DNA from: Amphibalanus amphitrite
Taxonomy: Eukaryota; Arthropoda; Thecostraca; Balanomorpha; Balanidae
Direction: 5' to 3'
DNA: 64,000 nucleotides
NCBI RefSeq assembly: GCF_019059575.1
Contig: NW_024881785.1
Coordinates: 310,001-374,000, forward strand
The notes beneath the pieces were generated by a model that saw nothing but the letters and a program-made list of their open reading frames with translations, did not search any database and was not told the origin of the DNA. Below, one piece after another: positions 1 through 64,000 of this stretch. Each line of letters opens with the position of its first letter. Within the stretch, counting starts at the first letter, position 1. A program made the position numbers and the translations under genes.

Positions 1-1672
1 TAGCGACCGCTTCCTATTTGCGACCCACCTCCCTACAGAAAAAAAAAACTGGTAATAGAAATCGGAGGGAAAGCAATGTCAAAGGACTGTCATGCATTGC
101 TTAGCAATCTCAATTCTTTTCCGGTTGTCATGGCCTTTGTTAAGACGTTTTAGCTGAGTTTAAGTAAAAATGGTCATTTTCTTATCCGAACCGTTTGTAT
201 TTGTATCATTTCTGATGAAATGCGATGCACGTTAATGATGCACTTTTTTCGTTATAAATCGACAATCACTTTTCAATTAATCGCAGCCTTTCCGTAGTGA
301 ATCCCTTGACCGTGCAATGCATGGTGGTTAAAAACTTGTCGCAGCCCATATTTCCTGGTTGCGCCCGACATGGTCGCAAATAGCTCAAGAAGGGAAATGA
401 ATGGGAAAAGAGAGAAGAGAAAATTAGGGGTTTCTGAAGCTTGCGATGTGTGGTGGGTGATACCAATTGTCATGGCAGACTGCAGGGGTGCCGAATCCAA
501 CGTGGGCCTCGAATACAATACGGGATAACCTCCAAAAATGTGTTTCGCCTTATTTTCACCTTTGGTGCATAACGTGATCAGCTTCCAACAACATAAACGT
601 GCTGGCTAAATGTTCCTGTTCCAGTGATTATGTGCTTTGCGTATATGTTCATTAAAGTATTTTATTTCGTGTTTTCGAGCGTAACATCTATCGCCATTAT
701 GGGGAAACCCATAGACCTATAACCCGACCCTTCCGGTCGCTAATCGGGACGAGTTGTTTATTGGCGTTTTTTTTCAACGGTTTGTCAAAATGCTTATTAG
801 GTACTAATAAATTTGTGGATATTGGGGCAGAAAATGAATAGATTCTGATAGCAAAAATGAACGATCTCTCCGAAAATCAATCCAGTAATAGAGTGGCACC
901 CATAAAGCGTGAGCAGTACCTAACAGTTCAAATTAAGGGGGTCGCTATTTATAGGCATCTTGCCCAGGGGCGGTCGCAGACTTGGAGTTTGGGGGGGGGG
1001 GCAACTTGGCAAAGGGGCCCCTGCGCTCACCCGGGGGGCCCGGTGCTAGCTTAAAGGGGCCCACGGGCGTAGTGCACGGGTGCAGAAATCTAGGCCATGG
1101 CCGGTGAAGCGGGGGGGGGGGTAGGGGCGGCACCCGAGCGGAGGCTCATTGAGAGCTTTGAGGGTGCACCATGTGGAAAAGGTACCGAAAAGTGCATTTT
1201 GAAGCATTTATGTCAATAATTCACGCAACTGTGAATGGACTACCGCAAAAGTAAAGGCGGCTAACTTTGCCATTTTCTTTGCAAAAAAAAACTTTGCCAT
1301 TTTTTAAGATCATCATGCTAAAACTTTGAACAGTGGGTCATCGGTATCTGTTCACTGTTCAATCACATGTGTTCCGACTTCCGTTTAATCTTTTTTTTTT
1401 ACTTGAGCACAAATGCAAATTTTGAAGACCATTACAGTAGCAAATGCTTCGAAAGACGGATAGCGGGGCAAAATATCTCAAATTTGTCGTGCTGCATGGA
1501 AAGTAGTGTTGCTGAGGAATGGGGATTTTGTTCCAGATTATTGTGGATGCAGAATACATTGTCTGCACTCACTGCAGAATTATTGTTGGTGCAACTACGC
1601 CCACTGTACCCATGGTTCCTACACTTATGGGCCCATCGATAGCGCTTCGGCGATACCTATCGCCTAGAGGCT
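1..1672. other. No gene recognised; intergenic or upstream intron
   Basis: No coding signal, splice-consistent exon or RNA gene is supported here. The stretch is moderately AT-rich with short homopolymers, including G-runs at 991-1001 and 1111-1121. It could be part of the upstream intron of the GPCR gene, because the first GPCR exon in the window (5413) starts in mid-protein. Confidence 0.5.
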
Positions 1673-1674
1673 GC

Positions 1675-3440
1675 AATGGGGCCCTTAGAGTACGGTGTCA
1701 GACCCCCAGAGGCCGGCGTTGGACCCAAAGGTCAGCGAAAGGCCTCAAAGGCCCCAGGTAGGGCCCCAGAGGCTGATGTGGGCCTTCATAAGCAAGTGCG
1801 TGACGCCCAAAGGTAAGGCTTGAGCCCCCCAGAGAACATAATAGGGCCATCAGTGGCCGGTGTAGAGACCTCATAGGCCAGTTTGCGGGCCCCTCAGAGG
1901 CTAGTGTGGGGCTTCAGGTGTCGCTATGAGGCACTTAAAGACCGGCATGGGTCCTCAGAAGCCGGCATCGATCCTTCAGAAGCCAGTACGGGGCCCTCAG
2001 AGGCACATAAGGGCAGTTTCGGTCCCAGAGACAGAAATGGGACCATCAGAGGCCGGTGTGGGTCGTGGGACCTTTAGAGGCTGGTTTGGGCTCTTAAGGG
2101 CCAGTTTAGAGCCCTCAGAGACCAGTACAGGGCCTGCAAAGGGCAGTTTGAGACCACCAGAGACCGAATTGGGCACTCAGAGGCTAATATGGGTCCTTAC
2201 AGGCCAGCATGGAACCCTCAGAGGTTAGGGTGGGGCCCTAAAAGACCGACATGGGCCGGCGTTGGACCCCAGAGGCCAGAAGAGGGTCCTCAAAGGCCAA
2301 GATGGGCCCTCAGACTAGGCCGATGCGGGCCCTTAGAGGCCGGCATCAGGTCTTCAGAAGCCCGTGCGGGGTCCTCAGAGGCTAAGGTGGGTCCTTACAG
2401 GCCAGCACGGGCCCTCAGAGGTCAGTGTGGGGCCCTAAAAGACCGGTATGGGCCGGCGTTGGACTCCAGAGGCCAACAGAAGGCCCTCAAAGGCCAAGAT
2501 GGGCCCGCAGAAGCCGATGCTGACCCTTAGAGGCCGGCATCGGGTCTTCAGAATCCAGTGCGGGGGGCTCTCGGAGGCTAATATGGGCCCTTACAGGCCA
2601 GCATGAGGCCCTCAAAGATCAGAATGGGACCCTAAAAGACTGGCATTGGCCGGCGTTGGACCCCAGAGGCCAGCAGAGGGCCCTCAAAGGCCAAGATGGG
2701 CCTTCAGAGGCCGATGCGGACCCTTAGAGGCCGGCATCGGGTCTTCAGAATCCAGTGTGGGGCCCATAGAGGCTAATGTGTATCCTTACAGGTCAGCATG
2801 GGCCCTCAGAGGTCAGTGTGGGGCCCTAAGAGACCGGCATGGGCCGGCGTTGGACCCCAGAGGCCAGCGGAGGGCCCTCAAAGGCCAAGATGGGCCCTCA
2901 GACGCCGATGCGGGCCCTGAGCGGCCGGCATTGGGTCATCAGAATCCAGTGCGGGGGGCCCTCAGAGGCTAATGTGGGTCCTTACAGTCCAGCATGGGCC
3001 CTTAGAGGTCAGTGTGGGGCCCTAAAAGGCCGGCATGGGCCGGCGTTGGACCCCAGAGACCAGCGGAGGGCCCTCAAAGGCCAAGATGGGCCCCCAGAGG
3101 CCGATGCTGGCTCGAGATCTGGTCTTCAGAATCCAGTGCGGGGCTCTCAGAGGCACTTAAAGGCTAGTCTTGGGACTCGAGAGACAGAAATGAGGCCACC
3201 AGAGGCCGGTGTGAGGCTCTCAGACGCCGGTTGGGCCCCTGAGGCCGGTTTAGGGGCCCTCAAAGGCCAGTGGAGGGCCCTCAGAGGTCAATACGGGTCC
3301 TCAGCGGTCAATGTGGACGCTTGACCGCCACTGAAGGGCCCTCAGAGGTCAGTGTAGGACCCTCAAAGACTGGTATGGGAGCTGCTAATAGCTGGCGTGG
3401 GTTTCTCGAGCCTCGTGACAATCGAATACGGGCCAGGGCC
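1675..3440. repeat. GC-rich minisatellite with a ~196-bp higher-order repeat
   Basis: The stretch is built from degenerate units of roughly 25-30 bp of the form GGGCCCTCAGAGGCCGGTGTG. From about 2254 to 3240 the units form a larger period: the marker GGCCGGCGTTGGA recurs near 2254, 2451, 2648, 2842 and 3038, a spacing of 194-197 bp. Open frames of 100-161 codons cross it in more than one frame and read as low-complexity Gly/Pro/Arg/Ala. They follow from the repeat and are not annotated as genes. Confidence 0.9.
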
Positions 3441-3471
3441 CCATACGGCCATGGGGGCCCATCGGTTGTTT

Positions 3472-3553
3472 GGGGGGGGGGGGGCCAAATGATATGATGG
3501 CCCCCCTGATTTCCCTTTGGGGGGGGGGCATGGCCCTGATGGCCCCCCCCCCC
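3472..3553. repeat. G-run/C-run inverted repeat
   Basis: A G-run at 3472-3484 is followed by CCAAATGATATGATGG and a C-run, then a second G-run near 3519-3528 and a C-run of about 13 at 3541-3553. The G and C tracts can pair. This resembles the hairpin motif at the ends of the TTAA elements elsewhere in the window, but no TTAA terminus was found here. Confidence 0.6.
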
Positions 3554-3565
3554 TGCGACCGCCAC

Positions 3566-4315
3566 TGATCTTGCCCTACCTACCTATCTACTGTTCATTG
3601 TGCAACCAGACAGGCGTTACCGACAGCAACCAAATCGAGTTACTAGACATGCACCTGAACATAGGTATGATCAGGCGTCACCTCACACACCCGCTTTCCA
3701 GCACTACATGGTGCACCGTCTCCCGATTGCACCCAATTCCGGACGTTCCGTGCAATGGGCCCAGTTTACAGTGGGTGGCGAACAGAGCTCACTGCAGAGT
3801 CGCTCGAGGCTCGTATACCGCTGCACTGGCCAGCCGTCCAAGGACGGTCACGGACTGGCAGTGCAGCAGTACAGAGCTGCAGACGGCAGCAATCGTCTCC
3901 ACAGACCGACAATTGAATGAATGGACGAGAGCACAGGCAGCGATAATATCAGATATCTACGGATTGATAGCTTGTAGGTATACGTCGTTCCCCAAAATCT
4001 GCATCGCATCACGCATCACATACATATCGTACTGCCCGTCCAAGGTGTCATATTTGTCCTGTGTTTTCGAAGCGTCTAGCACATAAAGCCGGCTGGTTTT
4101 GTGGGCTGTGGCGCGGCCGAGCGGGTGCCGGTCTCAGTGTAATGTCACGCTCCCCTGCCCCCGTTGTTGGCTAAATTGCGACGGCGCTGCAGCTGCTGAC
4201 ACCAATAGCTGAGCACTGCACCAGGGGTTGAATGGTGCAGCTGCCAGCTCCAGAGTCAAGGGCAGCAGCTGTCAGCACTAGGGGCTGATATACTGCACTG
4301 CTGCAGGCGGGCAGC
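3566..4315. other. Nothing recognised
   Basis: Unique-looking sequence. A long open frame crosses 3517-4086, but its translation matches no family I know, has no splice-supported ends, and overlaps a second equally open frame. I see no gene here. Confidence 0.5.
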
Positions 4316-4645
4316 TGTCGGTATCAGCAGGAGCTGCTGCTGCTGTTATCAGGGCTGGGTGCTGCAGCTGCCGGTATCAGCAGGGACTGCTGCTGCTGCT
4401 GTTATCAGGGCTGGGTGCTGCAGCTGCCGGTACCAACAGGAGCTGCTGCTGTTATCAGGGCTGGGTGCTGCAGTTGCCGGAACCAGCTGGGACTGCTGCT
4501 GCCGCTATCAGGGCTGGGTGCTGCAGCTGCCGGTACCAGCAGAGACTGCTGCTGCTGCTATCAGGGCTGGGTGTTGCAGCTGCCGGTACCAACAGGAGCT
4601 GCTGCTGTTATCAGGGCTGGGTGTTGCAGCTGCCGACTCGAACTA
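4316..4645. repeat. ~53-bp minisatellite, six units
   Basis: The marker GGCTGGGTG recurs at about 4353, 4409, 4459, 4512, 4565 and 4615, giving units of 50-56 bp that contain TATCAGGGCTGGGTG, CTGCAGCTGCCGG and a GCTGCTGCT tract. Unit length varies by GCT triplets (50, 53, 56), so the variants stay in one frame. This keeps Leu/Cys/Ala-rich frames open in all three + frames. Confidence 0.9.
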
Positions 4646-4959
4646 TGCCCCAGGAGCTAGGAGAATGGAATGTGTAAGTGGCGCCGTAGAACGTCCGATG
4701 GGCACACAAAAGCCTCCCCTTCTTAGCCACCTCGTTGCTCGCGTGGGTATGAACTCCAACAACCACTGAGGAACACTTGCTCCCAGCTGCGGCGCAATCA
4801 CCGCTTATTTTAGAAGAGTTTGTTCTCTGCGAGGGATACCGATAATGGACGTGACTTATTCAGTTGAGTGAAATCCCGTGGCTCGATACAGTCTCAAGTT
4901 ATAGGCGGAGGATCTAGAAAGGGAACGCCAATGGCATTTGCAACATGCATATTTTTTAT

Positions 4960-5283
4960 TATAAATTTAGCTCGAATGTTTGAATGAACGGATTGACAGA
5001 GCCGGAGCCCACGCTAAGCAGAGCTTGTTGCGCAGACCCCGACCCCTACCGTCCGATCGCGCAATTCCGGGTAACGGGAGAATTTAGATGCCAAAGTTTA
5101 ACGTGCCCTTCAAAGCCGGACACGGCCTGTCCCACTCAACTGACTTCAACTGGCTGCGGCTGCTCCCAGCAACCGCAGACCATCCCCGTCAGGAGTCACA
5201 AATATCGAGCGCCGGGGCGTCTCGAATCCGGGCTCTCACTACCAGGAGTCCGGTGCTCTACCAACTGAGCGACGGGACATATT
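4960..5283 (-). repeat. tRNA-derived SINE candidate
   Basis: Read on the minus strand from about 5280, the sequence begins GTCCCGTCGCTCAGTTGGT followed by AGAGC. This is a good tRNA acceptor/D-arm with a pol III A-box. About 45 bases later comes GGATTCGAGAC, which resembles a B-box. The anticodon arm (CCGGACTCCTGG) and the 3' acceptor stem do not fold as in a working tRNA, and a non-tRNA body of about 200 bp follows towards 4960. I infer a SINE with a tRNA head. The 3' boundary is uncertain. Confidence 0.5.
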
Positions 5284-5412
5284 GATGTACAGAGTTCCTA
5301 ATCGTACTTGTATACACATTCTCCGAGGTACGCAGCTCTTACCTGATGGTAAAGGAACCGCTCGTCATTTACGGTGAATGTCAATACCTAAATATAAGCG
5401 GTTCTGTTGCAG

Positions 5413-5491
5413 GTCTGATGCTGTATTACTCATTTATCGCCGCGCTGTTCTGGCTGAACGTCATGAGTTTCGACATTTGGTGGACGTTCGC
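5413..5491 (+). CDS. GPCR exon: TM3
   Basis: The acceptor follows TTGCAG and the donor is GTGAGT at 5492. The 79-bp exon encodes a hydrophobic helix followed by the WLNVMSFDIWWTF motif. It starts with the last two bases of a split codon, so an upstream exon exists. Confidence 0.88.
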
Positions 5492-8400
5492 GTGAGTACT
5501 CATCAGCTGCAGACACACATCATATACCTGCATTATCAGTAACTGGTACACATTGACTCACATTATACGAGGGCACACCAGCTACGCACCAATACACGCA
5601 TCCAACTCACATTTCCGCACTTATACATACATACATCCAACATAAGATCATCAATGCACACACAGGTTAGGCATATTTAACGTTCGATGCCCAAACCTTT
5701 TTTATCGTTCCGGGTAGCCTTTCGCTAATATTTCGTCTCGGACTCTCGAACAAAATAAAGTGGAGCCAAAATACTATAGGAACAACGCAAGAGTGATCAA
5801 CTATCCATTTAACAGATCGACTCGGTCAGGGCAACATTAAAGCTGCAATGCACTGCTATAATTACGTACTTCTAGTTATTCAGTAACTCCTGCAATGATA
5901 GCGCAAAACGATGCTGGGGAATGTGGTAGGAACGTTGACTCTTGACATTTGATAATGAAACCAACCGTCTGTTTGTTGAACGATAAACCCCTTTTTGTTT
6001 ATAGCTGGAGCTGGCATGTTCCAGGATAAATAATAAACATGCACTGCATGTGACCGTACCAGGCGAGTAGCCGCCAGACATGCAGAGCAGGTGGCGTGCT
6101 CCCAACCAGCTGACAATCTGGGTGCAGTTGGTGTGTGCTTACTGCTCAGGATGATTTGCTAACCCTCGCGGGCCCGGGGGGGGCGTTTTTCGCCCCCCCC
6201 CCCCTGGCGAATATTTGCGATAGCTCCCGAACGCTTAGGGATAGGAAAGCGAAACTTTTAGTACCTTTTCTCCCATCAATTTGACATCTTCTGAAGCAAA
6301 AAATTTGGACCTAGCCCCCTTGATGACGTCACAAGGTCCATTTTTCTAGACCTCTGCACGGCAAACTTCGGCGTCACAGACTCAAACTTCAAATAGCTGC
6401 TAAAAACAGAGTTTTGGAGATAAAGACAAATTACGAGCACGGCTGTGTAGCGTTTGACATAGAGAAAAATAGAAAAATAGTTTTGATGACCTGAGGTCAG
6501 AGGTCAGGTCGACGACCCCGAAATGTGGTTTTAGTTTTTCGCAAATAACTTCGACAAAAATGGTCCTAGAGCTTCGGCAGTGGTACCATCGCATTCGCCT
6601 TGTCAAACCGCGTCGAATGATATATATTTTGTTCGGAAAGGTCAAGTTTTATGTTGACCTCATGTGACCTCGAATGACCTCTGGTTGACCTTGACACATG
6701 AAAGGTCGTTTCTGATGGATTTGTACCCGCTGATCACGAATCTGGCATCTATTTTCCTCTAAGCCTTCATTTAGAGCTTACGGATGGCAAAATTGTCTTA
6801 CTTATTATTACTAACTTGAATTAGTGAAATAGCCTCTAGCAGGGATACTCTTCAGTGACCTTGACCTTTGAGCAGCCTTGTATCGTAAGATGAACCACAA
6901 ATAGGGAACTGATAAGCCTCAAAACATTTCAAAACATCTTGGAAGTTAGCACGCAAGATGTGCGAAAAAGTGCCAAGTTTGAGGTCAATTTTGAGCGTGA
7001 CCTTGACCTTGATCTTTGATTTTGAGCACATTTTCGAAATCCTCAGATGCTCTTCTTTCGTTTGACACCCAATTTTGCCGGTTTGATGCAGCCTGCCGTC
7101 CTCTAGAAGGCTTACTTTGAGATCACTACACATGTGCCGGTTTTTGCCTTTGACCTTGACCTCTGACCTTGAAAATTGACCCGAGGTGAAAAATTTTAGG
7201 TGCTTTAGAATCGTCTCGTAAGGACCTTTCGTTTTGGTATAGCTTTTGTTTCCGTAGCTCCCTTATTTACGGAGTTAGACAGGGGGGGGGGCGAAAAACG
7301 CCCCCCCCCCCGGGCTGCGGTGGTTGGGATTACCCCCCGGGCCCGGCCGGGTTAAAGTTTAAACATTGACATATGTTAATAAGTCATAAGCATCTGTATT
7401 TTTCTTTAAAGTAATTATGATCCATTTATATCATTCGATTCAAGCCTCCTTCGTGGTTTTGCGTGGTCAACCAAAGCGTTGAATAACGTTAAACGAATTA
7501 ATGTGGAATTAATGAAGTCTATTCGTGCCCACCGCAGTTTCTTAGGCACACATTGCTTTCCTTGCATGCTGCCTACGTGCATACGAAATGAAGCACGATG
7601 AAAATCCTGGCGATCCCCAACAGCTCACGTTAGTATTCGTGTGTCTGTCTTAAGCATCCCGCGATCATTGGCTTACTCTGCCGAGTGATTTAAAACGTAT
7701 GTAATTATAATATACACTCTCAGATCCTTTGGAGCATAATTGAAGGCGACGTGCGAGCCTGGATTCATGCAGAGGAGTGAGCCCCGCCTTGTTAAGCGGC
7801 TGTCGCCTCCGCTCGTGGCCTAATAGTCCTTTACTCCTCAGAGCACTCATACTCAGAGTTCGTTTCGCATGGGCACGCGAGCCGAGCGTGCAAATGCCAC
7901 GCCGCTTCCTTTGCGAGCCGCTTAGTGAACTCTTATGCACATTGCATATATAGCTGTGGGCGGATTTTGATGTCTTTTTTATGTCTTTTTTTAATAAACT
8001 AACGCAGACATGCTATGATTTTGTCCTTATTACCTTCAATATGAAATAGGCGGGCGCATGACGCAAATTTTATTTTTGAAGGCAGGAGCACGAAGAAACG
8101 GAGCGACAAATGTTGAGTATCCATGACAGGTTGGATGATGATGTAAATAATAAACCAAATTATCTCATTTGCACAGTGATCAAGGTTCCATGAACCGAAA
8201 GCTTTGTGTGTCTTTTTGAATATATTTGAATGCATTTGTAATAATTTGGTTTATTATTTACATCATCATCCAAACGGAGCGACGTCTCAAAGGTAATGTT
8301 CCAAATGAGGCATTCTACTCTGTAGAAATCTCGTTTTTGGGGTTAGGAGCCTTTCAAGTTAGACCCCTATTTTTTGTGTGTGCAAAAACATGCTACGGAA

Positions 8401-11400
8401 TATTTACATATGTAGGCATAAAGGTTATTATAGCACAGGGGCGAATAACACATGACACAATAGTCAAGGGCAAATACAAGCAAACTCACATGGACACATG
8501 GAACATACTATCACATCGCCCCACGTGGTTTTAGGAAATGTTCATTGGATCTGCATGGGTCTGTTAGAAATTATTTGTAATAACTTCTATTAGGTATGTA
8601 ACTTATTAGTTTGCATGTTTATTGATGCATGTAGAAATGCGAATGTTATGATGCATGCACTTTGCTTCTGTTCGCGAGTTGAGGTTACAACCCGTTGGTC
8701 GAATGGTGCTGTCAGATATACCTACTGCTAATGGTGCCCCCCCCCCCCCTAGCCTGCCAATGAACATTAGAGCATGTTAAGTTGCTGCCGCTACCCTGAC
8801 CTGTGAATGCTGCCCCCACTCCCCTCACCCTGGTGTAGCTCCGACTGACCGTCCGGACCGTCCGGCCGGACCGTCCGGCTGCCGTCCGGCCGGACCGTCC
8901 GGTGACCGCCTCATCCCGCAGCAGCCCGCTGGTTTTCAGACACCTGCGCACCCAGTCGCCGTCGCAGCGCTCGCTGAGGAACCGCTTCATCCGACACTCG
9001 CTGTACGCGTGGGGCGTACCGCTGCTGATGACCTGCCTGCTGGCCTTCTTCAACTATGTGCCCTACGACGTCATCCCGAAGGGCGCCATCCTGCGACCCG
9101 ACCTCGGAGAGCGCAAGTGTTTCCTCTCGGGTGAGTTCACCGTGGAGTTAGGTCACCAGGGGGCTGCGGGAATCAGGGCAACATTCACTGTGGATTTAAG
9201 TTATTCTATCATTAACTTCTGCAGTAACGATTATATGTTTCTTCAGGTAAATTTTTATCGTATCTTATATTTGCTAATCAATTTCATGAACATTGACCTT
9301 AGAAATACCTGTTTTTTCTTAATTGTTACAGAGAATAAAAACATGTAGGAACAATTAATTATAAATGCATCGTACGCAGCAAACGCTGAAACTAAAAGTC
9401 AAAGCTTCAAGAAGTGGATTCGTATGCAATCGAATCTTAAAAATGCTTATTTTTTAGTATTAGCTTCGAAACACAGAGTTTCATAAAAGACTCATGCGCC
9501 CACCACGCTGTTCAGATCCTGTGGTCATCGCCATGAGTGGTCAGAATGAGCTGACCTATGAGGGAACTCCCGTGGGGAGTGCCACCCGTCACGCACCCTC
9601 GTCATGCTCCGGTATGCCGGCTGCGTTTCTACCACAATCTCTCCGTTCGATGGCGACGGATGCGTTTCCTGTCTCTCCGTCTGCAGTGCGCCGTGCAGGC
9701 TGGCAGAGTTTCCGGCGCGGCGGTAGCAGGACCAGCACCGCTCTGACGTCCATCAGGACAGACTAGATGGCTGCGGCCGAGATGTGGCGTTGTGACCGAC
9801 ACTCCGGTATCGGAGCCTTTTCCGGTCGGTGGCGTGCCTCGGTGCGCCTCTGGGTCCGACTCAGACTCTGGGCCTTATAGTCTCCGCAGGGGCGGATCCA
9901 GCGACGCCAGACAGGAGGGCATGCCAGACAACCATGCTTATAGACATCTGTAGGGGAGAGTGGGGCAAAGCGGCCACCCTAACGCTTCTCACGATGCCAA
10001 CGCTTGATTTTTAAACTTGGAAAGATCCTTTCTATACCAATGTCGTACTGACTTAAAAGTCACCGTCCAGCACAAGAAGAAGATCTATTCTGCTCTCCTC
10101 TACACCTTCCAGCCAACTAAACTCACAATCCCCCTCCTGGCACATCCACAGCTCGCAGACACACATCTCACATCATCACCAACCAATCGCGCTGTCATAC
10201 GTCATATATCTCACATCATAACCAGCCAATCATGCTCCCATACGTCATGCCCGGCCCAGCTACTTGCAGGGTGTAACTCGGCCCTGCCGGCATCAGATGC
10301 CGGCGGCTATGACCAACGCTGGGTCACCGGTTCACAGCTCGACGCTGAAGCTGACTCACACTTATACGGCTCACATTCATCCTTGCGTCACGCTACATCA
10401 CCCCCTGGTTCTGAAGAACCACATTACTCTACATGTTACATGTCATTCAATCAACGCATCAACTACATCCTCTGGCACACCATCGCCATATCTTTCCGGC
10501 TCTCTTCGAACACGCGTACCACGCCGCAGCGTCGCAGGCACGAACGTTTCACTCTCGTCTGCAGACACATCGGACCCGGTCGGTGGATCGGGGTCCGGGG
10601 ACTGAGCAACGCTGGGCGGCCGCGTGTCCGACTCCGTCACATCACTCGGAGCTGGCGACACACACACGCCATCACACTCGCTGTCATCAGACCACTCCAC
10701 CGTTGGCGCTCGCAGAGCCCCTGGCCTCGGACATTCAGGGACGGTCAACCGATGTCGGAGGTTTCGCACATGTCGTGGGACATTATCGACTTCGATTGTC
10801 TGGGCCGAAACGACGCCTGTCACAATACCCTCGTCTGACTTTACAAAACATCGGTCGCCCCGCCGCCGAACCCACACCTTGTCCCCTACCTGGTATACAC
10901 CGGGTTTCTTCAGCGGCAGGGCGTCACCAGGCTCGTCTGAGGTTCTGCGGGGCGTCACGTCAACGTCTCGGCCAGGGTGTCGAAGCACCCCGTTGATTGG
11001 AGCTGTGGCCGGGTCACTGCCATCCTTCGGTGTCACGTTGTACCGATGGACTGCTTCAGCAACGGAGCAGGACTGCCGGGCCACCATCACTTTGATGGTA
11101 CGATGATGGCGCTCGACGATGCCGTTCCCGCCGGGCTCGTAGGCAGCGCGGAACCGGATGGATACGTCCCAGCGAGCCGCGAACGCTAACATGACCCGGC
11201 CACGGAACTCTGTCGCATTGTCCGTGAGTATTTCCGCCGGGGCTCCACGCTCTAGAAACACGTTCTCCAGCTCACTCACAATCTCCAGAGCTCCTGCCCG
11301 GCGAAGCCGTCGCCATATGGCGTACCTCGACGGCCCGCAGTCCACCAGCGTCAGGTATGGGTGGCCGTGCACGTGGGTGACATCCATGGCCAGGCGATCC

Positions 11401-14400
11401 CACGTGCGTTCTGTTCCGAGTGACCCACCGGGCCAGCGCTCCGGCGCCGGGTCAATCGAGGCACACGTCTGGCATCGTCTGACCACGTCTCGCACAGCTG
11501 GTTTTGACACCCGCCTCACCCCCAGCTCACGTCGGGCGTACCACAACGTTCTCCTCACTCCTTGGTGACCGATGTTTTCGTGGATGGTGCGGATGTCACT
11601 CGCTGAGGCACTTGTGATGGCAGCGACAGCCACCGGTTGTGCTTTGGACGAATCAGTGGTTGGCTGGTCGGCAGTCTGCAGCCAGGCGTTGGGCACCCGC
11701 GTCACCTCATCAGCACGGTTGACCGCTGACGCGACCAGCTCGATAGTGACCTCCAGTTCGTACTCGATGACGAGCTGACGGAAAACAGCCACGCGCCGTC
11801 GGATAAGCATTTCGGACTGCGCCTTGGTTCGCAGCCTTGCCTTACCCGACAGCGCGTCACTCAGCCAGCGGTGCACCGTCACCGAGTCTGTCCGGAGCGT
11901 CAGGCGACGGAAGCCCCATGCTACCGCCAGGTTGACACCGTTGAGAGCGGCATCCAGTTCTGAGATATTGATGTGCACGTCCCTCTCCGATTCGGCACGC
12001 AGCCAGGACGCGTCCTCGATGATGGCGCCCGTGTCAGGGTCAGTGAGCACGACACCGCGGGCGATGGAGCTGGCGTCGGTCCACACCACGACGCTCGTCC
12101 CTGTCACACACCACTGGCCGCGTGCCGGGTCACATGCTCGAAACCGCCGTGACACCTCATCCACCTCACGTTGTAGCTCCTCGCTGACGATCGGAGTGTC
12201 CCAGTCCGGGCTGAGGCGGTTGGCAGTCCGCTTCATCCATGCAGCGGCCGGCCGCAGCCAGCCTGCGACCGGCACATGAGATGTCAGCTGGCCGGCCCAC
12301 GCGAAGACAGATCGCCGCGTTAGCACGGGTGGAGCCTGCGTTGGTGACTCCCCGTCCCTACTCCACTGGAGTGCCGGCCCGTCGCTCTCGGCGACACGAA
12401 GGCCCAGCATACGTGCACCGGTCGCGACCCGCTCCGGCGGCTTGCATGTGAGCCCGAATCGAGCGAAGTGCTCGGCAACCTCATCAGCCGAGACCACCGC
12501 TTCGTTGACCAGCAGATCATCGGCGTAAGGCAGCACTGCCTCTGCCAACCCGGGGCTCTGTGCGAGCACCTTCCTGACCACAGCCTTCATGATCAGAGGC
12601 GCGATACTGAGCCCAAAGCCGACCCTGGTCAGGCAGTACCGCCGCCCTTGCACGATGACTGTCTGGTACGGCCACAGGGCCGGGTCCACACGAAGCTGAA
12701 GAAAAGCTTTCTTCAGATCCAGGACAGCGACCCGGCGTCCGTGACGTCGCCACCTTCGCAGCTCTTCCACGCAGACGTCAGCGTCGGCTGTGTGACGTGT
12801 CAGGTGTTGATTGAGTTCCCGATAATCTAACACCGGCCGCACCTTGTCCTTCGCTGCCTGAGTAACCACCATCAACGGGATCAATCCCTGTGCGGGACCG
12901 TACATCGTCTCATCGTATTCGCGCAGCCAGCCCTCACTAATCCACAGCGCCAGCTCTGCATCGAATTTTTCACGCGCACAACTCGGCACACCGTACTGAG
13001 CTATCGAGTTTCCAAGCGGGGGCGGAGCCACGCCACCGGCCCATTTCCAACGGACTGTCCACACATCATCGAACACAGCCGTGAAGTCAGTCTCGTCAAT
13101 CCTTAGCTCCGGCTCCGTGTCGACCGCTCGACACACCTCCCGCTCCGGCGGGACCTCACGCTGCACCACAGCAGCCGTGTCGACCGCACGACACACCTCC
13201 CGCTCCGGCGGGGCCTCACGCTGCACCACAGTAGCCGTGTCGACCGCTCGACACACCTCCCGCTCCGGCGGGACCTCACGCTGCACCACAGCAGCCGTGT
13301 CAACCGCTCGACACACCTCCCGCTCCGGCGGGGCCTCACGCTGCACCACAGCAGCCGTGTCGACCGCTCGACACACCTCCCGCTCCGGCGGGGCCTCACG
13401 CTGCACCACAGCAGCCGTGTCGACGCTCGCAACTGGGTTGTCGCTCCCGAAGCGAACGGATCCTCCACTTACACTCACGCCCTGCAGGGCGTCAATGCCG
13501 GTCATGCCCAGCAACACGTCTACGCCCAGCAACCGGGCCGGTACGACGACCGCCCGCACACTCACTGTCGCCCCGCGCACTCCAAGGCTGACCACAGCCC
13601 GCCCACAGCACAGCACCGGGCTGTCGTTGACAGCGACCAAGCTGGCGTCACTCCGCTCCCAGCAGGACACCATGCCCTTCCACACCACTGTCTCGCTGCA
13701 CCCTGTGTCGACGAGTGCTCGGCACTTGCGCCCATTTACATTGATGTCGATGATGGGGGCTCTTGGGTCACTGCGGCAGCTGGCGACGGCGGAGCCCGTG
13801 GCGCTGATGTAGCGCCGTCGCCGTGCCCGTTTGGGCAGAGCCGGGCGATGTGGCCTACCTGGTTACAGGTCCAACACCGCAGTGGTGGACGGCGACCCGT
13901 CCCTCTGGCTCCCCGCTGCTGCTGTACATATGATGGCGGCGGCTGGACGACAGCCACCGATGCAGTCGCTCTCTCCCTGGCCGCCATCGCCAACGTTGAC
14001 CTAGCGACGGCGACGGCTCGCTCCAAGGAGAGAGTTTCATCTCCAGCACTGTTACGTACTGTTAGCCGCACCTCCGGCGGCAGACCTTGCAGGAAGTGCG
14101 TCGTCATCACTTCGTTGGACACTGAACCTATGAGGGATATCAGCCGCTTGACTGATCCCAGGTAGGCATCCACAGACTCGCCCGGTTGTAGACGGCGGTG
14201 ATACAGCTCATACATAGCCGCGTCGGGTCCCAATGCAAATGCACGATGCAGTTTTTGGCGGACGATTGCAGCATCCCGCTGCTCGGTGGAGGAGAGGGTG
14301 GCCCACACCTCGTACGCCTGGTCCCTCAGGCGTGTGGGTATGACAGCGGCCAGTGACACACGACGCAGGGCACACAGCTGTGTCGCCTGCTCCAGCCATC

Positions 14401-17400
14401 TGACGACGTCACCGCTGCCGTCGAACTCCGGTATTGCCCGCAGATCGAATGCAGGCGCAGGAAACTCTGGTTCCATGGTATTGGTACCAGCTACCGGTGC
14501 ACCACTGCCCTCTTCTACGTCAGACATAATCACAACACTTAGTCGAGAAGGCCGAAATAGCTTGTCGTACTGACTTAAAAGTCACCGTCCAGCACAAGAA
14601 GAAGATCTATTCTGCTCTCCTCTACACCTTCCAGCCAACTAAACTCACAATCCCCCTCCTGGCACATCCACAGCTCGCAGACACACATCTCACATCATCA
14701 CCAACCAATCGCGCTGTCATACGTCATATATCTCACATCATAACCAGCCAATCATGCTCCCATACGTCATGCCCGGCCCAGCTACTTGCAGGGTGTAACT
14801 CGGCCCTGCCGGCATCAGATGCCGGCGGCTATGACCAACGCTGGGTCACCGGTTCACAGCTCGACGCTGAAGCTGACTCACACTTATACGGCTCACATTC
14901 ATCCTTGCGTCACGCTACAACCAATGTGATCCCTATTAAATTGCCTTTTATTTCAACTGCGTTTTATTTCCAAAGGCGTTCGCATATGGAAGATATTGAC
15001 AAAACTTTAAACCTATGCATATTGGCCACTTTGCCCCATACCCTGGGGCAAAGCGGCCACCGGCATCTTCTCAAGTCCCGATATGAGGAACAAAATATTT
15101 GCCTCATGTACGACTAGGGTATTAGATGGTGACAAGGTTTAAGCGAGGATGGATGTTTACTTTATCATCTTCCACCTGTAGGTAAACAAAAAAAGGATTT
15201 TCATGAAAAAAACATTTAATTGCATTATTTGGTAACTCATGCAACTGAAAAGTGGCCAAGATGAATGCATGAGGACACATTTGAATATAAATAATGCTGT
15301 TTATCCAGATGGAAACAACTTATGGCAAATTGGGGGGTGGCCACTTTGCCCCGGCCACTTTGCCCCGCGCATACCGTCCGAGACAAAAATATTCCAGCTT
15401 AGCTATTAGTGGAGTAAAAAGCATTAAAATTGGTATGATACATATACGATAACCATGCAATGCATGGACAAGAGCGCTTATAAAAATTCCAAACGGTTAT
15501 GGAATAACATAACATTTAAAAAATGTAAACATAGTTGGTAACCTGGCAAGAAAGGCTTTTCTGTGTTTCACAGAACAATGGTGATGGGCCTGAAACCCCG
15601 GTCTGGCTCATTCGAACGACCGTGAAGAGAAGTATAATTGGAAACCATAAATTGGAACTGACGCCAGCTATGAAGGGCTAAAACGATGGGTGGCCGCTTT
15701 GCCCCGGGTGGCCGCTTTGCCCCACTCTCCCCTACTCTGTAGTCCATGTGTAGTCGGGGCCGCGTCCACGATCTGAATTCCATGTGGCTACCTGATTTGC
15801 GCCTTATTTGTCTCCGTTACCTGGCTAGTCGAGTAAGGATGATAATTTCACGCCGTTCCACGAGAGACAACATGACACTACACAAGACTACCCTTCACAC
15901 ATTGCCCAATGGCCACCGTCCTTCTCAAGGTCATGAGAGTACCGACACGTGAACGGGGCAGACAGAGCGAGCAGATACCATGCCACCTGTTTCTGGTCGT
16001 CCCTGGTAAAGAGCCCGTGGGGAGGGGAGGGTGGAGGGAGTCACCTGAACCTGCCTGCCGGCGGGCAGACGGGCGGTCTGGTCTGGTCGCGGGGCCGGCC
16101 GTCTGATCTGGTCGCGGGACCGGCCGCCGGAGCCAGTGGGGCCGGTCTCCAAATATGCGGGGATGGGAGCTGGAGAGGTGGGAGGGGGACCAGTTCTTCG
16201 GAGGCTGCCGGCGATAGGCATACGACATGCATAAGTTCTATTTTGTTAGATCATGTATGAACTATGCGTGAGTGAGGTCACTCTTCTTGGATTATTTTTA
16301 GTCTATAATACTCGACTCATGCATTGAGGAGTCGAGTACCTAATATTGGCACGCATGTGGTGGTGTCAAATCTGTTAATTTAATGTAAAACTGTCATTGA
16401 ACGAGCCATTGACTGTTTTAGGCGCGCCCCTAGCTCGGATGTCGGGCATTGTCCGCCAACACGGCGCAATAGCTCGGTATGCGAGCTGCAGGTCACTTGT
16501 CGGATATTATCCGGACACAGACTAAGATTACCTCTGTCTGAAAGCTGCCCATGATTACCTGTGTTAACAAATTTTTGCCTTGAATAGAATGATCTAAGAC
16601 CGTTTCCTTTATCTTGTGATCTTTCGAAAGCTGCTTCCACCGCTGGCTACATTGCTATAGTTATCGAGCCTTTCCGTGTGCACCGCAGTCACGACCCGTG
16701 GAGATTCTAGCGCGTGGGTCGGTCAGAAACCGGTCCGAGCTTTAATAACAAAGCTTGCAAATGGTTCACATGGATAATATGAACAATATGATAAAATGGG
16801 CGTTATGTAAGGATGACATACCTAGGTAAGCAGTAAACCGGTCTTTGACATGTTCAAAGAGCTGGCACAACGATACTGAAAAAGTAACCAATAATGTAAA
16901 TAACCGTTAGAGGACATATATGAATGTCGTGCATATGTAGTTTTAGCGTATTTTATACTTATTGTAAGGAGTTAAGCGTTTAGCGCTCGCTTATTTCTTG
17001 TAATCCCTTTTGCACAGTTATGCCCATAATGAACTGTCAAACCGGTTATGTTTGTCTGATCTGTAACTTTTATAAGAACTTTTTCGTGTTGACACATTGT
17101 AGTTGCAGTTGCTGATGAGTTCTTATGGACATACCATTCTTTTATAAGGGACACACCGCCTTTGAGAGACATGCCATTTCATTGATGGACGAGGTACATA
17201 TAAAACGTAACAACGGCTCGGAATATCCTTTACTGTAACAACGGCTCGGAATATCCTTTGCTGTCACGCATTATCCAGTAGGTACTGTAATTACGTATGT
17301 CCGCGGGAATTCCCCTATCTTATGTTTCCGAGCTTGATGGCTGTATTTCCCTGTACCGTGTTACCTGCTTATACTTTTTTCTAGAAATGTTGCAGATTGA

Positions 17401-20400
17401 TGAGGGAAATTTACAGCATTTAAGCATTGAATGTGAAGGAATAGGTAAAATGGGATGCCCAGTTTGTTGTGGGACAAAAAAAGAATCACTTGATTGTGCT
17501 TTTTTTGCAATGAAAACAAACTTTGCTTTCTAAGGAACATGAAAGAGCTATCCTGACCTATATCATGCCAGCTTTGACTTACATTTTTTCATCTACAAAA
17601 AAAGCTTTTTGTATTTACTTTTATAACTACAAAATGATTTTTATTTTCAATCCTACACCTAATTTGGTACTAGGTATCGCTATCTCAAGTGATAGATATA
17701 GAGCTAGATATTTGGTGAAACCCTAACAATGGTCCGTAAAATGTACATTTTACCAGTGTAACAACGCAGCAACGCATCCGGCATCCGAGACATCAAGGCA
17801 CTCTTTAGTCGACGAATGTAGCTCATGAGTTACCAACAGGTATACCGCGGGGTAAGCCCCGCACTCTCCCTACGACCGTCATTGGTCCCGTGTCCGCGTG
17901 CTGCCCCGCTGCGGGGTGTCTGTGGTCAGCAGGGCGGCTTGAGGTGATCACCACCGTGTTATAGCAGGTAGTTTCGCACCGCAATTCTCCTCAGAGGGCC
18001 TCCTGGACTCCGTAAAGGGACTTGCGGGTACCATTGCGGGGCCCCGACCACATGCATTATACAATATACACCAGTATAGTATACACGGAATGTGCTGGAT
18101 CGAACGTCTAGTCTGGTCCAATCTGGGCCGGGTGCTGCTCGACATCAACACAAAAACCAGTGACGTCACCGTCCGCCCCGGACATTCAGCTGCTGAATGA
18201 CGTCAGATGGTAATGAACACCGCCGCTGATGACGACACACGTAGAGCCCGGACAATGGTGGCGGGATAGGTGTCAGATCGGTCGAATGGTGTGGCGTGTT
18301 TCAACTTCCCACTGCCTCTGACTCATTGCCGGCCAGAAATGAGGTGTAGAAGTATTTCATTTGCTGTATCTTCAAAGCAAATGTGTATACGAGTATATGA
18401 AAGATAACGAACTCCCGACCTATTTATGAGTCGTGACGCACAACGACATCCGCACCGCATTTTACCAGGCGTGAAGCCAGGCCGGGTCCGCTGCATGCTG
18501 AAACACATTATGATAAGACTTTAGCTGGTGTATAATTTAAGTAATGAATGGACATAGTTAACCATTCAGCCTTTTCATTGTCCAATCTTCAATTCCCGCC
18601 AACGCACTTGAGGGACAGGACACTATCCCTCAATATTGAGTCGCCCTCGATGGGCGACATGTATGTATTGTGATACAGTGTCTGCAAGCCACTGTCTTGC
18701 AGACATCATTGCAAGCGTGTCTGCACTGCAGTCTCAACTCAGCACTTGTTGGGTGCAAATTCAGCGCCCGCCCAGCACCGCTCGGCCGAGCCATTAGCAT
18801 CAACAGTGACCATGTGTGTTTATCTGCATGTATGAATGCTATTGGAGTGAGATTTCACGGCAAAGGTCACCTTACGTATGCAGGCCGACGCGGGCCTCCC
18901 TATGGCTGTATGAAATTATTGACAGATGGGAAAATAAATTAAAATATTTAGGCTGAATTAAGAAGTAACAAAATGACTAGCCTGACGTTTTGCTGGCGTT
19001 TTAACGTTTAATCACGAGTGGGCTGGATGCAAATAAGCCAAGTAGTGCATAATTCATGGTCCCATCATTTCGTTGATCCACCCTGTCATTAGATAGAGCA
19101 TCTCTTCGTAAGATTATCTTGAAGTGATGCCATGGTGTAATAAATAACTATTTACACTATGCGTAGATAAATAAATAACGTAGATATTTAGTTATTTATA
19201 AAAGCTATCTACGCCGTCTGCTCACAGGGAAGGACCAGGAGCTGTACTACTTCTACGTGCCGATCTTCATCGTCACTGGGGTCAACATCCTATTCTTCGT
19301 GGCCACGGCGTACACCCTGTACCAGGCGGAGAAGAGCTCCCGCATCCTCAACAGGAAGAGGACAGCACGTGACAGGTAACTAGCAGACGTCAACAGAAAG
19401 TCCATGCGGCACGGTAACCTCAACAAAAGAGGGGACAGCCCGTGGCAGAAAATTCTCAGCAGGACCGGGGAAGTCCTTGGGGAAGTCCATGACATCCCAC
19501 AGCTTATCAAACCTCAATAAAAGTCGAAGTCAGGTCGTAATAAACAGAAAGTCCCGGACAAGTCGTCCCCCACATTCAGAGATTATAGTCTGTGCAGTAT
19601 AGGTAATGCCTAATGCAGAAATTCCACAGCAGAACAGAAACAGAAAGCGAACGCGGAACAGCTCGTGACTGGCAGGCGTTACCTGCTCTGCCAATCTTTC
19701 TACGGTCGCCAACGCCAAACACGGCGTTCACAAAACCTGCGTCACTGCAGAGTCAAATTTCAGGGATCAGTCTCACTATGCGCAAGGGGAAAACAAAAGC
19801 TGCGAGCGGGACTCCCCGTCCTGTTCCCTTTGTCTTACATGTCTATGGTCTATTGGTCTATGTGCATGCAATCAGCGCTCGACGCGGGGGCCCACATATG
19901 CCCTTCATCTCTGTCAGTGTCGCGGATAACATTACAAGCTCCGCTGCAGCGCCAACCGGTTAGTTTAAAACGTCTCTGCTCTGGACCGTAAGGTCAATTT
20001 GCACACTGCATCCTGCATAGGTCAATTTGGGGTTTTCCCCGGTCAGTACTATTAGCATCTACCGGGATGCATTATGATGCCTGAGATGGCGAAACGGACG
20101 GCCCATCGATGTGAGCGCCGAGTGGGCACAACCGGCATGACGTGACTGGGATGCGTTGGTATTAGACCCTTGGACCTTCGTAACTTCCCATTAGTTTATG
20201 CGTTACTTGTAGTCAAGCTTACCTGTAGAAGGTAATGTAACTTTACGAGGGACCAATGTGTGACTGTTAGTCCATCGTTTGTCGACGCCTTCCCTATGTG
20301 ACGATGTGACATGGCCTGCTTTTTTAGGCTGAAGGTGTACGTCAACCTGTTCATCATCATGGAGGTCAGCTGGATCGCCGAGTGTTTGTCGACTCAAATT

Positions 20401-21434
20401 GGACCCATTCAAGCATGGTGGGTTCATCTCGTGGTCTCACATATGAATTTATGACATTGAAATGTGAATAAACATTGTGCTTATGACCGACTCTTCTTTA
20501 ATCCTTATTGGAACACCATCTTCACCTTGCTTATAAGATATTGACTTATTACGGTCGCGGGGAGTTACTTGAAGACTGGTGTTCGCTGCAAACCTCTCCC
20601 ATCACGCGCCCGCGACTGACGACTTCCCTTCCAACAGGTACTTCACCGACATCATCAACGCGTCTCAGGGCCTGCTGATCTTCCTGCTGTTCATCGGGCG
20701 TTCGTCCACCCGGCAGACGATCCGTGAGCGGTTCGTCGAGCTGGGCCGGCGCGGTCTCATCGACTCGGTCACCAGGAGGATCCGACACGCCGACAAGAAT
20801 GACGAGGTGAGCCTGCAGGCTGCAGCACCGTACGATAGCGGATGCCGGCCATTGCACAGGGGCCAGAACCTATACGTTATTGAGACTTTTTGCGAAAATC
20901 GGTGGGCTTTACGTTAGTTTTTCTCACAGCTTGCCTCTATTTTTTTTTTTTTTTTGGCAAAGGCTACGTTCGATAGTGAAGCTCTATCCATTCGGGATAT
21001 AATGAAGAACCAAACCTTTTGATTGGTTTAATTCCTTTTGTTTTAATTCCTCTTTAGCTTTGCAATGTCATTGTATATTTTCGTCCCAAGTACTCATGTC
21101 AAGGTTGATCTCTGATACAATTCATGCTAAAATCCTACAATAGAACACACACGTCGCCCGAGAACGCTCAGAAGCGCCACTGACAGCAGAGACCCCTAGG
21201 TGCTAAGTGCTAACCACCGCGGCGACTGCCCGGCAGGCGGCGCGGACCTCAATGCCCACCAAGACGACCAACACCAACACCACCGTGAGCTCCTCCGCCA
21301 CGGCGCGCAAGGGCTCAGACAACGAGGCCTACCAGATGACAGAGAAGGGTGGCACCGATCGGCCCAAGGGCGGAGACGAGCAGGAGCTGACGACCGACGG
21401 ACCGGACCCGGCGCCCGCCGACTGCGCCTGCTGA
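5413..21434 (+). CDS. Methuselah-like G protein-coupled receptor, 3' half (6 exons)
   Basis: This encodes a seven-helix receptor of the methuselah/secretin-like class, expected in the plasma membrane and coupling an extracellular ligand to G proteins. The ligand is unknown. Six exons (5413-5491, 8940-9130, 19228-19375, 20328-20417, 20638-20806, 21237-21434) join in consistent phase to 290 residues and a stop. Exon 1 holds TM3 with WLNVMSFDIWWTF, a family hallmark. Exon 2 holds TM4 (SLYAWGVPLLM) and the second extracellular loop Cys in KCFLS. Exon 3 holds TM5, exon 4 TM6, and exon 5 TM7 (NASQGLLIFLLF). Exon 6 is a Ser/Thr-rich cytoplasmic tail. The ectodomain, TM1 and TM2 were not found and should lie upstream of the window. 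The 10.1-kb intron between exons 2 and 3 carries a complete Gypsy element. Family assignment is strong; the exact orthologue is unknown. Confidence 0.88.
5492..6158. other. Intron; nothing recognised
   Basis: Intronic sequence with a loosely CA-rich stretch (about 5510-5670). No gene or clear element boundary is seen before the TTAA-type element that starts at 6159. Confidence 0.5.
6159..7355 (+). mobile_element. TTAA element, family A copy 1
   Basis: The left end is CTAACCCTCGCGGGCCCGG and the right end reads back as TTAACCCGGCCGGGCCCGG, giving about 20-bp imperfect terminal inverted repeats at a TTAA-like site. Just inside each end is a hairpin: G-run, CG-TTTTT-CG loop and C-run on the left, and the same with AAAAA on the right. 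The 1.2-kb interior has no coding capacity and holds many TGACCTTGACC/AGGTCA motifs. Copies 2 (36084-37282) and 3 (60047-61238) match along the full length. Non-autonomous; TTAA with CCC termini suggests a piggyBac-type transposase (inference). Confidence 0.85.
7356..8130. other. Intron; nothing recognised
   Basis: Between element A1 and the inverted repeat at 8131. An open frame crosses 7665-7940 on the minus strand but matches nothing and lacks splice support. Confidence 0.4.
8131..8274. repeat. Short inverted repeat (MITE-like hairpin)
   Basis: GGTTGGATGATGATGTAAAT continuing to about 8163 is repeated in inverse orientation at about 8241-8274. The arms are roughly 33 bp around a loop of about 77 bp. 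This looks like a foldback or MITE remnant inside the GPCR intron. No target duplication was identified. Confidence 0.65.
8849..8903. repeat. CCGTCCGG short tandem/palindromic repeat
   Basis: Repeats of the GTCCGGACC/CCGTCCGG type lie about 40 bp before the acceptor of the TM4 exon. The motifs are near-palindromic and could fold in the pre-mRNA beside the splice site. Any functional effect is unknown. Confidence 0.75.
8940..9130 (+). CDS. GPCR exon: TM4 and second extracellular loop
   Basis: The acceptor follows TTTTCAG and the donor is GTGAGT at 9131. The 191-bp exon encodes HLRTQSPSQRSLRNRFIRHS, then TM4, then a loop ending KCFLSG. An alternative in-frame acceptor 18 bp upstream (after CCCGCAG at 8921) would add six residues. 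I prefer the downstream one because it keeps the intracellular loop near the family length. Confidence 0.87.
10041..10397 (-). repeat. Gypsy 3' LTR
   Basis: 357 bp. In element orientation it starts TGTAGCGTGACG and ends CGTACGACA, the usual TG...CA. It appears identical to the other LTR. It is preceded on the minus strand by a short purine-rich tract (CCAGGGGGTGA) that may serve as the polypurine tract. Confidence 0.93.
10443..13757 (-). CDS. pol: Gypsy pol polyprotein: protease, RT, RNase H, integrase
   Basis: This makes the enzymes that copy the element's RNA into DNA and insert it into the genome. The frame is open across the gag stop, one base back (-1). The protease site (ALVDTGCSE, around 13700) lies before the first Met at 13688, so synthesis probably needs a -1 frameshift near the end of gag. 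Domains in order: retropepsin; a 20-residue tandem repeat region (13121-13432); reverse transcriptase with LPYADDLLV; RNase H (VVVWTDASS); integrase with an HHCC zinc region (ENIGHQGVRR...CQTC), core Asp in AMDVTHVHGH, LTDNATEF and GGNGIVERHHR; then a C-terminal GPY/F-like region. No inactivating stop was seen. The final ~120 residues are acidic and Ser/Pro-rich with no domain I recognise. Confidence 0.93.
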   Translation of the reverse strand, partial: PIIDINVNGRKCRALVDTGCSETVVWKGMVSCWERSDASLVAVNDSPVLCCGRAVVSLGVRGATVSVRAVVVPARLLGVDVLLGMTGIDALQGVSVSGGSVRFGSDNPVASVDTAAVVQREAPPEREVCRAVDTAAVVQREAPPEREVCRAVDTAAVVQREVPPEREVCRAVDTATVVQREAPPEREVCRAVDTAAVVQREVPPEREVCRAVDTEPELRIDETDFTAVFDDVWTVRWKWAGGVAPPPLGNSIAQYGVPSCAREKFDAELALWISEGWLREYDETMYGPAQGLIPLMVVTQAAKDKVRPVLDYRELNQHLTRHTADADVCVEELRRWRRHGRRVAVLDLKKAFLQLRVDPALWPYQTVIVQGRRYCLTRVGFGLSIAPLIMKAVVRKVLAQSPGLAEAVLPYADDLLVNEAVVSADEVAEHFARFGLTCKPPERVATGARMLGLRVAESDGPALQWSRDGESPTQAPPVLTRRSVFAWAGQLTSHVPVAGWLRPAAAWMKRTANRLSPDWDTPIVSEELQREVDEVSRRFRACDPARGQWCVTGTSVVVWTDASSIARGVVLTDPDTGAIIEDASWLRAESERDVHINISELDAALNGVNLAVAWGFRRLTLRTDSVTVHRWLSDALSGKARLRTKAQSEMLIRRRVAVFRQLVIEYELEVTIELVASAVNRADEVTRVPNAWLQTADQPTTDSSKAQPVAVAAITSASASDIRTIHENIGHQGVRRTLWYARRELGVRRVSKPAVRDVVRRCQTCASIDPAPERWPGGSLGTERTWDRLAMDVTHVHGHPYLTLVDCGPSRYAIWRRLRRAGALEIVSELENVFLERGAPAEILTDNATEFRGRVMLAFAARWDVSIRFRAAYEPGGNGIVERHHRTIKVMVARQSCSVAEAVHRYNVTPKDGSDPATAPINGVLRHPGRDVDVTPRRTSDEPGDALPLKKPGVYQVGDKVWVRRRGDRCFVKSDEGIVTGVVSAQTIEVDNVPRHVRNLRHRLTVPECPRPGALRAPTVEWSDDSECDGVCVSPAPSDVTESDTRPPSVAQSPDPDPPTGSDVSADESETFVPATLRRGTRVRREPERYGDGVPEDVVDALIE
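13121..13432 (-). repeat. 60-bp in-frame minisatellite inside pol
   Basis: About five copies of a 60-bp unit encode VDTAAVVQREAPPEREVCRA with few changes (A/V and A/T). They lie between protease and reverse transcriptase. The unit is a multiple of three, so copy number can change without breaking the frame. Consecutive copies differ at only a few sites, which suggests recent expansion. Confidence 0.95.
13736..14527 (-). CDS. gag: Gypsy gag protein with CCHC zinc knuckle
   Basis: Structural protein forming the virus-like particle and binding the element's RNA. The start is taken at the ATG giving MSDVEEGSG (14527). About 263 residues. The middle has features of retrotransposon gag (AIPEFDGSGDVVRWLEQATQ, then LQPGESVDAYLGSVKRLI). 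Near the C-terminus is one zinc knuckle, CWTCNQVGHIARLC, followed by a Pro/Ala-rich tail. The last codons overlap the start of the pol frame, consistent with a -1 frameshift fusion. Confidence 0.9.
   Translation of the reverse strand: MSDVEEGSGAPVAGTNTMEPEFPAPAFDLRAIPEFDGSGDVVRWLEQATQLCALRRVSLAAVIPTRLRDQAYEVWATLSSTEQRDAAIVRQKLHRAFALGPDAAMYELYHRRLQPGESVDAYLGSVKRLISLIGSVSNEVMTTHFLQGLPPEVRLTVRNSAGDETLSLERAVAVARSTLAMAARERATASVAVVQPPPSYVQQQRGARGTGRRPPLRCWTCNQVGHIARLCPNGHGDGATSAPRAPPSPAAAVTQEPPSSTSM
14563..14919 (-). repeat. Gypsy 5' LTR
   Basis: 357 bp, the same as the LTR at 10041-10397. The internal region begins AGCTATTTCGGCC on the minus strand. It lacks the usual TGG start of a primer-binding site, so the priming tRNA cannot be named. 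Confidence 0.93.
15736..19227. other. Intron; mostly unassigned sequence
   Basis: Remainder of the 10.1-kb GPCR intron. Small local duplications are visible: GGTCTGGTCGCGGG-type repeats at about 16075-16125, and two copies of GTAACAACGGCTCGGAATAT at about 17206-17265. No exon, RNA gene or full-length element was recognised. Confidence 0.5.
19228..19375 (+). CDS. GPCR exon: TM5
   Basis: The acceptor follows CTCACAG and the donor is GTAACT at 19376. It encodes GKDQELYYFYVPIFIVTGV and the rest of TM5, ending in a basic intracellular segment (ILNRKRTARDR). Phase matches the neighbouring exons. Confidence 0.88.
19376..20327. other. Intron with an echo of the exon end
   Basis: At 19420-19452 the sequence CCTCAACAAAAGAGGGGACA resembles the last bases of the TM5 exon (CCTCAACAGGAAGAGGACAG at 19346), suggesting a decayed local duplication. 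Nothing else is recognised. Confidence 0.4.
20328..20417 (+). CDS. GPCR exon: TM6
   Basis: The acceptor follows TTTTTAG and the donor is GTGGGT at 20418. It encodes LKVYVNLFIIMEVSWIAEC and on to IQAW, the Trp codon being split across the next junction. The conserved E-SWI pattern fits TM6 of methuselah-like receptors. Confidence 0.87.
20638..20806 (+). CDS. GPCR exon: TM7
   Basis: The acceptor follows TTCCAACAG and the donor is GTGAGC at 20807. It encodes YFTDIINASQGLLIFLLFIG followed by a basic, amphipathic stretch after the membrane. The N-x-x-QG pattern is typical of TM7 in this class. Confidence 0.88.
21237..21434 (+). CDS. GPCR last exon: cytoplasmic tail and stop
   Basis: The acceptor follows CCCGGCAG and the stop TGA is at 21432-21434. 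It encodes a 65-residue hydrophilic tail rich in Thr, Ser, Gly and Asp (TNTNTTVSSSATARKGSDNE) ending ADCAC. Many Ser/Thr residues could be phosphorylation sites, and the terminal Cys residues could be lipidated (inference). Confidence 0.8.
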   Translation, partial: AARTSMPTKTTNTNTTVSSSATARKGSDNEAYQMTEKGGTDRPKGGDEQELTTDGPDPAPADCAC

Positions 21435-23209
21435 GCACGTCCTACGGGTAAAGATGGCCAGCACAGCGGCAGGGGGATGATACGCCGGGGTTTGTAGGAG
21501 GTTATTGATCGAGCTTGTCGGTGAATTTGCGGATGGTTGTTGAGACAAAAGAGCTGGGTAAGTATGGTGTGTTTTTTTATAGAAAGATGAGCTTCGATGT
21601 GATGTTTAGCGTATTTGACTGGTGCCATGTTTATTCCTGCCGAGGCTGTTGTAAAGTGGACGGGCGCCGTGTGTGATGTTCATTTGTATTGACCATTGTT
21701 ATCTAAGAATGTGTTCCGACTGGTTTGATGGGTCACAATATGATCTTGACGTTTGGGGTCTACTGTTTGTAAACCCCCCATGTTTTATGTCCAATTTGGT
21801 GACTGTCGGTAGATACACGGGCAATGCCAGTTTATTATTATGGCAACGGGTCGGAATGACGTGCCAGTCGCATTTATTATGTGTAGGATGAATGCATATG
21901 CATTGCACATTGCCCCATGCACAATGCATATGCATCGTGAGCAGTTGTATGTAAACATGCATGGTGATGTGTTGTACCACATAACGGGCATTCGTCGTTT
22001 TTAGTTGTGATGTTAAATCAGGAGTTGATTTCCTATTATGGAATGTAGTTGTTTATCCTCGTCCGTAAGGTGCATAAGCGATCTCGTTTTCTTAGAACTC
22101 TTCTTCAATGTCTGCCAAATGCCAATTCGGATGCAACGTCTATCTAACTTCAGTTAATGTTCTAATTCAGATAGACCTCTGCTAAAGCATACCTTTTTAT
22201 CGATGCTATAAATTCGACAACCATTATAAGATTTTAAGTTCAAATCTGAACACGCTGGATTTGTTTTCGGACGTTACTGGGAAGATGGTGCACCAGCAAC
22301 TTTACCGACGCTTCCACCTTTCGTGTTTGTGCTCTTTTACGACGCCAGTTTAAAAAGGGTGACTGTGTGATTTGTTTGTAGTAAGAAGGTACCCGCTGTT
22401 GCAAGCTGTAGTTCTGTAAGGTCAGCCAAGGCCAGGTCAAATATGCTCCGTCTATTTCGTATACCGCTTACGCTAATTTGCCATGAGTAAGCTTGTGTAC
22501 AAGTTTGTATGTGTGCGTGTGTTAGTTCAGTTGTAACTTGTAAGCATGTGTGCTAGTATGTTCGTGAGAACTGAGATATTTTTTTTTGTGTATTTTATGT
22601 ATATTTTTTCTGCGAATTTCTATCAAATACGATATTGACCAATCTTTGCTGGAGCGACTGTGATGGTTATTATACGTAGATGACTTAGCGGCTCCCCGGC
22701 GTAATTCCATCTCCCGGAGGTCACTCGTTTGCATGGTAACACTATTACGTTAGCTTCTGGAGAGTGGCGCTACCCGATGTGTCTCCGGACGCATCTGGGC
22801 GTGGTTTTGAGCCGACTTAGTGACTCAATGGCTTACTTTTGCTTTGTTTTGTTGGGTCAGGCTCTTTTGGTCTAACGAGATCATTTCAGAGCCAGAAGGG
22901 TGATAGGAATTAGGGGGTGACATTGGTCTGGGCGGACACCCTGGTGAGTCGTCGGGGCTGAGCCCATCCAGTGGACAGGCCACCCAGCCCCTTGACACTC
23001 ACCGCACCCGGCTACGGGCCTGCTCCCATGGGGGAGCTTCCCGCATGGGATAAAGATGGACAAAGTTGTCCGTCCAGCCCGGAACAGGGGTTGAGGCGAG
23101 TACGAGAAGGATTTGACTACTCTGAGGATGAAATCGACGGAACGGAGGGAACTCAGTGGCAGGTTGCTGGTCATATAAGTCGCGATCTCCGCTGTCAGGA
23201 GGCTCATCC
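21435..23209. other. Downstream of GPCR; no gene recognised
   Basis: Presumed 3' UTR and intergenic DNA. An 80-codon + frame at 22971-23213 (GFDYSEDEIDGTEGTQWQV) lies in a GC-rich block directly before element B. It may be the remnant of another transposable element, but I cannot assign it. Confidence 0.4.
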
Positions 23210-24213
23210 TTAACCCTATTCCTGGCGGGGGGGGCCTCAGGAGCCCCCCCCTGAGTTTTTTTTTGTTTTTTTCTCCCAAACGCGTTGAGCTAGGAAGCTC
23301 AAATTTTCTGACTTTTCCTAAAAGGCTTCTACGCAACATGTCTGAAAATTTTGAGTTGATCTGACCTCAGGTCAGGTCACCAGAGGCGGTTTGGTGACCC
23401 TACCTCAGAAAAGTTTGCAATCACGCCAGAGCTAGAGTTTTTGACCGATCAATTTCTTCTCTTCAGGCTTTAGTTAGGGTACCAGTATGTGCAATTTGTA
23501 TATCTCGGAATTTTGATATCGGTGACCTAAGGTCAGGTCAGTTTCGCGACCTCCCCATTATAAGTCAATGGGGGGAAAATCAACTCCCTGTTTTTACCAC
23601 TAAAACGGGTCGGAATGGCCCCATATACCATACATGACTTCATATACGATCAACCTTCACTACCTTGAGGTCTGTTTTGCTGTTGGGCAGCTGTGAGGTC
23701 ATGTGACGTCATCAAAGGTCACCAAAGGTTTTTGGCCAATAACTCCGTACAGGAACAAGATACAGACGCGTGGATGGTCTCATTGTGTTCAGCTCGTCAA
23801 GACGCATCGAATGATATACATGATGACCTCGAGGTCACGTGACCTGAGGTCAACCTTTGGCCTTGACCTTTCGAGGTCAACATATATATATCATTCGATG
23901 CGGATTGACGAGAGGATCACGATGATGCCCTTAGTTTGTTCCTATCTTGACTAATTCGAAAGTTATTCGAGAAAAACTCTCTCCATATCTAGCGCCGCCA
24001 TTTTGACTTTTTCGACCCCTGTGACGTCATCTTTGACCTGACCTGAAAATGACCTTTGTAAAAATTGTAGATCTTGACCGTGCGTATCCGATGCCGTTTA
24101 CCGTTTGTCGCTGCGATGTGTAGTTTTTGAGATCTGAAGGGGGGGGGGGCCGAATCGCCCCCCCCCCCCCGCCAGTTTCTTGTCCCGGCGCAGCCCGCCA
24201 GGAATAGGGTTAA
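23210..24213 (+). mobile_element. TTAA element, family B
   Basis: TTAACCCTATTCCTGGCGGG at the left is repeated in inverse orientation at the right end (a 20-bp perfect terminal inverted repeat), with TTAA at both outer edges. Length 1,004 bp. Subterminal hairpins: G-run, CCTCAGGAG, C-run on the left; G-run, CCGAATCG, C-run on the right. The interior is rich in AGGTCA/TGACCT. It contains a 620-bp core (23492-24112) almost identical to that of family E (28857-29473), although the termini differ. Confidence 0.88.
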
Positions 24214-24219
24214 TTTAGC

Positions 24220-25004
24220 TTAACCTTCGCCCCAGTGCACTGGGGCGGGGGGGGGGGGCATATGGTACCACCCTGTCGCGTTTTTTGCGTGTGAATAAAA
24301 AACCGCGGCGCGTAGCGCCGCGCCGCTTGGGGTGGCTTTTGGTACATCAATTTTGGACAATGTGTGAAATTTTTGACCCCAGGGCATGTCAGGTCAGGTC
24401 ACCAGGTCAAGTTAACTGACCAAGCCTAAAAAAGTTTGCAATCATGTCCAGCCTGCAGTGTTTGTCAGAAAGGTTTTCCATGGCCTGAGATGGCCTCAAG
24501 GGCATAAGGAAGGGTCACAGGTGCAATTTTCCGATTCAGTGTGTCATTTTTATCTGTAATCCGATGTTTGAGAGTGTTTAGAATGACGTTCGTCCAAAAG
24601 AGGCGCCTTTCACTATATTTCCATTGACTTACCTTTAGGTAATGGTCGGAGATGACGCAAAAATAGCTTGATCTTAGGTCACGAATAACAAAAATTCCAG
24701 CATGATGTTTTCTTATAAATACCTACTGATGCCCTCATCAATTATAATGAAAGTTCACATGTGATCGTTCAGTCGGTGTAGCTATGGCGAGCATTCTAAC
24801 TTTGTCTAAGGTTAGGTCACTTGACGTTACCTGGCGACCTGACTTTGGGCAACCTTGGTCTGAAATTTTCCAAACAGACGCAGAAAAGACGCATGAACAG
24901 CTGCGCCAAAATCGGTGGCACTTCGTGCCGTTGTTTTTTTAGATAGTTCGGAAAAGCTCAACGTGGTGTCCAAACACCTCTCAGGCCCGGCCCGGCGCGG
25001 GTAA
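24220..25004 (+). mobile_element. TTAA-type element, family C (right end uncertain)
   Basis: It starts TTAACCTTCGCCCCAGTGCA followed by CTGGGGCGGGG and a G-run, only 6 bp after element B. A GC palindrome (CGCGGCGCGTAGCGCCGCG, about 24303-24321) is also found in families E and L. The right end is placed at GGCGCGGGTAAA near 25004 on weak grounds. AGGTCA motifs are scattered inside. No coding capacity. Confidence 0.55.
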
Positions 25005-25087
25005 ACGGCTGACCCGGCACCTTTATATCACTATAGCGTGCGCCTCTACACTCCTGTCCAGTGTTTCGTCTATTTTGTGACTAGAGT

Positions 25088-25914
25088 TTAACCCTCGCTG
25101 GCACAGGCCATTTTGCGTCCTTCGACGGCACAAGGGAGGGGGGGGGGTGCGACTCCCCTCGCGTTTGGCCCCTGATCGAGTTAGAGCTTCTCGGAAAAAC
25201 ACGATCGTGTTGCCCGTGACGAGAGGAAGCAGGTGATACCCAATTTTAAGCTCCTAGGTCATCGGTTGACCTTCCAGGTCAGGTCAATGACCCAAAAGTC
25301 GGGAAAATGGGGACCTGTTAGAATGTCAGGCCAGGTCGGGTCAGATCAGGTCAACCAGTAGGGGTCCTGCCGGGTATTCGTAGTGTGTGTCAACCGCCTC
25401 TAACACTTGACAGCTTCGTAACATGTTACGAAGACACCAAAACTACTTCGTAAATGTTCAAATGGCTGCTAAATTGGAATTCAACTAAAAAAAAACTAGC
25501 CAAGAAACATGTAAAACTCAAAAAAGTGAACCGAGGCCATTAAAAGTCACTGACCTGACCTGATTTTCAGGTGACCTTGAAATCCACCCTTATGCATGGG
25601 AGCTGCAACATCAAATCACATTTGAACGCTTGAAACCACGAAAAGACTGTAAAGTGTAAACGCGCGGCTAATGCGACTTGCGAGCCGAAATACGCCTAAT
25701 CGTGATTCCGGCCAAACATGGTCTAAAAAAAATAGGGTCACAGGCCAAAGGTCATTTGGGTCGGAGTCATGAAATTTTTAGGGTACCTAAGTGTAAAATT
25801 GATCAACGCGAGGATACTGAAAGTTTCGTCGCGATCGGCCACTTTTTACGTGAGTTATTTGCGAAAAACTTAGGGAGTTGCATCACCTTGTGCCCTTGTG
25901 CCGGCGAGGGTTAA
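25088..25914 (+). mobile_element. TTAA element, family D copy 1
   Basis: Ends TTAACCCTCGCTGGCACAGG and, in inverse, TTAACCCTCGCCGGCACAAG, with TTAA at both edges; 827 bp. A G-run/TGCGA/C-run hairpin lies near the left end. The interior holds AGGTCAGGTCA repeats. Truncated copy D2 (41408-41716) and inverted copy D3 (61558-62458) share internal sequence (for example the segment beginning CCTGATCGAGTTAGAGCTTC). Confidence 0.82.
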
Positions 25915-27289
25915 CAAACCAAGCTGCATGGCTGGAAAGAATGGGTCCGATGGTGCAACAGAAGCTTTCTCAGCCATCTTTCCCCAACCATCAGCAGTAA
26001 AAACGTAACGAGAAACTCGAGACGAGAAAAAGAGGGAAGCTACGGACCACGGACAGATCTCACGTGGCTGAGCTTTCGTCACAGCCTCCGCACAATCACC
26101 GTCCCGCATCTGTTTACTGTGCGTGGGCAGTCATGCTGCACCGATGACTGAAAGTGTTGTGTGGCCACCATGTCGTCACAATGGATAGACCATTGGAAGC
26201 GGTGACCAGCATGCAGAAGCGATAATGCATTCATAGTTATATGCATAGACACTAGACAGTAACGTTAGATCCACCCAAGGTCTATTCACGCATCTTGTTA
26301 GCACTTGCTACTTTGCAACGGAGAGTCCACCCCGGCTGCCTTTGTCGACCCTACCCGGTGGGCCGGCTGGAATGTGTGACGCGACGTTTTCTGAGCTGAG
26401 CGGGGTCGTGTTATATAAGTCCTGGTGGCATAGCTATGACTGAGCCCGGAACGCCGTCGTCCATGTGACAGTGGTATATACCTCCTGAATGGTTTACTTT
26501 ATCCGTGCTAGTCGTTTAACCCGTGCATGTTACTTTGATGTGTGAATACTGGATACATAAATACGGATGGATAGTGGGTAATAATTGGGTTCTACGAAAT
26601 CATTAAACATTTTCAAACTTTCACTAATTTGTGGATCACATGTTCCGATGTTCTCATTTGTGACATTCCTTCTTATCGCCCGTTTTTTCTCGCTCCCTTT
26701 CCTCTGAACCGGGACCGGGGACCGTTTCCGTGTTGTGTCACACCTAGTCTCGTCGGTTCGGGCTATCGGCCGGCCCTGATCAAACATCCGCCGGGCTGGG
26801 GTCGCACGAACTCGGCACGGCCCCGTGTGTCGACGCAGTGCACTGAGATGGGGTCCACACATTGGGTAGCGGGTGGTGACCAACAGACCAGACCAGCCGC
26901 CCTTCCCCGGTGAAAGCGGGCTGTCGCACGCAGGGTGCTGTTACCTTACACCTGCACTAGAGTATCAGTATTCAGGACATTCGTACTTGGGTAATAAAGT
27001 GGGTCAGGTAGCATTGTGCTGGTACTTGGTAGCGGAATAATTCAAAGTTTAACGGAAATTCATATGAATAGAGAACACCTGTGACCTGAGCATGCAATTA
27101 TCGGTAATACCTACCTTCTTGTCTTATGATATTCGTCAACAAGTTTTATGTTTGGAAGAGCAATTATCAGAAATTATTTAGTACCATAACTATTCAGAAT
27201 GATCAGCGAAAATGGAACTACCTATTTGTTCTTAACTGGGCTACTAATGCGTACGCTCCAGACAGGGAAGAAAGGCAAGCCATTCAAAA
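25915..27289. other. No gene recognised
   Basis: Intergenic. Overlapping open frames on both strands around 26530-26913 have no recognisable domain and look like chance frames in a GC-richer patch. Confidence 0.45.
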
Positions 27290-27940
27290 CCGGGAACCAG
27301 CGCGCTCTGTTATCGACGTACCTACTTTGCAAACGTTCGCTCCATCCTTGAGTATGGCAGTGTGGTGTGGGGAGGAGCAGCGGTGTCACACATCCAGAGA
27401 ATTGAACGTGTGCAGGAAAAGTTTCTTGTCTGGCTCTGTGCTCGCTGTCGGGTGACTGGAGTTTCTTTAGGGTACCGAGACTTAGTTAAGCACTTCGGAG
27501 TGGACACCGTGACAGCTAGGATCCAGCGTTTTGATATTCTCTTCATCAGGGACATACATCGCCAGATGATACGTTCATCGTTCCTTCTCGATGTGTTCCC
27601 TCTCTCAGTACCTGTTCGTCTGCTTAGGCATCAGAGTATGTCCGCGAGTTCCCTGGCGCGACTGCGTGTCAATGTTGTGAAAACGTCCATCTTTAATCGC
27701 CCTCCCAGCAACTTTCCTGGATGCAAACCGCGATGTGGATATATGGAGGAGCAGCGCCGGCGAATTCAGAAGTCGAGTGGCTGCCTATGTATCGAGGGAC
27801 GGCTGAGATGCAAGTCCAAGTGTTCGATGTGCCTGAAGTGTTTGTGAGTGTGGGAAATGTATTATTTGACTTCACCTGTAAATGGGTGCATAACCCGTCG
27901 GTGATAAAATGAATACAAGAATACAAGAATACAAGGATGT
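27290..27940 (+). pseudogene. 3' fragment of a non-LTR retrotransposon (RT C-terminal tail)
   Basis: The frame from about 27300 to 27735 reads like the region after the reverse transcriptase in jockey/CR1-type LINEs: ILEYGSVVWGGAAVSHIQRI, then ERVQEKFLVWLC and a segment with ARIQRFDILF. The front part uses a different frame, so at least one frameshift lies near 27360. It ends in a tandem GAATACAA tail at about 27910-27935, a common LINE 3' terminus. No catalytic domain is present, so it is a dead, 5'-truncated copy. Confidence 0.75.
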
Positions 27941-28568
27941 AAATGAGCATTTATAAATAGATAAAATGCATTCCCACATGCCGTTTGTTGTACATGCATC
28001 TGAAAATGCGGCGGATACCGAAAGTTCTGGCTTGAATAAAAGGTCAGGTATGTCCAATGTCAGCTCTATGTCCTTTAACTGCAGTTTGTGGAAACCGTTA
28101 GTGAAATGATACCGATTACCGAACCCCTCCCCTCAGCCGTGTAGGGATAAATAATAATGCCGTGCTCATACCTATGCTCGAGACGCATCTGTGAAATTTA
28201 ATGCTCACAATGATTTGTCCTCTCAACGACGACAATAATGAGCAAATGCAAGTTTTTTATTGTATAGATTGTTTAACATTCACACATCTGACACATCATA
28301 TACGACCTAGCATTGAATAACAAGTTTACGTATAATCGACTCTGGATAGTGACGGGATAGTGTCATGGTGCGTTCATTTTGAAAGAATGTTTCGGCATGC
28401 TGTTGCCGTAGCCTGTACAACCACAAATTTATGAAACTAAAATACTTTGCTTTGTTTTAAAGCTCTATTCAACATAGGATTTATATTGTTGATAGCCGTG
28501 CTAGATTATTTCTGATAACAATCCTTACAAGCTCCTTCAATCTTACAACAATCCTTCTGATAACAATC
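27941..28568. other. No gene recognised
   Basis: AT-rich intergenic sequence between the LINE tail and element E1. No supported feature. Confidence 0.45.
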
Positions 28569-29571
28569 CTATCCCGCGCACCGACGGGGGGGCGGATATC
28601 CGCCCCCTGAGGTTTTTCGCGAATAGCGGGAAAACCGCGGCGCGTAGCGCCGCGAAATTTGGTATGACTATAACCTCATCAATTTTACACATGGTGTGCA
28701 AGTTTGAACCTCCTACCTTTTAAGGTCAGGTCATCAGGTCACTTTGAATGACCCAACCTCAAGTCACTTTTTTGCAACTTTGTCACCGTGCCAGAGCTAC
28801 AGTAGATGTCGGAGGCCTTTGAAAGTCGCAGGATATTATTAGGTCATTAGTAGCTACAATTTGTATATCTCGGAATTTTGATATCGGTGACCTAAGGTCA
28901 GGTCAATTTCGCGACCTCCCCATTATAAGTCAATGGGGGAAAAATCAACTCCCTGTTTTTACCACTAAAATGGGTCGGAATGGCCCCATATACCATACAT
29001 GACTTCATATACGATCAACCTTCACTACCTTGAGGTCTGTTTTGCTGTTGGGCAGCTGTGAGGTCATGTGACGTCATCAAAGGTCACCAAAGGTTTTTGG
29101 CCAATAACTCCGTACAGGAACAAGATACAGACGCGTGGATGGTCTCATTGTGTTTAGCTCGTCAAGACGCATCGAATGATATACATGATGACCTCGAGGT
29201 CACGTGACCTGAGGTCAACCTTTGACCTTGACCTTTCGAGGTCAACATATATATCATTCGATGCGGATTGACAAGAGAATCACGATGATGCCCTTAGTTT
29301 GTTCCTATCTTGACTAATTCGAAAGTTATTCGAGAAAAACTCTCCATATCTAGCGCCGCCATTTTGACTTTTTCGACCCCTGTGACGTCATCTTTGACCT
29401 GACCTGAAAATGACCTTTGTAAAAATTGTAGATCTTGGCCGTGCGTATCCGATGCCGTTTACCGCTTGTCGCTATCTTGCTTCGTTCTCGAGATCTCAGG
29501 GGGGCGGTCATCCGCCCCCCCCCCCCCGTCGGTGCGAAGTTGGCGCAGACCCCCGTCGGTGCGCGGGTTAA
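28569..29571 (+). mobile_element. TTAA element, family E copy 1
   Basis: The right end reads back as TTAACCCGCGCACCGACGGG; the left end CTATCCCGCGCACCGACGG has lost the exact TTAA. 1,003 bp. The left hairpin has the perfect palindrome GGCGGATATCCGCC inside G- and C-runs. Next to it is CGCGGCGCGTAGCGCCGCG. The core 28857-29473 is shared with family B. Inside the core, GCATCGAATGATATA recurs in inverse as TATATCATTCGATGC about 100 bp away, with dense AGGTCA sites between. Confidence 0.87.
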
Positions 29572-30369
29572 CATACTGTTGAACATTTCAAGATTGCATA
29601 AGTAAAAACATCGGCATTCGGCTACCTTTTGAAGTTTATGCATTTGTACATATAAGCAGCACATATCATATAATCGAAAACATCAAACAGACGACGCCTT
29701 CCATATATGTAAGATGCTGAGTCTGATATGTTGCAAGATGCATCTCCGCATGTTACTTCACATTGCGTGGAAAACAGCCAAAGACGAGAGATATACCAAC
29801 AATCGATAACAGATCAACGGTTCGTCTGCTAAGTAGCTTCAAAATAACTTAGATGTGAAATAAATAGAGCTATGGAAGACGAACTTAGACCTTATGCAAG
29901 CGCACAAATTGTTGATTAATGCTAGCTAAGCATGTTGAATGCCACCGTTTCAGTAGTCATTGATATGTCACGATGTCACGTAGGCAGCTATCATATGATC
30001 TCATGCACAATATGTCATCGACGAAAGTCACACACAGCTCACCTAAAACGCAGTGATTTTGCTAGCTAACACTGATTGAGCGGCACTCATCCACTTGATA
30101 CATTAATTAAATATCCATTTTAACGCGGCTGACACTCATTTTCTTCAGTTTGTAATTGTTCCGGATGAGACATCCAGTTGCAGTCCTGAGTTCCTCAAAA
30201 TCCAAAGCTTTTATCTTTCCCACAGCGAACAGTGAACCAACACACAGCAGTTCATCTTCCTTCTACATAAATCTCCAACTGGCCGCGCGCAAACAGTCTG
30301 AGTTCAGGAGACGTTTCATCAGTAACCGAGCAGCCAGTCTGTCTGTACGTCCTAGTTTGTACTCTGCCC
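29572..30369. other. Downstream of the lipocalin gene; probable 3' UTR and intergenic
   Basis: No gene recognised. The part nearest 30369 is expected to hold the lipocalin 3' UTR (minus strand). Confidence 0.4.
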
Positions 30370-30954
30370 TCAGTGGCCGTACGGACAGTTTTTCTGGTCG
30401 GTCTTCTGTAGTTTTCCCGTGTCCAGGCCGAAGTGACGGATCCGCTTCATGATGTGTTTGACCAGGTACGGGCTGGGAAACTGCTCGCGGGTCAGCACAA
30501 ACAGAAGCTGCGTGTTGAACAGCTTCAGGCTGGAGCACGACCAGACGATGGCGTACTGCGTGTAGTCCGTGTCCAGTACGATGTAGTTGGCGTCGCTGCC
30601 GAAGCTGGGCACGCCCTCGAAGTTGACGCGCAGTTTGGCCTGGCCGGGCCGGCCGACCGGCTTGGCCACGCCGCGGATGTCGCTGCGAGTGCCGCCGAGC
30701 ACCTTGATGCTGCGGTTGGTGACGCCGATCCGGCCGTAGCCGGCGTCCGAGTACACTGCCTGGATGCACTTGCGGCCCACCTCGAAGACGGTGAAGTACT
30801 TGGAGTACTCGTACCAGCGGCCCAGGTAGAACTGCGGCTCGAAGTTGCCGACTATGGGCGGTCGCGGACAGCTGCCGAGGAAGGGCACCTGACCGGCAGC
30901 GGCGGCCACCAACACCAGCAGCGAGAGCACGCGCAGCGCCCGGCACGAGTCCAT
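30370..30954 (-). CDS. Secreted lipocalin, apolipoprotein D/Lazarillo-like
   Basis: Lipocalins are eight-stranded barrels that carry small hydrophobic ligands such as pigments, retinoids or lipids outside the cell. The start is taken at the Met giving MDSCRALRVLSLLVLVAAAA (30954), because this yields a textbook signal peptide. The frame stays open upstream, but that part is GC-rich low complexity. The mature protein begins near QVPFLGSCPRPP. The signature GRWYEYSKY gives the conserved G-x-W, followed by a conserved Cys (GRKCIQAVYS). Later come DTDYTQYAIVWSC (strand G/H region) and LTREQFPSPYLV near the C-terminus. 194 residues, normal for ApoD-like proteins. It has no introns, which is unusual and could mean a retrocopy. 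The ligand cannot be told from sequence. Confidence 0.9.
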   Translation of the reverse strand: MDSCRALRVLSLLVLVAAAAGQVPFLGSCPRPPIVGNFEPQFYLGRWYEYSKYFTVFEVGRKCIQAVYSDAGYGRIGVTNRSIKVLGGTRSDIRGVAKPVGRPGQAKLRVNFEGVPSFGSDANYIVLDTDYTQYAIVWSCSSLKLFNTQLLFVLTREQFPSPYLVKHIMKRIRHFGLDTGKLQKTDQKNCPYGH

Positions 30955-32379
30955 GTCGGCTTCTGAGCGCCGCCGCCGCGCCGCCGCCGCTGGTCGACGC
31001 GCCACGGCGCACAGAGGGGAGGGAGGGAGGGAGGGAGAGCGCCGGAACTGGGCGGGTCGGTGAGGACACACCGAAGGCGGATACGCCGAAACACGGGTGA
31101 GTCATCCCCCATCATCTGGAAGGTAGGATCGGCGGGATTTCCGACGCTTGTTGACATTACCATTCGTCAGCGCAAAGTATAGCTGGGCTGAGTGGGCAGC
31201 TAAAAAACCAGGATCACATTCTGAGGTCAATGTGCGACAAGTACCTAGGTATGCGTTGATTAGTGCGTCTTATTTTGCTTGCATGGGCACCAGCCATGAT
31301 TTATTTTGGGCATCCTGTTGCATCTAGCCATTGCTCTTGAATTCCACGTTTCAAGGGCTTCTTGTAGTTAGTCGCTGAAGAGGCATGGCATTGTTCTAAG
31401 ATACGAAAGTACGCAACCAGAAGAACCAGACATAGAAGAAAGCGAGGATATTGATAAAAACGTCATTCTCAGTTCTCACCACAAGGACTCATGGCATTGA
31501 TATATCAAACCCCTGAGAGATTCGCAGGTCGTTTTGCGACATTGGCTTTCAGGCTTGGAACTATTCCATTCGATTGAAATTATAGGTACGTACGCCTGTC
31601 GGGTAGGGTCACTGAGTTGAGAGTGAATGCGCTATCTATCATTACCGTTTGTGATCGCACAATGCCGCGTGTGAGTTTTTTCGTGCCTGGCGGAACTCCG
31701 CTGTGCGTCGCATTGTAGGTTGCGCAATACTGATCTATTTCAAGCTCGTTTTGGAGTTATACGCACTGATCCATTTCAAGTTTGTTTTGAACTTTCCTCG
31801 GTGAAAGTTTACCGCGGCGATCACCCGAACACACCTGCCTGGCGGCGGTCTCCACGATTCCTGCCGGTGTTGTGTTTGTGTGCGCCGGCCCGTGTCGAGG
31901 CGCTGTGTCCGGGGTGTGTTTTTCTCCCCTGTTGACTGTGGCGTCCGGGAGCGGCAGTAGCTGAGATCCGGGTCGGCAGAGCCGCCGGCAGCCGACACAG
32001 GATCGGGGCTAGGAGGTGACTGGAGGACGTAGCGACGGATCACCGCTCATCCGCGAATCGTTTCGACGCATAAACCTGTGTTGCCTTCCAAATTTGATTA
32101 CAGTATCATTTTCAAACCTCAACGTCAGCTGTGCATAGCGACAGAAGTGAGCTAAAACGTGCTGAATCACATGAAGAGCGGCAAAGGAATGTTCAATGCT
32201 CATGCACATTTCATATGTATTGTAATCGCAAAAATAGCACCCCGTTGAACACTGCACTGTAAAGATCCCTAACGTAACACAGATCCCGGTCTAACGTTTT
32301 ATGGCACACCACACCCCACTGCTGGACACCTCACGGCAGCAGGGAGGGTCACTACTCGCTGCTCCTCCAGGATGTGACC
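30955..32379. other. Upstream region of the lipocalin gene; no other gene recognised
   Basis: Next to the lipocalin start is GC- and CpG-rich DNA with GCC/GCG triplets and a GGGA purine tract at about 31017-31040, which may be promoter or 5' UTR. The rest up to the chitinase stop has no supported feature. Confidence 0.4.
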
Positions 32380-32532
32380 CTACTCCCGGCCCTCAGAGTC
32401 GGCGGCTCCGTTCAGCTCGCTCCAGATCAGGTTGGCGATGGCGTACTTTGGTCCGCACAAACCGCGGAAGTCGTCCGTGTCAATCGACCACAACATGGCG
32501 CCGCCCACTCCGATACTCTTCAGGTAGTCCAA
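32380..32532 (-). CDS. Chitinase exon 9 (last)
   Basis: The acceptor follows TTTTGCCAG. Encodes [20 protein letters not shown] and then [17 protein letters not shown], ending at TAG (32380-32382). This completes the barrel (beta-8, W in MLWSID). Confidence 0.92.
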   Translation of the reverse strand: MDYLKSIGVGGAMLWSIDTDDFRGLCGPKYAIANLIWSELNGAADSEGRE

Positions 32533-35500
32533 CTGGCAAAATGTACATGTGATGTGTGAAATACGAGTAAATTAGAGAAGGAAGTTGCGACAAAAAAAAA
32601 ACGAATTTAAAGCAGTGAAACAGATTGAGCTTTGCTATATTATTTTTTCCTCTCTATGGTATGAGTGGACTCAAAGCCTACCTTCAGTTTGACGATGTTG
32701 AGGTCGTCCCAGCCGATCCAGTTGCTGCCCTTGTAGCTGTAAATTGCCTGCATGTCACCATCGTGTACGTCCGTCCACCCGCTCTGGCTGAAGATCCGCT
32801 CACAGAGCTGTCAACAGTCAAATTGGGAAATGGGAAGGAAACTGTGGATGTTTTCAAAATTACCCAAATATTCGATTGATACAGGGATGTTCACGAAAAA
32901 CTGACACATTTTATTTCCGAATTACGAGAAAACACTTGCCCTCAGCACAGTGATCATGCTATGTGCAAATAGAGTGGACTTCTAAGTTTTTATTGACATA
33001 TTTTGGGAATATGTCATTTTCGTTTCTAAGAAGTTACAGCGTATTTTGCAGATGACGAGTTTTTGGAGCAGTGCACGACTCAGCCCGAAACAGGAAATTA
33101 TCCCCCGTTTTTGGGCACGTGCCTGAAGAATTGCAACACCTCTCACTGCACTCGTCGGGAGTTTTGATGTCCTTTGGGCCGCTGCTACAGACCATGTCAC
33201 TCACGTGACCCCACAGGAATAGTCCACGGTGTTGAGGTAGAGCGAAATGGCCGGCTATGGGTGAGAGGTGATGCGCGAGACAATGCCCCCTCCCCCTGTT
33301 CTCGTGTGAGACCGATGATCGCGGTTACTGTACGTGTGGTGGCCCTGACGTGCCAGAACCACCAAATGGTGTAGACGTCGACCCATTTCCGCTACAGTAG
33401 CTAACAGAAGCCGTTAAAAGATGGCACGGTACCACTCTACAGTGACTGCCAGCATGCGGCCATGGTTTCTGGCATCAGCACTTCCAAGCCTGCCAATTTT
33501 GGCATTCCTTAGGAATTTGCCCACAATATGCCAAAAGTATAAAACAAAATCCATCGAAACATTAATATGCCAAATTTTAGACGAATTCGTGGACTGGTTC
33601 AGTCGTGGTGGCAGATGGTAGCCGCGAGAGCTTCATTGCTTTTCCGATAAGTTTTGTCGCCAAGTCAAATTTCCCCATTTTAACGCTTTCTTATTTATTT
33701 GAAAACTCGTGTGATGCTACCTAAAGGCGCTATGCACATACAAAACTTTTTTCAACAGGCTTTCGAATGGCATGCAAATCAAGTCTCCGTGAGCTCTCAC
33801 ATGCTCACAAAGTCGTTTTAAAATGTGTCAGTTTTTCGTGAACATCCCTGTATTTCGTTCATCTCTGGTCGACTTCCATTCAAACCAATTCAAATACAAA
33901 AGTCGCACGGACATACATATAATGTTATTTGGTCAGTGGCATTTGCAATTAACCGTCGTCACACCATCACTGCAAAAAATCTATCTGAAATTAAGCCAAC
34001 CATGAGTTTCTGTAAGAACCTATGCACAAACATAGGTGATGGAGAATGGTGCATTCGAACAGCTCTAATATTGTCTGCTCTTACGCTGCTTAAGTTCTTT
34101 TTTTAAGTGCAACATAGCAGTAAAGATAGAAGACTTCGAGTACTGAACGGAGATACAGGGGCGCGGGAAGCAGACATGTGCATGGATCCGAGTGATGGAT
34201 CTATGATCTCAGTGGATCTCGAAGCAAAGTACAGGTTGGGATCTATGATCCCACCGGATCCGGCGTGAAAAATACATCTTGGATCTATGATCTTATATGA
34301 TCTGACGATTATTTAAGAACATGGATCTATGATCTGAGTGGATCCCACCATGCACCACATTTGAAACCATGTTTTAAAGGGCTTCTATGCCAATAAGTGA
34401 CACAAAACTGTGGATTATGACGTGCTATCACATAAAATCACTAAAACAGAACGTTTTTGAGTTGAAACAAGTGCTTTTTTTGGGATATATGTGTTGACAA
34501 AAAATAAGTGAGGATCTATGATCCCACTGGATCTCAAGCAAAAAATGAGACTCGGATCTGTGCTCCCTACGGATCTCTCGATAAATTACAGAGCTGGATC
34601 TATGATCCAGTCGGATCCGAGATCAGGATCCGTGGGATCAGATCCCAGATCCATTTTCTCGGATCCATGCACATATCTGGCGGGAAGTACTTTCAGACCT
34701 GGGGGGGGGGGGGTCACAACGTATAGAGATCAACCTAGGGTACCCCCAAATATAGGTAGTTTTCTTACCGGTTTTAGGCCACTTATTTTCCATCTCTTGG
34801 CTTTTTCAACAAAAAAGAAAACATTTGCATAAAAAGGGCGGTATTTCGTCTCAAAGTTGTCGGGGCACCGCCCCCACGGCCCCAGAGTTGGGGGGGGGGA
34901 GCCATGCCCCCAATGCCCCCCGGTTCCCGCGCATATGACGGAGAACGCGCTGGCTTAATGCGGCCATTACTTTCAGCAAGAGTTACGAAATGTAAAGCTG
35001 TGCAGGAAGGCGCTAAGATATGGCACAAGTTCAAGATCCCAAATATGTAGTTGCCATTCAGGCACAATAACGGTCTGTACCGCTCGCTGCTTACCTGACA
35101 CTGCGATGAAAATGTGTAACTGAGTCTGAGTCCATGCCGTTATTGATTCCGATGTTACGGATCCCAACCGCCGGCCACACTGACCTCATTGTAGCCGCAG
35201 AATCCGGGCTCCTCACTGTACGGACACCCGTCCATGGGGCCGTTGGACGGGTCGTACGGCGCGTGCTTGGACGGGTCCTGCAGCTTGAACCCGCGGCCGT
35301 ACAGGGGGAATCCCATCATCAACTGAGAGCCGGGCACGCCTCGTCCCAGGTAGTAGTTCATCGTATAGTTCTGAAGGCGTCGAAAAGCTGCGTTACGGAG
35401 GCTTACAAATCAGCTTCAGACTAGTTTTGTGGACAATGGACATGTTTCAATGACGTTTTCATCAGTTAATTACTGCCAATTGAAGTTCTTCAAACCATAC

Positions 35501-38500
35501 CTTTTTTATTCCTTTCATGAGACGGATGTAAGTAAACGATCAATTTAATGGCGAAGCACTGATTTTTGTAGTTGTTTTACTGTTTACCGTAGTGTTTACT
35601 TTACTGTTAGGGGATCGATTGCCTACGTGACTTGTGCCTTGTGCATTACATTGGGCATTGTGCAATAGTGCATAATGTGACCGACATGTTCACATTGCTT
35701 ATATTTGAGAGATCCAGCGTCAAGCAATCACTGAAGACGCCACACTACCAGTGGGTAATAAACAATGAACAATGAACGATGAATATACCAGACTGAACCA
35801 TTGGAACGGCTCGCCGTGCTCCACGTCCTTCTGCGTGAGGAACATGGGCGCGTTGTGGCCGATGAACGGGTCCCAGTCGCCGTGGTAGTCGTAGTTCATC
35901 ACGTTCATGAAGTCCAGGTACCTGTGAGGTCGGTCCGTGGGAGTGCCGGCTTCTCGAGGACGCGTATTACGTGACATCGTTTGAATGACAAAACCTGACA
36001 AAACCTACCCAAAAACTCTTCAGTCGGAAAGGAATAGATATGCAGTTCAGTTATGTTTTGGCTGATTTATAATGAATTGCAGATTAGCCCTCGCGGGCCC
36101 GGGGTGAGGCGGCGTTTTTCGCCCCCCCCCCCTTGGCGAATATCTGCGATAGCTCCCGAACGCTTGGGGATAGGAAAGCGAAACTTTTAGTAGGTACCTA
36201 TTCTCCCATCAATTTTACATCTTCTGAAGTAAAAAATTTGGACCTAGCCCCATTGATGTCGTCACAGGGTCGATTTTTCTAGACCTCTGCACGGCAAACT
36301 TTGGCGTCACAGACGCCAACTTCACATAGCTGCTAAAAATAGAGTTTTAGAGATAAAGACAAATTACGAGCACGCTTGTGTAGCGTTTGAACTAGAGAAA
36401 AATAGAAAAAAGTTTTGGTCACCTGAAGTCAGAGGTTAGGTCAACGACCCCCAGCTGTGGTTTTAGTTTTTCGCAAATAACTTCGACAACAATGGTCCTA
36501 GAGCTACGGCAGTGGTACCATCGCATTCACCTTGTCAAGCCGCGTCGAATGATATATATTTTGTTAGGAAAGGGTCAAGTTTTATGTTGACCTCATGTGA
36601 CCTCGAATGACCTTTGATTGACCTTGACACATGAAAGGTCGTTTAAGATGGATTCGTACCCGCTGATCACGAATCTGGCATCTATTTTCCTCTAAGCCTT
36701 CATTTAGAGCTTCCGGATGGCAAAATTGTCTTATTTATTATTACTAACTTAATCAATGAAATAGCCTCTAGCAAGGATACTCTTCTGTGACCTTGACCTT
36801 TAAGCAGCCTTGTATCGTAAGATGAACCACAAATAGGACCTGATAAGCCTCAAAACATTTCAAAAACATCTTGGAAGTTAGCACGCAAGATGTACGAAAA
36901 AGTACAAAATTTTAGGTCAATTTTGAGCATTACCTTGACCTTGACCTTTGCTTCTGATCACATTTCCGGAATCCTCAGGTTCTCTTCTTTTGTTTGACAC
37001 CCAATTTTGCCGGTTTTATGCATCCTGCCGTCCTCTAGAACGCTTACTTTGAGATCGCTACACATGTGCCGATTTTTGCCTTTGGCGTTAACCTCTGACC
37101 TTGAAAATTGACCTGAGGTCAAAAATGTAGGTGCTTTAGAATTGTCTTGTAATGACCTTTCGCTTGGTATCGCTTTTGTTTCTGTAGTTCACTTATTTAC
37201 GGAGTTAGACAGGGGGAGTGCGAAAAACGCCCCCCCCCCGGGCTGGGGTGGTTGGGATTACCCCCGGGCCCGGCCGGGTTAAATGGCATCAAACTGTGCT
37301 TTCACAAACGAAGATAGCAAGCAATGACACTGCTCTTTACTAAGCATCTTGCCTCTAATATGTTCCTAAAACATATAAAAATGCTTCTTTTGGCCATTCA
37401 CATAATGAGCGTCGTGAAAGGCGGCCTCCCTCATGGTAATCTATATATTCACATACATCACATCAACTGCGCCCTCTGACATATCAGCTGAATTGACTGA
37501 CTGAATTGACTGACATACCAACCTCCCTCATGCCTATATCCTCTACGTGCGTGACCAGCCAGACTACTGACTTGACCATTTCGTCGAGGTCGTAGGCCGG
37601 CTCGATATTCTGTCTACCCGGCGAGAGGGCAGCGGAGAGCAGCAGCCCTCTCGGTCGCAGGGCCTCGCTCAGATCCTTCAGCAGCAGGACGAAGTTCTCC
37701 TGAGGAAGACGGAACGAACATGACGACATCGGCCGGCGTCTTCACTTTAACTTAAACACATAAGCAAATAGTCATCGAATTGCCTATTCATAAATTACAG
37801 CCATGAATATCCGACTTCTTTACACTTTCGAATGTCAGAAATTGGCTAGAAATCGCCCCAGTACCTATCCTATCTAGCGCCAAAAATGATGTTGGGTTCC
37901 TGTGAGGCGCAACATCACAAATTGGGTTACTATTCTTGTCCTGTGGCTCCAGCCTGTGGAGTTGAGACCTGTCCTCGACCTCAGCCCCCTGCAGGCGCCG
38001 GCCCGCATGGGATGGGGTACTGACTACCTACTGGCTAACTGAGTATACCTAGGGCTTACCTTGTCCTCTGGCGCGCCACCACGCAGCGTGGGGTATTCCC
38101 AGTCCAGGTCCAGTCCGTCGAATTTGTACTTGGCCAGAAAGTCGACCACACTCTGGACAAAGGTCGCCCGGTACTCGGCCGACGATGCCATCTGAAATGA
38201 ATCAGAGAAATATTAAAACTGAAGTCAATCTAGGAGCTGTTTAAGTCCATGGTAAAATTACTATATGTATTATAGATTTCTAATCTACTTAGGCTTTCGG
38301 ATACAGAATTTGTTGAAAATGTGATGCAAAATATTAAATAAGCAAGTAGCCGGTGTTTAGTTGGGACTTGGGTACTTACTTGTGAGTACTTTTTGGATCC
38401 CTCGTTCCAGCCGCCGATTGAAATCATGGTCTTAATCTGAGGGTGAGTCTCCTTCATGCCCGTGAAGCGAAGGTAAGCACCTGTAACAGCCAGGCGATTT

Positions 38501-41500
38501 TGTGTTTAAAAACACATGAAATACTCGTATGCATTATGCAATATGCATACATGTGCCACTGTACCAAGTACATAACTATAAATTATAATGTGGCAATGCA
38601 TATACGTTTCAACCTTCACTCGACGCAAAATGTCTCTTCGCTATGGGATACAAAACGGCAATTAGACAACTATAAGCAAATCATTATAGCAAATCATTGT
38701 TCGGTTCGGCTAACTCCTCAAGCCCTCGCAATCGTTGGCTCGTTAGTCGGCTCACCCTCTCCGTAGTTGTTGTAGAGGTCGTGGTAGGGGTCCAGCGAGT
38801 GGATCTTGTGGTTGGTGTTGAGTCCGGCAAACGTGTAGATGTGGTGGGTGCACAGGTCAAAGTCGATGTCCTCCACGTCATGACTGCCCAGTCCGGGCCT
38901 GTAGACCGCCCAGCTCTCGAAGTAGCAGACCACCTTGTACGGCGGGTCGGCCGCGGCTGCGGCATGGGTCAGTTTTAGAGGGGACGTCAGAAGTACAGCG
39001 GGGATTTTGATACGTCGGCACATCCAAGGGTACATCAGGCCATTTTCAGCCATTCCCTGTAATGCGCACATTATGTCCTACACGTACGGATTCCTAATAC
39101 ATACGGTGTAGTGCAGGCTGAGGACAAGAGCACCGATGTCGGCTGAATCAAGGCTGAATACCGAGGTCAGTCAGTGAAGCTGCCGTGGTTCTGGTGACTG
39201 CCGCCGAACGGATGCACCTGTCCCATTCCCATTCCCCTCAGACAGCCCACTGCTGCCGCTCTTTACGTGGTGAGGTCGGGTCGCTCGAACTGACACCTGT
39301 TGCCAGACCACGTTACCAGATTTGCGGCAACACTGCCGATTACACACAATGCAGTGATATTACAACAGTCTGTAGTCTAAGCTGCAAAGTGAGTGAAGGT
39401 AAGACCCCTACGTGACCTGTGCGGGTCATCCGTCTAACCGGCGGTCCTTGCACGTGCTCACTGCATTAACCCGCGACCGCCTGGGGGGGGTCGGATCCGA
39501 ACCCCCCCCCCCTCCGTTTTTCACAAATAACTCAGGAACCGCTTACGCTATCAACTTGAAACTTTGTATAGCTTCTCCTTCATCAATATGACGGCATTTG
39601 TCAAATGTTTTCAAAAACTTTTTGAGATATATCGATTTTATTGATGTAACGACATGGCTTTTTTCGTCAAAAAATGATAAATGTTTAAAATCGCCAAAAA
39701 TCAAGGGTTTAAGCAAATTAAAGACATGAAAAGGCACAGAGCTCAATGAGTTCTTTAAAATGGCTGTCTTTCTTTTCCCAAAAAGTGCGTTTTTGACCCC
39801 TAAAAATTAACCCTCGCCCGCACATGGGGGGGGTGGTTGCCACCCCCCCCCCCAGGCAGTCTTTCTACTCTGCACTCAACATTTTTAGAGCTAGAAGGCT
39901 GATTTTTCGTATAGCTGCTCGTCTATCCTTTCTTGATGTCCACTGAAAATTTCAAGTTTCTGTGATTTTTGGTTTCGGAGATATGACCTTGTTTTTCAGG
40001 TCATGTCATGACCCAAATGGCCAATTCTCAGCATCTTGCGTTTGCCATGGGCCTTGTGAGCTTTTGACACCCTGATTTCGGCCTTTTTTGCCAGTCTTAC
40101 CTCCCACCTATCATGCAACATGTTGTTCGACGATGTACAGGGGTCAAGGTCAGGGTCAAGGTCAACCTAGGTCATCTAAGATAATTGCGTTTTAGGCAAG
40201 CTGAATTTACTTTTTGTGAAGTTTTTTGACTGCATTTTTGGTAAAAGCTTCTCAGATCATGATTTCATGTGATATGGACCCAAAAACAATCGGTGCACAC
40301 ATCAGTATACACACAGACACACACAGACATACAAACACATATAATTGACCTTGACCTAACTTGACCTGAAATGACCTCAGCAGCAAAATTCTGGTCGGAT
40401 AGTGTGACAAAGAGGTTCTAGCTGGCTTAGCACCAGAAAACAGCATCGTCATCGGCATTTGATAAGCAGCGCACTTGATATCCAACGGTGACCCAAAACA
40501 GCAACATTTTTTAGTTTGACCTGACCTGGAAGGTCAATGACTGACCTGAGAAGGTAAAACTGGGTATCATTGGATTCGTCTCTTCCCAAAGAATCTTTTT
40601 GGTCTTTACTGCTAAGCTCTATCTCCAACAGGAACGAAATGGCGCGGGGGGGGGGTGGCAACCACCCCCCCCCCCTATGTGCGTTCTAGGATGGGAAAAT
40701 GGCATGTGCGGGCGAGGGTTAAAAAAACTATGTTTTTTAAAACAGCTAATAAAATAAAAAAATCAACATCTTCACAAAAAAGGAATATATGTTATAGAGC
40801 TCTATTAGAACATTAGTTGTCCCAAATTTCAACTTTCTATCTTGATTTTTGACCCCCAAATTGTAAAAGTAGCTCCAACATGTACAGGGCATGGTGACGT
40901 CATACACATTTTCGTGAGTTTGAGGCACTTATGAACATCGCATGTGAAAACAAATGGCAGCATTAGATTCCTGGGACAAAAGTTCGTCTAGAAAAGTGCA
41001 TTTTTATGTCGAAGATAAAAAATTGAAAAAATGATTTTTTTCTTGGTGATGTATAATACAAACGATCTTTTGTGCTTGATGATGACCAGGACAGTGAGTT
41101 TGGGTTACATATAACCATTAACCATGACCATCGGATTTGGCGTGAAAAATAAGCCATAAAACATGGGTCGCATGCCCATGTAGCAGAAAGTGAAAACCGT
41201 GACCTTTCGTGACCTGACCTGACCTTGACCCGTGCTTAGTATGACCCTTATACGCACATGGTATCTTCACTAGTCCTTTGAGGTCATTTTTGGTGAGTTT
41301 TGAGCAGGAGCTATCGATTCCGCTCTCCGTAAGCCTCATCATGCAAAACCCCAGAATTTGACCTTTGACCTGGCCTTGACCCGTAAGTTGACCTCAATCT
41401 TAAAATCTTAACCCTCGTCGGTACAGGCCATTTCGAGTCATTCGACGGCACAAGAGTTGGTACGACCCCCCCCCCCCCCTCGCGTTTGGCACCTGATGGA

Positions 41501-43351
41501 GCTAGAGCTTCGCGGAAAAAAACGAGCGTGTTGCCCGTCACGAGAGGAAGCTTATGATACCCAATTTTAAGGCCCTAGGTCATCGGTTGACCTTCCAGGT
41601 CAGGTCAATGAACCGAAATCGGGAATATCGGGACCTGTTAGAAAGTCGTAAAGTGTGACTGCTAAGGGATTTTCCGGGGTGCTGATCACGAATATCGTGT
41701 TAGTTTTGATCACAGATTGGTTAGGGAAGGTCTCGTAGAGACCTTTCGAATGCCGCCTCGCGGGGCTCGATACGACCATTGGTTCTCGAGATAACAGGGG
41801 GGGGGGGTCGGATCCGACTCACCCCCCCCCCCCCAGGCTGTCATGAGTACGGAAATAGCCCAGGCGGTGCCGGGTTGAGCATCCCAATTCCCAACCATGA
41901 AAATACATAGTCCGTTGAATGTCCGACGACATAAGCCAAGTTTTAGAGCAATTGGCCCAGATATTAAAGGGACTATCCCACCTTTAACATGGGGTTTGAG
42001 TTGAGATAGCCAAGTTTGCGGCGAGGTTCAGAAACCACTATCTATCTAGGTTGCAACCCCCGCGGCCTCTTGGTGTTGAAGAAATTCGTTCCCTTCATTT
42101 GAAAATGGGCCTTGCGCAAGGCCTTATCTTCAACATGGAGCGACCGTTAGTGTGACGTCACCTCGTTTAGTCATTCTGATTTAAATGGGTTTGTTCGTTG
42201 AAAAATCGCTTAAAACTTGGTCTGAACTTTGCTGTGGTGCCTACAGAGTAAAAAGAATCAGCTTTATGACAGTAATGTGGCCTGGGGAAGGAGGTAATTT
42301 TGGGCTGTGACGTCACATATTTGAAAGTTTGTGTTTGGAATATGGGAAGCCTAAGATGTTTAATGAAAAATAAATGCCAGAACCGTGTTCCTGGTCATCC
42401 AATCTATAAAGTCGGGCACAATTTAACTGGTTTTAACAACATTTTAGAAGGTGGGATACTGGGATAGTCCCTTTAATGAAGTAGTGTAAATGACACACTG
42501 TTGCCATGGTGTTTTGATGTGATGGTTGTGCGATACCTTCTTTCAGACCCATAAATACATAGAATTGAGGTATGGAGGAAACGGAAGGGTCTACAGAAGA
42601 TCTAAGACCTAGGCCATTCCCAACCAGGAGCTTCAGCGTACCAATTCCCAAATTTTTAGCTCAGATTTGGCTCACTTTTTTCAGGATCCCTTTTCTCTTT
42701 TTAGATTACCAAAAATAGTAAGTGATTAGTGAAACCGAGAACAATATTGAAAGCTGCTGCTTACCTAACGTTGCATTTCGTTTCGCACTTTGCGCTGATT
42801 AGCGGTTCGCAATTACGGTTTCAACTTTCATCGCTACATTCCATACAGATACGATTACGTCGAAGATATAGAGGACATAGACCAGACATGCATCGGTATC
42901 TATCGATGTCTAGACATATACACAGAATCTTGCATTGGCAGTAGCTCATAGGCGGCGGAGCGGGGGGGGGGGTGCACCGGGGCGCCGTTCCCCCCTTGAT
43001 TTTGCCATTTTAACATTAGCCCTATGAGCGTTGCATGGAAAGAATGGGACCAAAAGTCGGCAGTGCCCTCCCCCCTCCCCCCGCTTAGTTGAAGGTGTTC
43101 CGCCGCCACTGCAGCAGCTCGCACCTTCTGCACCTATGATGAAAATACATTTCTCTTAGTTTATAGCCGACAATTAAAACGTTCCAACCGTGCTAACCAC
43201 TTCTGTCACCTGCCCTTCGACCGTTCACTCGTATCATTATGTAATTAATCGTAATTATTATAAGAAACGTAAATAATCACTTACCCTGGGCGATGAGGAC
43301 GGTCGTCAGAACCATCACTGGCGCCAGCATTAACTGCGCACGGATCGACAT
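32380..43351 (-). CDS. GH18 chitinase, secreted, single-domain (9 coding exons)
   Basis: It hydrolyses beta-1,4 links of chitin outside the cell, for example in cuticle turnover or digestion. Nine exons (43285-43351, 38756-38956, 38380-38480, 38060-38191, 37572-37699, 35789-35921, 35185-35370, 32682-32807, 32380-32532) sum to 1,227 bp, giving 408 residues and a stop with every junction in phase. The signal peptide is [35 protein letters not shown] opens the barrel; [15 protein letters not shown] is the beta-3 motif; [11 protein letters not shown] is the intact catalytic DxxDxDxE motif; [13 protein letters not shown] and the late [14 protein letters not shown] motif follow. There is no Ser/Thr linker or chitin-binding domain, so it resembles short arthropod chitinases. 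Introns carry family A, F, G, D2 and N elements and a mariner-like remnant. The exon 5 donor is weak (GTCAGT), chosen for phase and homology. Confidence 0.93.
32682..32807 (-). CDS. Chitinase exon 8
   Basis: Encodes [20 protein letters not shown] and then [16 protein letters not shown]; the GWDD motif is conserved in GH18. Donor GTAGGC. 42 whole codons. Confidence 0.92.
32880..33852. mobile_element. Mariner/Tc1-like inverted-repeat remnant
   Basis: TACAGGGATGTTCACGAAAA continues for about 30 bp and returns in inverse at 33820-33852, with TA at both edges. 973 bp. The terminus and TA target fit a Tc1/mariner element. Only short broken frames lie inside and no DDE catalytic motif was recognised, so it is degraded or non-autonomous. 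It lies in a chitinase intron. Confidence 0.78.
34170..34672. repeat. GATC-rich degenerate repeat
   Basis: The phrase GGATCTATGATC, often followed by a few bases and GGATC, recurs many times (about 34194, 34238, 34278, 34321, 34512, 34595 and others). Spacing is irregular at roughly 30-45 bp with an interruption at 34360-34505. Because GATC and GGATCC are palindromic, the tract is self-complementary. The element class is unknown. Confidence 0.75.
34673..35184. other. Chitinase intron; nothing recognised
   Basis: Contains a G-run at 34700-34713 and a patch of G/C-runs at 34862-34921 that resembles fragments of other repeats. No gene. Confidence 0.4.
35185..35370 (-). CDS. Chitinase exon 7
   Basis: Encodes [32 protein letters not shown] and [19 protein letters not shown]. 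The GFPLYGRGF motif and paired Cys residues are standard for arthropod GH18. 62 whole codons. Confidence 0.93.
35789..35921 (-). CDS. Chitinase exon 6
   Basis: Encodes [19 protein letters not shown] and then [18 protein letters not shown]. The [10 protein letters not shown] motif holds a conserved Tyr/Asp of the active site. Donor GTATAT. Confidence 0.92.
36084..37282 (+). mobile_element. TTAA element, family A copy 2
   Basis: Left end TTAGCCCTCGCGGGCCCGGG, right end in inverse TTAACCCGGCCGGGCCCGGG. Full-length match to the copy at 6159-7355 with scattered substitutions and small indels, same hairpins and TGACCTTGACC arrays. It lies between chitinase exons 5 and 6. Confidence 0.86.
37572..37699 (-). 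CDS. Chitinase exon 5
   Basis: Encodes [28 protein letters not shown] and [10 protein letters not shown] end it at a GTCAGT donor (37571) because only that gives the phase needed for K-YLDF in the next exon. Stronger-looking donors farther on break the frame. Confidence 0.87.
38060..38191 (-). CDS. Chitinase exon 4 (catalytic motif)
   Basis: Encodes [34 protein letters not shown] and GGAPEDK. The catalytic Glu and both Asp residues of DGLDLDWE are present, so the enzyme should be active. 44 whole codons. Confidence 0.94.
38380..38480 (-). CDS. Chitinase exon 3
   Basis: Encodes [38 protein letters not shown] is the second conserved GH18 motif. Donor GTAAGT. Confidence 0.93.
38756..38956 (-). 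CDS. Chitinase exon 2
   Basis: Encodes [20 protein letters not shown] followed by [17 protein letters not shown] and DLYNNYGEG. Start of the mature enzyme (beta-1 and beta-2 strands). Donor GTGAGC. Confidence 0.93.
39807..40722 (+). mobile_element. TTAA element, family G, inserted in F
   Basis: TTAACCCTCGCCCGCACATG and its inverse GCATGTGCGGGCGAGGGTTAA bound 916 bp with TTAA at both edges, a clean insertion into family F. Hairpins: G-run, TGGTTGCCA, C-run at left; G-run, TGGCAACCA, C-run at right. The interior is rich in TGACCTGACC and AGGTCA. Confidence 0.87.
41408..41716 (+). mobile_element. Truncated family D copy (D2)
   Basis: It begins TTAACCCTCGTCGGTACAGG and follows family D through the hairpin and the AGGTCA array. 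Similarity to D3 stops near 41716, after which family F sequence resumes. The 3' part of D is missing. Confidence 0.7.
41964..42476. mobile_element. TTAA MITE, family N
   Basis: The inverted ends TTAAAGGGACTATCCCA are perfect at both edges and followed by CCTT-type subterminal sequence. 513 bp with TTAA at both sides. Its termini differ from the TTAACCC families and it lacks G/C-run hairpins and AGGTCA arrays. Likely non-autonomous, piggyBac or Kolobok type by target site. Confidence 0.85.
42477..43284. other. First chitinase intron; nothing recognised
   Basis: Contains a patch with a G-run near 42961-42972 and C-runs near 43070-43081, like other degraded repeats. No gene. Confidence 0.4.
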
Positions 43352-43361
43352 ATTGACGAGC
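43285..43361 (-). CDS. Chitinase exon 1 (start codon and signal peptide)
   Basis: The ATG is at 43351-43349. The exon continues upstream to an acceptor (TTTCAG) at 43362, so a non-coding first exon exists farther right. A possible donor CAACAG|GTAGGA lies at about 44552 (minus), with a GC-rich block to about 44830 that could be the 5' UTR exon and promoter. Confidence 0.88.
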
Positions 43362-43737
43362 CTGAAATGAACGTTCATTAGCAGCCGTGTGATCGTGCTC
43401 TGCATGTAAGTTATTGTTTTAGCGGCCGGTGCGCACTGCGCAGATACCCAAGTCTGACGTAATTATCCTTACTTAGGCATAGCAGGATTCATGTAGGGTG
43501 TATAGAGATTTACTCGGGATATGGTATAGGTATGGCAAAGGCAAATGATACTGAATCTCGAAACGTCCGTCGCCCCTCATACCTAACTCAAAACAAAATA
43601 CGTAATGGTTGATCACATAGGCTGGTATTCACGAATCGCACTTCCAGAAAGGGGCCATATTTTTATTTGTACAATTATAGATAGACTAGCATTCGCTTCC
43701 TTCAAGTAATAACCAGTATAACGCCTTTTGGGGCGAC

Positions 43738-44402
43738 TAACGGAGCGAGCGAGAGGGTGAGCCTTGCACGTGCGAAATTTCGAGGGGGTACCTCTAGCTG
43801 ACTTGTGCACGGCACTCTACTAACCGGTCTCTAGCGATATGCCAAATTTGAGCACAATCGGCCCAGCCGTTCTTGAGATCTGGAAGCGGCACCCTGCACG
43901 TGCGCACGTGCAAAATGGGTCCCAACTGACTTGTGCACGGCACCCTACTAACCGGTCCCTAACCATGTACCAAATTTGAGCGCCATCGGTCCAGCCGTTC
44001 TCGAGATCTGGAATCGACCCCTGCACGTGCGCACGTGCAGCAGCACCCCAACTCTGGCACATGGATATGCATTGTCTAGTGGGTGCCTACCTGCATGCCA
44101 ACTTTCAGCGCAATCGGCCAAGTAGTTACCGAGATATTGCAACAATTACAAAAGTGACACCTCTTCGTTTTGCACGTGGCACGTGCATAAGGGGTCACCC
44201 GCATGCATCGGGAATAGTCCAATACTTGGTAGAAGGAATGAAGCTACCCTACAAAAATTACCGCGTGTAAATCGGTCAAGTGGTTGCTGAGATATAAGCG
44301 TCGCAAAAGCGTGACCACGGCCGGCCGGCCGGCCGGCCGCTCATACTCAGAAATTTCCGTTAATCTAAGGAAAGACTACGCTCGCTTCGCTCGCTCCGTA
44401 AT
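43738..44402. mobile_element. Inverted-repeat element Q with CACGTG motifs
   Basis: TAACGGAGCGAGCGAG at the left returns in inverse at the right (CTCGCTTCGCTCGCTCCGTAA). Inside, a unit of about 120 bp is repeated with changes: ACTAACCGGTC, CCAAATTTGAGC, CAGCCGTTCT, GAGATCTGGAA and GCACGTGCGCACGTGCA. A perfect GGCC palindrome tract (CGGCCGGCCGGCCGGCCGGC) lies near 44320-44340. No transposase. Confidence 0.7.
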
Positions 44403-44552
44403 AAGATCGCTGTTAGTATTTAAGTATATATCGAGCCAGGAGAAGTCAAATTAACTGCTTAAATTTCTTATCAAATTAACAAATTAACAAGTCAACTTAA
44501 CCATTTTACTTAGAAACATATTATATTTCCATGGTCTCACGCCCCTCGCTGG

Positions 44553-44830
44553 TTCTCCTACCTGTTGAGTGTCGGTTGGCTCAATCAGTTCGGAGCGGCT
44601 GAGCCGCTCTGCTGCTGCCCGTGGACTGTCTGACCCTCTGGGACAGACCTCTGCCCACCACCGGTACGCCTCCCCAGCTGATAGTGGTGTGAGCCACCGC
44701 GTGCAGCCGGCCGGACGGTGCACAACCGCACCGCCGGGTCCCTGTGCACCGGGTCTGACCGCCCAGCTCCTTCCTGGTGGCGGCTGTCTGCCGCGCGTCC
44801 CTCCACGAATCAGCCCCGTCCTCTCAGCCC
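44553..44830 (-). other. Possible chitinase 5' UTR exon/promoter region
   Basis: GC-rich block ending in a fair donor CAACAG|GTAGGA on the minus strand, upstream of the chitinase start exon. Suggested only by position and the splice site; transcription start not determined. Confidence 0.3.
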
Positions 44831-44950
44831 CTCCCAGATATGGCATTCAAGTCCACAGAATAGATAGTTGATTTCTGGTCACATAAGCTACGTTTCTATG
44901 ACACGTCTAAATCGATTTAACGATGTTTCATGTGCGTTTTTCTCGCATAG

Positions 44951-45925
44951 AGTAGACCGGGGCAAGTCGCCCCGCCGAGGTAAAACGCCTCACCGATGTT
45001 TCTCGGAACTGGCAAGGTTCTGGGGAAACATCCTCTCTTCTATAAAACGTGCACTATACGATCATTATATGAACAGACTGCAAGTAAATTGTGATGACTC
45101 TTTAGGGAGATATAGCCAAAAATGTGTTTTTGGAGTGATTTTTATGTTTTGTTGTCAGATTATGCATCATGGCGTTCTTTTATCGTCCACATCAGGTTAA
45201 CGACTTTTATGTATTTTGAACAACTATTGTCTAACGCTTATAATGCCGGGTTGGTTCGTGTTAAATTATGTCTTCCTGGAGTACAAGGCGTTGTTCTCTG
45301 ACCGAACTACGTGATGGGGTAAAACGCCCCAGTAGGTCGCGGGGCAAAAAGCCCCATGGGGCGTTTTACCTCATGTGTTGTTCGGACTACCCACTTCCCA
45401 ATGTTCGGTAGCTGGCAAACGGTATGTTTCTATGCATTTATATGTACTTTTCTCAGCAACTGGATGGCAAAGGAAGTATTTTGTTAACATTTGCATTGCA
45501 ATAATTTATTATTTGGCCTTATGAGGCAGGTGAAAAACCTGCTCATACAATAGTGTCGTAGCTGAACACCTGATAGGATGGAAGGTGCTAACGTCAGTGC
45601 CATGCCTCCCAAGGTCTAACGGACCTTTCATATAAGATTTAGTCAACTAGCATGTTTAATCTTTAATCTAGAGTATGGGGCTTCTTGCCCCAGGCCGTGG
45701 GGCGTTTTGCCCTGGGGTTGGGGCAAAACGCCCTATTCGCAGTTGCTTCACAAACCACTTCCTAGCTGGGAGTCCGATCATAAGTGAATGAATTTGAGGG
45801 GTGGAATTTAAAGTAAAATGTCCAAAGAACGCATTGAGCACAAATTTGGCCTTCCAGGTTATGTGGGACAAAAGTTATGTAGCAAAATAAATTATCTGGG
45901 GCGTCTTGCCCCAGGCTACCCTACT
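44951..45925. mobile_element. Inverted-repeat element P, related to O
   Basis: The left end GTAGACCGGGGCAAGTCGCC and the right end, in inverse GTAGGGTAGCCTGGGGCAAG, share GGGGCAAG.CGCCCC. Internal copies of GGGGCGTTTTGCCC and GGGGCAAAACGCCC lie near 45313-45371 and 45676-45732, alternating in orientation. 975 bp, no coding capacity. The layout parallels element O. Confidence 0.7.
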
Positions 45926-46663
45926 ATTCAACTTATGCAAAAATGAGCATACATATAATTTTAGCGAACACTGAAACCTATATATTCAATTTTAAATGAT
46001 GTCTATTAAATGATGTAGATGGATGGGGCAGATCCATTTTATCAAATCGGCTCAACTTGTACATACCATGGAAACGTAGTGATAGTCTATCGTTTATCAG
46101 TGAGCCATTGCAGCATTCAAAGGAGCCGGTTGAACGTATTTATATGTCCACGAAACAGACACTCTAAAACAACTATTGCTGATTTTCAGTTAGTTTTCAT
46201 CACCGGACATGTTTACCGAAAAACGCATATGCCAAATTACACTATGCAACAAAAAATGAAACATTTTCTGTTCCTGGAAAGCGACCGAGTTTTTCTTATT
46301 CATTGGGTCCTATTATAACCAAAATGGGCATTAGTTTTGATCCTAACCCGCGCACCGACGGGGGTCTGCGCCAACTTCGCACCGACGCGACGGGGGGGGG
46401 GCGGATGACCGCCCCCCCCCCTGAGATCTCGAGAACGAAGCAAGATAGCGACAAGCGGTAAACGGCATCGGATGCGCACGGCCAAGATCTACAATTTTTA
46501 CTAAGGTCATTTTCAGGTCAGGTCAAAGATGACGTCACAGGGGTCGAAAAAGTCAAAATGGCGGCGCTAGATATGGAGAGTTTTTCTCGAATAACTTTCG
46601 AATTAGTCAAGATAGGAACAAACTAAGGGCATCATCGTGATCCTCTCGTCAATCCGCATCGAA

Positions 46664-46859
<196 letters not shown>

Positions 46860-46886
46860 GAATAGTTCGGAAGCAGGTTCTCTTTT

Positions 46887-49146
<2,260 letters not shown>

Positions 49147-49176
49147 GTATTCGTGAAAAACTGCTTCCCAACTTCA

Positions 49177-49179
<3 letters not shown>

Positions 49180-49211
<32 letters not shown>
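49180..49211. repeat. (TA)n microsatellite
   Basis: Short TA run joining the Penelope-like unit to the resumed family E sequence (GTTGACCTCGAAAGG). Confidence 0.95.
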
Positions 49212-49215
<4 letters not shown>

Positions 49216-50849
49216 ACCTCGAAAGGTCAAGGTCAAAGGTTGACCTCAGGTCACGTGACCTCGAGGTCATCATGTATATCATTCGATGCGTCTTGACGAG
49301 CTGAACACAATGAGACCATCCACGCGTCTGTATCTTGTTCCTGTACGGAGTTATTGGCCAAAAACCTTTGGTGACCTTTGATGACGTCACATGACCTCAC
49401 AGCTGCCCAACAGCAAAACAGACCTCAAGGTAGTGAAGGTTGATCGTGCATGAAGTCATGTATGGTATATGGGGCCATTCCGACCCGTTTTAGTGGTAAA
49501 AACAGGGAGTTGATTTTTCCCCCATTGACTTATAATGGGGAGGTCGCGAAATTGACCTGACCTTAGGTCACCGATATCAAAATTCCGAGATATACAAATT
49601 GTAGCTACTAATGACCTAATAATATCCTGCGACTTTCAAAGGCCTCCGACATTTACTGTAGCTCTGGCACGGTGACAAAGTTGCAAAAAAGTGACTTGAG
49701 GTTGGGTCATTAAAGTGACCTGGTGACCGGAGCTTAAGGGTGCGTTTCACGCGTAACGCTATGAGAAACGTTTTTCGTAAATATCTAGAGCATCGTTGCT
49801 TCGATTGCCTTCGTTTTTGGATATGTTATGAAGGACGTTAACCTCGTCATCACAGAGTGGTTACCGTTGTTCTGCAATCCACATATACTGAGCAATTTAG
49901 ACAAACATATTGCAAAATCAAAATTTCAAACGAATAGAACTCAATAACGGATTGTCGTACGACTGTGATGTTTGCAGTTTTTGACTGACGAAGTCAAGGA
50001 AAACATTTCCTAGCAAGCCTTTTTTCAAATTTTGTACTATGTTTTGCATAATACAATTTTCATTTTGCAGTGCATTGCATGAAAGCCATGACAAAAAATT
50101 CAAAAATGTGGCTGCTAGGAATCATAAAGACATCGATTCTCTACACAATCCTGTAGAGTTAATTATCATTGCATGCATTACTATGCAGTTCTATTCATTT
50201 GAAAGTCATTGCACAGCTAGTTCATAAAATCGCCGAGAGATGTCTCTGGCTGTGTGGCCCGCGCGTTTCGACGGTCCCCTCCGCCCGTCACTCAGCGGCG
50301 TTTGTTGACACAGTGTCACACCCATTAGTTACGGCGCTCCGCTGGCGTTCGGCCACCGTCGAGGTGCTCTGAACCCTCCCTGCTAAGTTTCACTGTGACC
50401 AGACGGGTCGGAGACTCATCCCACGATCTATCCATGAGCGGCGCCCAGCCAGGCGTCTCCTATCGCGCGCCTCTCACTCTTGATCGGGAGTACGCCGGGA
50501 AGAGCTTGTGAGAAACTTGTGAGAAACACAATTTTGAAAGATGTCACAAGTTTGTGTGAGTGGTATTACGAACAGCGAACAGGTATATTTTGACAATAGG
50601 TATTTGACCTGACCTGGGCAGTCCGTAGCCCGTATTTGACCTGACCTGGGCAGTCCGTACTGAACATAAATAATGAAAATAACCAGCATGAGCAATGCCT
50701 ACAAATTCCATGGAGACATGGACCCTGAGTGACGTGAGACCACATATCAGTTCGACTGTTATGTCAAAACCCTCGCCCTGGCAGAGTATTTTTCATACCC
50801 CTCCCCCGGCGTTTCGAAATTAAGCGTCGTAGCTCGCTGTATTGACGTA

Positions 50850-53190
50850 GGCAGACACTCCACATACACTGTGGCTATTCCGTGTCTAAAGTCATTGCGA
50901 GTAAAAAAAAAAAAACATACGTCAGGGTAAAAGACAATAAAAAGTCAAATCACACACCTATACATATACCAGACACTCGCCACGCACACAGACGCACACG
51001 CTCCATATGCAACCACACTTCCGTCAATCACAGCCACTCGTCAGTCCATCAGAAGAACGCCTTCACTGCTCTCTTGAAACTGCCGGGATCGAGGTCTAAA
51101 AGGGCAGTCCGCTTAAAGCGCGGTCGCTTGGTATGAAAAGGCACGCTGCCCAGCCGCAGTGCGTGTAACCGGTGGCCGTAGGCGGCGGTCGTTCCGGGTG
51201 GTGCGGTCACCACTGGCCCGCGACCCCGCGTTCGTGGTGAACAGCGAGGCGAGGACGGTCGGCTCACCGCGCGCAATGGCACCGCGCGCGACGGTCACCG
51301 CTGCGACCCGGTACATGTCAGAGGCCGATGTGAGGTGCAGGTCATCCCGCGCGCGAGACACGTGGTCGTACTTTTTGAGGCCGGTAATAACTCTTGTAGC
51401 GAAGTTAATAATTTTGAGAAGTCTGGTACAGTTGTCGGCAGAACAGTTTCCGTAAACGGATATGCAGTATCTCACGCGCGAGATGACCAACCCCTCAACA
51501 ATAGTTTTCAGTGCGTGCTGCGGGAGGAAATGCCTCAAGTGGCGGAGACCGATCAGGAGGCCGGTACAGTGGCGAACCACGTCACTGACGTGTGCGTCCC
51601 AACTCAAGTGACGGTCAAATAGCACGCCTAGGTTTTTAACTGTCCGGCTCTCCTGGACGGTCCCGCCACCGACACGTACGCTGACAGGGGGGAGGTTACG
51701 GGTGTTCTGACGGGTGCCGAGGAGGAGGATTTCAGTTTTGGATGCGTTGAGTTTTAAACCATGGGCATGGAACCAAGCAGACAAAGCGGAAAGGGTAGAT
51801 TCCATGCGTTGGATGAGGTCAGGAAGATTGGCTTTGACATCGGACATCAGGATTTGGGTGTCGTCAGCGTACTGGGTCACATGGGCGTCCGGCGCGTGTA
51901 GGCTGAGGTCGTTGGAGAAGATGGTGAATAGGAGAGGACCAAGGACGGATCCCTGGAACACTCCCGTGGTGATAGGAAGGGGATTCGAGACCACTCTGGT
52001 GCCGGAAGGAGAGGAGATAGAGACTGACTGGGTGTGACCATGGAGGTACGAAGAAAACCAGGATGTATCAATGTTATATTGCTGGAGTTTGTTAAGGAGC
52101 CGAGAGTGCGGAATGGCGTCAAAACATTTGCTAAGATCCAAGAGGCATAGGAGGGATAGGTGACTGCGGTCCATGTTGGAAAAAATGCTGTTAGTAACAG
52201 ATAGCAGAGCGGTCTCGGTTGAATGGTGGGGGCGGAAGCCGTGTTGGGATGAGGATAGGAGGTGATTGTCGGACATGTAGGCATACAGCTGACGCTGCAC
52301 CACACGTTCGACAATCTTGGCTATGACAGGAACTATGGATATAGGGCGGTAATTGGAGGGTAATGACGGGTCACCGGACTTGAAAATAGGATGCACCAGG
52401 GAGTGTTTCCATGAATCAGGGATGTCGCATCTGGTAAGACATGAGTTAATGATGTGGAGAAGGACGGGGCTGATGGCGTCAAAACATAGGATTAGGATCC
52501 GGATACAAATTCCGTCAGGCCCACACACACCGGAACGCTTCATGGAGAACATTACCTCCCGCAGGCCGGCCAGCGTAGTGCCGCGCACGCGGAAGCCGCA
52601 GGCGCCCACACGCGGGAGGCGACACGGGACCGCGGGCGGGGGCCCAAGGCTGGCCAGCTCATCAGCGATTCGAGAACCGACACCAACAAAGTACGCGTTT
52701 ATCTCGTCAGGTGTAGCGGCAGGAATACAGGGGGCACTGCTACGCTTTCCGGCGATAATTGGGCGGATCACACGGTACAGTGAGCTGCTGCCATGCTCAC
52801 GGAGCTTAGCCTCAATGTCCGCCCTACAGTCACGCCGGATCGCCGACCTGACCCTCCTATCTAGTTCGCGAAAGGTCGGCGATCTCCCCTCGCGGCGCAG
52901 CACACCCCTCCGCTGTGACATGAGATTAAGAGTCGCCGCGGTGACAGCCGGCGCAGTGGGGTTCCGGATGGTAGCGACTCTAGTCGGGGCATGCCTATCT
53001 AAAACAGATAAGAAGCGATCCGTAAAATAAGACCACATAAAAGAAACCGGACGACTGCTAAAAACGCATGACCAGTCTACATTGTACAAATCACTAAACA
53101 ATGCATCACGCTGAATACGTTTGAGCGGCCTCAAACGCAATCGGGACGGTTTTCTAACACGTTTCGGTAAAGATAAAAGCAAGCGGACAA
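50850..53190 (-). mobile_element. 5'-truncated non-LTR retrotransposon (LINE)
   Basis: Boundaries are inferred from the family L copy that it splits. Only the second ORF from the linker after the endonuclease onward is present; the endonuclease and ORF1 are missing, as expected for incomplete reverse transcription. About 260 bp of 3' UTR lies between 50850 and 51113. No clear poly-A tail at the 3' end. Confidence 0.75.
51113..53182 (-). CDS. LINE reverse transcriptase (5'-truncated ORF2)
   Basis: This protein would copy LINE RNA at the nicked target. The 689-codon frame is open throughout. Reverse transcriptase motifs in order: GVCGPDGICIRILI; SLVHPIFKSGDPSLPSNYRP with ISIV; QHGFRPHHSTETALL; LLDLSKCFDAIPHSRLL; TGVFQGSVLGPLLF; catalytic QYADDTQILM; LKLNASKTEILLLG; LGVLFDRHLSWDAHV. 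The pattern fits the jockey/CR1 group of LINEs; the clade is not settled. The start is not a true start: the frame begins in the region after the missing endonuclease. The copy cannot move by itself. The intact frame suggests a young insertion. Confidence 0.9.
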   Translation of the reverse strand: MLLSLPKRVRKPSRLRLRPLKRIQRDALFSDLYNVDWSCVFSSRPVSFMWSYFTDRFLSVLDRHAPTRVATIRNPTAPAVTAATLNLMSQRRGVLRREGRSPTFRELDRRVRSAIRRDCRADIEAKLREHGSSSLYRVIRPIIAGKRSSAPCIPAATPDEINAYFVGVGSRIADELASLGPPPAVPCRLPRVGACGFRVRGTTLAGLREVMFSMKRSGVCGPDGICIRILILCFDAISPVLLHIINSCLTRCDIPDSWKHSLVHPIFKSGDPSLPSNYRPISIVPVIAKIVERVVQRQLYAYMSDNHLLSSSQHGFRPHHSTETALLSVTNSIFSNMDRSHLSLLCLLDLSKCFDAIPHSRLLNKLQQYNIDTSWFSSYLHGHTQSVSISSPSGTRVVSNPLPITTGVFQGSVLGPLLFTIFSNDLSLHAPDAHVTQYADDTQILMSDVKANLPDLIQRMESTLSALSAWFHAHGLKLNASKTEILLLGTRQNTRNLPPVSVRVGGGTVQESRTVKNLGVLFDRHLSWDAHVSDVVRHCTGLLIGLRHLRHFLPQHALKTIVEGLVISRVRYCISVYGNCSADNCTRLLKIINFATRVITGLKKYDHVSRARDDLHLTSASDMYRVAAVTVARGAIARGEPTVLASLFTTNAGSRASGDRTTRNDRRLRPPVTRTAAGQRAFSYQATAL

Positions 53191-53638
53191 GCGGAAGCGC
53201 TTCGCAACAAAGAGCAGTCGATTGCTCTCAACGAGTACCTACTCGCGATTGGTGGTACATTTTTTACCCTAATTTAATATTTAACCCAGTTATGGCAGGT
53301 CAAAGGTCAAATTTCGGGGAAAGCTGCAATTATCCAAATTACTTAGCCAATATTGGCGAATTTATGAACGATAGCGACATGAAACCTTCCCTTCATGACC
53401 GTGTTTCTCAACGAATTAGCAACAAAATGATGTATAGTTGATTGAATTTCAGTCAAAATAGCGTCTCTAGAGATAGTTTTTCACGTATCACTTTTGAAGT
53501 AATAAAGCTAGGCAAAAACTGCATAATAGCAATTAGCATCATCGTAGTCCTCTCTCGTAATTTCGCCTCGTAGCATATATGTGTTGACTTTGAAAGGTCA
53601 TGGTCAAAGATTTTAGATTGACCTCGGATCACATAACC

Positions 53639-54842
53639 TTAACCCGCGCCCCACTGGGGGGGGGGGCTATTTATAGCCCCCCCCCATAGCCCCCCCCCCT
53701 CCCGTTTTTCTGCAATAACTTCCAAACCGCTTGACGAATTGACGCCAAACTTTCAGTACCTTCGGCTGCATCAATTTGACACCTTGTGTCAAAATTTGAA
53801 CTTCGTAGCTACCATAGGTCGGCCGGAAATGACGTCAGAGTGACGTCATGTTCGTCCGATTTCGACGCAAAACATTGAACCACGGCAATCGCTCCCAAGA
53901 GCTCAGTTTTTAAGCTAGATCCAATTTCTTTGCATGAAAGGACTCAGAATTGACCGCGCTATCAAACTGCTATCTCGGATTTTCAAAATTTTGAAAATTT
54001 CGAAAATTTTATATAATAATATTCAAAATTTATATTTTTATATTTTTTTCAAAAAGTTTTTAACTTTTCGAAAAAAAAAACGGAATATATGTGACAGAAC
54101 GCATGATTATGACTAACTCTAGCAAGTTTTAGCTAAATATCTTCAAAAATGGCCAAGTTATACGCATTATTGCAAAAAATTCACAATTATTAATTTTTCA
54201 AATCAATTTTTCAGTACGTATTTGGCATCGTACACCAATATAAATGGCACCATCGTGTTCCTGAGCTCAAACTGCATCCAATAGACACCTTTTTTGTTGA
54301 AAAATTTTAACTTCAAAATTTGACCTTTTTTGACCTGAAAGTGACCTGACCTAAGCTAATTTCGACTCAAAATGACCTTGAATGACACAGACGACATCAA
54401 ATTCGAAATCTATGGCCTAAATGGACCATAAAACATGTGTCACGTGACCGACTCATGATATAATATTTTCGTGACCTGTGATGACCTGACCCTGACCTGA
54501 AAATCAAAGTACAAGTTTGGTACCCTCAAGGTATCTAGAGCATCTGTTCACGAGTGTGGAAACCAAAAATGAGCCTGATCTGACTTGTATGACGGCGGCC
54601 AGAGCCCAAAATGTGAACAAGCCAAAGTGCTAATAATTTTTACTTTGACCTGACCTGTGACGTCATCGGTGACCTCGAGGTCAATGAAATTAGGTTTCGC
54701 TCGACAGTTTTTCCGGGGCTATCAGACGCCGTTTGAATTTTGACGATCGGCCCAGTAGTTTCGGAGTTAGGAGGAGGGGCTATGAATAGCCCCCCCCCCA
54801 GTAGGGCGTGTTATACACAGACCCCAGTGGGGCGCGGGTTAA
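53639..54842 (+). mobile_element. TTAA element, family J
   Basis: TTAACCCGCGCCCCACTGGG at the left and its inverse at the right (CCAGTGGGGCGCGGGTTAA) bound 1,204 bp with TTAA at both edges. Left hairpin: G-run, CTATTTATAG, C-run; right hairpin: GGGG, CTATGAATAG, C-run. The interior is very AT-rich in the middle and rich in TGACCTGACC elsewhere. Confidence 0.87.
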
Positions 54843-55949
54843 GACGCACACTGGTGGGGCTATTTTTCGCCCCCCCCCCCCGTATCTTCGAAACTATTGG
54901 ACGGATTCACAAAGCTCAAACGGCGTTCGATAGCCCTGTTGCCTTGAGAAAATTAATTTCATTGACCTCAGGGTCACTGATGACGTCACAGGTCAGGTCA
55001 AACTTAAAATTTTCACCGTTCACGGGGCTACGAACATCTTAGTAATTTTTAAGCAATTTGGACAATGCGTTATTACATTGATTAAAAGGCGTTTTATCGA
55101 GAATCATCGATAAAGCGTTGGTTGCCTAGTACAGATGTTGCTAAGAGACGTCACAGATACCAGGTCAGGTAACCTAGAGGTCAGGTCACCAAGGGTCAAC
55201 ACAACCCAACTTTACTAGGGCCGTGTGATGCATGTTTTGTGGCCATTTTTTTCATTTCTAACTCAATGGTTTTGGTTAGACGGCCATGAGGGACGGTTTA
55301 GGTTACTTTCTGGTGGAGGTTAGGTCAAGGTCTGGTAAAAAGGTCAAAGTTCGAAGTTGATACTTTTGCATAAAAAGAGTACCTATTTCGATGTACCTCA
55401 TCACGGGGAATCCAATCGGTCGCAAAACGTCCTCAATTTTGCGACCGATACCCCCAAACCCGATTACGACACGCTGACGAAGTTTTGTGATACAATTCGA
55501 AAGCTCCGACCCAAACGATTTCTTGGGGGATTGAAGTCCGGATGAACTTATAAAATTCCGAGACATACAAGTTGTAGGTAGCTACCAATGGCCTTATTAC
55601 ATCGTGCACTTCAACTTTCAAGGACTCGGGCAGCTACTGTAGCTCTGAAGTGGTGACAAAATTGCAAAAGTGTTTTATAAAACATATTCTTCTGTGCCTT
55701 CTGATGCGATAGTCCGGCACTATACAGTGTAGCTCATGCTGATGGCTCATGCAATAACCTGAGTTTGGAACATCTAGGATATACCTGAACTGGGTGACCT
55801 AAACTTCTGAGACCGGGGTTCCACAATTTCACACGCGATTAGAAATTGATGCATGATAAGCTATGCCAAGTTTCGCGGCGCTTTTACGGGCAAAAATAGC
55901 AAGTTTGACAAAAAAAAAAAAACGCCCCACTTCCCCAAGCGAGGATTAA
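54839..55949 (+). mobile_element. TTAA-type element K (weak)
   Basis: It starts at the TTAA closing element J, with ACTGGTGGGGCTATTTTTCG and a C-run. A possible right end GCGAGGATTAA lies near 55949. 55545-55675 is a diverged copy of part of the family E sequence (GCTACTGTAGCTCTG.A..GGTGACAAA). Boundaries are uncertain. Confidence 0.45.
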
Positions 55950-56525
55950 TGAACCAAACACTATGAATGTGACTGAAGCTGCTTTCCTGAACCTCATTCA
56001 TTATTCCTTATGAATGATTATTCCTTATAGCTTTTTCATTATTCCGGTTTCTCCCTATCCGTGTGTGTCGGCGCGGGTTCGGCCCAATGTGGTTCGACTG
56101 AGAGCATGACATCTGGTCCTTTCCGCTCGGCCTGACCGGCGCGGCGGACCCGTGCCACTCCTCCCCGAACTCGCGGGGCGCGGATGGGGAGGGGCGGCCC
56201 GGCAGTCCAACCCCTCTGCGCTGACAGATGGATGGACAGGGGAAATGTGATACTTGTCCTGTGACAACAAACCGGCGTTCAGCGCTAGGGCCATCTACTG
56301 GTCTAGAAACGTATCTCTATGTCGGCAAGATCCTCGCCAGGTGGTGTAAAGGTCGCGTGAAACGCACCCTTAAAAGGTAGGAGGTTCAAACCTGCACACC
56401 ATTTGTAAAATTGATGAGGTTATAGTCATACCAAATTTCGCGGCGCTACGCGCCGCGGTTTTCCCGCTATTCGCGAAAAACCTCAGGGGGGGGGGCGGAT
56501 ATCCGCCCCCCCGTCGGTGCGCGGG

Positions 56526-57479
56526 TTAACCCTCGCCCGTAAACGGCGATCTGCCACCTTCGCCCATGCAGGGGGGGGGGGTTGGTGCGACCCCCCCCCT
56601 TGGCGTTTGAAAACGGAGCGTCGTAGAGCTTAGCGGAAAAGACCAACGGATTGCTCTCGTCGAGATCTCGCGATTGGTGGTATATTTTTTGGTCCTAGGT
56701 CAACATTTGACCTACTTTTGACCGGTCAAAGGTCAAATTTTCGGAAAAATAGACTTTTTCAAATTTTCCGCGGCGATTGCGGCAAAACGGTGGGAGATAT
56801 CGACTTGAAATCTTCACTATCGTGTTCCTTGATCAATTCTCTATCGTTTGGTATGTATTTCGTTTCCCTAGCTCTACATTTGTAAAAATGGCGCGTTGGG
56901 AGCGCCGGAAGTCGGCAAGGTCACAGTCGGCGGCAGAAATTCGAAAAATCAAAATTTAAATTTTTGAAATCTGATTGTATTTTTGGATTTGGGATGTCCA
57001 TTTGCTCCCTATAGAAGCTAATATTGCTGCATATTCCCATTGAGGTGACAAAAATTATCAAAATAGTGGTTCGGGCGCTTTTCAAAAATAGTACCGGACG
57101 CTGTTCCTCTTGTGACGTCATAGCTCCGTGACCTGACCTGACCCGGTCAAGTTTCTTATACCATATGATAGCCAATACTTGCCCCAACATGCATGGGAAG
57201 TTTCATCACGATCCATCAACCGATGTCCGTACCACCGGCAGGAAACCTCGGGCGTTGGCACTCAGTTTGTGAAAATCCGGCCGGAGGCTGTTCCCTTTGT
57301 GACGTCATAACTCCGTGACCTGACATGACCCGGTCAATTTTTTTTTATCAAAAGATGCGCAAGGTTTGCCCCATAATGTACCCAAAATTTGGCGGCGCTG
57401 CGCGCCGCCTTTTTTGCACTATTTCCGAAAAACCTCAGGGGGGGTTGCACCAACCCCCCCCTACATGGGCGATGGTTAA
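56526..57479 (+). mobile_element. TTAA element, family L
   Basis: Its left TTAA is the same four bases that close element E2 (GGGTTAACCC). Left end TTAACCCTCGCCCGTAAACG, right end in inverse TTAACCATCGCCCATGTAGG. Hairpins: G-run, TTGGTGCGA, C-run at left; GGGGGGG, TTGCACCAA, C-run at right. The palindrome GGCGGCGCTGCGCGCCGCC lies near the right end. 954 bp; AGGTCA/TGACC motifs inside. Confidence 0.83.
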
Positions 57480-58568
57480 AATGCTTTCCCGGTTTTCAGA
57501 GACGATTTTCGATTTTTGGCCCCAAAATTCGGTTTTTGACCCACCGTGTCCGATGTAATTGAGTAATCGACTCGCGGTAACTTTCATCGCCTTTCCTATG
57601 CCACAAGCTTTCGAATGATATCTGGTTTTGCATATTTGCGTGCAAAAATAACGTCATAAATCTATGTTAAAGTGAGAAAATGTTGAAATTTTGTAAAAAT
57701 TTGACATTTTTTCGATTTCATTTCAAAATAGAGGAAAAACTAAAGGCCCTATCCAAATTCTGAGCCCAGTTCCTTGAAGAGCATTCAATTTCCGTTCGGA
57801 AGGTACCTTTTTAGTGCATTTTATCGGATTCCTGTGGCGTCCAGATTGAGTTAACCTAAACATATATCCTAAGTCATATCACATAGCATGCATGATAACG
57901 TATGTTAACGCCATAGGATCAACGAGGGGTCAACTGAGGTCATGTTGTTGACCCCTTGTGACCTCGGGTCACACGCAGGAACTTACTTTTGAGCAGCCCT
58001 GTCGCTCAGAATCTTGATCTGTACCTCCATTTGTTAGAATGATTCTTCATGCACTGAACACATTGTCATGGAAATGGCTGGGGGCCCGTTTTTCAAGTGA
58101 CTCAATCTGGACGCCACAGTAAACCGATAAAATGCACTAAAATAGTACCTTCCGAACGGAAATTGAATGCTCTTCAAGGAACTGGGCTCAGAATTTGGAT
58201 AGGGCCTTTAGTTTTTCTCTATTTTGAAATGAAATCGAAAAAAAATGTCAAATTTTTACAAAATTTCAATATTTTCTTACTTTAACATAGATTTATGACG
58301 TTATTTTTACACGCAAATATGCAAAACCGGATATCATTCGAAAGCTTGTGGCATAGGAAGGGCGATGAAAGTTACCGCGAGTCGATTACTCAATTACACC
58401 GGACACAGTGGGCCAAAAACCGAATTTCGGGGCCAAAAATCGAAAATCGTCTCTGAAAACCAGAAAAGCATTTTCAGATCAAAACAAATGCCCATTTCGG
58501 TTATAATGGGACCCAATGAGTCCAAAAAATCGGTCGTTACTCAGGAACAAAATGCCTGTTGCATAGTG

Positions 58569-59702
58569 TTATAAACGTTACAGTTAACCATATTTTTATT
58601 TTCTTCAAGTGTACGGTAATTGCTCGAGCTCCAACTCACGCATACCTGCTAATTGCTATTCCCGTAATTGTTGACAGAGACCTCTGGCAGCTCTGTCAAT
58701 TCACCCATTTACGGTCCTTATTACTATTCTCTTTTTTAACTGTCAAATCTATCCTTACCTATGGTCAATACTATTTACTACTATACTATTGACTCAATAG
58801 GTGGTAGGGAGCAGGCACCCATACAGTCCGTGATCTATTGAATCCGAAACTAAGGACTGTGGTCACTTTTTTTGTCGCCGAATGAATTCTTTTATGTGTT
58901 ACAAATAATACTTTTACAACTCTATAGCGAATTTGTTTCCCTCAGTTTTGTTGCAGTTCGAAAACTGTCCACTTCTTTGTCGGTACAAACCGATTGTGCT
59001 CCCTGTTTTGACCTAATTTGTATCGCAAATATAATATAAAAAGAGCTAGCAATCACGGAATACGAATGGACAAATATGTCTATGTGATACGAACTGCGCC
59101 ACACAAGTGCACTGAAATTTATTATTCATCATCAAATGCACATCTTATTGTATCTGAGCCCCAACAGCAACCAACACTTCATAATTTGCATACTGTTTCT
59201 GCAGCCGTCCGTGCCTCATTTGATTCGACCGTTTATGCTTCTCTGTCGGAAGCCTCATCAGTCCTCAATATCACTAGCATTCAGCTACCCTTAACACTTT
59301 CAAGACATTTGAAAAAAAACGCTCATTTCTACCACAACAAGGCACCGCAGATATCATTTCATATCCGATATATCATTAACGTTATACAAACAATATTGCG
59401 TCAGTCTGCAAACGGCTAACAGTCATGGACATATCTGACCAGCAAAAACATACAAACACTAAGAAGAATCAGCACCAATGTTCGATCAATTTCATCCTAG
59501 TAATGACATAAGCTCCAAAATAAGCTCCACAATTGACTGTGTTACTTGTTAGTCTTTGACTGCGTGGCAACTACATCACCAACCGTTTGAACCTTTCCCG
59601 ACATAGTCCTAAATGTATGCGTTCAAGTTTCAACCGACAACCAGAAGCTCATAACAAGTATAAACAATACAAAAACGTCAATTGCTGCTCCTTGTAGTGT
59701 CA
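58569..59702. other. No gene recognised
   Basis: A 133-codon + frame at 59018-59419 has no recognisable domain or splice support. The region is expected to include the 3' UTR of the GATA gene near 59702. Confidence 0.4.
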
Positions 59703-60016
59703 TCAAGGAGGGGTATGCATGTCCAGGCTCATAGGCCTGTTCAGGACCGGCACAGCTCCGTAACCAAGACCGCCGAGACTGGAGAACTCGCTGCTCCCAC
59801 ACGCGCCCGACACTGAGACTGATCTGACTGCAGGTGGCGAGACCATCGCGGAGCAGACGTCCGAGGTGACGCCACCAGCGGCCGTCCGGAGTGCGCAGTC
59901 GGCTGCAGCGGACTTGGTGGTGCCCAGCCGATCGGTCCGAGGCGCCCCCTCAGAGGGGGGCGTTTCGGACTTCGATGCTGCCACCCGCGCCTCCTTCACT
60001 GATTCCGAGCTCGAGT
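59703..60016 (-). CDS. GATA factor last exon (C-terminal region)
   Basis: The acceptor follows TATTTTCAG. Encodes [20 protein letters not shown], then Ser/Gly-rich sequence, ending [16 protein letters not shown] and TGA (59703-59705). No known domain; likely activation/regulatory tail. Assignment to the GATA gene rests on strand, phase and distance. Confidence 0.72.
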
Positions 60017-62746
60017 CTGAAAATAGTATATAAATAGTATATAAGTTTAACCCTCGCGGGCCCGGAGGGGACGTTTTTCGCCCCCCCCCCCCCTGGCGAA
60101 TATTTGCGATAGCTCCCGAACGCTTAGGGATAGGAAAGCGAAACTTTCAGTACCTTTTCTCCCATCAATTTGACATCTTCTGAAGTAAAAAATTTGGACC
60201 TAGCCCCCTTGATGACATCACAAGGTCCATTTTTCTAGACCCTTGCACGGCAAACTTCGGCGTCACAGACGCAAACTTCAAATAGCTGCTAAAAATAGAG
60301 TTTTAGAGATAAAGACAAATTACGAGAACGGTTGTGTAGCGTTTGACCTAGAGAAAAACAGAAAAATAGTTTTGGTGACCTGAGGTCAGAGGTCAGGTCA
60401 ACGACCCCCAGCTGTGGTTTTAGTTTTTCGCAAATAACTTCGACAAAAATGGTCCTAGAGCTACGGCAGTGGTACCATCGCATTCGCCTTGTCAAGCCGC
60501 GTCAAATGATATATATTTTGTTAGGAAAAGGTCAAGTTTTATGTTGACCTCATGTGACCTCAAATGACCTCTGGTTGACCTTGACACATGAAAGGTCGTT
60601 TATGATGGATTTGTACCCGCTGATCACGAATCTGGCGTCTATTTTCCTCTAAGCCTTCATTTAGAGCTTCCGGATGGCAAAATTGTCTTATTTACTATTA
60701 CTAACTTGAATTAGTGAAATAGCCTCTAGCAGGGATACTCTTCTGTGACCTTGACCTTTGAGCAGCCTTGTATCGTAAGATGAACCACAAATAGGGAACT
60801 GAGAAGCCTCAAAACATTTCAAAACACCTTGAAAGTTAGCACGCAAGATGTGCGAAAAAGTGCCAAGTTTGAGGTCAATTTTGAGCGTGACCTTGACCTT
60901 GACCTTTGATTTTGAGCACATTTTCAGAAACCTCAGATTCTCTTCTTTCGTTTGACACCCAATTTTGCCGGTTTGATGCAGCCTGCCGTCCTCTAGAAGG
61001 CTTACTTTGAGATCACTACACATGTGCCGGTTTTTGCCTTTGACCTTGACCTCTGACCTTTAAAATTTACCTGAAGTCAAAAATTTAGATGCATTAGAAT
61101 CGTCTCGTAAGGACCTTTCGTTTGGCATCGCTTTTGTTTCCGTAGCTCCCTTATTTACGGAGTTAGACAGGGGGGGGGGCGAAAAACGCCCCCCCGGGCT
61201 GCGGTGGTTGGGATTACCCCCGGGCCCGGCCGGGCTAAAGATTGCAATTACGGGCCTGTATACTACTTCACAGGACTTTAATTAGGTAGGTAGACAGATT
61301 GCAGTTCCATGCCCATGTTTTGAAACGCTACCACATTTTGTGATCACGATGTGAAACAAGGGACCAAATTTTCATTCAACCTGAAAAATCAGATAAAATG
61401 TTATACTATGTAGAATAACGGTATCATCTGACTAAAAAAAATATCCTTGCATCTCCGAAGCTATAGGTACATACCTATAAGTTCCGAGCCCGCAGTGGAC
61501 ATGCCCGCAATTAGGTACCTACCTACCTACCGCAGGTATCTTTGATTTTATGCATTTTTTACCCTCGCCGGTACAGGGGGTTGATGCAACCCCTCTAAGG
61601 TTATTCGCGAATTACTCGTGTAAAAAGCGGCCGATCGCGACGAAACTTTCAGTACCCTCGGATTGATCAATTTTACACCTACCTTGAAAATTTCATTACT
61701 CTGACCCAAATGACCTTTGACCTGTGACCTACTTTCCGAGACCACGTTTGGCCGGAATCGTGATTCGGCGTATGTCGGCTCGCATTAGCCGCGCGTTCGC
61801 AAGCTTTTCGTGGTTTTAAAGGTTCAAACATGTGATTAGATGTTTCTCCCATGCATAAGGGTGGATGTCAAGGTCACCTGAAGGTCAGGTCAGGTCATTG
61901 ACCTTTGGTGACCTCGGCTCACTTTTTCGAGTTTTACATGTTTCTAGGCTAGTTTTTGGAGCTGATTTCGAATTTAGCAACCAGTTGAACATTTACAAAG
62001 TAGTTTTGGTGCCTTCGTAACATGTTACGGTGATGTCAGAGGCGGTTGACACGTATTACGAATACCCGTCACGACCCCTGCCGGTTGACCTGACCTTACC
62101 TGACCCGACCTGGTCTAAATGCTTAAAGACATCATCTCTGATCAAAACTAGCACGATATTCATGATCAGCACCCCGGAAAACTCCATGGCAGCCACACTT
62201 TACGACTTTCTCAAATCTAACAGGTTCCGATTTTCCCGATTTTCGGGTCATTGACCTGACCTGGAAGGTCACCCGATGACCTAGGACCTTAAAATTGGAT
62301 ATCATGGATATCATCGGCTTCCTCTCGTGACGGGCAACACGCTCGTTTTTTTCCGCGAAGCTCTAGCTCGATCAGGGGCTAAACGCGAGGGGGTGTCGTA
62401 TCCCCCCCCCCTTGTGGCCGTCGAAGGACACAAAATGGCCTGTGCCGGCGAGGGTTAAATGTTACTGAGCCCTAAGAACCTTAGACTATTAGTCAAGGGA
62501 AGAAGTCAGTGATGAAGATACTAGATAGGTACATACGTTGTCTCGTACTAAGCAAAGAAACACTTGTAGGAGCGCAATGAGTGAGGCATGCGTGTGACTT
62601 ACTTTCTTTCTTTTCCTTTTCCTCTGCCTTTTTCTTCGCCTTTGGTTTGCGTTTCCGGGTCTGTATGCCGTCTTTCCTCATTGACAGAGGACGTCGGATG
62701 CCATGAAGCTTGAAATACAGCCCGCACGCGTTGCATACCGGTTCAC
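59703..62746 (-). CDS. GATA-type transcription factor, last two exons
   Basis: GATA factors bind WGATAR sites in the nucleus and set cell fates (blood, gut, heart, epidermis). Exon 62603-62746 encodes the second half of the C-terminal zinc finger ([20 protein letters not shown], with the last two Cys ligands) and the basic tail [20 protein letters not shown]. It is preceded by an acceptor (TTCAG) exactly where GATA genes split the finger. Exon 59703-60016 follows in phase (donor GTAAGT, acceptor TTTTCAG) and gives a Ser/Ala-rich C-terminus ending MSLDMHTPP. The finger's first half and the rest of the protein lie beyond the right edge. The tail fits pannier/GATAe-type (GATA4/5/6 class) better than the GATA1/2/3 class. 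The 2.6-kb intron holds elements A3 and D3. Confidence 0.9.
60047..61238 (+). mobile_element. TTAA element, family A copy 3
   Basis: Left end TTAACCCTCGCGGGCCCGGA; right end in inverse TTAGCCCGGCCGGGCCCGGG. 1,192 bp, full-length match to copies at 6159 and 36084. It begins only 31 bp from the GATA exon, inside the last intron. Confidence 0.87.
61558..62458 (-). mobile_element. TTAA element, family D copy 3 (inverse)
   Basis: Right end GTGCCGGCGAGGGTTAA and left end TTTACCCTCGCCGGTACAGG (one base off TTAA). About 900 bp. Hairpins: GGGGG, TTGATGCAA, CCCC at left; GGGGG, TGTCGTAT, C-run at right. Internal sequence matches copy D1 in inverse, including the run ending GCTCGCATTAGCCGCGCG. It lies in the GATA intron. 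Confidence 0.82.
62603..62746 (-). CDS. GATA factor exon with C-terminal half of zinc finger
   Basis: 144 bp. Encodes [40 protein letters not shown] and AEEKEKKE. The acidic/basic Lys-Glu tail may be part of the nuclear localisation signal. The donor is GTAAGT at 62602. Confidence 0.94.
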
Positions 62747-64000
62747 CTGAAGAAAACAAAAACGGGAGGCTCTTTTCAGTTTTACTCAGAGGTGATGTTC
62801 TACCACATGGCATTTTTACATTTCCAATCTTCGACAGAATCGAAGAATAAACACTGCCGTCTTACCGCCAATGTGGCAGTAATGAGAATATTACCTACTG
62901 CAAAAGGGGGCTCATATTGATCTGATTACATTTTCGCTTTCCTATTTTTTGTTTCAATTTTGTCAATATAATTCCGCTTTCACCCTCATTAGTGGCAGGC
63001 TCCTGGCCACTCCAATTAGTGGCAAGGGGGGCTGTTTAGGACCCTTTGATATCTCGAGATCTAACAGGACGATTTTCAAAATTCAAACGGCATTCGATTC
63101 AAATACGGGGGCAGTACCCTAACCCATCCGGGATAACCCGTCGACCGGCCTTTGCACTGTCGCAGGCCTGGCCGGTGGCAAGTGTATCACGGGGCGGTGC
63201 GGGCGGGGGTGTGGCGACGGCCCGTCCGGACGTCTGGGGAGGTAATCTATAGCACTCCCTAGGCGGGGAGGTGACCTACAGATCTCCCCGGGGCGGGGAC
63301 GGTCCGAGCCAATGTTACAGGTGCCGCGTCCTCTGCCTGGCCGGACGGGCCACACACACCCGCCGATGAAGGTCAGGACAACCAATGTGTCGAATGATAA
63401 ATGTATCTGCATGTTCGTAGGTGAAATGAATGTTCTTCAATGTAAAACACGGGGGCAGCAGGGGGGTAAAAACTGCAAAGTTCAGAGGCCTTTTCAACTG
63501 CTCACGCACGGCCATGTTTTTCAACTAATTTTGACGCAACGACTGCCAATCGATGCAGAATGAACCGGAAATTAGCATGCATCATTAAAATGGGCATTCC
63601 GAAAAATCATAGGCGGATGCAGGTAAATGTATTTGGGAGGTACTTGAAATACATAAAAATTCGGGTTTTTTCCGTTGTAGAATTACCCAAACGGATTGGC
63701 ATGGTCTTATGATTTTACAAAATGAGTGATAGAATGACTATTATAATAAAAGTAGATTGGTAATTCATAGGCGGCGCCAGGGCACTTAAGTTGGGAGGTG
63801 AAATCGACCTCCCTCTCTGCTTTCCTGGATCCGCCTATGATCCATCTCATACTCACTTGTGAGCCTGTAATACCTACAAATATTGTTAATCCACCTACAG
63901 AATAAATAGCTACAGTTATAATGCACCAGTATAGTGATCTTCACCCAAATGACTCACTTCGTGAATAGGACCTCCCAATTCCTAATGCCCTGGAACCGCC
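62747..64000. other. GATA intron; nothing recognised
   Basis: The upstream GATA exon (first two Cys of the finger) is not found here. A patch near 63055-63115 (TTCAAAATTCAAACGGCATTCG) resembles part of element K. Otherwise unassigned. Confidence 0.5.

Follow-up and report, generated by a model that had tools for sequence, protein, structure and literature searches.

The window, by which we mean the whole 64,000-nucleotide stretch of the barnacle Amphibalanus amphitrite analysed here, holds many TTAA elements whose ends carry a run of G, a short core and a run of C. The elements are given below, with onsets as the base pair after TTAA at which the G run begins and percentages as identity; families A (three copies), B, C (three), D (three), G and J were checked against genomic copies.

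6159..7355, + strand: family A MITE, copy 1, left end 6159, right end 7355; 93.8% to the genomic A copy L074
6176-6204 and 7282-7311, + strand: palindromes of A copy 1, core CGTTTTTCG at both ends, G run at bp 14 and 41
23210..24213, + strand: family B MITE, onsets 14 and 40; 96.4% to the B copy nested in L102
23227-23251 and 24139-24170, + strand: palindromes of B, with unlike cores CCTCAGGAG and CGATTCGG
25088..25914, - strand: family C MITE, copy 1, right end 25088, left end 25914 without runs (lost); 82-89% to L049
28570..29571, + strand: family D MITE, copy 1, complete, left palindrome 28586 (terminus decayed); 96.9% to L054
29499-29527, + strand: right palindrome of D copy 1, onset 41
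36084..37282, + strand: family A MITE, copy 2, right palindrome 37212-37239, onset 40; 91.0% to L074
39466..41880, + strand: family F element with nested insertions, palindromes 39483-39512 and 41797-41834, core TCGGATCCGA, onsets 14 and 41
39807..40722, + strand: family G MITE nested in F, onsets 16 and 44; 97.2% to L075
39826-39853 and 40646-40675, + strand: palindromes of G, core TGGTTGCCA at both ends
41408..41717, - strand: family C fragment inside F, right end, TTAACCCTCG at 41408; 91% to L049 over 41474-41717
46344..49737, - strand: family D, copy 2, pieces 46344-46673 and 49205-49737 split by about 2.5 kb of other sequence
46392-46421, - strand: right palindrome of D copy 2, onset 46; pieces 94.4% and 97.6% to L054
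53639..54842, + strand: family J MITE, cores CTATTTATAG and CTATTCATAG, onsets 14 and 40; 98.3% to L076
56368..56529, - strand: family D left-end fragment of 162 bp, palindrome 56486-56512, core CGGATATCCG, onset 14; 95.1% to L054
56526..57479, - strand: element H, cores TTGGTGCAA (left) and TTGGTGCGA (right), onsets 15 and 42
60047..61238, + strand: family A MITE, copy 3, right palindrome 61170-61195, onsets 17 and 40; 93.4% to L074
about 61558..62458, + strand: family C MITE, copy 3, right palindrome from 62389, onsets 15 and 44; 90.3% to L049

The right terminus of F reads TCAACCC, and a second F right end is present in L014. Element H combines a terminus close to that of L057 with an interior of the L032/L061 family type (92% to L061 over 900 bp), and it has a TTAA in common with the adjoining D fragment. 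Nine of the 62 window ORFs of at least 110 aa were scanned against Pfam, and no piggyBac transposase was identified among them. An earlier note on this DNA had distinguished families A (three copies), B, C, D (three), F, G and J, all of which stand, although its three D copies are one complete element, one split by an insertion and one 162-bp fragment. Its E could not be told apart from C, which has three copies here (25088-25914, 41408-41717 and about 61558-62458); its L is part of the third of these, and 56526-57479 is an additional element that it had left unnamed.

Layout of the end palindromes

Within the window we identified 21 non-redundant palindromes of the form G5+/3-16 nt/C5+, of which 18 have TTAACCC (0-1 mismatch) at most 70 bp away; in each of these the G run begins at bp 14-16 or 40-46 after TTAA. 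The corresponding chance level at random window positions is 0.65% in the short class and 1.7% in the long class. The observation made in the earlier note is confirmed. The three palindromes that have no TTAACCC-like end lie at 3472, 3519 and 28586, the last belonging to the left end, now decayed, of a D copy. When loci L001-L039 are added to the window, a TTAACCC-like end accompanies 39 of the 49 G5+/loop/C5+ palindromes, and the onset is bp 14-17 or 40-46 in 38 of these 39. As a side observation, the palindrome at 34890 (TTAAGCC), counted among the 18, looks like a chance match. An Rfam search gave no match at gathering scores.

Genome-wide, the pattern TTAACCC-N{0,30}-G8 has 19,110 forward matches against 377 for the reversed pattern, and on the reverse strand 75,046 against 114, both inflated by nested matches. 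Among the matches listed, the run lies at bp 14-16 in 83 of 94 on the forward strand, and these comprise at least 41 distinct 13-bp termini, some of them one base apart. A candidate partner end within 1.46 kb was present at only 25 of 40 places taken from the match list, which we count against the piggyBac-clade explanation put forward below.

The earlier note had described each element as carrying the runs just inside its termini. The two ends are not alike in layout: 36 of 38 TIR-matched pairs have one short-spaced and one long-spaced end, and the C copy ending at 25914 has lost its runs there. The offset between the two spacings is 27 bp in 15 of 25 representatives and 26-28 bp in 21 of 25, a count that retains at least two false pairings (the left end of F paired with the right end of G at offset 30, and L079 paired with the L061 element's right end at offset 27). 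The terminal bases are CCC throughout, followed by T, G or A, in keeping with the CC(C/T)T-like termini of the piggyBac superfamily, and TTAA flanks both ends of paired elements. Its duplication, as the earlier note had supposed, is visible at two paralogous empty sites outside the window, as 4 bp of TTAA in one and as a 5-bp overlap in the other.

Transposases and related MITEs

Transposases matching PF13843 (DDE_Tnp_1_7) lie between such ends in five families (L032/L035; L100/L101; L102; C412, comprising L126/L123; and C778, comprising L038/L028/L039). Together with the TTAA target, they bear out the earlier guess at a piggyBac class and show that transposase-bearing elements with the same ends, which it had proposed to look for, do exist. 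Matches reach 2.4e-69 in L035 and 2.3e-71 in L028, and others were found in C33, C257, C702 and C412; the C412 transposase frame is broken by an insertion. All five resolved families combine PF13843 with a CRD (cysteine-rich domain, the C-terminal zinc domain) of the T. ni piggyBac type, contain the motif CxxC..CxxC..CxxH..CxxC and have G/C-run palindromes with an offset of 27. Such ends are present in 5 of 5 resolved families with this CRD type and in 0 of 6 piggyBat-type families, and for the second and third T. ni-type families they were predicted before the ends were read and then found.

Comparison with structures agrees with this division. L035 matches piggyBac (PDB 6x67) at 2.2e-78, with the alignment running through the CRD, versus 3.4e-30 and no CRD for piggyBat (9c0f); L100 gives 1.3e-56 versus 4.8e-21, and L102 gives 4.3e-66 versus 3.6e-18, its 6x67 match stopping before the CRD. 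The order is reversed in L018 and L033. A motif scan of 37 transposase-match loci found 5 T. ni-type, 26 piggyBat-type and 6 with no motif call, and two further sets of 20 loci each contained 3 and 4 T. ni-type loci, several being fragments without an in-frame CRD. The C-terminus was inspected in 77 of 116 scored transposase places; L011, a piggyBat-type element with both ends, lacked a motif call and was placed by a C-terminus equal to one matched elsewhere, and the same-clade fragments L098/L099/L107/L108 and L125 stand outside the five-family count. The abundant piggyBacs with TTAACCCATTAGTGCC-like ends were rejected as movers of the G/C-run MITEs, having a piggyBat-type CRD and no such palindromes. 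In L020, a transposase between G/C-run ends is only apparent, being a piggyBat-type element nested in a MITE.

Collinearity pairs A with C412, C with C778, L061 with L032 and L053 with L102, and by their sequence these four, the MITE families for which a master was identified, are evidently internal-deletion derivatives of transposase-bearing elements. L123 was considered as an A MITE adjoining a separate transposase, a reading we rejected in favour of L123 being the A master, since A bp 241-342 and 346-1201 flank the gene in collinear order and L126 supplies the left end. The elements very probably belong to the piggyBac superfamily, in the clade of T. ni piggyBac, mostly as non-coding, non-autonomous derivatives of about 0.8-1.2 kb that would draw their transposases from much rarer relatives of 4-6.6 kb, the G-run/core/C-run being this clade's internal palindrome.

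Cores, runs and possible exchange of end modules

The cores are palindromic and mostly alike at both ends of the same element, with 61% symmetric positions versus 28% in shuffled cores; TCGGATCCGA, CGGATATCCG, TAAATTTTA and TGTTTGAACA are among those palindromic to the centre. TTG...CAA cores accompany two transposases with similar CRDs (L028, L032), CCA...TGG cores two that are only 36% identical overall (L100, L102), and a CG-TTTTT-CG core the fifth. Similar CRDs among these five tend to go with similar loop edges, and CRD identity alone does not separate their core classes. The earlier note's loops as family tags, similar at both ends, hold in part but fail for B and L047, whose two ends have unlike cores. 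On this sequence evidence, we regard the core as partly supported as a family label.

End modules may also have been exchanged between families. Over the 50 bp immediately inside the right palindrome, B (L102:476) and D (window 29571) match at 100%, but on its outer side identity drops to about 50%, near the shuffled level of 0.56, and each is represented by more than one copy. Comparable breaks occur in H/L061, as well as among C, L046 and L078. Change-points fall within 6 bp of the palindrome in 10 of 13 right-end pairs, whereas no left-end pair passed the change-point scan. The left-end case L073/L049 comes from a single comparison outside that scan, and one of three left-end pairs taken for swaps is only an A variant. 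Similar interiors go with similar ends in 33 of 47 right-end and 37 of 40 left-end pairs, as expected within families. In all, the candidate swaps come from some four or five independent family pairs and were recognised only in retrospect. We tentatively propose, as a possibility open to considerable doubt, that the palindromes form an exchangeable address system in which an end module (terminal repeat, spacer and CRD palindrome) is joined to the interior at the G/C runs, which would be kept both as binding site and as recombination handle. Because the runs are common to families, gene conversion or template switching could swap whole modules there. An element could in this way pass from one transposase to another in a single step, which would show how MITEs may change master elements, a question left open by the coral CMITEs, whose interiors stay constant while their terminal repeats vary (PMC2872659, in its available parts).

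Run lengths themselves are not reliable at single-base resolution. Between copies of about 99% identity the runs vary by several G or C (left-end runs of G12/C10, G10/C10 and G12/C8), run length also differs between L123 and L124, 99.7% identical over 6418 bp, and the variation moves the palindrome centre by several bp. Homopolymers are a weak spot of long reads, and unequal runs in such close copies might suggest assembly or sequencing artefacts; that is highly improbable for runs seen in many contigs and dozens of termini, at a fixed distance from TTAA and around family-specific cores, although their exact lengths may be wrong. The same variation, with a family G copy in L019 that keeps its core with only two G, is consistent with a functional core flanked by neutral homopolymer growth from short G/C half-sites, tolerated by a CRD that reads a few bp. 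We give this nearly an even chance; against it, runs are present at both ends in all five resolved families, whose transposases are 31-62% identical, and uniform drift across so many families is not obvious.

It is very unlikely that the signal is instead a hairpin, folding when DNA or RNA is single-stranded. The G/C arms would be very stable and the cores are short enough to be loops, but many cores are palindromic to the centre, which fits a dimer site rather than an open loop, the palindrome occupies the position of the piggyBac CRD site, and we know of no single-strand stage at such end palindromes in cut-and-paste elements. Another superfamily is scarcely credible: Kolobok and Sola2 also target TTAA, but piggyBac transposases lie inside five complete elements with these ends. 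Rather than a hairpin, we favour a double-stranded palindrome for a protein dimer.

Proposed recognition of the ends and comparison with known systems

If the T. ni structure is a guide, the terminal ~16 bp would be held by a transposase dimer whose two C-terminal zinc domains close as a dimer on the palindrome. At the left end the palindrome lies directly behind the terminal repeat (onset bp 14-16), and at the right end about 27 extra bp precede it (onset bp 40-44); in many families this stretch contains the inner part of the terminal repeat once more. Such asymmetry could allow the ends to be told apart and a left/right pair to be set up for cutting, and the family-specific core between the runs would decide which CRD, and hence which transposase, can use an element. 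MITEs would then be mobilised in trans, and the long runs may be slippage-prone expansions of half-sites.

What is known of how piggyBac transposases recognise their own ends comes from the structures of only a handful of elements. The present genome seems to amount to a natural library of transposon address labels, with dozens of terminus types against five resolved transposase families. Its five transposase/palindrome pairs allow CRDs and cores to be compared and open a possible CRD recognition code to direct test; piggyBac systems that ignore one another, of use in genome engineering, could follow. No description of the long G and C tracts or of such a variety of cores in one genome was found in the open-access literature searched.

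The coral CMITEs (PMC2872659) are likewise TTAA piggyBac-type MITEs with a common interior and differing terminal repeats, one having the interior type of another family. They are about 100 bp long, and the available text mentions no G/C-run palindromes, link to a CRD or breakpoint at a palindrome. PiggyBat of Myotis lucifugus (PDB 9c0f; PMC11707139) shares the superfamily and the binding of CRD dimers to palindromes, but the accessible account gives it another CRD fold, with three palindromes at one end and none recognised at the other, and the piggyBat-type elements of this genome lack G/C runs.

The closest likeness is to T. ni piggyBac (PDB 6x67, 6x68), in the TTAA target, the CCC termini, the DDE_Tnp_1_7 transposase and a CRD cysteine/histidine pattern that aligns throughout with that of L035, although here a longer loop separates the first two cysteine pairs. 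As far as the available parts of PMC7351741 and PMC11707139 describe it, each T. ni end has a palindromic 19-bp internal repeat, bound by a CRD dimer and asymmetric in its distance from the tip, and the earlier note's view that such hairpins are no piggyBac feature falls with this. The left palindrome spans bp 17-33, and left-end bp 7-35 recur at the right end, displaced by 28 bp (PMC7351741), as against 27 bp here. The T. ni palindrome measures 17-19 bp; those of the barnacle are longer with their runs, an 8-10 bp core being flanked by G and C runs of about 5-15, and they have an onset at bp 14-16 and many core types. Palindrome and asymmetric spacing thus match the piggyBac plan, so the hairpins are not foreign to piggyBac, and the long G/C runs are the unusual part.

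Palindromes at TTAACCC ends

A direct scan of the window identified 21 non-redundant G5+/3-16 nt/C5+ palindromes, 18 of which lie within 70 bp of a TTAACCC-like end (the one at 34890 probably by chance), in agreement with the earlier note, which had described TTAACCC elements with a G run, a loop and a C run inside their ends. When loci L001-L039 are included, such an end accompanies 39 of 49 palindromes and is missing from 10. Among the 39, the G run begins at bp 14-17 after TTAA in 17 (short-spaced ends), at bp 40-46 in 21 (long-spaced ends) and at bp 21 in one, while random window positions would place 0.65% and 1.7% in the short and long classes. Across the whole genome, 807.6 Mb in 2644 contigs, TTAACCC-N{0,30}-G8 gave 19,110 forward matches versus 377 for the reversed pattern. 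In the 94 forward-strand matches among the 100 listed, the run starts at bp 14-16 in 83, and at least 41 distinct 13-bp termini are represented, some separated by one base.

Forty places with differing termini were fetched from the genome-wide matches, 25 of them with candidate partner ends within 1.46 kb. After ends across all data were paired by script, 36 of 38 TIR-matched pairs combined a short-spaced (left) with a long-spaced (right) end, two were short with short and none long with long. The right palindrome begins deeper inside the element than the left, by 27 bp in 15 of 25 representatives, by 26 or 28 bp in three each, by 30 bp in two and by 24 or 29 bp in one each; representatives were defined by the left end's first 13 bp, some being variants within one family and at least two being falsely paired (F with G, L079 with L061). 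Many elements have a second copy of the terminal repeat's inner portion directly before the right palindrome (in D, CGCACCGAC, 9 of 10 bp matching); by ungapped comparison this copy is weak in G (1/10) and L038 (2/10), where it is offset by one base. Many families (L040-L079 and window elements) also have GGTTTTTCGCGAATA-like motifs inside the left palindrome and AGATCTCGAGAAC-like motifs inside the right, which could reflect common descent or an additional binding site. Left-end runs differ among copies about 99% alike (G12/C10, G10/C10, G12/C8), and a G-family copy in L019 retains its core, the sequence between the runs, with only two G; either free slippage or assembly miscounts could account for such differences.

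The window holds further features. At 10041-14862 is an LTR-retrotransposon-like stretch, whose two direct repeats of 300 nt, starting at 10041 and 14563, are 100% identical and enclose minus-strand ORFs matching protease, reverse transcriptase and zinc knuckle. An ORF of 704 aa at 51116-53227 (-) is LINE-like and contains a reverse transcriptase domain, and an open frame at 30373-31101 (-) matches lipocalin, perhaps the sole host gene among nine ORFs scanned. The stretch splitting the second D copy (46886-49150) contains nested inverted repeats of 158 nt (100%) and 188 nt (99%) and, at 48431-49120, an ORF matching GIY-YIG. A TTAA-flanked 513-bp element at 41964-42476, with ends TTAAAGGGACTATCCC, resembles Kolobok and appears to have no relation to the elements with G/C runs.

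Transposases and gene-less derivatives

PF13843 gave 232 candidate places in the genome, 116 of which were scored, and C-termini were inspected at 77 of these. The ends of the abundant transposases are TTAACCCATTAGTGCC-like and lack G/C runs; that of L032 is flanked by G/C-run ends, and the related locus L035 is 99.2% identical to L032 over 3985 bp, the match stopping within 4 bp of TTAA. A second left-end copy of this family lies head to head with the element at L035:1-318, with one TTAA in common. Against piggyBac (6x67/6x68) the L035 protein scores 2.2e-78, aligned through the cysteine/histidine pairs of the C-terminal cysteine-rich domain (CRD), versus 3.4e-30 for piggyBat (9c0f), where the CRD is not in the match. 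Among PDB structures, L100 and L102 are closest to piggyBac, the L102 match ending short of the CRD, and L018 and L033 are closest to piggyBat. The prediction that a T. ni-type CRD accompanies G/C-run ends, set before the ends were read, held in L100/L101 and L102. A piggyBac transposase with the same ends, which the earlier note had proposed to look for, is found in five families: L032 and the following four.

Transposase families with G/C-run ends
L100/L101: element L100:833-5555; 99.95% identity over 4102 bp; left end known from L100 only
L102: element L102:10-5982; B MITE nested at 476-1470
C412: left end L126:85 (TTAACAC), right end L123:6267
C778: right end L038:1625, left end L039:1500 (CTAACCC); transposase L028 within; further MITE nested near right end

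In all five the left run begins at bp 14-15 (bp 14 in L100) and the right at bp 41-42, an offset of 27. In six piggyBat-type families with both ends known (L001, L002, L006, L011, L014, L027), neither end has G4..C4 within its outermost 96 bp. The contrast of 5/5 T. ni-type versus 0/6 piggyBat-type families would arise by chance in 1 of 462 arrangements, the T. ni-like clade fragments L125 and L098/L099/L107/L108 standing outside the count. One end of the piggyBat-type element L001:412-3192 bears a perfect 20-bp palindrome, GTGTCCTCATATGAGGACAC, which has its centre at bp 24.5 and lacks G/C runs.

Sequence comparison shows short gene-less MITEs of four families (A, C, L061 and L053) to be internal-deletion derivatives of transposase-bearing elements. 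Family A (three window copies) is collinear with C412: A bp 1-256 match L126, 241-342 match L123:2-103 and 346-1201 match L123:5407-6267, and the 5.3 kb between A-matching parts contains the transposase, its frame broken by an insertion. This locus occurs on two contigs, L123 and L124 (99.7% identity over 6418 bp), perhaps haplotypes left separate in the assembly. Further matches link C to C778, L061 to L032 and L053 to L102, and the interior of window element H (56526-57479) matches the L032/L061 family at 92%. TTAA duplication was found in two empty-site comparisons: the C MITE L049 is uninterrupted where C778 has a nested MITE whose flanks share 4 bp, TTAA, and L053 compared with a piggyBat-type element in L020 gives a 5-bp overlap.

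Palindrome cores and possible exchange of end modules

The earlier note had regarded the loops as family tags, often palindromic and similar at both ends. Symmetry is evident (61% of positions pair, versus a shuffled mean of 28% and maximum of 37%), as is likeness between an element's two cores (0.405, versus a permuted mean of -0.214 and maximum of 0.068), but the ends of B (CCTCAGGAG, CGATTCGG) and L047 have unlike cores. Run-adjacent half-sites are apparently steadier than the core centre, with CGG-ATAT-CCG and CGG-ATGA-CCG in D and TTG-TAT-CAA and TTG-TTA-CGA in L032. TTG...CAA cores accompany L028 and L032 (CRDs 54% identical) and CCA...TGG cores, imperfect in L102, accompany L100 and L102 (proteins 36%, CRDs 42%); those of C412 are CGTTTTTGG/CGTTTTTCG. 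The L100/L102 CRD alignment score, 124, is the highest outside L028/L035, and their CRD identity is not above that of L035/L100 or L102/C412 (44% each). The pattern is consistent with a CRD code, five pairs being too few for proof.

End modules also differ between elements whose interiors agree. Between B (L102:476) and D (window 29571), identity is 100% for the 50 bp directly inside the right palindrome and 96-98% per further 50 bp to 300, versus 50% in the terminal repeat and spacer outside it, where shuffled sequence gives 0.56, random right-end pairs 0.63 and same-family controls 97% and 100%. The window B copy breaks about 25-30 bp deeper inside, so the first 50 bp inside agree at only 76% between the two B copies. 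The pairs H/L061 and L046/L038 resemble B/D, though their interiors match less well and less evenly (72-98% per 50 bp). With run lengths equalised, a change-point scan of right-end pairs with different termini placed the break in the palindrome or up to 6 bp from it in 10 of 13 non-independent pairs (about four or five family pairs) and farther inside in three, all window B versus D copies; no left-end pair passed the scan. As B and D each occur at least twice, on separate contigs, the change is not a single assembly join. Rapid divergence of the ends alone is insufficient for B/D, and conversion or template switching at the common G/C runs would explain the change of modules. Coral CMITEs (PMC2872659) offer a precedent, their terminal repeats differing around a conserved interior.

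Relation to piggyBac and piggyBat

According to PMC11707139, piggyBac ends have identical 19-bp palindromes in an asymmetric arrangement, and piggyBat is unlike piggyBac in CRD fold and end layout. The earlier note had put such hairpins outside the known features of the superfamily; since piggyBac ends are already known to carry palindromes, this fails for the palindromes and may stand for the G/C runs. Searches of open-access literature turned up no description of piggyBac ends with G/C-run palindromes. The layout of the G/C-run elements is the piggyBac plan, and the set is a large and varied group of T. ni-clade piggyBac elements with G/C-run palindromes as putative CRD binding sites.
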